Positions 1-64,000 of a DNA stretch of 64,000 bases are shown one piece after another. Position 1 is the stretch's first letter; every line of letters begins with the position of its first letter. Origin of the DNA: Labia minor (Eukaryota; Arthropoda; Insecta; Dermaptera; Spongiphoridae). The position numbers were made by a program, and so were the translations under genes. Below the pieces are notes generated by a model. The model was not told the DNA's origin, did no database searches, and saw nothing but the letters and a program-made list of their open reading frames with translations. Where the stretch lies: contig OY720349.1 of assembly GCA_963082975.1 (NCBI GenBank), forward strand, positions 70,695,739 through 70,759,738, in the 5' to 3' direction.

Positions 1-3000
1 TCATAATTATGAAGGTAAAAATATAAAATGAAATTTTTAAAAATTAATAATAAATACGTTCATTTTAAATCATAAAAATATTAAAAAAATATATTATTTA
101 TATTTTTGATGAATAATTATTTTTTAAACCCAACATCAGATGGTCATCGTCCGCCAACCTTTCATAATTATGAAGGTAAAAATATAAAATGAAATTTTTA
201 AAAATTAATAATAAATACGTTCATTTTAAATCATAAAAATATTAAAAAAATATATTATTTATATTTTTAATGAATAATTATTTTTTTGCCAAAATACTAG
301 GATCATCGTCCGCCAACCTTTCATAAACCTGACGGTAAATTTGAAAAATTAAATTTTAAAAAATTAATAATAAATATGCTCATTTTACATCTTAAAAATA
401 TTAAAAATATTATATATTGATATTTTTGATCAATAGTTATTTTTTTTAGCCAAAATCTTATGGTCATCGTCCGCCAACCTTTCATGATTTTGACGGTAAA
501 AATAAAAAATGAATTTTTTTAAAAATAATAATAAATATGTTCATTTTACATCATAAAAATATTAAATAAATATATTATTTATATTTTTAATGAATAATCA
601 TTTTTTTTAACCAAAATCGTAGGGTCATCGTAAAATGAATTTTTTTAAAGATAATAATAAATATGTTCATTTTACACCATAAAAATATTAAAAAAATATA
701 TTATTGATATTTTTGAAATATAATTATTTTTTATACCCAAAATCGAGGGACATCGTCCGCCAACCTTTATAATTTTGAGGGAAAAAATAAAAATGAAATT
801 TTTAAAAAGTAATAATAAATATGTTCATTTTACATCATAAAAATATTAAAAAAATATATTATTTATATTTTTAATGAATAATTATTTTGTTTGCCAAAAT
901 ACTAGGGTCATCATCCGTCAACCTTTCATAATTTTCAAGGTAAAAATTAAAAAATGAAATTTTTAAAAAGTAATAATAAATATGTTCATTTTACATCATA
1001 AAAATATTAAAAATTATATTATTGATATTTTTGATGAATAATTATTTTTATTACAGAATATCGGAGGGTCATCGTCCGCCAACCTTTATAATTTTGAAAG
1101 CAAATATAAAAATTATAATGAATATGATGAATAATTATTTTTTATAAATGAATTTTTTTAAAATTAATAATAAATAAGATCATTTTACATGATAAAAATA
1201 TTAAAAAAATATATTATTGATATTTTTGATGAATAATTATTTTTAAACCCAAAATCGATGGTCATAATCCGCCAACCTTTATAATTTAGAAGGTAAAAAT
1301 TAAAAATGAAATTTTTAAAAATTAATATTAAATAAGTTCATTTTACATCATGAAAATATTAAAAAAATATATTATTGATATTTTTGAAGAATAATTATTT
1401 TTTAAACCAAAAATCACAGGGTCATCGTCCGCCAACCATTCATAATTTTTAAGGTAAAAATTAAAAAATGAAATTTTTAAAAATTAATAATAAATACGTT
1501 CATTTTAAATAATAAAAATATTAAAAAAATATATTATTTATATTTTTAATGAATAATTATTTTTAAACGCAAAATCTAGGGTCATATTCCGCCAACCTTT
1601 CATAATTTAGAAGATAAAAATAAAAAATGAAATTTCTAAAAATTAATATAAAATACGTTCATTTTATATCATAAAAATATTAAAAAAATTATTTATTTAT
1701 ATTTTTAATGAATAATTATTTTTTTTAGTCAAAATATAGTAGGGTAAACGTCCGCCAACCTTTCATAGTTTTGACGGTAAAAATAAAAAATGAATTTTTA
1801 TAAAATTAATAATAAATAAGTTCATTTTACATCATAAAAATATTAAAAAAATATATTATTGATATTTTTAATGAATAATTATTTTTTTTGCCAAAATACT
1901 AGGCTCATCATCCGCCAACCTTTCATAATTTTCAAGGTAAAAATTAAAAAATGAAATTTTTAAAAAGTAATAATAAATATGTTCATTTTACATCATAAAA
2001 ATATTAAAAATATTATTTATTGATATTATTGATCAATAGTTATTTTTTTAGCCAAAATCTTAGGCTCATCGTCCGCCTACCTTTCATAATTTTGACGGTA
2101 AAAATAAAAAATGAATTTTTTTAAAGATAATAATAAATTTGTTCATTTTACACCATAAAAATATTAAAAAAATATATTATTGATATTTTTGAAATATAAT
2201 TATTTTTTATACCCAAAATCGAGGGACATCGTCGGCCAACCTTTATAATTTTGAAGGCAAAAATAAAAATGAAATTTTTAAAAAGTAATAATAAATATGT
2301 TCATTTAACATCACAAAATTATTAAAAAAATATATTATATATATTTTTAATGAATAATTATTTTTTTTGCCAAAATATAGTAGGGTAATCGTCCGCCAAC
2401 CTTTCATAATTTTGACGATAAAAATAAAAAATGAATTTTTATAAAATTAATAATAAATAAGATCATTTTACATCATAAAAATATTAAAAAAATATATTAT
2501 TGATATTTTTGATGAATAATTATTTTTAAACGCAAATTCGAGGGTCATATTCCGCCAACCTTTCATAATTTAGAAGATAAAAATAAAAAATGAAATTTCT
2601 ATAAATTAATATAAAATACGTTCATTTTAAATCATAGATATATTAAAAAAATATATTATTTATATTTTTAATGAATAATTATTTTTTTTAGCCAAAATAG
2701 AAGGGTCAGCGTCCGCCTACCTTTATAATTTTGAAAGCAAATATAAAAATTAAATTTTTAAAAATTAATAATAAATATGTTCATTTTACATCATAAATAT
2801 ATTAAAAAAATATATTATTGATATTTTTGATGAATACTTGTTTTTAATACCCAAAATCAGAGGGTCATCCTCCGCCAACCTTTCATAATTATTAAGGTAA
2901 AAATTAGAAAATGAAATTTTTAAAAATTAATAATAAATACGTTCATTTTACATCATAAAAATATTAAAAAATAGATTATTTATATTTTTAATGATTAATT

Positions 3001-4030
3001 ATTTTTTTTAACCAAAATCGTAGGGTCATCGTCCGCCAACCTTTCATAATTTTGACGTTAAAAATATAAAACAAATTTTTAAAAATTAATAATAAATATG
3101 TTCATATTACATCATAAAAATATTAAAAATATTATTTATTGATATTATTGATCAATAGTTATTTTTTTAGCCAAAATCTTAGGCTCATCGTCCGCCTACC
3201 TTTCATAACTTTGAAGGTAAAAATTAAAAATGAAATTTTTAAAAAGTAATAATAAATACGTTCATTTTACATCATAAGAATATTAAAAAAATATATTATT
3301 GATATTTTTGATGAATAATTATTTTTAAACCCAAAATCTAGGGTCATATTCCGCCAACCTTTCATAATTTAGAAGATAAAAATAAAAAATGAAATTTCTA
3401 AAAATTAATATAAAATACGTTCATTTTATATCATAAAAATATTAAAAAAATTATTTATTTATATTTTTAATGAATAATTATTTTTTTTAGTCAAAATATA
3501 GTAGGGTAATCGTCCGCCAACCTTTCATAATTTTGACGGTAAAAATAAAAAATGAATTTTTATAAAATTAATAATAAATAAGTTCATTTTACATCATAAA
3601 AATATTAAAAAAATATATTATTGATATTTTTGATGAATAATTATTTTTTAAACCCAACATCAGATGGTCATCGTCCGCCAACCTTTCATAATTTTGAAGA
3701 TAAAAATAAAAAATGAAATTTCTAAAAATTAATAATAAATGAGTTCATTTTAAATCATAGAACTATTAAAAAAATATATTATTTATATTTTTAATGAATA
3801 ATTATTTTTTTTAGCCAAAATAGAAGGGTCATCGTCCGCCAACCTTTCATAATTTTAAGGTAAATATAAAAAATTAAATTTTTTAAAATTAATAATAAAT
3901 ATGTTTATTTTACTTCATAAAAATATTAAAAAAATTATTTATTGATATTTTTAATGAATAATTATTTTTTTTAGCCAAAATCGTAGGGTCATCGTCCTCC
4001 AACCTTTCATAATTTTGACGGTATAAATAA
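1..4030. repeat. Heterogeneous left part of the 160-bp satellite
   Basis: About 25 monomers differ from one another at many positions, unlike the near-identical copies further right. Some are rearranged: near 629 the segment after GGTCATCG is missing and the sequence jumps to AAAATGAA, and near 1110-1150 a monomer is shortened and scrambled. A variant block with GGTCATATTCCGCC recurs at about 1581, 2543 and 3343. The outer pair is 1762 bp apart, close to the 1758-bp unit seen at 9-14 kb, so an old 11-monomer periodicity is still visible. Confidence 0.9.
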
Positions 4031-4486
4031 TTAGCTGGAGTGTCTCCACTGGACTATCTCGCAATTTGAATTGGAATAAATAACATAATATATTATATTC
4101 AAATTAAATTTAATTAATTATAAATTATAAATAATAAATATTAAACCAGCGCATGTTTGGCTTTTTATTGATGGCACCATGGCACGTGTTGGCGCGTGAG
4201 TTTGGAGTGTTAAAAAATTAATTCTGGTACTTTCAGCAATTCAATCAAGCTGAAATTCTATATATAGCAGTTTTATACAATTATTAATCATGTGAAAAAT
4301 TATCAAACATATATTTTTATTTTTACTGTCACTTTAGAGGAAAAAAAATCAAAACGTTGTAGGTAATGACCCTCTTCCGGTTGAGCTACATTTCTCAAAA
4401 GTTGATAGAAAACTATGAATTTTGAATAATGTCCATGTACCAAATTTCATCATTCTAGCTCAAACCGTTTTTGCTTAATCTTGTCT

Positions 4487-4525
<39 letters not shown>

Positions 4526-4644
4526 GACAGACATTTTTCTCAACCTTAGTGAAAATGATTCAGGAACCTTCAAAACGTATAAAAACATCAAAATCTCAAC
4601 ATCGAAAATTTTCATGATCGCAATACTATCTCTGGCGAGATAGT
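4031..4644. mobile_element. Solitary Helitron-like non-autonomous element
   Basis: A non-satellite block of about 614 bp begins TTAGCTGGAGTGTCTCCA and ends in a hairpin whose arms are ACTATCTC and GAGATAGT with a TGGC loop. The left end has a smaller hairpin (TGGAG, TGT, CTCCA). ACTATCTCGC near the left end is the inverted copy of GCGAGATAGT at the right end. A pure (CA)n tract lies at about 4490-4523. Read on the minus strand, the left end is a hairpin followed by CTAA and then T, resembling a Helitron 3' end; subterminal inverted repeats plus an internal microsatellite also fit Helentron-associated elements. It has no transposase and no coding capacity. The flanks are A-rich satellite (AAATAA on the left, AAAAAATGAA on the right). 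Confidence 0.7.
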
Positions 4645-5929
4645 AAAAAATGAATTTTTTTGATATTAATAATAAATACGTTCATTTTAAATCATAAAAA
4701 TATTAAAAAAATATATTATTTATATTTTTAATGAATAATTATTTTTTTTGCCAAAATACTAGGGTCATCGTCCGCCAACCTTTCATAATTTTGAAGGTAA
4801 ATATAAAAAATTAAATATTTTAAATTTAATAATAAATACGTTCATTTTACAACATAAAAATATTAAAAAAATATATTATTGATATTTTTGATGAATGGTT
4901 ATTTTTTATACCCAAAATGGATGGTCATCGTCCGCCAACCATTCATAATTTTGAAGGTAAAAATATAAAATGAAATTTTTAAAAATTAATAATAAATACG
5001 TTCATTTTAAATCATAAAAATATTAAAAAAATATATTATTTATATTTTTGATGAATAATTATTTTTTATACCCAAAATCGAGGGACATCGTCCGCCAACC
5101 TTTCTTAAACCTGACGGTAAATATTAAAAATTAAATTTTTAAAAATTAATAATAAATAAGTTCATTTTACATCATAAAAATATTAAAAATATTATTTATT
5201 GATATTATTGATCAATAGTTATTTTTTTAGCCAAAATCTTAGGCTCATCGTCCGCCACCTTTCATAATTTTGACGGTAAAAATAAAAAATGAATTTTTTT
5301 AATGATAATAATAAATATGTTCATTTTACATTATAAAAATATTAATAAAATATATTATTGATATTTTCGATGAATAATTATTTTTTCTACCCAAAATCAG
5401 AGGGTCATCGTCCCCCAACCTTTCATAACTTTGAAGGTAAAAATTAAAAATGAAATTTTTAAAAATTAATATTAAATAAGTTCATTTTACATCATAAAAA
5501 TATTAAAAAAATTATTTTATCGATATTTTTGATGAATAATTATTTTTTATACACAAAATCGAAGGACATCGTCGGCCAACCTTTATAATTTTGAAGGCAA
5601 AAATAAAAATGAAATTTTTAAAAAGTAATAATAAATATGTTCATTTAACATCACAAAATTATTAAAAAAATATATTATTTATATTTTTAATGAATAATTA
5701 TTTTTTTTGCCAAAATACTAGGGTCATCATCCGCCAACATTTCAAAATTTTGAAGGTAAAAAAATAAAATGAATTTTTTTAAACTTAATAATAAATAAGT
5801 TCATTTTACATCATAAAAATATTAAAAAAATATATTATTGATATTTTTAATGAATAATTATTTTTTTTAACCAAAATCGTAGGGTCATCGTCCGCCAACC
5901 TTTCATACTTTTGACGTTAAAAATAAATA
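4645..5929. repeat. 160-bp satellite between two insertions
   Basis: About eight heterogeneous monomers of the same satellite carry the conserved GTCATCGTCCGCCAACC core. No other feature was seen. Confidence 0.92.
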
Positions 5930-6115
5930 AGTTGACCTGTGGCCAGGTCCGAACCGACCGACGGTTTGAAATAAATTAATTTCCAGCTACAGAAACAATT
6001 TCAAATAATTTTCATATATCTATTAATGTAATAAAAAACAGATACGGATACATAAATAATAAATATAAACATTTTTAATTTTATTTTATTTATAATATAT
6101 ATGCAAGACCAGGCT

Positions 6116-6145
6116 GTGACGTCATGAATGGCTGGATGACGTCAT
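6116..6145. promoter_or_regulatory. Paired CRE-like palindromes (TGACGTCA), copy 1
   Basis: GTGACGTCAT (6116-6125) and ATGACGTCAT (6136-6145) lie 20 bp apart. TGACGTCA is the consensus for CREB/ATF-type bZIP binding in animals. The pair is repeated at 7599-7628 in the second copy of the same mobile-element segment. A regulatory role is only inferred; the motifs may simply be part of the element's palindromic structure. Confidence 0.25.
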
Positions 6146-6250
6146 ATAATTTTAAATCAAGAAAAAACTAATAAATATGATTTTTCTCGAGGATAAAACC
6201 AATACAAAGTGCAGGATTCGTGGTGTCAAATTTGATATTTGGTAACATTT

Positions 6251-6273
6251 ATATATATATATATATATATATA
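6251..6273. repeat. (AT)n microsatellite
   Basis: A run of about 11 AT dinucleotides lies inside the composite insertion between its two internal direct copies. Confidence 0.9.
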
Positions 6274-6369
6274 GAATAAAGTGCTACTTCCGGTTAACTG
6301 ATATTTTAAATGTAAAAAAAAGAGATATGGATATAATATAAATATTTTTAATTTTATTTTATTTATAAC

Positions 6370-6990
6370 TAGCTGCTCAGAGCTCCTTCGTCGCTCTTCG
6401 CATCTAGACGTGGGCTCCGCCCCCTGTACCCCCCCGAGTGTCCCTATTCTGAGCTATAACCATCTAAATCCTAACCTGTCCCATCTCTCTCACGTTCCTT
6501 CCTACATTGTCCACCCTGTTCACAATTGGTCTTCCACACAGACGTTTTCCAATCGAACTCCCCACCAATATATTTTTCCTCTCCCATTCTAGCCATGTGC
6601 CCTGCCGATCCCAGCCTTCTCTATTTTATGACCTATATCTAGAGATGCATAGAGGTCATGCAATTCCTTGTTATGCAGTCTCCGCTATTCCCCAGTGTCC
6701 TCATCTTTCTTTGGCCCATAAATGCTGGGAAGAATCCTATTCTCAAATACTCTTAATCTATTCTCATCTCCCAGGGTTATAGACCATGCCTCCCACCCAT
6801 ATAATACAATTAATAATTTAATAATTTTGATCCCCTTTGATAATAATTTCCAGATTGTAACCTCGATTTAAATTCTTTTCAAATATTATTCTCTCTGATA
6901 CTAATTATTTTGTCTTATCACTATTAATTTCAAACCCCATCAATTTTCCTGCCTCGATTAATTTTTTTATGCTACTTTAAATGTTATTAA
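6370..6990 (-). pseudogene. C-terminal fragment of a non-LTR retrotransposon reverse transcriptase, dead
   Basis: On the minus strand, from about 6988 downwards, the translation gives GKLMGFEINSDKTK, then after a gap VLYGWEAWSITLGDENRLR, ENRILPSIYGPKKDED and LHNKELHDLYASLD, and near the end NRVDNVGRNVREMG and IAQNRDT. This is the characteristic C-terminal portion of insect endonuclease/reverse-transcriptase non-LTR polyproteins, lying after the catalytic motifs. The endonuclease and the RT palm with its YADD box are absent. In-frame stops interrupt it (for example TAG after DTGE, where the family normally has Trp, and another before MVIAQNRD). The plus-strand reading frames over the same interval are antisense shadows. 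The clade is not assigned. Identification as a non-LTR remnant is firm; the exact ends are approximate. Confidence 0.8.
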
Positions 6991-7399
6991 TTTATTTAAA
7001 AAAAAATCAAAGTAAACAAAATAAAAATAAAATATAAAATTAGCATAACACTAAACTACTATAAAAATAATATTAAAAAATATATTATATATTAAAATCT
7101 TACGTGAAAATCCAATTATGAGATCAAATTTTCTTAATTAAAATAATTTACTCACATAATCTTAAAAATTAATAGTATTAAATTATAGCCGTAATGTGAA
7201 TGTTTTCAAAGTTTAAAAGGCCAATAAGATCAATTGAGATATTGTAAATATCAATAGATATATAAAAAGATTTTTATCTGCACATTGCTCAGAATTTAAA
7301 TTACCGCCAAATTATCGCCACCAGCGCCTCTATGATCTAGTATGGTAACTAAACTATTTTTAATTAATAATTCTTTATAATTTTTTTTAAAATTTTTCT
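6991..7399. other. A/T-rich stretch of unknown origin inside the composite insertion
   Basis: No satellite core, no reading frame of note and no recognised motif is seen. It may be decayed upstream sequence of the reverse-transcriptase remnant on its left, but nothing recognisable is translated. Confidence 0.5.
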
Positions 7400-7585
7400 A
7401 ATTCAAAAATCGAAAATCGGGCTTCGAGGTCTGGTGGCCAGCCCCTTTGTGCTTCCGTGTAAAAAATTCCAGGTCCCTGCGTGCGATAGATATGGCTGGA
7501 GAGCTCGGTCAGACAGACAGACAGACAGGCAGACAGACAGGCAGACAGACAGACACATTACACTTGCTTTTATTATTATAGATAC
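7400..7585 (+). mobile_element. SINE-like or non-LTR 3' module with AGAC microsatellite
   Basis: The segment contains GGCTTCGAGGTCTGGTGGCC, AAAAATTCCAGGTCCCTGCG and GAGAGCTCGGTC, an (AGAC)n/(AGGC) tract at about 7511-7556, and the ending CACTTGCTTTTATTATTATA before GAT. A G/C-rich module, a purine tetranucleotide tract and a TTTATTATTATAGAT-like terminus together are seen in many dispersed insect retroelement 3' ends. The assignment rests on that pattern only. It immediately precedes the resumed outer element copy (GGCTGGCTGTGACGTCATG). Confidence 0.4.
7511..7556. repeat. (AGAC)n microsatellite with AGGC variants
   Basis: Tandem AGAC units with two GGC-containing interruptions over about 46 bp. 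Confidence 0.9.
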
Positions 7586-7598
7586 ATAAGGGCTGGCT

Positions 7599-7628
7599 GT
7601 GACGTCATGAAGTGCTGGGTGACGTCAT
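7599..7628. promoter_or_regulatory. Paired CRE-like palindromes, copy 2
   Basis: GTGACGTCAT occurs at 7599-7608 and again at 7619-7628, with the same 20-bp spacing as the pair at 6116-6145. The surrounding sequence is homologous between the two copies (GACGTCATATAATTTTAAAT). Confidence 0.25.
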
Positions 7629-7830
7629 ATAATTTTAAATTAAGAAAAAAGGACGGACGGACAGACATCATGCTAAAAATACTTTTTTCTGTTAAGAAAT
7701 GCATGATTCGTGGAGATATGTACCTAAAAATATCCACAGGTGAAATTTGGTGTGAAAACAATACCTCCCTTACTATCGTCGGTCGGTAAAAAGGAAACGC
7801 TACTTTTATAGGTAAAATGTCACTTCCATG

Positions 7831-9048
7831 TCATTTATATTTTTAATGAATAATTATTTTTTTTACCAAAATACTACGGTCATCATCCACCAACTTTTCA
7901 TAAATTTGAAGGTAAAAATAAAAAATGAATTTTTTTCAAATTAATAATAAATAAGTTCATTATACATCATAAAAATATTAAAAAAATATATTATTGATAT
8001 TTTTGATGAATAATTATTTTTCAACCCAAAATCGAGGGTCATATTCTGCCAACCTTTCATAATTTAGAAGATAAAAATAAAAAATGAAATTTCTAAAAAT
8101 TAATAATAAATACGTTCATTTTAAATCATAGATATATTAAAAAAATATTAAAAAAATATATTATTTATATTTTTAATGAATAATTATTTTTTTTACCAAA
8201 ATACTACGGTCATCATCCGCCAACCTTTCATAATTTTTAAGGTAAAAATTAAAAAATGAAATTTTTAAAAATTAATATTAAATACGTTCATTTTACATTA
8301 TAAAAAAATTAAAAAAATTATTTATTGATATTTTTAATGAATAATTATTTTTTTTAACCAAAATCGTAGGGTCATCGTCCGCCTAACTTTCATACTTTTG
8401 ACGTTAAAAATAAAAAATGAACATTTTAAAAATTGATAATAAATACGTTCATTTTACATCATGAAAATATTAAACAAATATTTTATTGTTATTTTTGATG
8501 AATAGTTATTTTTTATAGCCCAAAATCGGAGGGTCATCGTCCGCCAACCTTTCATAATTTTTAAGGTAAATATTAGAAAATGAAATTTTTAAAAATTAAT
8601 AATAAATACGTTCATTTTAAATAATAAAAATATTAAAAAAATATATTATTTATATTTTTAATGAATAATTATTTTTTTTAGCCAAAATAGTAGGGTCATC
8701 GTCCGCCAACCTTTCATAATTTTTAAGGTAAAAATTAGAAAATGAAATTTTTAAAAATTAATAATAAATACGTTCATTTTACATCATAAAAATATTAATA
8801 AAATATATTATTTATATTTTTAATGAATAATTATTTTTTTTAGCCAACATAGTAGGGTCATCGTCCGCCAACCTTTATAATTTTGAAGGTAAATATAAAA
8901 AATGAAATTTTTAAAAATTAATAATAAATATGTACATTTTACATCATAAAAATATTAAAAATATTATTTATTGATATTTATGATCAATAGTTATTTTTTT
9001 AGCCAAAATCTTATGCTCATCGTCCGCCAACCTTTCATACTTTTGACG
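7831..9048. repeat. 160-bp satellite, heterogeneous block
   Basis: About seven to eight monomers. One, near 8120-8160, has a short internal duplication of the ATTAAAAAAATAT stretch. No other feature was seen. Confidence 0.9.
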
Positions 9049-12000
9049 TTAAATATAAAAAATGAACATTTTAAAAATTAATAATAAATACGTTAATTTT
9101 ACATCAAAAAAATATTAAAAAAATTATTTATTGATATTTTTAATCAATAATTATTTTTTTTATCCAAAATACAAGGGTCTTCATCCGCCAACCTTTCATA
9201 ATTTTTACGGTAAAAATTAAAAATGAATTTTTTTGATATTAATAAAAAATAAGTTCATTTTACATCATAAAAATATTAAAAAAATATATTATTGATATTT
9301 TTGAAGAATAATTATTTTTTAAACCAAAAATCACAGGGTCATCGTCCGCCAACCATTCATAATTTTTAAGGTAAAAATTAAAAAATGAAATTTTTAAAAA
9401 TTAATAATAAATACGTTCATTTTAAATAATAAAAATATTAAAAAAATATATTATTTATATTTTTAATGAATAATTATTTTTTTTAGCCAAAATAGTAGGA
9501 TCATCGTCCGCCAACCTTTCATAATTTTGAAGGTAAATATAAAAAATGAAATTTTTAAAAATTAATAATAAATATGTTCATTTTACATCATAAAAATATT
9601 AAAAATATTATTTATTGATATTTATGATCAATAGTTATTTTTTTAGCCAAAATCTTATGCTCATCGTCCCCCAACCTTTCATAATTTTGAAAGCAAAAAT
9701 AAAAATTAAATTTTTAAAAATTAATAATAAATATGTTCATTTTACATCATAAAAATATTAAAAAAATATATTATTGATATTTTTAAAGAATAGTTATTTT
9801 TTATAACCAAAATCCTCGTCCGCCAACCTTTCATAATTTTGATGGTAAAAATAAAAAATGAATTTTTTTAAAATTAATATTAAATACGTTCATTTTACAT
9901 TATAAAAATATTAAAAAAATTATTTATTGATATTTTTATTGAATAATTATTTTTTTTAACCAAAATCGTAGGGTCATCGTCCGCCAAACTTTCATACTTT
10001 TGACGTTAAATATAAAAAATGAACATTTTAAAAATTAATAATAAATACGTTCATTTTACATCATGAAAATATTAAACATATATTATTGATATTTTTGATG
10101 AATAGTTATTTTTTATTCCCAAAATCGAGGGTTATCGTCCGCCAACCTTTCATAATTTTGAAGGTAATAATAAAAAATGAATTTTATTAAAATTAATAAT
10201 AAATCAGTTCATTTTACATCATAAAAATATTAAGAAATATTTTATTGTTATTTTTGATGAATAGTTATTTTTTATAGCCCAAAATCGTAGGGTCATCGTC
10301 CGCCAACCTTTATAATTTTGAAAGTAAATATAAAAATGAAATTTTTAAAAATTAATAATAAATACGTTCATTTTAAATCATAAAAATATTAAAAAAATAT
10401 ATTATTTATATTTTTGATGAATAGTTATTTTTTATTCCCAAAATCGAGGGTCATCGTCCGCCAACCTTTCATAATTTTGAAGGTAAAATTAAAAAATGAA
10501 TTTTTTTAAAATTAATAATAAATATGTTCATTTTACATCCTAAAAATATTAAAAATATTATTTATTGATATTTTTGATCAATAGTTTTTTTTTCTTCCAA
10601 AATCTTAGGGTCATCGTCCGCCAAACTTTCATAATTTTATATGGTAAAAATATAAATTGAAATTTTTTAAAATTAATATTAAATAGGTTCATTTTTCATC
10701 ATAAAAATATTAAAAAAAATTATTTATTGATATTTTTAATGAATAATTATTTTTTTTAACCAAAATCGTAGGGTCATCTTCCGCCAACCCTTGATACTTT
10801 TGACGTTATAAATAAAAAAATGAACATTTTAAAAATTAATAATAAATACGTTAATTTTACATCAAAAAAATATTAAAAAAATTATTTATTGATATTTTTA
10901 ATCAATAATTATTTTTTTTATCCAAAATACAAGGGTCTTCATCCGCCAACCTTTCATAATTTTTACGGTAAAAATTAAAAATGAATTTTTTTGATATTAA
11001 TAAAAAATAAGTTCATTTTACATCATAAAAATATTAAAAAAATATATTATTGATATTTTTGAAGAATAATTATTTTTTAAACCAAAAATCACAGGGTCAT
11101 CGTCCGCCAACCATTCATAATTTTTAAGGTAAAAATTAAAAAATGAAATTTTTAAAAATTAATAATAAATACGTTCATTTTAAATAATAAAAATATTAAA
11201 AAAATATATTATTTATATTTTTAATGAATAATTATTTTTTTTAGCCAAAATAGTAGGATCATCGTCCGCCAACCTTTCATAATTTTGAAGGTAAATATAA
11301 AAAATGAAATTTTTAAAAATTAATAATAAATATGTTCATTTTACATCATAAAAATATTAAAAATATTATTTATTGATATTTATGATCAATAGTTATTTTT
11401 TTAGCCAAAATCTTATGCTCATCGTCCCCCAACCTTTCATAATTTTGAAAGCAAAAATAAAAATTAAATTTTTAAAAATTAATAATAAATATGTTCATTT
11501 TACATCATAAAAATATTAAAAAAATATATTATTGATATTTTTAAAGAATAGTTATTTTTTATAACCAAAATCCTCGTCCGCCAACCTTTCATAATTTTGA
11601 TGGTAAAAATAAAAAATGAATTTTTTTAAAATTAATATTAAATACGTTCATTTTACATTATAAAAATATTAAAAAAATTATTTATTGATATTTTTATTGA
11701 ATAATTATTTTTTTTAACCAAAATCGTAGGGTCATCGTCCGCCAAACTTTCATACTTTTGACGTTAAATATAAAAAATGAACATTTTAAAAATTAATAAT
11801 AAATACGTTCATTTTACATCATGAAAATATTAAACATATATTATTGATATTTTTGATGAATAGTTATTTTTTATTCCCAAAATCGAGGGTTATCGTCCGC
11901 CAACCTTTCATAATTTTGAAGGTAATAATAAAAAATGAATTTTATTAAAATTAATAATAAATCAGTTCATTTTACATCATAAAAATATTAAGAAATATTT

Positions 12001-14800
12001 TATTGTTATTTTTGATGAATAGTTATTTTTTATAGCCCAAAATCGTAGGGTCATCGTCCGCCAACCTTTATAATTTTGAAAGTAAATATAAAAATGAAAT
12101 TTTTAAAAATTAATAATAAATACGTTCATTTTAAATCATAAAAATATTAAAAAAATATATTATTTATATTTTTGATGAATAGTTATTTTTTATTCCCAAA
12201 ATCGAGGGTCATCGTCCGCCAACCTTTCATAATTTTGAAGGTAAAATTAAAAAATGAATTTTTTTAAAATTAATAATAAATATGTTCATTTTACATCCTA
12301 AAAATATTAAAAATATTATTTATTGATATTTTTGATCAATAGTTTTTTTTTCTTCCAAAATCTTAGGGTCATCGTCCGCCAAACTTTCATAATTTTATAT
12401 GGTAAAAATATAAATTGAAATTTTTTAAAATTAATATTAAATAGGTTCATTTTTCATCATAAAAATATTAAAAAAAATTATTTATTGATATTTTTAATGA
12501 ATAATTATTTTTTTTAACCAAAATCGTAGGGTCATCTTCCGCCAACCCTTCATACTTTTGACGTTATAAATAAAAAAATGAACATTTTAAAAATTAATAA
12601 TAAATACGTTAATTTTACATCAAAAAAATATTAAAAAAATTATTTATTGATATTTTTAATCAATAATTATTTTTTTTATCCAAAATACAAGGGTCTTCAT
12701 CCGCCAACCTTTCATAATTTTTACGGTAAAAATTAAAAATGAATTTTTTTGATATTAATAAAAAATAAGTTCATTTTACATCATAAAAATATTAAAAAAA
12801 TATATTATTGATATTTTTGAAGAATAATTATTTTTTAAACCAAAAATCACAGGGTCATCGTCCGCCAACCATTCATAATTTTTAAGGTAAAAATTAAAAA
12901 ATGAAATTTTTAAAAATTAATAATAAATACGTTCATTTTAAATAATAAAAATATTAAAAAAATATATTATTTATATTTTTAATGAATAATTATTTTTTTT
13001 AGCCAAAATAGTAGGATCATCGTCCGCCAACCTTTCATAATTTTGAAGGTAAATATAAAAAATGAAATTTTTAAAAATTAATAATAAATATGTTCATTTT
13101 ACATCATAAAAATATTAAAAATATTATTTATTGATATTTATGATCAATAGTTATTTTTTTAGCCAAAATCTTATGCTCATCGTCCCCCAACCTTTCATAA
13201 TTTTGAAAGCAAAAATAAAAATTAAATTTTTAAAAATTAATAATAAATATGTTCATTTTACATCATAAAAATATTAAAAAAATATATTATTGATATTTTT
13301 AAAGAATAGTTATTTTTTATAACCAAAATCCTCGTCCGCCAACCTTTCATAATTTTGATGGTAAAAATAAAAAATGAATTTTTTTAAAATTAATATTAAA
13401 TACGTTCATTTTACATTATAAAAATATTAAAAAAATTATTTATTGATATTTTTATTGAATAATTATTTTTTTTAACCAAAATCGTAGGGTCATCGTCCGC
13501 CAAACTTTCATACTTTTGACGTTAAATATAAAAAATGAACATTTTAAAAATTAATAATAAATACGTTCATTTTACATCATGAAAATATTAAACATATATT
13601 ATTGATATTTTTGATGAATAGTTATTTTTTATTCCCAAAATCGAGGGTTATCGTCCGCCAACCTTTCATAATTTTGAAGGTAATAATAAAAAATGAATTT
13701 TATTAAAATTAATAATAAATCAGTTCATTTTACATCATAAAAATATTAAGAAATATTTTATTGTTATTTTTGATGAATAGTTATTTTTTATAGCCCAAAA
13801 TCGTAGGGTCATCGTCCGCCAACCTTTATAATTTTGAAAGTAAATATAAAAATGAAATTTTTAAAAAATAATAATAATAAATACGTTCATTTTAAATCAT
13901 AAAAATATTAAAAAAATATATTATTTATATTTTTGATGAATAGTTATTTTTTATTCCCAAAATCGAGGGTCATCGTCCGCCAACCTTTCATAATTTTGAA
14001 GGTTAAATTAAAAAATGAATTTTTTTAAAATTAATAATAAATATGTTCATTTTACATCCTAAAAATATTAAAAATATTATTTATTGATATTTTTGATCAA
14101 TAGTTATTTTTTTATCCAAAATCTTAGGGTCATCGTCCGCCAAACTTTCATATTTTTATATGGTAAAAATATAAATTGAAATTTTTTAAAATTAATATTA
14201 AATACGTTCATTTTTCATCATAAAAATATTAAAAAAAATTATTTATTGATATTTTTAATGAATAATTATTTTTTTTAACCAAAATCGTAGGGTCATCTTC
14301 CGCCAACCCTTCATACTTTTGACGTTATAAATAAAAAATGAACATTTTAAAAATTAATAATAAATACGTTAATTTTACATCAAAAAAATATTAAAAAAAT
14401 TATTTATTGATATTTTTAATCAATAATTATTTTTTTTATCCAAAATACAAGGGTCTTCATCCGCCAACCTTTCATAATTTTTACGGTAAAAATAAAAAAT
14501 GAATTTTTTTGATATTAATAAAAAATAAGTTCATTTTACATCATAAAAATATTAAAAAAATATATTATTGATATTTTTGAAGAATAATTATTTTTTAAAC
14601 CAAAAATCACAGGGTTATCGTCCGCCAACCATTCATAATTTTTAAGGTAAAAATTAAAAAATGAAATTTTTAAAAATTAATAATAAATACGTTCATTTTA
14701 AATAATAAAAATATTAAAAAAATATATTATTTATATTTTTAATGAATAATTATTTTTTTTAGCCAAAATAGTAGGATCATCGTCCGCCAACCTTTCATAA
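9049..14800. repeat. Higher-order repeat A, 1758-bp unit of 11 monomers, about 3.3 copies
   Basis: A distinctive monomer containing ATACAAGGGTCTTCAT recurs with its landmark at 9181, 10939, 12697 and 14457, intervals of 1758, 1758 and 1760 bp. Between landmarks the order of monomer variants is the same, including the shortened junction ACCAAAATCCTCGTCCGCC. Copies differ by only scattered single bases or 1-2 bp indels, so this block was amplified as an 11-monomer unit. Eleven times 160 bp matches the period. Confidence 0.92.
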
Positions 14801-17701
14801 ACCTGACGGTAAATATGAAAAATTAAATTTTTAAAAATTAAAAATAAATATGTTCATTTTACATCATAAAAATATTAAAAATATTATTTATTGATATTTA
14901 TGATCAATAGTTATTTTTTTAGCCAAAATCTTATGCTCATCGTCCCCCAACCTTTCATAATTTTGAGGGTAAAAATATAAAATGAAATTTTTTAAAATTA
15001 ATATTAAATACGTTCATTTTACATCATAAAAATATTAAAAAAATTATTTATTGATATTTTTAATGAATAATTATTTTTTTGAACCAAAATCGGAGGGTCA
15101 TCATCCGCCAACCTTTCATACTTTTGATGTTAAAAATAAAAAATGAACATTTTAAAAATTAATAATAAATACGTTCATTTTACATCATGAAAATATTAAA
15201 CAAATATATTATTGATACTTTTGATGAATAGTTATTTTTTATTCCCAAAATCGAGGGTCATCGTCCGCCAACCTTTCATAATTTTGAAGGTAAAAATAAA
15301 AAATCAATTTTATTAAAATTATTAATAAATCAGTTCATTTTACATCATAAAAATAATTAAAAATATTTTAGGGTTATTTTTGATGAATAGTTATTTTTTA
15401 TAGCCCAAAATCGGAGGGTCATCGTCCGCCAATCTTTCATAATTATGACGGGAAAAATAAAAAATGAACATTTTAAAAATTAATAATAAATACGTTAATT
15501 TTACATCATAAAAATATTAATAAAATATATTATTGATATTTTTGATGAATAATTATTTTTTATACCCAAAATCAAAGGGTCATCGTCCTCTAACCTTTCA
15601 TAAACCTGACGGTAAATATGAAAAATTAAATTTTTAAAAATTAAAAATAAATATGTTCATTTTACATCCTAAAAATATTAAAAATATTATTTATTGATAT
15701 TTTTGATCAATAGTTATTTTTTTTAGCCAAAATCTTAGGGTCATCGTACGCCAAACTTTCATAATTTTGAGGGTAAAAATATAAAATGAAATTTTTTAAA
15801 ATTAATATTAAATACGTTCATTTTACATCATAAAAATATTAAAAAAATTATTTATTGATATTTTTAATGAATAATTATTTTTTTGAACCAAAATCGGAGG
15901 GTCATCATCCGCCAACCTTTCATACTTTTGATGTTAAAAATAAAAAATGAACATTTTAAAAATTAATAATAAATACGTTCATTTTACATCATGAAAATAT
16001 TAAACAAATATATTATTGATACTTTTGATGAATAGTTATTTTTTATTCCCAAAATCGAGGGTCATCGTCCGCCAACCTTTCATAATTTTGAAGGTAAAAA
16101 TAAAAAATCAATTTTATTAAAATTATTAATAAATCAGTTCATTTTACATCATAAAAATAATTAAAAATATTTTAGGGTTATTTTTGATGAATAGTTATTT
16201 TTTATAGCCCAAAATCGGAGGGTCATCGTCCGCCAATCTTTCATAATTATGACGGGAAAAATAAAAAATGAACATTTTAAAAATTAATAATAAATACGTT
16301 AATTTTACATCATGAAAATATTAAAAAAATTATTTATTGATATTTTTAATGAATAATTATTTTTTTTAACCAAAATCGTAGGGTCATCTTCCGCCAACCC
16401 TTCATACTTTTGACGTTAAAAATACAAAATGAACATTTTAAAAATTGATAATAAATACGTTCATTTTACATCATGAAAATATTAAACAAATATTTTATTG
16501 TTATTTTTGATGAATAGTTATTTTTTATAGCCCAAAATCGGAGGGTCATCGTCCGCCAACCTTTCATAATTTTTAAGGTAAATATTAGAAAATGAAATTT
16601 TTAAAAATTAATAATAAATACGTTCATTTTAAATAATAAAAATATTAAAAAAATATATTATTTATATTTTTAATGAATAATTATTTTTTTTAGCCAAAAT
16701 AGTAGGGTCATCGTCCGCCAACCTTTCATAATTTTTAAGGTAAAAATTAGAAAATGAAATTTTTAAAAATTAATAATAAATACGTTCATTTTAAATCATA
16801 AAAATATTAATAAAATATATTATTTATATTTTTAATGAATAATTATTTTTTTTAGCCAACATAGTAGGGTCATCGTCCGCCAACCTTTATAATTTTGAAG
16901 GTAAATATAAAAAATGAAATTTTTAAAAATTAATAATAAATATGTACATTTTACATCATAAAAATATTAAAAATATTATTTATTGATATTTATGATCAAT
17001 AGTTATTTTTTTAGCCAAAATCTTATGCTCATCGTCCGCCAACCTTTCATAATTTTGAAAGCAAAAATAAAAATTAAATTTTTAAAAATTAATAATAAAT
17101 ATGTTCATTTTACATCATAAAAATATTAAAAAAATATATTATTGATATTTTTAAAGAATAGTTATTTTTTATAACCAAAATCCTCGTCCGCCAACCTTTC
17201 ATAATTTTGACGGTAAAAATAAAAAATGAATTTTTTTAAAATTAATATTAAATACGTTCATTTTACATTATAAAAATATTAAAGAAATTATTTATTGATA
17301 TTTTTATTGAATAATTATTTTTTTTAACCAAAATCGTAGGGTCATCGTCCGCCAAACTTTCATACTTTTGACGTTAAATATAAAAAATGAACATTTTAAA
17401 AATTAATAATAAATACGTTCATTTTACATCATGAAAATATTAAACATATATTATTGATATTTTTGATGAATAGTTATTTTTTATTCCCAAAATCGAGGGT
17501 TATCGTCCGCCAACCTTTCATAATTTTGAAGGTAATAATAAAAAATGAATTTTATTAAAATTAATAATAAATCAGTTCATTTTACATCATAAAAATATTA
17601 AGAAATATTTTATTGTTATTTTTGATGAATAGTTATTTTTTATAGCCCAAAATCGGAGTGTCATCGTCCGCCAACCTTTATAATTTTGAAAGTAAATATA
17701 A
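14801..17701. repeat. 160-bp satellite, transition into the second higher-order repeat
   Basis: Monomers here include a variant ending AAATATTTTAGGGTTATTTT, at about 15370 and again about 16170, and a variant with GTCCTCTAACC. From about 15581 the monomer order matches 20236 onwards, displaced by 4655 bp rather than 4816 bp. The 161-bp difference is one monomer: the AAATTAGAAAATGAAA-type monomer occurs once fewer here (about 16740) than at 21397 and 21557. Confidence 0.85.
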
Positions 17702-18347
17702 TTAGCTGGAGTGTCTCCACTCGACTATCTCGCAATTTGAATTGGATTAAATAACATAATATATTATATCTAAATTAAATTTAATTAATTATAAATTATA
17801 AATAATAAATAATAAATATTAAACCAGCGCATGTTTGGCTTTTTGTTGATGGCACCACGTCACGTGTTGGCGCGTGAGATTTGCAGTGTTAAAAAATTAA
17901 TTCTGGTAATTTCAGCGAATCAATCAAGCTGAAATTCTATATATAGCTGTTTTATACAATGTTTAATCATGTGAAAAATTATCAAACATATATCTTTATT
18001 TTTACGGTCACTTTAGAGGAAAAAAAATCAAAACGTTGTAGGTAATGACCCTCTTCCGGTTGAGCTACATTTCTCAAAAGTTGATAGAAAACTATGAATT
18101 TTGAATAATGTCCATGTACCAAATTTCATCATTCTAGCTCAAACCGTTTTTGCGTAATCTTGCCTACATACATACACACACACATACACACATACACACA
18201 CACATACACACACACATACACACACACACACAGACATTTTTCTCAACCTTAGTGAAAATGATTCAGGAACCTTCAAAACGTATAAAAACATCAAAATCTC
18301 AACATCGAAAATTTTCGTGATCGCAATACTATCTCTGGCGAGATAGT
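17702..18347. mobile_element. Helitron-like element, first of a head-to-tail dimer (dimer 1)
   Basis: Same family as 4031-4644. The left hairpin is TGGAG (17707-17711), TGT, CTCCA (17715-17719). The subterminal inverted repeat is ACTATCTCGC (17724-17733) against GCGAGATAGT (18338-18347). The right terminal hairpin has arms at 18328-18335 and 18340-18347 around TGGC. An imperfect CA/TACA tract lies at about 18167-18234. The left flank is satellite ending GTAAATATAA; on the right only AAAA separates it from the next copy. Read on the minus strand, the left end is a Helitron-type hairpin followed by CTAA. Confidence 0.75.
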
Positions 18348-18351
18348 AAAA

Positions 18352-18988
18352 TTAGCTGGAGTGTCTCCACTCGACTATCTCGCAATTTGAATTGGATTAA
18401 TTAACATAATATATCATATTTAAATTAAATTTAATTAATTATAAATTATAAATAATAAATAATAATATTAAACCAGCGCATGTTTGGCTTTTTGTTGATG
18501 GCACCACGTCACGTGTTGGCGCGTGAGATTTGCAGTGTTAAAAAATTAATTTTGGTAATTTCAGCGAATCAATCAAGCTGAAATTCTATATATAGCAGTT
18601 TTATACAATTATTAATCATGTGAAAAATTTTCAAACATATATCTTTATTTTTACGGTCACTTTAGAGGAAAAAAAATCAAAACGTTGTAGGTAATGACCC
18701 TCTTCCGGTTGAGCTACATTTCTCAAAAGTTGATAGAAAACTATGAATTTTGAATAATGTCCATGTACCAAATTTCATCATTCTAGCTCAAACCGTTTTT
18801 GCGTAATCTTGCCTACATACATACACACACACATACACACATACACACATACACACACACATACACACACACAGACATTTTTCTCAACCTTAGTGAAAAT
18901 GATTCAGGAACCTTCAAAACGTATAAAAACATCAAAATCTCAACATCGAAAATTTTCGTGATCGCAATACTATCTCTGGCGAGATAGT
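18352..18988. mobile_element. Helitron-like element, second of a head-to-tail dimer (dimer 1)
   Basis: Same family and orientation as the neighbouring copy but about 10 bp shorter, with small differences (AATAATATTAAACC rather than AATAAATATTAAACC, and a different CA/TACA tract). It ends at the ACTATCTC/GAGATAGT hairpin and returns to satellite as AAAAATGAAATTT, the expected continuation of the interrupted monomer. The 62-codon frame beginning at 18799 is translated microsatellite plus terminus and is not a gene. Confidence 0.75.
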
Positions 18989-21900
18989 AAAAATGAAATT
19001 TTTAAAAATTAATAATAAATACGTTCATTTTAAATCATAAAAATATTAAAAAAATATATTATTTATATTTTTGATGAATAGTTATTTTTTATTCCCAAAA
19101 TCGAGGGTCATCGTCCGCCAACCTTTCATAATTTTGAAGGTAAAATTAAAAAATGAATTTTTTTAAAATTAATAATAAATATGTTCATTTTACATCCTAA
19201 AAATATTAAAAATATTATTTATTGATATTTTTGATCAATAGTTATTTTTTTATCCAAAATCTTAGGGTCATCGTTCGCCAAACTTTCATATTTTTATATG
19301 GTAAAAATATAAATTGAAATTTTTTAAAATTAATATTAAATACGTTCATTTTTCATCATAAAAATATTAAAAAAAATTATTTATTGATATTTTTAATGAA
19401 TAATTATTTTTTTTAACCAAAATCGTAGGGTCATCTTCCGCCAACCCTTCATACTTTTGACGTTATAAATAAAAAATGAACATTTTAAAAATTAATAATA
19501 AATACGTTAATTTTACATCAAAAAAATATTAAAAAAATTATTTATTGATATTTTTAATCAATAATTATTTTTTTTATCCAAAATACAAGGGTCTTCATCC
19601 GCCAACCTTTCATAATTTTTACGGTAAAAATAAAAAATGAATTTTTTTGATATTAATAAAAAATAAGTTCATTTTACATCATAAAAATATTAAAAAAATA
19701 TATTATTGATATTTTTGAACAATAATTATTTTTTAAACCAAAAATCACAGGGTTATCGTCCGCCAACCATTCATAATTTTTAAGGTAAAAATTAAAAAAT
19801 GAAATTTTTAAAAATTAATAATAAATACGTTCATTTTAAATAATAAAAATATTAAAAAAATATATTATTTATATTTTTAATGAATAATTATTTTTTTTAG
19901 CCAAAATAGTAGGATCATCGTCCGCCAACCTTTCATAATTTTGAAGGTAAATATAAAAAATGAAATTTTTAAAAATTAATAATAAATATGTTCATTTTAC
20001 ATCATAAAAATATTAAAAATATTATTTATTGATATTTATGATCAATAGTTATTTTTTTAGCCAAAATCTTATGCTCATCGTCCCCCAACCTTTCATAATT
20101 TTGAAAGCAAAAATAAAAATTAAATTTTTAAAAATTAATAATAAATATGTTCATTTTACATCATAAAAATATTAATAAAATATATTATTGATATTTTTGA
20201 TGAATAATTATTTTTTATACCCAAAATCAAAGGGTCATCGTCCTCTAACCTTTCATAAACCTGACGGTAAATATGAAAAATTAAATTTTTAAAAATTAAT
20301 ATTAAATATGTTCATTTTACATCCTAAAAATATTAAAAATATTATTTATTGATATTTTTGATCAATAGTTATTTTTTTTAGCCAAAATCTTAGGGTCATC
20401 GTACGCCAAACTTTCATAATTTTGAGGGTAAAAATATAAAATGAAATTTTTTAAAATTAATATTATATACGTTCATTTTACATCATAAAAATATTAAAAA
20501 AATTATTTATTGATATTTTTAATGAATAATTATTTTTTTGAAGCAAAATCGGAGGGTCATCATCCGCCAACCTTTCATACTTTTGACGTTAAAAATAAAA
20601 AATGAACATTTTAAAAATTAATAATAAATACGTTCATTTTACATCATGAAAATATTAAACAAATATATTATTGATACTTTTGATGAATAGTTATTTTTTA
20701 TTCCCAAAATCGAGGGTCATCGTCCGCCAACCTTTCATAATTTTGAAGGTAAAAATAAAAAATCAATTTTATTAAAATTATTAATAAATCAGTTCATTTT
20801 ACATCATAAAAATAATTAAAAATATTTTAGGGTTATTTTTGATGAATAGTTATTTTTTATAGCCCAAAATCGGAGGGTCATCGTCCGCCAATCTTTCATA
20901 ATTATGACGGGAAAAATAAAAAATGAACATTTTAAAAATTAATAATAAATACGTTAATTTTACATTATGAAAATATTAAAAAAATTATTTATTGATATTT
21001 TTAATGAATAATTATTTTTTTTAACCAAAATCGTAGGGTCATCTTCCGCCAACCCTTCATAATTTTGACGTTAAAAATACAAAATGAACATTTTAAAAAT
21101 TGATAATAAATACGTTCATTTTACATCATGAAAATATTAAACAAATATTTTATTGTTATTTTTGATGAATAGTTATTTTTTATAGCCCAAAATCGGAGGG
21201 TCATCGTCCGCCAACCTTTCATAATTTTTAAGGTAAATATTAGAAAATGAAATTTTTAAAAATTAATAATAAATACGTTCATTTTAAATAATAAAAATAT
21301 TAAAAAAATATATTATTTATATTTTTAATGAATAATTATTTTTTTTAGCCAAAATAGTAGGGTCATCGTCCGCCAACCTTTCATAATTTTTAAGGTAAAA
21401 ATTAGAAAATGAAATTTTTAAAAATTAATAATAAATACGTTCATTTTAAATCATAAAAATATTAATAAAATATATTATTTATATTTTTAATGAATAATTA
21501 TTTTTTTTAGCCAAAATAGTAGGGTCATCGTCCGCCAACCTTTCATAATTTTTAAGGTAAAAATTAGAAAATGAAATTTTTAAAAATTAATAATAAATAC
21601 GTTCATTTTAAATCATAAAAATATTAATAAAATATATTATTTATATTTTTAATGAATAATTATTTTTTTTGCCAACATAGTAGGGTCATCGTCCGCCAAC
21701 CTTTATAATTTTGAAGGTAAATATAAAAAATGAAATTTTTAAAAATTAATAATAAATATGTACATTTTACATCATAAAAATATTAAAAATATTATTTATT
21801 GATATTTATGATCAATAGTTATTTTTTTAGCCAAAATCTTATGCTCATCGTCCGCCAACCTTTCATAATTTTGAAAGCAAAAATAAAAATTAAATTTTTA

Positions 21901-22296
21901 AAAATTAATAATAAATATGTTCATTTTACATCATAAAAATATTAAAAAAATATATTATTGATATTTTTAAAGAATAGTTATTTTTTATAACCAAAATCCT
22001 CGTCCGCCAACCTTTCATAATTTTGACGGTAAAAATAAAAAATGAATTTTTTTAAAATTAATATTAAATACGTTCATTTTACATTATAAAAATATTAAAG
22101 AAATTATTTATTGATATTTTTATTGAATAATTATTTTTTTTAACCAAAATCGTAGGGTCATCGTCCGCCAAACTTTCATACTTTTGACGTTAAATATAAA
22201 AAATGAACATTTTAAAAATTAATAATAAATACGTTCATTTTACATCATGAAAATATTAAACATATATTATTGATATTTTTGATGAATAGTTATTTT
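18989..22296. repeat. 160-bp satellite inside higher-order repeat B, left of the RTE
   Basis: About 21 monomers, collinear with 27680-30970. The final 9 bases (AGTTATTTT, 22288-22296) are the target copy on the left of the RTE insertion. Confidence 0.93.
22288..22296. repeat. RTE target-site duplication, left copy
   Basis: AGTTATTTT, matched by 26163-26171. The empty-site copy near 30980 contains it once. Confidence 0.9.
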
Positions 22297-23177
22297 GTGT
22301 GAGTGAACTCGGCGCTGGTCGGACGTGTGTCGCATCGCTCCTGATTCCCATCCGTTTTTCCTTGGGGTATTTGTTAAAACTGGTGGTAAGTTTTACATCA
22401 TTTTACTGATCTTGAAGTGCTCTTTACAATGTGGCACATCTGGGATCAATTGCTACCAAGGTGGGCGCGGTGGATCCTTAATTGGTAATTCTCGGTACTG
22501 AGACTGATGGGTATATGAACCCATTAATAAGTATAATTAGTGATAATGATAATGATCATTGTTCTAATTTTATTTTTGTCATCTAATTCCGAGTTCAGTT
22601 CAGGGTTCAACGTTCTACCAAGCAAGTACTCCACTCCTTCTCCCCCCTCTACCACTCCTGTTTTAAATCCTTTATTTATTTATTCCTATTAATAACTTAT
22701 CCCGATTAACATTTACTAATATTATAAAATAAATAAATAACAATTTCCTTTTTCCTATCAGTGGCTTGTGGCGGGCGGTTTGTATGCGCGCTGGGTGATC
22801 TTACATATTCCCTTGAGGGGCTCATAGCTTATGAGCATATGGATTGGCATCCATGAGGTCCCAAGCCATATCTAGTATTGCTTCCACTTACTTGTACTAG
22901 ATATCTTACTTTTATCTTTCCTATCTGGCCTCTCTTGGCCAACTCTTGTTTCTTCCGACCCCGACGCTATTAGGTGTCCGAGGGCTAGGGGTCTTTCATT
23001 TCTTACTATTTACTTTCTCTTCTCTTAAGCCAGTTATGGCGAAACCCAGTAGCGTCTGTTCTCCAGGTTAGGGGCGGCTACGAACAGCGTCTGTACTCCA
23101 GGTTAGGGGCGGCTGAGAATCAAACCGAAGAAGGCAACGGGAAACCACTTCGGTATACCATCCCCAGGAAATTCACT
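22297..23177 (+). other. RTE leader / 5' UTR
   Basis: It begins GTGTGAGTGAACTCGGCGCT. No long ORF is present. A 35-bp direct repeat starts at 23051 and 23086 (AGCGTCTGTTCTCCAGGTTA, then GGGGCGGCT, one mismatch in the matched 29 bp). Just upstream of the ORF is GAAGAAGGCAACGGGAAACC. Non-LTR elements carry internal promoters in this region, so the direct repeat is a candidate promoter or translation-control element, but that is inference. Confidence 0.7.
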
Positions 23178-26156
23178 ATGACGAGAAACAAAATACAAAT
23201 GGCCCCCAGTCCCGGGCAGCCCTTAAATGGGCAAGGGGTGCGAAGAATCTCCCGGCTCAGAATAGTGAAAACCAGATTGCGAGTGTGTACATGGAATGTC
23301 AGAAGTCTCTTCATGGCCGGAAAATTAAACAACGCTATCAAAGAAATGAGAAGACTTAAAGTTAAGTTCATGGGAATCAGCGAACTCAGATGGCCTGGTG
23401 TCGGTGTTTGTTCTCAGGAAGGAGGAACACTCTATTACTCAGGAAGTGAGAGTGGAGATAGGTTTCATCGAAACGGTGTCGGAATTCTAGTTGACTCGGA
23501 GTTCACGAGGTACGTTAAGAACTTTGTGCCCATATCGGATAGAGTGATGCTGCTACAGATTCATGGACAGCCATTTGACATAAATATCTTACAAGTCTAC
23601 GCACCTACATCTGATAGTAAATACGATGAGGAAGTGGAAAAATTCTACAACACTTTAGAAAACACTCTAAACTCTCTCAAGAAGAATACCATAAACTTGA
23701 TACTTGGAGACTTTAATGCTAAAATCGGTCAGGGCAGACGGGGGGATTTGGTCGGCGATTTCGGCTTAGGTGAGTGTAATGAGAGAGGAGACCGGCTCTA
23801 TGATTTCTGCCAAACTACAGAGATGGTAGTAACTAATACGCTATTTAAACTTCCAAAGCGACGTCTTTACACATGGAAATCACCCAGAGACTCTATTGAC
23901 AACCAAGAACCAAGTAGGAACCAAATTGATTACATTCTGATAAACAGACGTTTCCGAAATTGTGTTAAAAGAGTCACAACATACCCTGGTGCAGACATAG
24001 GCTCAGATCACAACCCTTTGGTTGCGGACATGGGCCTAGCGTTGAAGTCTGTAAAAAGAAAAAACTGCAACGTTAATATTATTGATACATCAAGATTACA
24101 ATTTGAGGATGTTAGGAATGCTGTTATTGATGATCTCAATGGCAAATTAATGAGGATATCTATTGACGATCTTGACGATATAAATACTCAGTGGGCACTG
24201 CTGAAAAATGCTTTGGTGGAGACTGGTTCGCTTCACTTGAGGAGAACACGTACAATGAAGAGGAGGTCGTGGATGACGGACGAGATTTTGGATTTGATGG
24301 AAGAAAGGAGACTTCTCAAAAATAACATCGTGGAATATAAAAAGATGCAATTCAAAATAAGGAAAGGGATTAAACTAGCAAAACAAATTTGGATGACAGA
24401 AAGGTGTGAAGAAATAGAAGAATTAGTCTCAAAACATGACATGTTTAATATACATGTAAAGGTAAAGGAAATAACTGGACAATTCAGGAGTCGACCACCA
24501 ATGTCAATACTAAATGAAGCCAAAAAACTAGTAACGGACGAAGCTGAACTCATGAAAGCCTGGCAATTGTACGCAGCAAAACTTTTTGAAGATTCCAGAG
24601 AGGAAGTTGAAATTGATGATTGCGATCCTGAAGGACCAAAAATAATAAAATCAGAGCTAATTCACGCTATTTCAATTGCTAAGAACAAGAAAGCGCCGGG
24701 ACCAGATGGAATCCCAATGGAATTAATCAAATTCATCAATGAAGACAATATAGACCTGGTATTGAAAATATTTAACAATATCTATAACTGCGGTGTGCTT
24801 CCAGAGGAATGGCTGAAATCAACATTTGTTACTATCCCAAAGAAACAATACCCTAAGAATTGCAGTGACTATCGCCTCATCAGTCTTATGAGCCACATGT
24901 TAAAGACCTTTCTTCGAATAATACACGCCCGCATCCGATTAAAATGTGAGTTAGACTTAGATGACTCGCAGTTTGGATTCAGAAACGCCTTCGGTACAAG
25001 AGAAGCATTATTTGGCTTCAATGTTTTGCTTCAAAAATGTCGTGACCAACACAAGAATGTATTTGCATGTTTTGTTGACTACGAAAAAGCCTTTGACAGA
25101 ATAAAACACACTAGACTGATTGAACTTCTGTGCGATGCTGGAGTGGACGAAAAAGATATCAGGATTATAAAAAATCTGTACTGGAGGCAATATGCCGTAA
25201 TCAGAGTAGGAAAATCCACAACACCGGGAATTGAGATCCAGAGAGGAGTCCGACAAGGATGCATTCTCTCTCCCCTTTTATTTAATCTCTATGCTGACAG
25301 AATTTTTAAGGAGGCCTTGGAAGAACTGGATATGGGGGTGAAAGTAAATGGCGTACCAATTAGTACAATTAAATATGCCGACGACACTGTGATCCTGTCT
25401 GAAAACATTGAAGACCTTCAACTACTTCTAAATAAAATTTCTCAAATTGGAATTAAAGCGGGCTTAAACATCAATATAGCCAAAACAAAATTTATGGTCT
25501 TTAGCCGCCAGCCACATGGAAACGCCTCCCTCCACCTCGATAACAAACAAGTTGAACGAGTAAGATCTTTTAAATATCTTGGTTGTATCATAAATGACCA
25601 GCTAGACCCGGATATCGAAATTAAGTCCAGAATTGAGGCTGCGAGGTCCACCTTCAATAAAATGAGATCCTTCTTCTGTGATGACAACCTAAATCTTAAA
25701 TTACGACAGAGAATGGCCAAATGCTATGTTTGGTCCATTCTCTTATATGGTGTGGAAGCATGGACACTCAAGGTCAGTACGATGAATCGCCTGGAGGCTT
25801 TTGAGATGTGGATCCTCAGGCGAATGCTGCGAATTCCCTGGGTCGAGAGAGTTACCAACAGGGATGTCTTGAGGAGAGCAAACACACAGCGAGAACTCCT
25901 CAACACTGTCAAATGCCGGAAAATCTCTTACCTCGGCCACATCTTGAGAGGTAATAAATATCAACTCCTTCAATTAATCCTCAAAGGGAAAATTGAGGGT
26001 CGACGTGGACCCGGGAGAAGACGCCAATCCTGGTTAGGGAATATCAGGGAATGGACCGGCATAAGGAGCGTGGGAGAGCTGTTCCGCACGGCGGAAAATA
26101 GAGACGTTTTCGCCAGAGTGATCGCCGACGTCAGGGAGACCGGACAAGGCACTTGA
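23178..26156 (+). CDS. RTE ORF: AP-like endonuclease / reverse transcriptase, 992 aa
   Basis: This enzyme nicks the genomic target and copies the element's RNA onto it (target-primed reverse transcription, in the nucleus). The AP-endonuclease domain spans about residues 34-285: TWN at 38-40, ISELRW at 67-72, GDFNAKIG at 177-184, NQIDYI at 248-253 and GSDHNP at 275-280, so the expected Glu, Asp/Asn and His/Asp catalytic positions are present. The reverse transcriptase spans about 480-800: KAPGPDGIP at 505-513, FVDYEKAFD at 632-640 with catalytic Asp634, GVRQGCILSPLLF at 690-702 and YADD at 733-736 with Asp735/736. The C-terminal segment has LYGVEAWT (856-863) and an Arg/Gly-rich tract near 940-950. 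The length is normal for RTE (about 1000 aa). There is no stop or frameshift, so it may be active. The start is the first ATG giving a complete endonuclease domain; no separate ORF1 is seen. Antisense frames over it are shadows. Confidence 0.95.
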   Translation: MTRNKIQMAPSPGQPLNGQGVRRISRLRIVKTRLRVCTWNVRSLFMAGKLNNAIKEMRRLKVKFMGISELRWPGVGVCSQEGGTLYYSGSESGDRFHRNGVGILVDSEFTRYVKNFVPISDRVMLLQIHGQPFDINILQVYAPTSDSKYDEEVEKFYNTLENTLNSLKKNTINLILGDFNAKIGQGRRGDLVGDFGLGECNERGDRLYDFCQTTEMVVTNTLFKLPKRRLYTWKSPRDSIDNQEPSRNQIDYILINRRFRNCVKRVTTYPGADIGSDHNPLVADMGLALKSVKRKNCNVNIIDTSRLQFEDVRNAVIDDLNGKLMRISIDDLDDINTQWALLKNALVETGSLHLRRTRTMKRRSWMTDEILDLMEERRLLKNNIVEYKKMQFKIRKGIKLAKQIWMTERCEEIEELVSKHDMFNIHVKVKEITGQFRSRPPMSILNEAKKLVTDEAELMKAWQLYAAKLFEDSREEVEIDDCDPEGPKIIKSELIHAISIAKNKKAPGPDGIPMELIKFINEDNIDLVLKIFNNIYNCGVLPEEWLKSTFVTIPKKQYPKNCSDYRLISLMSHMLKTFLRIIHARIRLKCELDLDDSQFGFRNAFGTREALFGFNVLLQKCRDQHKNVFACFVDYEKAFDRIKHTRLIELLCDAGVDEKDIRIIKNLYWRQYAVIRVGKSTTPGIEIQRGVRQGCILSPLLFNLYADRIFKEALEELDMGVKVNGVPISTIKYADDTVILSENIEDLQLLLNKISQIGIKAGLNINIAKTKFMVFSRQPHGNASLHLDNKQVERVRSFKYLGCIINDQLDPDIEIKSRIEAARSTFNKMRSFFCDDNLNLKLRQRMAKCYVWSILLYGVEAWTLKVSTMNRLEAFEMWILRRMLRIPWVERVTNRDVLRRANTQRELLNTVKCRKISYLGHILRGNKYQLLQLILKGKIEGRRGPGRRRQSWLGNIREWTGIRSVGELFRTAENRDVFARVIADVRETGQGT

Positions 26157-26163
26157 AGAAGAA
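26157..26163 (+). terminator. RTE 3' end, AGAAGAA tail directly after the stop codon
   Basis: The stop TGA (26154-26156) is followed by AGAAGAA and then the target-site duplication. With the stop this reads as TGAAGAAGAA, a short GAA-type trinucleotide tail in place of a poly(A) tail, as known for RTE elements. No AATAAA signal is present. The last A may belong to the target duplication. Confidence 0.75.
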
Positions 26164-26171
26164 GTTATTTT
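26163..26171. repeat. RTE target-site duplication, right copy
   Basis: AGTTATTTT, matching 22288-22296. The satellite monomer resumes directly with TTATTCCCAAAATCGAGGG. Confidence 0.9.
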
Positions 26172-26392
26172 TTATTCCCAAAATCGAGGGTTATCGTCCG
26201 CCAACCTTTCATAATTTTGAAGGTAATAATAAAAAATGAATTTTATTAAAATTAATAATAAATCAGTTCATTTTACATCATAAAAATATTAAGAAATATT
26301 TTATTGTTATTTTTGATGAATAGTTATTTTTTATAGCCCAAAATCGGAGTGTCATCGTCCGCCAACCTTTATAATTTTGAAAGTAAATATAA
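26172..26392. repeat. 160-bp satellite between the RTE and dimer 2
   Basis: About one and a half monomers completing the unit interrupted by the RTE; collinear with 30988-31208. Confidence 0.93.
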
Positions 26393-27038
26393 TTAGCTGG
26401 AGTGTCTCCACTCGACTATCTCGCAATTTGAATTGGATTAAATAACATAATATATTATATCTAAATTAAATTTAATTAATTATAAATTATAAATAATAAA
26501 TAATAAATATTAAACCAGCGCATGTTTGGCTTTTTGTTGATGGCACCACGTCACGTGTTGGCGCGTGAGATTTGCAGTGTTAAAAAATTAATTCTGGTAA
26601 TTTCAGCGAATCAATCAAGCTGAAATTCTATATATAGCAGTTTTATACAATGTTTAATCATGTGAAAAATTATCAAACATATATCTTTATTTTTACGGTC
26701 ACTTTAGAGGAAAAAAAATCAAAACGTTGTAGGTAATGACCCTCTTCCGGTTGAGCTACATTTCTCAAAAGTTGATAGAAAACTATGAATTTTGAATAAT
26801 GTCCATGTACCAAATTTCATCATTCTAGCTCAAACCGTTTTTGCGTAATCTTGCCTACATACATACACACACACATACACACATACACACACACATACAC
26901 ACACACATACACACACACACACAGACATTTTTCTCAACCTTAGTGAAAATGATTCGGGAACCTTCAAAACGTATAAAAACATCAAAATCTCAACATCGAA
27001 AATTTTCGTGATCGCAATACTATCTCTGGCGAGATAGT
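26393..27038. mobile_element. Helitron-like element, first of dimer 2
   Basis: Displaced exactly 8691 bp from 17702-18347 and nearly identical to it (for example ATTCGGGAACC here, ATTCAGGAACC there). It has the same hairpins, subterminal inverted repeats and CA/TACA tract. It is a copy made by amplification of the higher-order repeat, not a separate transposition. Confidence 0.75.
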
Positions 27039-27042
27039 AAAA

Positions 27043-27679
27043 TTAGCTGGAGTGTCTCCACTCGACTATCTCGCAATTTGAATTGGATTAATTAACATAA
27101 TATATCATATTTAAATTAAATTTAATTAATTATAAATTATAAATAATAAATAATAATATTAAACCAGCGCATGTTTGGCTTTTTGTTGATGGCACCACGT
27201 CACGTGTTGGCGCGTGAGATTTGCAGTGTTAAAAAATTAATTTTGGTAATTTCAGCGAATCAATCAAGCTGAAATTCTATATATAGCAGTTTTATACAAT
27301 TATTAATCATGTGAAAAATTTTCAAACATATATCTTTATTTTTACGGTCACTTTAGAGGAAAAAAAATCAAAACGTTGTAGGTAATGACCCTCTTCCGGT
27401 TGAGCTACATTTCTCAAAAGTTGATAGAAAACTATGAATTTTGAATAATGTCCATGTACCAAATTTCATCATTCTAGCTCAAACCGTTTTTGCGTAATCT
27501 TGCCTACATACATACACACACACATACACACATACACACATACACACACACATACACACACACAGACATTTTTCTCAACCTTAGTGAAAATGATTCAGGA
27601 ACCTTCAAAACGTATAAAAACATCAAAATCTCAACATCGAAAATTTTCGTGATCGCAATACTATCTCTGGCGAGATAGT
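27043..27679. mobile_element. Helitron-like element, second of dimer 2
   Basis: Displaced 8691 bp from 18352-18988 and near-identical. It ends in the ACTATCTC/GAGATAGT hairpin, then satellite AAAAATGAAATTT. The short frame at 27490 is microsatellite translation. Confidence 0.75.
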
Positions 27680-30600
27680 AAAAATGAAATTTTTAAAAAT
27701 TAATAATAAATACGTTCATTTTAAATCATAAAAATATTAAAAAAATATATTATTTATATTTTTGATGAATAGTTATTTTTTATTCCCAAAATCGAGGGTC
27801 ATCGTCCGCCAACCTTTCATAATTTTGAAGGTAAAATTAAAAAATGAATTTTTTTAAAATTAATAATAAATATGTTCATTTTACATCCTAAAAATATTAA
27901 AAATATTATTTATTGATATTTTTGATCAATAGTTATTTTTTTATCCAAAATCTTAGGGTCATCGTTCGCCAAACTTTCATATTTTTATATGGTAAAAATA
28001 TAAATTGAAATTTTTTAAAATTAATATTAAATACGTTCATTTTTCATCATAAAAATATTAAAAAAAATTATTTATTGATATTTTTAATGAATAATTATTT
28101 TTTTTAACCAAAATCGTAGGGTCATCTTCCGCCAACCCTTCATACTTTTGACGTTATAAATAAAAAATGAACATTTTAAAAATTAATAATAAATACGTTA
28201 ATTTTACATCAAAAAAATATTAAAAAAATTATTTATTGATATTTTTAATCAATAATTATTTTTTTTATCCAAAATACAAGGGTCTTCATCCGCCAACCTT
28301 TCATAATTTTTACGGTAAAAATAAAAAATGAATTTTTTTGATATTAATAAAAAATAAGTTCATTTTACATCATAAAAATATTAAAAAAATATATTATTGA
28401 TATTTTTGAACAATAATTATTTTTTAAACCAAAAATCACAGGGTTATCGTCCGCCAACCATTCATAATTTTTAAGGTAAAAATTAAAAAATGAAATTTTT
28501 AAAAATTAATAATAAATACGTTCATTTTAAATAATAAAAATATTAAAAAAATATATTATTTATATTTTTAATGAATAATTATTTTTTTTAGCCAAAATAG
28601 TAGGATCATCGTCCGCCAACCTTTCATAATTTTGAAGGTAAATATAAAAAATGAAATTTTTAAAAATTAATAATAAATATGTTCATTTTACATCATAAAA
28701 ATATTAAAAATATTATTTATTGATATTTATGATCAATAGTTATTTTTTTAGCCAAAATCTTATGCTCATCGTCCCCCAACCTTTCATAATTTTGAAAGCA
28801 AAAATAAAAATTAAATTTTTAAAAATTAATAATAAATATGTTCATTTTACATCATAAAAATATTAATAAAATATATTATTGATATTTTTGATGAATAATT
28901 ATTTTTTATACCCAAAATCAAAGGGTCATCGTCCTCTAACCTTTCATAAACCTGACGGTAAATATGAAAAATTAAATTTTTAAAAATTAATATTAAATAT
29001 GTTCATTTTACATCCTAAAAATATTAAAAATATTATTTATTGATATTTTTGATCAATAGTTATTTTTTTTAGCCAAAATCTTAGGGTCATCGTACGCCAA
29101 ACTTTCATAATTTTGAGGGTAAAAATATAAAATGAAATTTTTTAAAATTAATATTATATACGTTCATTTTACATCATAAAAATATTAAAAAAATTATTTA
29201 TTGATATTTTTAATGAATAATTATTTTTTTGAAGCAAAATCGGAGGGTCATCATCCGCCAACCTTTCATACTTTTGACGTTAAAAATAAAAAATGAACAT
29301 TTTAAAAATTAATAATAAATACGTTCATTTTACATCATGAAAATATTAAACAAATATATTATTGATACTTTTGATGAATAGTTATTTTTTATTCCCAAAA
29401 TCGAGGGTCATCGTCCGCCAACCTTTCATAATTTTGAAGGTAAAAATAAAAAATCAATTTTATTAAAATTATTAATAAATCAGTTCATTTTACATCATAA
29501 AAATAATTAAAAATATTTTAGGGTTATTTTTGATGAATAGTTATTTTTTATAGCCCAAAATCGGAGGGTCATCGTCCGCCAATCTTTCATAATTATGACG
29601 GGAAAAATAAAAAATGAACATTTTAAAAATTAATAATAAATACGTTAATTTTACATTATGAAAATATTAAAAAAATTATTTATTGATATTTTTAATGAAT
29701 AATTATTTTTTTTAACCAAAATCGTAGGGTCATCTTCCGCCAACCCTTCATAATTTTGACGTTAAAAATACAAAATGAACATTTTAAAAATTGATAATAA
29801 ATACGTTCATTTTACATCATGAAAATATTAAACAAATATTTTATTGTTATTTTTGATGAATAGTTATTTTTTATAGCCCAAAATCGGAGGGTCATCGTCC
29901 GCCAACCTTTCATAATTTTTAAGGTAAATATTAGAAAATGAAATTTTTAAAAATTAATAATAAATACGTTCATTTTAAATAATAAAAATATTAAAAAAAT
30001 ATATTATTTATATTTTTAATGAATAATTATTTTTTTTAGCCAAAATAGTAGGGTCATCGTCCGCCAACCTTTCATAATTTTTAAGGTAAAAATTAGAAAA
30101 TGAAATTTTTAAAAATTAATAATAAATACGTTCATTTTAAATCATAAAAATATTAATAAAATATATTATTTATATTTTTAATGAATAATTATTTTTTTTA
30201 GCCAAAATAGTAGGGTCATCGTCCGCCAACCTTTCATAATTTTTAAGGTAAAAATTAGAAAATGAAATTTTTAAAAATTAATAATAAATACGTTCATTTT
30301 AAATCATAAAAATATTAATAAAATATATTATTTATATTTTTAATGAATAATTATTTTTTTTGCCAACATAGTAGGGTCATCGTCCGCCAACCTTTATAAT
30401 TTTGAAGGTAAATATAAAAAATGAAATTTTTAAAAATTAATAATAAATATGTACATTTTACATCATAAAAATATTAAAAATATTATTTATTGATATTTAT
30501 GATCAATAGTTATTTTTTTAGCCAAAATCTTATGCTCATCGTCCGCCAACCTTTCATAATTTTGAAAGCAAAAATAAAAATTAAATTTTTAAAAATTAAT

Positions 30601-31208
30601 AATAAATATGTTCATTTTACATCATAAAAATATTAAAAAAATATATTATTGATATTTTTAAAGAATAGTTATTTTTTATAACCAAAATCCTCGTCCGCCA
30701 ACCTTTCATAATTTTGACGGTAAAAATAAAAAATGAATTTTTTTAAAATTAATATTAAATACGTTCATTTTACATTATAAAAATATTAAAGAAATTATTT
30801 ATTGATATTTTTATTGAATAATTATTTTTTTTAACCAAAATCGTAGGGTCATCGTCCGCCAAACTTTCATACTTTTGACGTTAAATATAAAAAATGAACA
30901 TTTTAAAAATTAATAATAAATACGTTCATTTTACATCATGAAAATATTAAACATATATTATTGATATTTTTGATGAATAGTTATTTTTTATTCCCAAAAT
31001 CGAGGGTTATCGTCCGCCAACCTTTCATAATTTTGAAGGTAATAATAAAAAATGAATTTTATTAAAATTAATAATAAATCAGTTCATTTTACATCATAAA
31101 AATATTAAGAAATATTTTATTGTTATTTTTGATGAATAGTTATTTTTTATAGCCCAAAATCGGAGTGTCATCGTCCGCCAACCTTTATAATTTTGAAAGT
31201 AAATATAA
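27680..31208. repeat. 160-bp satellite, one complete 22-monomer stretch of higher-order repeat B
   Basis: About 3.53 kb uninterrupted. It carries the empty RTE target site near 30977-30990 and three successive AATTAGAAAATG- or ATATTAGAAAATG-type monomers (about 29930, 30090 and 30255). Confidence 0.93.
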
Positions 31209-31854
31209 TTAGCTGGAGTGTCTCCACTCGACTATCTCGCAATTTGAATTGGATTAAATAACATAATATATTATATCTAAATTAAATTTAATTAATTATA
31301 AATTATAAATAATAAATAATAAATATTAAACCAGCGCATGTTTGGCTTTTTGTTGATGGCACCACGTCACGTGTTGGCGCGTGAGATTTGCAGTGTTAAA
31401 AAATTAATTCTGGTAATTTCAGCGAATCAATCAAGCTGAAATTCTATATATAGCAGTTTTATACAATGTTTAATCATGTGAAAAATTATCAAACATATAT
31501 CTTTATTTTTACGGTCACTTTAGAGGAAAAAAAATCAAAACGTTGTAGGTAATGACCCTCTTCCGGTTGAGCTACATTTCTCAAAAGTTGATAGAAAACT
31601 ATGAATTTAGAATAATGTCCATGTACCAAATTTCATCATTCTAGCTCAAACCGTTTTTGCGTAATCTTGCCTACATACATACACACACACATACACACAT
31701 ACACACACACATACACACACACATACACACACACACACAGACATTTTTCTCAACCTTAGTGAAAATGATTCGGGAACCTTCAAAACGTATAAAAACATCA
31801 AAATCTCAACATCGAAAATTTTCGTGATCGCAATACTATCTCTGGCGAGATAGT
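31209..31854. mobile_element. Helitron-like element, first of dimer 3
   Basis: Displaced 4816 bp from 26393-27038. It shares the ATTCGGGAACC variant with dimer 2, so dimers 2 and 3 are closer to each other than to dimer 1. A private change is GAATTTAGAATAATG where the others read GAATTTTGAATAATG. Confidence 0.75.
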
Positions 31855-31858
31855 AAAA

Positions 31859-32495
31859 TTAGCTGGAGTGTCTCCACTCGACTATCTCGCAATTTGAATT
31901 GGATTAATTAACATAATATATCATATTTAAATTAAATTTAATTAATTATAAATTATAAATAATAAATAATAATATTAAACCAGCGCATGTTTGGCTTTTT
32001 GTTGATGGCACCACGTCACGTGTTGGCGCGTGAGATTTGCAGTGTTAAAAAATTAATTTTGGTAATTTCAGCGAATCAATCAAGCTGAAATTCTATATAT
32101 AGCAGTTTTATACAATTATTAATCATGTGAAAAATTTTCAAACATATATCTTTATTTTTACGGTCACTTTAGAGGAAAAAAAATCAAAACGTTGTAGGTA
32201 ATGACCCTCTTCCGGTTGAGCTACATTTCTCAAAAGTTGATAGAAAACTATGAATTTTGAATAATGTCCATGTACCAAATTTCATCATTCTAGCTCAAAC
32301 CGTTTTTGCGTAATCTTGCCTACATACATACACACACACATACACACATACACACATACACACACACATACACACACACAGACATTTTTCTCAACCTTAG
32401 TGAAAATGATTCAGGAACCTTCAAAACGTATAAAAACATCAAAATCTCAACATCGAAAATTTTCGTGATCGCAATACTATCTCTGGCGAGATAGT
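31859..32495. mobile_element. Helitron-like element, second of dimer 3
   Basis: Displaced 4816 bp from 27043-27679 and near-identical, with the same terminal hairpin and return to satellite. The short frame at 32306 is microsatellite translation. Confidence 0.75.
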
Positions 32496-35400
32496 AAAAA
32501 TGAAATTTTTAAAAATTAATAATAAATACGTTCATTTTAAATCATAAAAATATTAAAAAAATATATTATTTATATTTTTGATGAATAGTTATTTTTTATT
32601 CCCAAAATCGAGGGTCATCGTCCGCCAACCTTTCATAATTTTGAAGGTAAAATTAAAAAATGAATTTTTTTAAAATTAATAATAAATATGTTCATTTTAC
32701 ATCCTAAAAATATTAAAAATATTATTTATTGATATTTTTGATCAATAGTTATTTTTTTATCCAAAATCTTAGGGTCATCGTTCGCCAAACTTTCATATTT
32801 TTATATGGTAAAAATATAAATTGAAATTTTTTAAAATTAATATTAAATACGTTCATTTTTCATCATAAAAATATTAAAAAAAATTATTTATTGATATTTT
32901 TAATGAATAAAAATTTTTTTTAACCAAAATCGTAGGGTCATCTTCCGCCAACCCTTCATACTTTTGACGTTATAAATAAAAAATGAACATTTTAAAAATT
33001 AATAATAAATACGTTAATTTTACATCAAAAAAATATTAAAAAAATTATTTATTGATATTTTTAATCAATAATTATTTTTTTTATCCAAAATACAAGGGTC
33101 TTCATCCGCCAACCTTTCATAATTTTTACGGTAAAAATAAAAAATGAATTTTTTTGATATTAATAAAAAATAAGTTCATTTTACATCATAAAAATATTAA
33201 AAAAATATATTATTGATATTTTTGAACAATAATTATTTTTTAAACCAAAAATCACAGGGTTATCGTCCGCCAACCATTCATAATTTTGAAGGTAAATATG
33301 AAAAATTAAATTTTTAAAAATTAATAATAAATATGTTCATTTTACATCCTAAAAATATTAAAAATATTATTTATTGATATTTTTGATCAATAGTTATTTT
33401 TTTTAGCCAAAATCTTAGGGTCATCGTACGCCAAACTTTCATAATTTTGAGGGTAAAAATATAAAATGAAATTTTTTAAAATTAATATTATATACGTTCA
33501 TTTTACATCATGAAAATATTAAACATATATTATTGATATTTTTGATGAATAGTTATTTTTTATTCCCAAAATCGAGGGTTATCGTCCGCCAACCTTTCAT
33601 AATTTTGAAGGTAATAATAAAAAATGAATTTTATTAAAATTAATAATAAATCAGTTCATTTTACATCATAAAAATATTAAGAAATATTTTATTGTTATTT
33701 TTGATGAATAGTTATTTTTTATAGCCCAAAATCCGAGGGTCATCGTCCGCCAACCTTTCATAATTTTGAAGGTAAAATTAAAAAATGAATTTTTTTAAAA
33801 TTAATAATAAATATGTTCATTTTACATCCTAAAAATATTAAAAATATTATTTATTGATATTTTTGATCAATAGTTTTTTTTTCTTCCAAAATCTTAGGGT
33901 CATCGTCCGCCAAACTTTCATAATTTTATATGGTAAAAATATAAATTGAAATTTTTTAAAATTAATATTAAATAGGTTCATTTTTCATCATAAAAATATT
34001 AAAAAAAATTATTTATTGATATTTTTAATGAATAATTATTTTTTTTAACCAAAATCGTAGGGTCATCTTCCGCCAACCCTTCATACTTTTGACGTTATAA
34101 ATAAAAAATGAACATTTTAAAAATTAATAATAAATACGTTAATTTTACATCAAAAAAATATTAAAAAAATTATTTATTGATATTTTTAATCAATAATTAT
34201 TTTTTTTATCCAAAATACAAGGGTCTTCATCCGCCAACCTTTCATAATTTTTACGGTAAAAATAAAAAATGAATTTTTTTGATATTAATAAAAAATAAGT
34301 TCATTTTACATCATAAAAATATTAAAAAAATATATTATTGATATTTTTGAAGAATAATTATTTTTTAAACCAAAAATCACAGGGTCATCGTCCGCCAACC
34401 ATTCATAATTTTTAAGGTAAAAATTAAAAAATGAAATTTTTAAAAATTAATAATACATACGTTCATTTTAAATAATAAAAATATTAAAAAAATATATTAT
34501 TTATATTTTTAATGAATAATTATTTTTTTTAGCCAAAATAGTAGGATCATCGTCCGCCAACCTTTCATAATTTTGAAGGTAAATATAAAAAATGAAATTT
34601 TTAAAAATTAATAATAAATATGTTCATTTTACATCATAAAAATATTAAAAATATTATTTATTTATATTTATGATCAATAGTTATTTTTTTAGCCAAAATC
34701 TTATGCTCATCGTCCGCCAACCTTTCATAATTTTGAAAGCAAAAATAAAAATTAAATTTTTAAAAATTAATAATAAATATGTTCATTTTACATCATAAAA
34801 ATATTAATAAAATATATTAATGATATTTTTGATGAATAATTATTTTTTATAACCAAAATCCTCGTCCGCCAACCTTTCATAATTTTGACGGTAAAAATAA
34901 AAAATGAATTTTTTTAAAATTAATATTAAATACGTTCATTTTACATTATAAAAATATTAAAAAAATTATTTATTGATATTTTTATTGAATAATTATTTTT
35001 TTTAACCAAAATCGTAGGGTCATCGTCCGCCAAACTTTCATACTTTTGACGTTAAATATAAAAAATGAACATTTTAAAAATTAATAATAAATACGTTCAT
35101 TTTACATCATGAAAATATTAAACATATATTATTGATATTTTTGATGAATAGTTATTTTTTATTCCCAAAATCGAGGGTTATCGTCCGCCAACCTTTCATA
35201 ATTTTGAAGGTAATAATAAAAAATGAATTTTATTAAAATTAATAATAAATCAGTTCATTTTACATCATAAAAATATTAAGAAATATTTTATTGTTATTTT
35301 TGATGAATAGTTATTTTTTATAGCCCAAAATCGTATGGTCATCGTCCGCCAACCTTTATAATTTTGAAAGTAAATATAAAAATGAAATTTTTAAAAATTA

Positions 35401-38400
35401 ATAATAAATACGTTCATTTTAAATCATAAAAATATTAAAAAAATATATTATTTATATTTTTTTATGAATAGTTATTTTTTATTCCCAAAATCGAGGGTCA
35501 TCGTCCGCCAACCTTTCATAATTTTGAAGGTAAAATTAAAAAATGAATTTTTTTAAAATTAATAATAAATATGTTCATTTTACATCCTAAAAATATTAAA
35601 AATATTATTTATTGATATTTTTGATCAATAGTTATTTTTTTATCCAAAATCTTAGGGTCATCGTCCGCCAAACTTTCATATTTTTATATGGTAAAAATAT
35701 AAATTGAAATTTTTTAAAATTAATATTAAATACGTTCATTTTTCATCATAAAAATATTAAAAAAAATTATTTATTGATATTTTTAATGAATAATTATTTT
35801 TTTTAACCAAAATCGTAGGGTCATCTTCCGCCAACCCTTCATACTTTTGACGTTATAAATAAAAAATGAACATTTTAAAAATTAATAATAAATACGTTAA
35901 TTTTACATCAAAAAAATATTAAAAAAATTATTTATTGATATTTTTAATCAATAATTATTTTTTTTATCCAAAATACAAGGGTCTTCATCCGCCAACCTTT
36001 CATAATTTTTACGGTAAAAATAAAAAATGAATTTTTTTGATATTAATAAAAAATAAGTTCATTTTACATCATAAAAATATTAAAAAAAGATATTATTGTT
36101 ATTTTTGAAGAATAATTATTTTTTAAACCAAAAATCACAGGGTTATCGTCCGCCAACCATTCATAATTTTTAAGGTAAAAATTAAAAAATGAAATTTTTA
36201 AAAATTAATAATAAATACGTTCATTTTAAATAATAAAAATATTAAAAAAATATATTATTTATATTTTTAATGAATAATTATTTTTTTTAGCCAAAATAGT
36301 AGGATCATCGTCCGCCAACCTTTCATAATTTTGAAGGTAAATATAAAAAATGAAATTTTTAAAAATTAATAATAAATATGTTCATTTTACATCATAAAAA
36401 TATTAAAAATATTATTTATTGATATTTATGATCAATAGTTATTTTTTTAGCCAAAATCTTATGCTCATCGTCCCCCAACCTTTCATAATTTTGAAAGCAA
36501 AAATAAAAATTAAATTTTTAAAAATTAATAATAAATAAGTTCATTTTACATCATAAAAATATTAATAAAATATATTATTGATATTTTTGATGAATAATTA
36601 TTTTTTATACCCAAAATCAAAGGGTCATCGTCCTCTAACCTTTCATAAACCTGACGGTAAATATGAAAAATTAAATTTTTAAAAATTAATAATAAATATG
36701 TTCATTTTACATCCTAAAAATATTAAAAATATTATTTATTGATATTTTTGATCAATAGTTATTTTTTTTAGCCAAAATCTTAGGGTCATCGTACGCCAAA
36801 CTTTCATAATTTTGAGGGTAAAAATATAAATTGAAATTTTTTAAAATTAATATTAAATACGTTCATTTTACATCATAAAAATATTAAAAAAATTATTTAT
36901 TGATATTTTTAATGAATAATTATTTTTTTGAACCAAAATCGGAGGGTCATCATCCGCCAACCTTTCATACTTTTGATGTTAAAAATAAAAAATGAACATT
37001 TTAAAAATTAATAATAAATACGTTCATTTTACATCATGAAAATATTAAACAAATATATTATTGATACTTTTGATGAATAGTTATTTTTTATTCCCAAAAT
37101 CGAGGGTCATCGTCCGCCAACCTTTCATAATTTTGAAGGTAAAAATAAAAAATCAATTTTATTAAAATTATTAATAAATCAGTTCATTTTACATCATAAA
37201 AATAATTAAAAATATTTTAGGGTTATTTTTGATGAATAGTTATTTTTTATAGCCCAAAATCGGAGGGTCATCGTCCGCCAATCTTTCATAATTATGACGG
37301 GAAAAATAAAAAATGAACATTTTAAAAATTAATAATAAATACGTTAATTTTACATCATGAAAATATTAAAAAAATTATTTATTGATATTTTTAATGAATA
37401 ATTATTTTTTTTAACCAAAATCGTAGGGTCATCTTCCGCCAACCCTTCATACTTTTGACGTTAAAAATACAAAATGAACATTTTAAAAATTAATAATAAA
37501 TACGTTCATTTTACATCATGAAAATATTAAACAAATATATTATTGATACTTTTGATGAATAGTTATTTTTTATTCCCAAAATCGAGGGTCATCGTCCGCC
37601 AACCTTTCATAATTTTGAAGGTAAAAATAAAAAATCAATTTTATTAAAATTATTAATAAATCAGTTCATTTTACATCATAAAAATAATTAAAAATATTTT
37701 AGGGTTATTTTTGATGAATAGTTATTTTTTATAGCCCAAAATCGGAGGGTCATCGTCCGCCAATCTTTCATAATTATGACGGGAAAAATAAAAAATGAAC
37801 ATTTTAAAAATTAATAATAAATACGTTAATTTTACATCATGAAAATATTAAAAAAATTATTTATTGATATTTTTAATGAATAATTATTTTTTTTAACCAA
37901 AATCGTAGGGTCATCTTCCGCCAACCCTTCATACTTTTGACGTTAAAAATACAAAATGAACATTTTAAAAATTGATAATAAATACGTTCATTTTACATCA
38001 TGAAAATATTAAACAAATATTTTATTGTTATTTTTGATGAATAGTTATTTTTTATAGCCCAAAATCGGAGGGTCATCGTCCGCCAACCTTTCATAATTTT
38101 TAAGGTAAATATTAGAAAATGAAATTTTTAAAAATTAATAATAAATACGTTCATTTTAAATAATAAAAATATTAAAAAAATATATTATTTATATTTTTAA
38201 TGAATAATTATTTTTTTTAGCCAAAATAGTAGGGTCATCGTCCGCCAACCTTTCATAATTTTTAAGGTAAAAATTAGAAAATGAAATTTTTAAAATTTAA
38301 TAATAAATACGTTCATTTTAAATCATAAAAATATTAATAAAATATATTATTTATATTTTTAATGAATAATTATTTTTTTTAGCCAAAATAGTAGGGTTAT

Positions 38401-39992
38401 CGTCCGCCAACCTTTCATAATTTTTAAGGTAAAAATTAGAAAATGAAATTTTTAAAAATTAATAATAAATACGTTCATTTTAAATCATACAAATATTAAT
38501 AAAATATATTATTTATATTTTTAATGAATAATTATTTTTTTTACCAACATAGTAGGGTCACGTCCGCCAACCTTTATAATTTTGAAGGTAAATATAACAA
38601 ATGAAATTTTTAAAAATTAATAATAAATATGTACATTTTACATCATAAAAATATTAAAAATATTATTTATTGATATTTATGATCAATAGTTATTTTTTTA
38701 GCCAAAATCTTATGCTCATCGTCCGCCAACCTTTCATAATTTTGAAAGCAAAAATAAAAATTAAATTTTTAAAAATTAATAATAAATATGTACATTTTAC
38801 ATCATAAAAATATTAAAAATATTATTTATTGATATTTTTAAAGAATAGTTATTTTTTATAACCAAAATCCTCGTCCGCCAACCTTTCATAATTTTGACGG
38901 TAAAAATAAAAAATGAATTTTTTTAAAATTAATATTAAATACGTTCATTTTACATTATAAAAATATTAAAGAAATTATTTATTGATATTTTTATTGAATA
39001 ATTATTTTTTTTAACCAAAATCGTAGGGTCATCGTCCGCCAAACTTTCATACTTTTGACGTTAAATATAAAAAATGAACATTTTAAAAATTAATAATAAA
39101 TACGTTCATTTTACATCATGAAAATATTAAACATATATTATTGATATTTTTGATGAATAGTTATTTTTTATTCCCAAAATCGAGGGTTATCGTCCGCCAA
39201 CCTTTCATAATTTTGAAGGTAATAATAAAAAATGAATTTTATTAAAATTAATAATAAATCAGTTCATTTTACATCATAAAAATATTAAGAAATATTTTAT
39301 TGTTATTTTTGATGAATAGTTATTTTTTATAGCCCAAAATCGGAGTGTCATCGTCCGCCAACCTTTATAATTTTGAAAGTAAATATAAAAATGAAATTTT
39401 TAAAAATTAATAATAAATACGTTCATTTTAAATCATAAAAATATTAAAAAAATATATTATTTATATTTTTGATGAATAGTTATTTTTTATTCCCAAAATC
39501 GAGGGTCATCGTCCGCCAACCTTTCATAATTTTGAAGGTAAAATTAAAAAATGAATTTTTTTAAAATTAATAATAAATATGTTCATTTTACATCCTAAAA
39601 ATATTAAAAATATTATTTATTGATATTTTTGATCAATAGTTATTTTTTTATCCAAAATCTTAGGGTCATCGTCCGCCAAACTTTCATATTTTTATATGGT
39701 AAAAATATAAATTGAAATTTTTTAAAATTAATATTAAATACGTTCATTTTTCATCATAAAAATATTAAAAAAAATTATTTATTGATATTTTTAATGAATA
39801 ATTATTTTTTTTAACCAAAATCGTAGGGTCATCTTCCGCCAACCCTTCATACTTTTGACGTTATAAATAAAAAATGAACATTTTAAAAATTAATAATAAA
39901 TACGTTAATTTTACATCAAAAAAATATTAAAAAAATTATTTATTGATATTTTTAATCAATAATTATTTTTTTTATCCAAAATACAAGGGTCT
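32496..39992. repeat. 160-bp satellite, rearranged transition between higher-order repeats B and C
   Basis: Collinearity with repeat B stops near 33285, where the monomer after AACCATTCATAATTTT switches to a GAAGGTAAATATG type. The ATACAAGGGTCTTCAT landmark occurs at 33102, 34227 and 35985: a 1125-bp interval (about seven monomers, shortened), then a standard 1758-bp unit. The next landmark is at 39993, 4008 bp on, which is 3526 plus 482. The extra 482 bp is a local three-monomer duplication (AAATATTTTAGGG at about 37219 and 37701). Confidence 0.88.
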
Positions 39993-42900
39993 TCATCCGC
40001 CAACCTTTCATAATTTTTACGGTAAAAATAAAAAATGAATTTTTTTGATATTAATAAAAAATAAGTTCATTTTACATCATAAAAATATTAAAAAAATATA
40101 TTATTGATATTTTTGAAGAATAATTATTTTTTAAACCAAAAATCACAGGGTTATCGTCCGCCAACCATTCATAATTTTTAAGGTAAAAATTAAAAAATGA
40201 AATTTTTAAAAATTAATAATAAATACGTTCATTTTAAATAATAAAAATATTAAAAAAATATATTATTTATATTTTTAATGAATAATTATTTTTTTTAGCC
40301 AAAATAGTAGGATCATCGTCCGCCAACCTTTCATAATTTTGAAGGTAAATATAAAAAATGAAATTTTTAAAAATTAATATTAAATATGTTCATTTTACAT
40401 CATAAAAATATTAAAAATATTATTTATTGATATTTATGATCAATAGTTATTTTTTTAGCCAAAATCTTATGCTCATCGTCCCCCAACCTTTCATAATTTT
40501 GAAAGCAAAAATAAAAATTAAATTTTTAAAAATTAATAATAAATATGTTCATTTTACATCATAAAAATATTAATAAAATATATTATTGATATTTTTGATG
40601 AATAATTATTTTTTATACCCAAAATCAAAGGGTCATCGTCCTCTAACCTTTCATAAACCTGACGGTAAATATGAAAAATTAAATTTTTAAAAATTAATAA
40701 TAAATATGTTCATTTTACATCCTAAAAATATTAAAAATATTATTTATTGATATTTTTGATCAATAGTTATTTTTTTTAGCCAAAATCTTAGGGTCATCGT
40801 ACGCCAAACTTTCATAATTTTGAGGGTAAAAATATAAAATGAAATTTTTTAAAATTAATATTAAATACGTTCATTTTACATCATAAAAATATTAAAAAAA
40901 TTATTTATTGATATTTTTAATGAATAATTATTTTTTTGAAGCAAAATCGGAGGGTCATCATCCGCCAACCTTTCATACTTTTGACGTTAAAAATAAAAAA
41001 TGAACATTTTAAAAATTAATAATAAATACGTTCATTTTACATCATGAAAATATTAAACAAATATATTATTGATACTTTTGATGAATAGTTATTTTTTATT
41101 CCCAAAATCGAGGGTCATCGTCCGCCAACCTTTCATAATTTTGAAGGTAAAAATAAAAAATCAATTTTATTAAAATTATTAATAAATCAGTTCATTTTAC
41201 ATCATAAAAATAATTAAAAATATTTTAGGGTTATTTTTGATGAATAGTTATTTTTTATAGCCCAAAATCGGAGGGTCATCGTCCGCCAATCTTTCATAAT
41301 TATGACGGGAAAAATAAAAAATGAACATTTTAAAAATTAATAATAAATACGTTAATTTTACATCATGAAAATATTAAAAAAATTATTTATTGATATTTTT
41401 AATGAATAATTATTTTTTTTAACCAAAATCGTAGGGTCATCTTCCGCCAACCCTTCATACTTTTGACGTTAAAAATACAAAATGAACATTTTAAAAATTG
41501 ATAATAAATACGTTCATTTTACATCATGAAAATATTAAACAAATATTTTATTGTTATTTTTGATGAATAGTTATTTTTTATAGCCCAAAATCGGAGGGTC
41601 ATCGTCCGCCAACCTTTCATAATTTTTAAGGTAAATATTAGAAAATGAAATTTTTAAAAATTAATAATAAATACGTTCATTTTAAATAATAAAAATATTA
41701 AAAAAATATATTATTTATATTTTTAATGAATAATTATTTTTTTTAGCCAAAATAGTAGGGTCATCGTCCGCCAACCTTTCATAATTTTTAAGGTAAAAAT
41801 TAGAAAATGAAATTTTTAAAATTTAATAATAAATACGTTCATTTTAAATCATAAAAATATTAATAAAATATATTATTTATATTTTTAATGAATAATTATT
41901 TTTTTTAGCCAAAATAGTAGGGTCATCGTCCGCCAACCTTTCATAATTTTTAAGGTAAAAATTAGAAAATGAAATTTTTAAAAATTAATAATAAATACGT
42001 TCATTTTAAATCATAAAAATATTAATAAAATATATTATTTATATTTTTAATGAATAATTATTTTTTTTACCAACATAGTAGGGTCATCGTCCGCCAACCT
42101 TTATAATTTTGAAGGTAAATATAACAAATGAAATTTTTAAAAATTAATAATAAATATGTACATTTTACATCATAAAAATATTAAAAATATTATTTATTGA
42201 TATTTTTAAAGAATAGTTATTTTTTATAACCAAAATCCTCGTCCGCCAACCTTTCATAATTTTGACGGTAAAAATAAAAAATGAATTTTTTTAAAATTAA
42301 TATTAAATACGTTCATTTTACATTATAAAAATATTAAAGAAATTATTTATTGATATTTTTATTGAATAATTATTTTTTTTAACCAAAATCGTAGGGTCAT
42401 CGTCCGCCAAACTTTCATACTTTTGACGTTAAATATAAAAAATGAACATTTTAAAAATTAATAATAAATACGTTCATTTTACATCATGAAAATATTAAAC
42501 ATATATTATTGATATTTTTGATGAATAGTTATTTTTTATTCCCAAAATCGAGGGTTATCGTCCGCCAACCTTTCATAATTTTGAAGGTAATAATAAAAAA
42601 TGAATTTTATTAAAATTAATAATAAATCAGTTCATTTTACATCATAAAAATATTAAGAAATATTTTATTGTTATTTTTGATGAATAGTTATTTTTTATAG
42701 CCCAAAATCGGAGTGTCATCGTCCGCCAACCTTTATAATTTTGAAAGTAAATATAAAAATGAAATTTTTAAAAATTAATAATAAATACGTTCATTTTAAA
42801 TCATAAAAATATTAAAAAAATATATTATTTATATTTTTGATGAATAGTTATTTTTTATTCCCAAAATCGAGGGTCATCGTCCGCCAACCTTTCATAATTT

Positions 42901-45900
42901 TGAAGGTAAAATTAAAAAATGAATTTTTTTAAAATTAATAATAAATATGTTCATTTTACATCCTAAAAATATTAAAAATATTATTTATTGATATTTTTGA
43001 TCAATAGTTATTTTTTTATCCAAAATCTTAGGGTCATCGTCCGCCAAACTTTCATATTTTTATATGGTAAAAATATAAATTGAAATTTTTTAAAATTAAT
43101 ATTAAATACGTTCATTTTTCATCATAAAAATATTAAAAAAAATTATTTATTGATATTTTTAATGAATAATTATTTTTTTTAACCAAAATCGTAGGGTCAT
43201 CTTCCGCCAACCCTTCATACTTTTGACGTTATAAATAAAAAATGAACATTTTAAAAATTAATAATAAATACGTTAATTTTACATCAAAAAAATATTAAAA
43301 AAATTATTTATTGATATTTTTAATCAATAATTATTTTTTTTATCCAAAATACAAGGGTCTTCATCCGCCAACCTTTCATAATTTTTACGGTAAAAATAAA
43401 AAATGAATTTTTTTGATATTAATAAAAAATAAGTTCATTTTACATCATAAAAATATTAAAAAAATATATTATTGATATTTTTGAAGAATAATTATTTTTT
43501 AAACCAAAAATCACAGGGTTATCGTCCGCCAACCATTCATAATTTTTAAGGTAAAAATTAAAAAATGAAATTTTTAAAAATTAATAATAAATACGTTCAT
43601 TTTAAATAATAAAAATATTAAAAAAATATATTATTTATATTTTTAATGAATAATTATTTTTTTTAGCCAAAATAGTAGGATCATCGTCCGCCAACCTTTC
43701 ATAATTTTGAAGGTAAATATAAAAAATGAAATTTTTAAAAATTAATATTAAATATGTTCATTTTACATCATAAAAATATTAAAAATATTATTTATTGATA
43801 TTTATGATCAATAGTTATTTTTTTAGCCAAAATCTTATGCTCATCGTCCCCCAACCTTTCATAATTTTGAAAGCAAAAATAAAAATTAAATTTTTAAAAA
43901 TTAATAATAAATATGTTCATTTTACATCATAAAAATATTAATAAAATATATTATTGATATTTTTGATGAATAATTATTTTTTATACCCAAAATCAAAGGG
44001 TCATCGTCCTCTAACCTTTCATAAACCTGACGGTAAATATGAAAAATTAAATTTTTAAAAATTAATAATAAATATGTTCATTTTACATCCTAAAAATATT
44101 AAAAATATTATTTATTGATATTTTTGATCAATAGTTATTTTTTTTAGCCAAAATCTTAGGGTCATCGTACGCCAAACTTTCATAATTTTGAGGGTAAAAA
44201 TATAAAATGAAATTTTTTAAAATTAATATTAAATACGTTCATTTTACATCATAAAAATATTAAAAAAATTATTTATTGATATTTTTAATGAATACTTATT
44301 TTTTTGAAGCAAAATCGGAGGGTCATCATCCGCCAACCTTTCATACTTTTGACGTTAAAAATAAAAAATGAACATTTTAAAAATTAATAATAAATACGTT
44401 CATTTTACATCATGAAAATATTAAACAAATATATTATTGATACTTTTGATGAATAGTTATTTTTTATTCCCAAAATCGAGGGTCATCGTCCGCCAACCTT
44501 TCATAATTTTGAAGGTAAAAATAAAAAATCAATTTTATTAAAATTATTAATAAATCAGTTCATTTTACATCATAAAAATAATTAAAAATATTTTAGGGTT
44601 ATTTTTGATGAATAGTTATTTTTTATAGCCCAAAATCGGAGGGTCATCGTCCGCCAATCTTTCATAATTATGACGGGAAAAATAAAAAATGAACATTTTA
44701 AAAATTAATAATAAATACGTTAATTTTACATCATGAAAATATTAAAAAAATTATTTATTGATATTTTTAATGAATAATTATTTTTTTTAACCAAAATCGT
44801 AGGGTCATCTTCCGCCAACCCTTCATACTTTTGACGTTAAAAATACAAAATGAACATTTTAAAAATTGATAATAAATACGTTCATTTTACATCATGAAAA
44901 TATTAAACAAATATTTTATTGTTATTTTTGATGAATAGTTATTTTTTATAGCCCAAAATCGGAGGGTCATCGTCCGCCAACCTTTCATAATTTTTAAGGT
45001 AAATATTAGAAAATGAAATTTTTAAAAATTAATAATAAATACGTTCATTTTAAATAATAAAAATATTAAAAAAATATATTATTTATATTTTTAATGAATA
45101 ATTATTTTTTTTAGCCAAAATAGTAGGGTCATCGTCCGCCAACCTTTCATAATTTTTAAGGTAAAAATTAGAAAATGAAATTTTTAAAATTTAATAATAA
45201 ATACGTTCATTTTAAATCATAAAAATATTAATAAAATATATTATTTATATTTTTAATGAATAATTATTTTTTTTAGCCAAAATAGTAGGGTCATCGTCCG
45301 CCAACCTTTCATAATTTTTAAGGTAAAAATTAGAAAATGAAATTTTTAAAAATTAATAATAAATACGTTCATTTTAAATCATAAAAATATTAATAAAATA
45401 TATTATTTATATTTTTAATGAATAATTATTTTTTTTACCAACATAGTAGGGTCATCGTCCGCCAACCTTTATAATTTTGAAGGTAAATATAACAAATGAA
45501 ATTTTTAAAAATTAATAATAAATATGTACATTTTACATCATAAAAATATTAAAAATATTATTTATTGATATTTTTAAAGAATAGTTATTTTTTATAACCA
45601 AAATCCTCGTCCGCCAACCTTTCATAATTTTGACGGTAAAAATAAAAAATGAATTTTTTTAAAATTAATATTAAATACGTTCATTTTACATTATAAAAAT
45701 ATTAAAGAAATTATTTATTGATATTTTTATTGAATAATTATTTTTTTTAACCAAAATCGTAGGGTCATCGTCCGCCAAACTTTCATACTTTTGACGTTAA
45801 ATATAAAAAATGAACATTTTAAAAATTAATAATAAATACGTTCATTTTACATCATGAAAATATTAAACATATATTATTGATATTTTTGATGAATAGTTAT

Positions 45901-48900
45901 TTTTTATTCCCAAAATCGAGGGTTATCGTCCGCCAACCTTTCATAATTTTGAAGGTAATAATAAAAAATGAATTTTATTAAAATTAATAATAAATCAGTT
46001 CATTTTACATCATAAAAATATTAAGAAATATTTTATTGTTATTTTTGATGAATAGTTATTTTTTATAGCCCAAAATCGGAGTGTCATCGTCCGCCAACCT
46101 TTATAATTTTGAAAGTAAATATAAAAATGAAATTTTTAAAAATTAATAATAAATACGTTCATTTTAAATCATAAAAATATTAAAAAAATATATTATTTAT
46201 ATTTTTGATGAATAGTTATTTTTTATTCCCAAAATCGAGGGTCATCGTCCGCCAACCTTTCATAATTTTGAAGGTAAAATTAAAAAATGAATTTTTTTAA
46301 AATTAATAATAAATATGTTCATTTTACATCCTAAAAATATTAAAAATATTATTTATTGATATTTTTGATCAATAGTTATTTTTTTATCCAAAATCTTAGG
46401 GTCATCGTCCGCCAAACTTTCATATCTTTATATGGTAAAAATATAAATTGAAATTTTTTAAAATTAATATTAAATACGTTCATTTTTCATCATAAAAATA
46501 TTAAAAAAAATTATTTATTGATATTTTTAATGAATAATTATTTTTTTTAACCAAAATCGTAGGGTCATCTTCCGCCAACCCTTCATACTTTTGACGTTAT
46601 AAATAAAAAATGAACATTTTAAAAATTAATAATAAATACGTTAATTTTACATCAAAAAAATATTAAAAAAATTATTTATTGATATTTTTAATCAATAATT
46701 ATTTTTTTTATCCAAAATACAAGGGTCTTCATCCGCCAACCTTTCATAATTTTTACGGTAAAAATAAAAAATGAATTTTTTTGATATTAATAAAAAATAA
46801 GTTCATTTTACATCATAAAAATATTAAAAAAATATATTATTGATATTTTTGAAGAATAATTATTTTTTAAACCAAAAATCACAGGGTTATCGTCCGCCAA
46901 CCATTCATAATTTTTAAGGTAAAAATTAAAAAATGAAATTTTTAAAAATTAATAATAAATACGTTCATTTTAAATAATAAAAATATTAAAAAAATATATT
47001 ATTTATATTTTTAATGAATAATTATTTTTTTTAGCCAAAATAGTAGGATCATCGTCCGCCAACCTTTCATAATTTTGAAGGTAAATATAAAAAATGAAAT
47101 TTTTAAAAATTAATATTAAATATGTTCATTTTACATCATAAAAATATTAAAAATATTATTTATTGATATTTATGATCAATAGTTATTTTTTTAGCCAAAA
47201 TCTTATGCTCATCGTCCCCCAACCTTTCATAATTTTGAAAGCAAAAATAAAAATTAAATTTTTAAAAATTAATAATAAATATGTTCATTTTACATCATAA
47301 AAATATTAATAAAATATATTATTGATATTTTTGATGAATAATTATTTTTTATACCCAAAATCAAAGGGTCATCGTCCTCTAACCTTTCATAAACCTGACG
47401 GTAAATATGAAAAATTAAATTTTTAAAAATTAATAATAAATATGTTCATTTTACATCCTAAAAATATTAAAAATATTATTTATTGATATTTTTGATCAAT
47501 AGTTATTTTTTTTAGCCAAAATCTTAGGGTCATCGTACGCCAAACTTTCATAATTTTGAGGGTAAAAATATAAAATGAAATTTTTTAAAATTAATATTAA
47601 ATACGTTCATTTTACATCATAAAAATATTAAAAAAATTATTTATTGATATTTTTAATGAATAATTATTTTTTTGAAGCAAAATCGGAGGGTCATCATCCG
47701 CCAACCTTTCATACTTTTGACGTTAAAAATAAAAAATGAACATTTTAAAAATTAATAATAAATACGTTCATTTTACATCATGAAAATATTAAACAAATAT
47801 ATTATTGATACTTTTGATGAATAGTTATTTTTTATTCCCAAAATCGAGGGTCATCGTCCGCCAACCTTTCATAATTTTGAAGGTAAAAATAAAAAATCAA
47901 TTTTATTAAAATTATTAATAAATCAGTTCATTTTACATCATAAAAATAATTAAAAATATTTTAGGGTTATTTTTGATGAATAGTTATTTTTTATAGCCCA
48001 AAATCGGAGGGTCATCGTCCGCCAATCTTTCATAATTATGACGGGAAAAATAAAAAATGAACATTTTAAAAATTAATAATAAATACGTTAATTTTACATC
48101 ATGAAAATATTAAAAAAATTATTTATTGATATTTTTAATGAATAATTATTTTTTTTAACCAAAATCGTAGGGTCATCTTCCGCCAACCCTTCATACTTTT
48201 GACGTTAAAAATACAAAATGAACATTTTAAAAATTGATAATAAATACGTTCATTTTACATCATGAAAATATTAAACAAATATTTTATTGTTATTTTTGAT
48301 GAATAGTTATTTTTTATAGCCCAAAATCGGAGGGTCATCGTCCGCCAACCTTTCATAATTTTTAAGGTAAATATTAGAAAATGAAATTTTTAAAAATTAA
48401 TAATAAATACGTTCATTTTAAATAATAAAAATATTAAAAAAATATATTATTTATATTTTTAATGAATAATTATTTTTTTTAGCCAAAATAGTAGGGTCAT
48501 CGTCCGCCAACCTTTCATAATTTTTAAGGTAAAAATTAGAAAATGAAATTTTTAAAATTTAATAATAAATACGTTCATTTTAAATCATAAAAATATTAAT
48601 AAAATATATTATTTATATTTTTAATGAATAATTATTTTTTTTAGCCAAAATAGTAGGGTCATCGTCCGCCAACCTTTCATAATTTTTAAGGTAAAAATTA
48701 GAAAATGAAATTTTTAAAAATTAATAATAAATACGTTCATTTTAAATCATAAAAATATTAATAAAATATATTATTTATATTTTTAATGAATAATTATTTT
48801 TTTTACCAACATAGTAGGGTCATCGTCCGCCAACCTTTATAATTTTGAAGGTAAATATAACAAATGAAATTTTTAAAAATTAATAATAAATATGTACATT

Positions 48901-50460
48901 TTACATCATAAAAATATTAAAAATATTATTTATTGATATTTTTAAAGAATAGTTATTTTTTATAACCAAAATCCTCGTCCGCCAACCTTTCATAATTTTG
49001 ACGGTAAAAATAAAAAATGAATTTTTTTAAAATTAATATTAAATACGTTCATTTTACATTATAAAAATATTAAAGAAATTATTTATTGATATTTTTATTG
49101 AATAATTATTTTTTTTAACCAAAATCGTAGGGTCATCGTCCGCCAAACTTTCATACTTTTGACGTTAAATATAAAAAATGAACATTTTAAAAATTAATAA
49201 TAAATACGTTCATTTTACATCATCAAAATATTAAACATATATTATTGATATTTTTGATGAATAGTTATTTTTTATTCCCAAAATCGAGGGTTATCGTCCG
49301 CCAACCTTTCATAATTTTGAAGGTAATAATAAAAAATGAATTTTATTAAAATTAATAATAAATCAGTTCATTTTACATCATAAAAATATTAAGAAATATT
49401 TTATTGTTATTTTTGATGAATAGTTATTTTTTATAGCCCAAAATCGGAGTGTCATCGTCCGCCAACCTTTATAATTTTGAAAGTAAATATAAAAATGAAA
49501 TTTTTAAAAATTAATAATAAATACGTTCATTTTAAATCATAAAAATATTAAAAAAATATATTATTTATATTTTTGATGAATAGTTATTTTTTATTCCCAA
49601 AATCGAGGGTCATCGTCCGCCAACCTTTCATAATTTTGAAGGTAAAATTAAAAAATGAATTTTTTTAAAATTAATAATAAATATGTTCATTTTACATCCT
49701 AAAAATATTAAAAATATTATTTATTGATATTTTTGATCAATAGTTATTTTTTTATCCAAAATCTTAGGGTCATCGTCCGCCAAACTTTCATTTTTTTATA
49801 TGGTAAAAATATAAATTGAAATTTTTTAAAATTAATATTAAATACGTTCATTTTTCATCATAAAAATATTAAAAAAAATTATTTATTGATATTTTTAATG
49901 AATAATTATTTTTTTTAACCAAAATCGTAGGGTCATCTTCCGCCAACCCTTCATACTTTTGACGTTATAAATAAAAAATGAACATTTTAAAAATTAATAA
50001 TAAATACGTTAATTTTACATCAAAAAAATATTAAAAAAATTATTTATTGATATTTTTAATCAATAATTATTTTTTTTATCCAAAATACAAGGGTCTTCAT
50101 CCGCCAACCTTTCATAATTTTTACGGTAAAAATAAAAAATGAATTTTTTTGATATTAATAAAAAATAAGTTCATTTTACATCATAAAAATATTAAAAAAA
50201 TATATTATTGATATTTTTGAAGAATAATTATTTTTTAAACCAAAAATCACAGGGTTATCGTCCGCCAACCATTCATAATTTTTAAGGTAAAAATTAAAAA
50301 ATGAAATTTTTAAAAATTAATAATAAATACGTTCATTTTAAATAATAAAAATATTAAAAAAATATATTATTTATATTTTTAATGAATAATTATTTTTTTT
50401 AGCCAAAATAGTAGGATCATCGTCCGCCAACCTTTCATAATTTTGAAGGTAAATATAAAA
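39993..50460. repeat. Higher-order repeat C, 3368-bp unit of about 21 monomers, three copies
   Basis: Landmarks at 39993, 43361, 46729 and 50097 are exactly 3368 bp apart; a second landmark (AAATATTTTAGGG) at 41227, 44595 and 47963 gives the same period. Copies differ at rare single bases (for example ATGAATACTT at about 44289 where the others read ATGAATAATT). The unit is the 22-monomer unit of repeat B without the Helitron-like dimer and without one monomer of 158 bp, the AGCAAAAATAAAAATT type seen at about 38747 but skipped near 42190. The monomer that carries the dimer in repeat B is intact here (GAAAGTAAATATAAAAATG near 39375, 42744 and 46112). Confidence 0.93.
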
Positions 50461-53400
50461 AATGAAATTTTTAAAAATTAATAATAAATATGTTCATTTT
50501 ACATCATAAAAATATTAATAAAATATATTATTGATATTTTTGATGAATAATTATTTTTTATACCCAAAATCAAAGGGTCATCGTCCTCTAACCTTTCATA
50601 AACCTGACGGTAAATATGAAAAATTAAATTTTTACAAATTAATAATAAATATGTTCATTTTACATCCTAAAAATATTAAAAATATTATTTATTGATATTT
50701 TTGATCAATAGTTATTTTTTTTAGCCAAAATCTTAGGGTCATCGTACGCCAAACTTTCATAATTTTGAGGGTAAAAATATAAAATGAAATTTTTTAAAAT
50801 TAATATTAAATACGTTCATTTTACATCATAAAAATATTAAAAAAATTATTTATTGATATTTTTAATGAATAATTATTTTTTTGAACCAAAATCGGAGGGT
50901 CATCATCCTCCAACCTTTCATACTTTTGACGTTAAAAATAAAAAATGAACATTTTAAAAATTAATAATAAATACGTTCATTTTACATCATGAAAATATTG
51001 AACAAATATATTATTGATACTTTTGATGAATAGTTATTTTTTATTCCCAAAATCGAGGGTCATCGTCCGCCAACCTTTCATAATTTTGAAGGTAAAAATA
51101 AAAAATCAATTTTATTAAAATTATTAATAAATCAGTTCATTTTACATCATAAAAATAATTAAAAATATTTTAGGGTTATTTTTGATGAATAGTTATTTTT
51201 TATTCCCAAAATCGAGGGTCATCGTCCGCCAACCTTTCATAATTTTGAAGGTAAAATTAAAAAATGAATTTTTTTAAAATTAATAATAAATATGTTCATT
51301 TTACATCCTAAAAATATTAAAAATATTATTTATTGATATTTTTGATCAATAGTTATTTTTTTATCCAAAATCTTAGGGTCATCGTCCGCCAAACTTTCAT
51401 AATTTTATATGGTAAAAATATAAATTGAAATTTTTTAAAATTAATATTAAATACGTTCATTTTTCATCATAAAAATATTAAAAAAAATTATTTATTGATA
51501 TTTTTAATGAATAATTATTTTTTTTAACCAAAATCGTAGGGTCATCTTCCGCCAACCCTTCATACTTTTGACGTTATAAATAAAAAATGAATTTTTTTAA
51601 AATTAATAATAAATCAGTTTATTTTACATCATAATAATATTAAAAAATATTTTATTGTTATTTTTGATGAATAGTTATTTTTTATAGCCCAAAATACTAT
51701 GGTCTTCATCCGCCAACCTTTCATAATTTTGACGGTAAAAATAAAAAATGAATTTTTTTGATATTAATAAAAAATAAGTTCATTTTACATCATAAAAATA
51801 TTAAAAATATTATTTATTGATATTTATGATCAATAGTTATTTTTTTAGCCAAAATCTTATGCTCATCGTCCCCCAACCTTTCATAATTTTGAAAGCAAAA
51901 ATAAAAATTAAATTTTTAAAAATTAATAATAAATATGTTCATTTTACATCATAAAAATATTAATAAAATATATTATTGATATTTTTGATGAATAATTATT
52001 TTTTATACCCAAAATCAAAGGGTCATCGTCCTCTAACCTTTCATAAACCTGACGGTAAATATGAAAAATTAAATTTTTAAAAATTAATAATAAATATGTT
52101 CATTTTACATCCTAAAAATATTAAAAATATTATTTATTGATATTTTTGATCAATAGTTATTTTTTTTAGCCAAAATCTTAGGGTCAACGTACGCCAAACT
52201 TTCATAATTTTGAGGGTAAAAATATAAAATGAAATTTTTTAAAATTAATATTAAATACGTTCATTTTACATCATAAAAATATTAAAAAAATTATTTATTG
52301 ATATTTTTAATGAATAATTATTTTTTTGAATCAAAATCGTAGGGTCATCATCCGCCAACCTTTCATACTTTTGACGTTAAAAATAAAAAATGAACATTTT
52401 AAAAATTAATAATAAATACGTTCATTTTACATCATGAAAATATTAAACAAATATATTATTGATACTTTTGATGAATAGTTATTTTTTATTCCCAAAATCG
52501 AGGGTCATCGTCCGCCAACCTTTCATAATTTTGAAGGTAAAAATAAAAAATCAATTTTATTAAAATTATTAATAAATCAGTTCATTTTACATCATAAAAA
52601 TAATTAATAATATTTTAGGGTTATTTTTGATGAAAAGTTATTTTTTATAGCCCAAAATCGGAGGGTCATCGTCCGCCAATCTTTCATAATTATGACGGGA
52701 AAAATAAAAAATGAACATTTTAAAAATTAATAATAAATACGTTAATTTTACATCATGAAAATATTAAAAAAATTATTTATTGATATTTTTAATGAATAAT
52801 TATTTTTTTTAACCAAAATCGTAGGGTCATCTTCCGCCAACCCTTCATACTTTTGACGTTAAAAATAAAAAATGAACATTTTAAAAATTGATAATAAATA
52901 CGTTCATTTTACATCATGAAAATATTAAACAAATATTTTATTGTTATTTTTGATGAATAGTTATTTTTTATAGCCCAAAATCGGAGGGTCATCGTCCGCC
53001 AACCTTTCATAATTTTTAAGGTAAATATTAGAAAATGAAATTTTTAAAAATTAATAATAAATACGTTCATTTTAAATAATAAAAATATTAAAAAAATATA
53101 TTATTTATATTTTTAATGAATAATTATTTTTTTTAGCCAAAATAGTAGGGTCATCGTCCGCCAACCTTTCATAATTTTTAAGGTAAAAATTAGAAAATGA
53201 AATTTTTAAAAATTAATAATAAATACGTTCATTTTACATCATAAAAATATTAATAAAATATATTATTTATATTTTTAATGAATAATTATTTTTTCTAGCC
53301 AACATAGTAGGGTTATCGTCCGCCAACCTTTATAATTTTGAAGGTAAATATAAAAAATGAAATTTTTAAAAATTAATAATAAATATTTACATTTTACATC

Positions 53401-54714
53401 ATAAAAATATTAAAAATATTATTTATTGATATTTATGATCAATAGTTATTTTTTATTCCCAAAATCGAGGGTTATCGTCCGCCAACCTTTCATAATTTTG
53501 AAGGTAATAATAAAAAATGAATTTTATTAAAATTAATAATAAATCCGTTCATTTTACATCATAAAAATATTAAGAAATATTTTATTGTTATTTTTGATGA
53601 ATAGTTATTTTTTATAAACCAAAATCGTAGGGTCATCGTCCGCCAACCTTTATAATTTTGAAAGTAAATATAAAAATGAAATTTTTAAAAATTAATAATA
53701 AATACGTTCATTTTAAATCATAAAAATATTAAAAAAATATATTATTTATATTTTTGATGAATAGTTATTTTTTATTCCCAAAATCGAGGGTCATCGTCCG
53801 CCAACCTTTCATAATTTTGAAGGTAAAAATATAAAATGAAATTTTTAAAAATCAATAATAAATACATTCATTTTTCATCATAAAAATATTAAAAAAATAT
53901 ATTATTTATATTTTTCATGAATAATTATTTTTTATAACCAAAATCGAGGGTCATCGTCCGCCAACCTTTCATAATTTTGAAGGTAAAATTAAAAAATGAA
54001 TTTTTTTAAAATTAATTATAAATCAGTTCATTTTACATCATAAAAATATTAAAAAATATTTTATTGTTATTTTTGATGAATAGTTATTTTTTATAGCCCA
54101 AAATCGGAGGGTCATCGTCCGCATATCTTTCATAATTTTGTCGGGAAAAATAAAAAATGAACATTTTAAAAACTAATAATAAATACGTTAATTTTACATC
54201 ATAAAAATATTAAAAAAATATATTATTGATATTTTTAATGAATAATTATTTTTTTTATCCAAAATACTAGGGTCTTCATCCGCCAACCTTTCAAAATTTT
54301 GAGGGTAAAAATATAAAATGAAATTTTTTAAAATTAATATTAAATACGTACATTTTTCATCATAAAAATATTAAAAAAATTATTTATTGATATTTTTAAT
54401 GAATAAAAATTTTTTTTAACCAAAATCGTAGGTTCATCGTCCGGCAACCCTTCATACTTTTGACGTTAAAAATAAAAAATGAACATTTTAAAAATTAATA
54501 ATAAATACGTTCATTTTACATCATAAAAATATTAAAAAAATATATTTTTTATATTTTTTATGAATAATTATTTTTTTTAGCCAAAATCGTAGGGTCATCG
54601 TCGTCCAACCTTTCATAATTTTGACGTTAAAAATAAAAAAGAAATTTTTAAAAATTAATAATAATTATGTTCATTTTACATTATAAAAATATTAAAAATA
54701 TTATTTTTTGATAT
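50461..54714. repeat. 160-bp satellite, right-hand part becoming heterogeneous
   Basis: The 3368-bp order breaks near 50460 by loss of a monomer (the next AAATATTTTAGGG is at 51172, 3209 bp after 47963). Further right monomers come in mixed order, and the last kilobase has degraded cores (GTCCGCATATC, GTCCGGCAACCC, GTCGTCCAACC). The array is cut at about 54714 by the (TAA)n tail of the next element. Confidence 0.9.
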
Positions 54715-54741
54715 TAATAATAATAATAATAATAATAATAA
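54715..54741. repeat. (TAA)n tail of the non-LTR element
   Basis: Nine TAA units at the satellite junction, followed on the plus strand by AAACGTCTTTATTTTCATA, the complement of an AATAAA-containing 3' end. Confidence 0.88.
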
Positions 54742-54761
54742 AACGTCTTTATTTTCATATA

Positions 54762-55762
54762 CACCTATCCCCCGATTTACACGGTAGATACGTTCCTGAG
54801 AAAAACGTGTAAATCGAAAATTAAAAATTTTCATGTCAAAACCGTCTAAATCGAAAAGCTTGCAGAAAATGCATAATTTTGCTATTTAACTGTTGTGATT
54901 TTTTTTCAATATTTTTAGGCGTACACAGAAATAAAAATAAAATGCATTGACAGGTTAAAATATGTAATATATTACGGAAACACTGTTTTTTTATTTAATT
55001 ACAATACATTAAAAAGAAGAACAAAAAATAAAACCAAATGTGTTTTATTATCCTTCATCACTATCAGAAATTACTCTCATTCTTTTTTTCGGAATCGAAT
55101 TTTGGAATTCACTTTCATCACTCGAAGTTATTTGTGCCGATTCGATGTTTGAAGCAGAAATATTTACATTCTGAGAGGTGGTAATAGAATCGTTTATTAA
55201 CAATTGTGCCCATACTCGTTGTATTGCCTGCTGCAACACTCTTTCTAATTCTGTTTTCATTTGTTCTAATAGTTCTTATTGTAGCTTCGTTCATGCTATA
55301 TGATTTTGCAACATCTACAACTCTATCTCCCTTTCGTTAGCGATCCAAAATTTCGATTTTAGTTTCTAAAGAAAGAACTTTTCTTTTAACTTCTTTCGAC
55401 ATTATAAGCCTATAATTTTTTTTAATTTATGTTAATTTATAATAATCTAAATTATGCACTCACTTGTAATTTACGAATATGGAAAATTAATTCTTTCTGA
55501 AACTGTGAAAATTTCACTCAAATACAATTTTCCGTACATAAAACTTTAATTTTATGCGAAGAAATACAGACACAATGTGCATGTACACCAAGTAGGCACA
55601 TAAGCTCGGGATTCCCCGTGAGATGTGTACACAGCGCACGTGTTAAAACACAGTAGCATTTAGTAGAGTGCGGTAAAAACAAAAAAAAACAAAAATTATT
55701 TGGAAAACCGTGTAAAAGCGAAAACGTGTAAAACAAGTACCGTCTAAATCGGGGGATAGGTG
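54762..55762 (-). mobile_element. Non-autonomous pogo/Tigger-like DNA transposon, 1001 bp
   Basis: The terminal inverted repeats are about 25 bp with one mismatch: CACCTATCCCCCGATTTACA at the left end against the inverse of TAAATCGGGGGATAGGTG at the right end. Both ends are flanked by TA, the expected target duplication of the Tc1/mariner-pogo superfamily. The interior holds remains of a CENP-B/Tigger-type transposase on the minus strand. At about 1 kb it is far shorter than an autonomous element, so it is an internal-deletion derivative. Confidence 0.85.
55048..55402 (-). pseudogene. Remnant of pogo/Tigger-like transposase with CENP-B-type N-terminal HTH
   Basis: From the ATG at 55402 the minus-strand translation begins MSKEVKRKVLSLETKIEILD, then has a TAA stop at codon 22 where the family normally has Leu, then continues RKGDRVVDVAKSYSMNEATI and RTIRTNENRIRKSVAAGN. 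This is the psq-like/CENP-B N-terminal helix-turn-helix that binds the element's ends. A second frame, from 55260 to 55048, ends in an acidic and Ser-rich tail (SSDESEFQNS, ISDSDEG) that may be the original C-terminus. The second DNA-binding domain and the DDE catalytic domain are missing, so it cannot encode an active transposase. The frame change between the two parts probably marks the internal deletion. Confidence 0.8.
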
Positions 55763-55764
55763 TA

Positions 55765-55948
55765 TTACATAATTAGTCATTATATTTTAATCAGCTTTAA
55801 GACTTTCCTCTCTTGGTCGGTTTGACCTTCAAGGGAGGCCGCTGTGTAATTCCATGCACATAAAATACAATACCACACATAATGTATACATATATAATAT
55901 ATTATATACAATGTAGAAGTATATAAAAAAAAACATTAAGAGTGAGTG
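55765..55948 (-). other. 3' UTR of the non-LTR element
   Basis: Non-coding A/T-rich sequence between the last recognisable ORF codon and the pogo-like insertion. It contains a short G/C-richer stretch (CTCTCTTGGTCGGTTTGACC, plus strand) and an ATATATAATATATTATATAC tract. Nothing else was recognised. Confidence 0.55.
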
Positions 55949-58900
55949 TCAGTAATTAAACTGAGAGACCAGAAAATATCGATAATTCCAGGCGCTCTTA
56001 CAATATTTAATTAATTCACTTATATCATTATTACCATTTACATATGACTTAATGTCCTCTAAGCTTAAGAGTTCATTCTTTAAATACAACAATCTAAAAT
56101 TTCTGAAGATTGGGCATTCTCTCTCTCGTCAATGAAATGGAATATATCTTCCTCCACATTTAAATTACAGAGAGACCACAGTTTTATATCGTTTTTATGT
56201 GAGTATTTGTTTAATTAAAGGAGTTCTTCCCTAATTTTAATTACCCATGCAATACTCTGAGAAACAAAATTGGTATTGACTATTTTAAAACTGATGTCTA
56301 GATCTTTGTATAAGTTATGCCTCCTATACCATTCTGCGCCACAGACATGCAGTCACTAAATAATTTATTTTTAATGACATCCAAGACCTGTGTGACAGGA
56401 ATTCTTCTCTCCAACAAATCCTCTAGTGACACAGAATATAAGTCAGCAATCACTCTCCAGTCGTTATACCAGAATAATTTTCTCTTAATTATATCCTTAA
56501 CAAGAATGGCCGGATATCTGTCGTCAGGGAGGTCCATGCATCTACATATATATTTTAAATGAAGTTTAAAAGTATATAAAAAAGTTGGGTGAACATCACT
56601 TTCTAGGTAAACCAAAAAATCTGTTGTAAATTTTGGGAGATTAAAAATTGTTTTAAATAAGTATTTAAAGGACAACTCCTCCTCCCATGCATCTTAGAGC
56701 CCCACACTTGGGCTCCATAACAGAGAATTGCTCTTGATACAGCAAGGAAGATGTGCAACTTTGAAGAAAAGGGTATATTTTTATTATTTAATACATTATT
56801 ATAGGAGTTTAAAGCAAATTTTGCTTTAGTAAACCTCTCCTCCAAGTGTTCCTCCATTGATAGCCTGAATGTAAGAGTTATCCCCAGATATTTATAGCTA
56901 TTAACTACTTGGATGTTCTCCCCTCTATATTTCCACACTTCGTGCTTGGCAGGGGGTCTTCCTCCATTCCTAAAAACTACTATTTTGGATTTATTTAAAT
57001 TTATTATTAAATTCCATTTTTTACAGTAATCATCCAGAAGGTTTACCATTTTTTGCATATCATTTATTTGTGGCAAGGAGGACCAAATCATCTGCGTACG
57101 CGAGGAGTTTGATCACCGTTTTTTCAATTTGGATTCCACCATCTAAGTAATTTTCGATATCATTTAAAAATAGCGAGAACAAAATCGGGCTCAGAAGACA
57201 ACCTTGCTTTACCCCCATTGTCGTTTCGAAGGGCTCAGATAGACCGCCACAGCACCAAACTGATGCATACGTTTCTGTATATAAACTTTTAATTATGTTT
57301 TTCATCTTAGTGGAAATCCCAATTTCCGACAGTTTATAGAAAAGAGCATGCCTATCCACACGATCAAAAGCCGCAGATAAATCAACAAAGAAAGCAAATA
57401 CTTTATTCCGTTTTTTACTTAATTTAATTTTTACAATATTCGTTAGGTTCGATATATTATCTATTGTAGAGTAACCCCTCCTAAACCCTGCCTGAAATTC
57501 TCCCAAAATATTATTTTGTTCTGTCCAGTTAGTTATTCTTCTCAAAAGAAGGCCTGTAAATATTTTCCCCACAGTGTTACAAAAAGAGATACCTCTATAA
57601 TTTGCTACCTCGCTTAAATCACCCTTTTTATGTAGAGGAAAGATTATCTCAACTTTAAAGCTATCTGGTATTTCCCCTTTGTTATAAATGCCATTTAATA
57701 TCTCAAGAAGTTTGTGTAAAACATTATTTGGGGTATTTTTAAAAAATTCATAGGGGATTCGATCCGAGCCAGGTGCCTTATCGTCCTTTGCTGCTGAGAT
57801 AACTAAGCGCAGGTCTGATATATCGAAGAGGGAATCTATAAAACTGTCCTCTATAAAAGGGTCAGTATAACTTATTCTATAGGAAGCTAGATTTGAATTT
57901 GTTATATCCTTGAAATAGTTTACCCACTCCTCGACAGTGATATCACTGTCTACATTAAATGAAATGTTTTCTTTGCTTTGAAAATTCGAACCTGTTTCCA
58001 AAAATCCTTGGTATAACTAACTTCCTTTAGTCTTTCGATAGCGTTTTCTAAATATTTCCTTCTCTTCAAAGAGCACAGCCTCCCATAACTTCTATTTGTT
58101 TCAAGATATAACATTTTAATTACAGGTGAGTTGGATTTTCTAAAACACCTAAGAAGGTTGAAGACGCGTGTTCTCAATCTGTAACAATCTACATCGAACC
58201 ATTCTTGCTTAGGAACAAACTTTTTACAAATGTAATTCTTTTTGTTTTCATTGTTATAATTTATTATCATATTTGTCATAATCTTTAAATTTTCATTTAG
58301 GCTATTATCTGACCAGATTTGTTCATTTACATAATTTTCAATTGTTGATTTATAAATCTCCTTTCCCTTGGAACCCATTTGAATTTAGGAAGTATGGGAG
58401 TTATTTCAATATCCCTAGTCACATTAATTGAACATTTGAGAGTTATAGGGAGATGATCAGAGAAAGACTCTGCGGCTACCTCAAAGGAAAAAATATATGG
58501 CAACAAATCAGCCGAAACGCTACAAAAGTCTATAACCGAACATCCCAAGGGGCCAATGAAAGTGAATTCACCCTAGGCATCATCCTCAGTCCTTCCATTC
58601 AATATTATCATATTGTTGTCCTCAAAAAGCTCCAGGATCGCTCTACCATTTGGATTAATTTTAGAATCTTTAGAATTTCTAATTGTTTCCAGGTTTTTAC
58701 TAAACATATTTAATCTATCCGGAATTATTTGATCACAACCAATCCTTCCGTTAAAATCTCCCACCAGGATGAAGTCAAAATCGCGATATCTATCAATCAA
58801 ACCTTAAAGAGCCACAAAGTCCTCCCACCAATCATTACAATTTAAATATATAGGTAGAATATAATAAACTTTTTCTTTATTTTTTATTTCTAATGCTTCG

Positions 58901-58995
58901 CTAATTAACCAATCCGACTCGAGAAATAAAAGAGAAACAGCCGATTTTGTCAAATTGCACACCAACAATCCGGGTATGCTGTGTGCGTATACTTA
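55949..58995 (-). pseudogene. Non-LTR retrotransposon endonuclease/reverse transcriptase, multiply frameshifted
   Basis: In order on the minus strand: endonuclease pieces (LLVCNLTKSAVSLLFLESDW near 58970, VGDFNGRIG near 58760, SDHLPI near 58455), a linker (58378-57950), reverse transcriptase (58001-57060) with KAPGSDRIPYEFF, FVDLSAAFDRVDR, GVKQGCLLSP and AYADDLVLLA, then YKYLGITL and CYGAQVWG (57091-56603), a C-terminal region with LPDDRYPAILVKDIIKRKLF (56675-56298) and a final piece with CNLNVEEDIFHF and CPIFRNFR, ending at TGA 55951-55949. The catalytic Asp and YADD are still readable. Frame changes lie near 58380, 57985, 57075, 56680, 56300 and 56130, and in-frame stops near 58803 and 58575. 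In the zinc-knuckle-like motif the first Cys has become Trp. It is dead. The clade is not assigned; it is distinct from the RTE at 22297. Confidence 0.88.
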
Positions 58996-58998
58996 ATA

Positions 58999-60540
58999 TT
59001 CAGGCACCACACCACCGTTTATTCATCTTTGATTATCGCTAAATCCAAGGCAGCCCCTCTCGAAGTAATCTCTCTCCCCCGCCTTGAACTTTGCGCCGCC
59101 CATTTGCTGGCAAAAATCATGCATCATACTAAATCAACGCTTCTCCCTCACCTTACATTCGACACCATCTCCGTCCTTCTCAGCTCATAAACAATCATCT
59201 GTGGTGGATTGGGCCAGCTTGGCTCCTAATGTCTCCAGATCGGTGGCCAGTGTTTACTCCCACTACTCCCGACTTGGCTCGTTTCGCTGAAGAGGAGAAA
59301 CGTATTCGCCCATTAATCATGGCTCTTCATCCATCAGAACCCGCTTTTGAGGCTCGGTTTTCATCCTTCACAAACCTTCTGCGGATCTCGCAACGCTCCA
59401 GTGGTCCATTAACCGCGGCTGAACTTCAAACCGCCAAAACCCGTTTACTTCATCCATATTAACAATCAAATCTCGCTGATATAATTCAGGATCTTGAGTA
59501 TTCCGATCCGAAATTACGCCTTATCAAGCAATTCGGTTTAGACTCACCCATTCACTACCATTCAGACTATCATCTATATTGCTGCCAAAAGAGGACACCT
59601 TATGCGACTCATCATAGAAGACACTCATCTTCGCAACCTCCACGCAGGCGCTTATTCTACAAATTTGTATTTGCGGCGATCCCACAGGATTGCCGATGGT
59701 CGCAATACTGTTTGCCGTCAACTCGTTTCTTGCAATGAATGCTTCTCCTACAAGCCCTAACCAATCATTCAACCAATGGGTTCCTTACCTCTCGCTCGCA
59801 TCACCTCCGCTAGTGCCTTTTATACCACTGGATTAGAATATGCTGGACCTTATTCCATCACTTCCGCACGACTCCGGGGAGCAGCTGTAACCAAGGCATA
59901 TTTGGTAATTTTTATCTGCTTCTGATCTTACCACCGCCGCATTCATCGCCGCCTATCGACGTTTCGCCGCTCGCTGTGGTCACCCTGCCGTCATCTTTAG
60001 TGAAAATGTCACCAATTTGCTTCTGTGGGAATCGAGTGGCGGTTTATTCCTCCATCTAGTCCGCACTTCGGCGGTCTGTGGGAAGCTACTGTCAAGTCCG
60101 CCAAATATCATCTTTGCCGCGTCGTGGGAGAACAGAAGCTCAACTACGAAGAGTTCCTTACCATCATCACTCAAATAGAAGCGGTCCTTAATTCACGCCC
60201 CCAGTATCCATTGTCTTCTGACCCCACCGATCTTCAAGCTTTCACTCCTGGGTACTTCCTCATTTTGCGCCATCCCACTTCAGGCCCTAGTGCCTTGAAT
60301 CATGACATAAGCGCAACCCCAATCTCGAGATTAGATTGGTGGCAATTACTCCGAAGAGTCGTCCAGCATTTTTGAAACGATGGCGCCTCGAGTAGTTACA
60401 CACTTTGCAGCAGCGATCTAAATGGCTCAACTCAACGACTCAATTGACCCCATGCACTCTCGTACTCATCAAGGATGACCTTCGCTCCACGCTGCAGTGG
60501 ACATTGGAAAGTGTCCTCAACGTTATTTTGGGACCGGATG
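58999..60540 (+). pseudogene. BEL/Pao LTR-retrotransposon pol fragment, internally deleted and frameshifted
   Basis: The pieces appear in the usual BEL/Pao pol order. RNase H end: IAKSKAAPL and LPRLELCAAHLLAK (about 59029-59118). Linker hallmark LWWIGPAWL (near 59200). Integrase zinc-finger region with HLRNLHAG and a later C-x-x-C pair (about 59630-59745). Catalytic-core remnants (59830-60000). Then EWRFIPPSSPHFGGLWEA (60034-60087) and EAVLNSRPQYPLSSDP (60180-60225). A tail resembling the DUF5641-type C-terminus lies at about 60375-60540. Several frame changes and stops occur, segments are missing between RNase H and the linker and within the integrase core, and both integrase Asp positions appear replaced by Glu. 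No gag, protease, main RT domain or LTR is present. The 3' side ends abruptly in a satellite. It is a non-functional relic. Confidence 0.85.
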
Positions 60541-60544
60541 GCGA

Positions 60545-62268
60545 GTTCAGTTCGGTTCCGGGTTCGGTTCGGTTCAGTTCAGTTCGGTTCCGGGTTCGGT
60601 TCGGTTCAGTTCAGTTCGGTTCCGGGTTCGGTTCGGTTCAGTTCAGTTCGGTTCCGGGTTCGGTTCGGTTCAGTTCAGTTCGGTTCCGGGTTCGGTTCGG
60701 TTCAGTTCAGTTCGGTTCCGGGTTCGGTTCGGTTCAGTTCAGTTCGGTTCCGGGTTCGGTTCGGTTCAGTTCAGTTCGGTTCCGGGTTCGGTTCGGTTCA
60801 GTTCAGTTCGGTTCCGGGTTCGGTTCGGTTCAGTTCAGTTCGGTTCCGGGTTCGGTTCGGTTCAGTTCAGTTCGGTTCCGGGTTCGGTTCGGTTCAGTTC
60901 AGTTCGGTTCCGGGTTCGGTTCGGTTCAGTTCAGTTCGGTTCCGGGTTCGGTTCGGTTCAGTTCAGTTCGGTTCCGGGTTCGGTTCGGTTCAGTTCAGTT
61001 CGGTTCCGGGTTCGGTTCGGTTCAGTTCAGTTCGGTTCCGGGTTCGGTTCGGTTCAGTTCAGTTCGGTTCCGGGTTCGGTTCGGTTCAGTTCAGTTCGGT
61101 TCCGGGTTCGGTTCGGTTCAGTTCAGTTCGGTTCCGGGTTCGGTTCGGTTCAGTTCAGTTCGGTTCCGGGTTCGGTTCGGTTCAGTTCAGTTCGGTTCCG
61201 GGTTCGGTTCGGTTCAGTTCAGTTCGGTTCCGGGTTCGGTTCGGTTCAGTTCAGTTCGGTTCCGGGTTCGGTTCGGTTCAGTTCAGTTCGGTTCCGGGTT
61301 CGGTTCGGTTCAGTTCAGTTCGGTTCCGGGTTCGGTTCGGTTCAGTTCAGTTCGGTTCCGGGTTCGGTTCGGTTCAGTTCAGTTCGGTTCCGGGTTCGGT
61401 TCGGTTCAGTTCAGTTCGGTTCCGGGTTCGGTTCGGTTCAGTTCAGTTCGGTTCCGGGTTCGGTTCGGTTCAGTTCAGTTCGGTTCCGGGTTCGGTTCGG
61501 TTCAGTTCAGTTCGGTTCCGGGTTCGGTTCGGTTCAGTTCAGTTCGGTTCCGGGTTCGGTTCGGTTCAGTTCAGTTCGGTTCCGGGTTCGGTTCGGTTCA
61601 GTTCAGTTCGGTTCCGGGTTCGGTTCGGTTCAGTTCAGTTCGGTTCCGGGTTCGGTTCGGTTCAGTTCAGTTCGGTTCCGGGTTCGGTTCGGTTCAGTTC
61701 AGTTCGGTTCCGGGTTCGGTTCGGTTCAGTTCAGTTCGGTTCCGGGTTCGGTTCGGTTCAGTTCAGTTCGGTTCCGGGTTCGGTTCGGTTCAGTTCAGTT
61801 CGGTTCCGGGTTCGGTTCGGTTCAGTTCAGTTCGGTTCCGGGTTCGGTTCGGTTCAGTTCAGTTCGGTTCCGGGTTCGGTTCGGTTCAGTTCAGTTCGGT
61901 TCCGGGTTCGGTTCGGTTCAGTTCAGTTCGGTTCCGGGTTCGGTTCGGTTCAGTTCAGTTCGGTTCCGGGTTCGGTTCGGTTCAGTTCAGTTCGGTTCCG
62001 GGTTCGGTTCGGTTCAGTTCAGTTCGGTTCCGGGTTCGGTTCGGTTCAGTTCAGTTCGGTTCCGGGTTCGGTTCGGTTCAGTTCAGTTCGGTTCCGGGTT
62101 CGGTTCGGTTCAGTTCAGTTCGGTTCCGGGTTCGGTTCGGTTCAGTTCAGTTCGGTTCCGGGTTCGGTTCGGTTCAGTTCAGTTCGGTTCCGGGTTCGGT
62201 TCGGTTCAGTTCAGTTCGGTTCCGGGTTCGGTTCGGTTCAGTTCAGTTCGGTTCCGGGTTCGGTTCGG
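60545..62268. repeat. 32-bp satellite of TTCGG-like blocks, about 54 copies
   Basis: The repeating unit is one TTCGG, one TTCCGGG, two TTCGG and two TTCAG blocks (5+7+5+5+5+5 = 32 bp). It repeats essentially perfectly for about 1.7 kb, starting directly inside the BEL/Pao remnant. It is unrelated to the 160-bp satellite and much richer in G/C. Confidence 0.95.

Positions 62269-64000: not shown

Follow-up and report, generated by a model that had tools for sequence, protein, structure and literature searches.

Layout of the window

The window analysed here is a stretch of 64,000 nucleotides from Labia minor that holds 277 satellite monomers of about 160 bp, arranged head to tail, and ends in telomere-like repeats. 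The GC content of the window is 25.05%; the chromosomes of L. minor are reported to have 26.0-26.5% GC (PMC11937785). The features are as follows (higher-order units are named by their number of monomers, and monomer types by letters).

1 to 5927, + strand: left flank of 33 monomers that lack higher-order structure, with one HINE-like copy inside (4031-4644)
7833 to 54727, + strand: main satellite array, ~160-bp monomers head to tail, 244 found by core match
9176 to 14451, + strand: three 11-mer units of 1758, 1758 and 1760 bp (monomer coordinates)
14452 to 19589, + strand: 24-mer with a HINE-like dimer, derivable from the 22-mer by a W/S deletion, a five-monomer T/W duplication and the presence of one C
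17702 to 18990, - strand: HINE-like dimer in monomer L (orientation from the HINE ends, by eye)
19590 to 28280, + strand: 22-mer unit with a LINE and a HINE-like dimer, 3527 bp without inserts
22297 to 26162, + strand: LINE within monomer J; target duplication of 9 bp (AGTTATTTT), open frame of 1055 codons from stop to stop
28281 to 33096, + strand: 22-mer unit with a HINE-like dimer, 3527 bp without the dimer
33097 to 34221, + strand: 7-mer, equal to the 22-mer minus three in-phase deletions (F/R, S/J and K/L)
34222 to 35979, + strand: 11-mer with a W/H chimera at 34705, the clearest 22-mer deletion product
35980 to 39987, + strand: 25-mer, equal to the 22-mer plus a three-monomer duplication, with a U/P chimera at 37427
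39988 to 50091, + strand: three 21-mer units (39988, 43356 and 46724), each with the D/H fusion monomer X
50092 to 54727, + strand: right array end, rearranged and degenerating (from the monomer string and the ring path described below)
60545 to 62258, + strand: telomere-variant zone with a 32-bp unit, 52 exact copies at a constant spacing of 32
62259 to 64000, + strand: (TTCGG)n, 8 repeats and then an uninterrupted run of 336 that reaches the end of the window

Monomers were located by a sliding match to a 25-base core on the + strand, which replaced an earlier fuzzy-regex cut that found only 57 places. Of the 279 places identified by the sliding match, 277 lie below 55 kb; the other two, weak core matches at 58.6-58.8 kb, were excluded before clustering. 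The - strand of the window contains no match to the 8-mer or the 16-mer (exact) or to the 25-mer core (fuzzy). Exact core searches of viral and prokaryote genome collections returned no matches, as expected for an animal satellite. Searches of one open-access library turned up no report of the array, and none of the papers that it returned on earwigs and satellite DNA concerns an earwig satellite, judging by titles and the beginnings of abstracts.

The 277 monomers were clustered from pairwise edit distances by average linkage with a 2% cut. The left flank is almost devoid of recurring types at this cut, with 31 of the 33 monomers being singletons. The 244 monomers from 7878 on comprise 29 singletons and 215 members of 23 recurring clusters; as two of these are V, an L monomer with an element inserted in it, and the chimera X, 21 plain types remain. 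Non-satellite DNA of about 1.9 kb interrupts the array at 5928-7832 and ends with (CAGA)n near 7510-7555.

Two stretches of the monomer, positions 1-25 and 78-105, vary least, both in the types that make up the reference unit (below) and in the left flank. Variation at G/C sites is 0.077 and 0.080 in the 25-bp core versus 0.253 and 0.256 elsewhere, that is, about threefold lower. The least variable part of the monomer is positions 78 to 105, not the GC-rich 25-bp core. Both stretches could possibly be contact sites for proteins.

Higher-order periodicity

A landmark 16-mer, ATACAAGGGTCTTCAT, has 13 matches, all on the + strand and none on the - strand, which start at 9169, 10927, 12685, 14445, 19583, 28274, 33090, 34215, 35973, 39981, 43349, 46717 and 50085; base composition alone would predict about 6e-6 occurrences in the array. 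An earlier, sequence-only reading of this DNA had the number of occurrences and their spacings right but placed each of the 13 coordinates 12 too high. The raw intervals between successive landmarks are 1758, 1758, 1760, 5138, 8691, 4816, 1125, 1758, 4008, 3368, 3368 and 3368 bp. Without inserts, these become 1758, 1758, 1760, 3849, 3527, 3527, 1125, 1758, 4008, 3368, 3368 and 3368 bp, or 11, 11, 11, 24, 22, 22, 7, 11, 25, 21, 21 and 21 monomers. Thus, the intervals of 11, 21 and 22 monomers and of 22 monomers plus a dimer that had been read from the landmark are borne out once inserts are removed, whereas the 24-, 25- and 7-mers were missing from that list, as was the LINE behind the 8691-bp interval, which consists of a 22-mer, a HINE-like dimer and a LINE confined to this one unit.

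The same periods emerge from monomer clustering. The fraction of monomer pairs less than 2% apart is 0.166 at lag 11, 0.323 at lag 21 and 0.282 at lag 22, far above the values from 1000 shuffles of the monomers, which average about 0.042 and reach at most 0.095, 0.106 and 0.101, respectively. The multi-level higher-order repeat (HOR) that had been claimed is genuine.

Twenty-two monomers of 21 types, with C present twice, form the ring that serves as the reference unit. The 22-mers at 19590 and 28281 read EFGWRSPQTUBCCDHIJKLMNO, and the 11-mers at 9176, 10934 and 12692, as well as the one at 34222, read EFGHIJKLMNO. Copies within each kind are close to identical: the first and second 11-mers differ by one substitution in 1758, and the third differs from the second by seven substitutions and two indels; the two 22-mers differ by two substitutions in 3527 with inserts removed; and the 21-mers differ from each other by 2-4 substitutions in 3368. 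Divergence among the other units is 0.18-1.24%. The array is composed of three young local blocks flanked by older, disordered edges.

Junction monomers

Diverged monomers follow each other in a fixed order that is repeated at high identity, and the unit variants come with in-phase hybrid monomers, the misses being 9015, 14775 and 51540, which fit clean predicted chimeras poorly. Direct alignment shows that monomer X of the 21-mers (42082, 45450 and 48818) is D joined in phase to H. G and D have identical 3' halves. The best single parent was compared with the best two-parent mosaic for 27 of the 29 singletons to the right of 7.8 kb, leaving aside the LINE-split monomer 22156 and the last monomer. 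Parents predicted from the neighbours were tested on a hand-picked set of 10 of these 27 singletons together with X. The predicted pair was the sole best in 6 of the 11 junction monomers, tied for best in four and not the best in one (9015), in tests that are not fully independent, some neighbours being themselves chimeric and assigned by hand (notably 51701). In the controls, none of 29 left-flank monomers came within two mismatches of any parent pair (the lowest value being 4), and leaving out one type at a time brought 3 of the 21 types to at most two mismatches (B, D and G, each of which has a close twin).

The whole region was then described as a path on the 22-position ring with a jump cost of 4 (costs of 3 and 6 gave results of the same sense), using a ring consensus built from five units of the array that was later fitted to it. 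With in-phase jumps, the path takes 28 jumps and leaves 201 mismatches, compared with 24 jumps and 350 mismatches when jumps are allowed at monomer borders only. Twenty-one of the 28 jumps fall in monomers with at most two mismatches and represent 15 distinct junctions, namely, 12 deletions, two duplications (T/W and U/P) and B/C1, to which no direction is assigned; the other seven are spread over six monomers that fit poorly (51540 and five at the right edge). The events on the path account exactly for the unit lengths of 7, 11, 21, 24 and 25. Most junctions fit in-phase two-parent monomers, as would be expected under unequal homologous exchange.

Passenger elements

The LINE at 22297-26162 combines endonuclease and reverse-transcriptase domains recognized by Pfam in a single ORF and has a short target duplication, as RTE-type elements do, and by its look it is a putative member of this type.

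The three units that carry the other element are longer than expected by 1289 bp, which corresponds to a dimer of a ~640-bp element. In addition to the copy at 17702, dimers are found at 26393-27681 and 31209-32497, also in monomer L. The three dimers with their flanks occupy the same site and show 1-3 differences in 1548 positions, and thus stem from a single insertion that was copied along with the host unit. The proposal that one lineage gained a Helitron-like dimer is upheld, the element being similar to a HINE. Inspection of the - strand by eye shows a palindromic 5' repeat with an inverted 3' partner, a 3' hairpin and a microsatellite in the element; no coding frame was seen in it. It sits in a TT site with T-run borders, as judged from the empty site and, by eye, from the ends. 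Insertion in T-runs, palindromic subterminal repeats, the 3' hairpin and the microsatellite are shared with HINE and DINE-1 elements, which are non-autonomous Helentrons (PMC4067079). Unlike those described there, the copies in the dimers are passengers of a satellite unit, and the 3' subterminal repeat lies closer to the end, at 22 bp, compared with 38-60 bp in mite HINEs; the hairpin, at 7 bp from the end, is also closer than in these (PMC4067079).

The two halves of the dimer share 98.3% identity with each other and about 96% with the lone copy at 4031-4644. The lone copy and the dimer at 17702 lie at nearly equal offsets in their monomers, 44 and 43, and the host monomers are only about 89% identical, compared with about 96% for the elements. 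These might possibly be two insertions at one preferred site.

Order of events

The array is probably best explained as a telomere-proximal, AT-rich earwig satellite whose HORs would have arisen as misaligned monomers took part in ordinary unequal homologous exchange. Under this scenario, an old block of about 11 monomers would have doubled, with the halves subsequently diverging, and the resulting 21- or 22-mer would have become the unit. Exchange between W and H, in halves that were still similar, would then have removed 11 monomers, in at least one event and probably two, to yield the present 11-mers, and exchange between D and H would have produced the 21-mer by deletion of a single monomer. 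The HINE-like dimer would have inserted into one L monomer, to be carried along with copying of the unit, and recent, separate amplification of the 11-mer, the HINE-bearing 22-mer and the 21-mer would have generated the three blocks. The LINE insertion would come last, once the HINE-bearing unit had multiplied. A role in subtelomeric heterochromatin seems plausible for such an array, and a sequence-specific function need not be assumed.

The ancient doubling is supported by the alignment of the two halves of the 22-mer as a gapped chain, in which F, G, W, S, P, Q and so on are matched with C2, D, H, I, J, K and so on. With settings chosen by the analyst after weak fixed-offset tests, the score of this chain is 0.598, the shuffle maximum is 0.417 and none of 200 shuffles is as good; partner monomers are 2.5-15% apart. 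Tests at a single offset are weak (p 0.015 for offset 10 and p 0.059 for offset 11, with 11 offsets tried). The nominal 22 may itself be a derived 21, given that the age order of BC and BCC is undecided.

Thus, the idea of an 11-mer that doubled agrees with the colinear halves but does not extend to the 11-mers now present, which are best read as later deletion products rather than as the ancestral form. These are 98.9-99.3% identical to the 22-mers over ten shared plain monomers and resemble one half only. In the chimera at 34705 of the 34222 11-mer, four sites carry W letters, and after them comes the 3' end of H with its 8-base gap; one earlier site has the H letter, which is also the letter of the general consensus. 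This W/H scar firmly points to secondary excision of the 34222 11-mer from a 22-mer. The left block probably originated in the same way, with 22-mer fragments on both sides of it along the ring path; its origin by deletion is less certain because the H monomer of these 11-mers has just one W-type letter. The loss of one monomer postulated for another lineage is seen in the 21-mer, as the D/H deletion.

The opposite order, with an ancestral 11-mer array, a 22-mer that formed afterwards through doubling or the fusion of two diverged 11-mer arrays, and the present 11-mers as survivors, is unlikely. Colinear halves would result from such a history too, the identical 3' halves of G and D would be left whichever way the join was made, the likeness of the 11-mers to only one half would follow as well from fusion with a distinct, diverged 11-mer array, and the single W letter in the left H monomers fits as well. 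It is at odds, however, with the passage from W to H within the 34222 11-mer, which is the scar of a 22-mer, and with the fragments of 22-mer that border the left block on both sides. Derivation of the 11-mers by exchange within 22-mers is accordingly the order retained here, with the confidence differing between the two sets of 11-mers as given above.

Subtelomeric setting and the centromere question

The right end of the window conforms to what is described for dermapteran telomeres, namely, a long uninterrupted (TTCGG)n tract with variant repeats just inside. In Labia minor, TTCGG is the reported telomere motif, bordered on its inner side by TTCAGTT and TTCGGTT variants; three other earwigs are also reported to have extended TTCGG arrays (PMC11829193). 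The window matches the L. minor chromosome ends of that account in the motif and both variants and differs from them in the ~160-bp satellite array, of which that account appears to make no mention (PMC11829193). The array ends about 6-8 kb from the telomere-like repeats and appears to be subtelomeric, near a chromosome end. The sequence-only reading recognized the readable multi-level HOR in the window but overlooked this setting and the LINE. The 32-bp telomere-variant unit is a second higher-order repeat in the window.

It is improbable that the array bears a kinetochore or is otherwise under selection, with HORs that stem from amplification of the centromeric type. The young ordered core with older, disordered edges resembles human centromeres (PMC9549924, section 2.9), and variation at G/C positions is lower inside the 25-bp core than outside it, but telomere repeats lie 6-8 kb away. 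Dermaptera, moreover, are reported to be holocentric (PMC4359364, PMC3401891, PMC11471171), although contrary reports, of constrictions in Forficula, are cited as well (PMC4359364), and transcriptomes of two earwigs other than Labia yielded no CenH3 (PMC4359364). Two candidate signs of a centromere were considered and discarded: the CENP-B box has no exact match on either strand in positions 1-54700, and the GC-rich 25-bp core varies more than positions 78 to 105, the least variable stretch. Many centromeric satellites lack a CENP-B box.

That part of the higher-order structure is an artefact of assembly, with a wrong copy number or duplicated blocks, is improbable as well, being compatible with the 1-4 differences between the closest copies and with the read length of about 10 kb (14.74 Gb from 1.46 million reads; PMC11937785), which equals three 21-mers together, but spoken against by copies with substitutions of their own, by a unit with its own LINE and by chimeric monomers that are in phase.

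The HOR satellite described here is genuine and unusually readable, and is of a kind already known, HORs with hybrid monomers being documented in humans and HORs in Drosophila. As in human alpha satellite, there are ordered multi-monomer units, variants of unit length, length-keeping hybrid monomers, a young core and disordered edges (PMC8336445, PMC9549924). Unlike alpha satellite, the monomer is ~160 bp long and appears unrelated when compared by eye, and the array spans tens of kilobases rather than megabases, lies near a telomere rather than at a centromere and has no CENP-B box that could be found. The HORs of the Drosophila ananassae subgroup are likewise recently expanded insect satellites that are sometimes interrupted by transposons, but are pericentromeric and reach 2 Mb, whereas the earwig array is short and telomere-proximal (PMC11917152).

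Most work on HOR evolution concerns megabase centromeres, and amplification is tied to the kinetochore in one current model; a review of human centromeres sets neutral homogenisation against a kinetochore-associated amplification machine (PMC9549924, section 2.9). The short earwig array preserves 15 distinct, well-fitting exchange junctions and near-identical blocks beside telomere repeats, with two kinds of passenger transposon, HINE-like and LINE, that serve as time stamps, and is a natural test of whether HORs require a CENP-A centromere. A telomere-proximal satellite in a holocentric order without detected CenH3 may conceivably have evolved the HOR anatomy of human centromeres (ordered core, disordered edges, hybrid monomers, deletion variants and recently amplified blocks), with HORs being intrinsic to unequal exchange; this broader reading is tentative. 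If it is true, HORs would form and be homogenised with no requirement for a regional centromere or for CENP-A, against what the strong forms of the kinetochore-selection model hold (PMC9549924). The anatomy and location of the array favour the neutral view, as a lead rather than a proof, because a holocentric kinetochore could still touch the array.

Remnants of other elements are present as well. Another LINE-like reverse transcriptase, in fragments with broken frames, lies on the - strand at 56298-58384. For a second BEL/Pao-like piece, the Pfam search gave no identification, and the surrounding frame of 123 amino acids had no match either. The first such piece, a pol fragment at 60396-60546 (DUF5641, Pfam E-value 2.4e-10), directly abuts the telomere-variant repeats, and the join looks as if an end broken inside the element had been capped by a new telomere.
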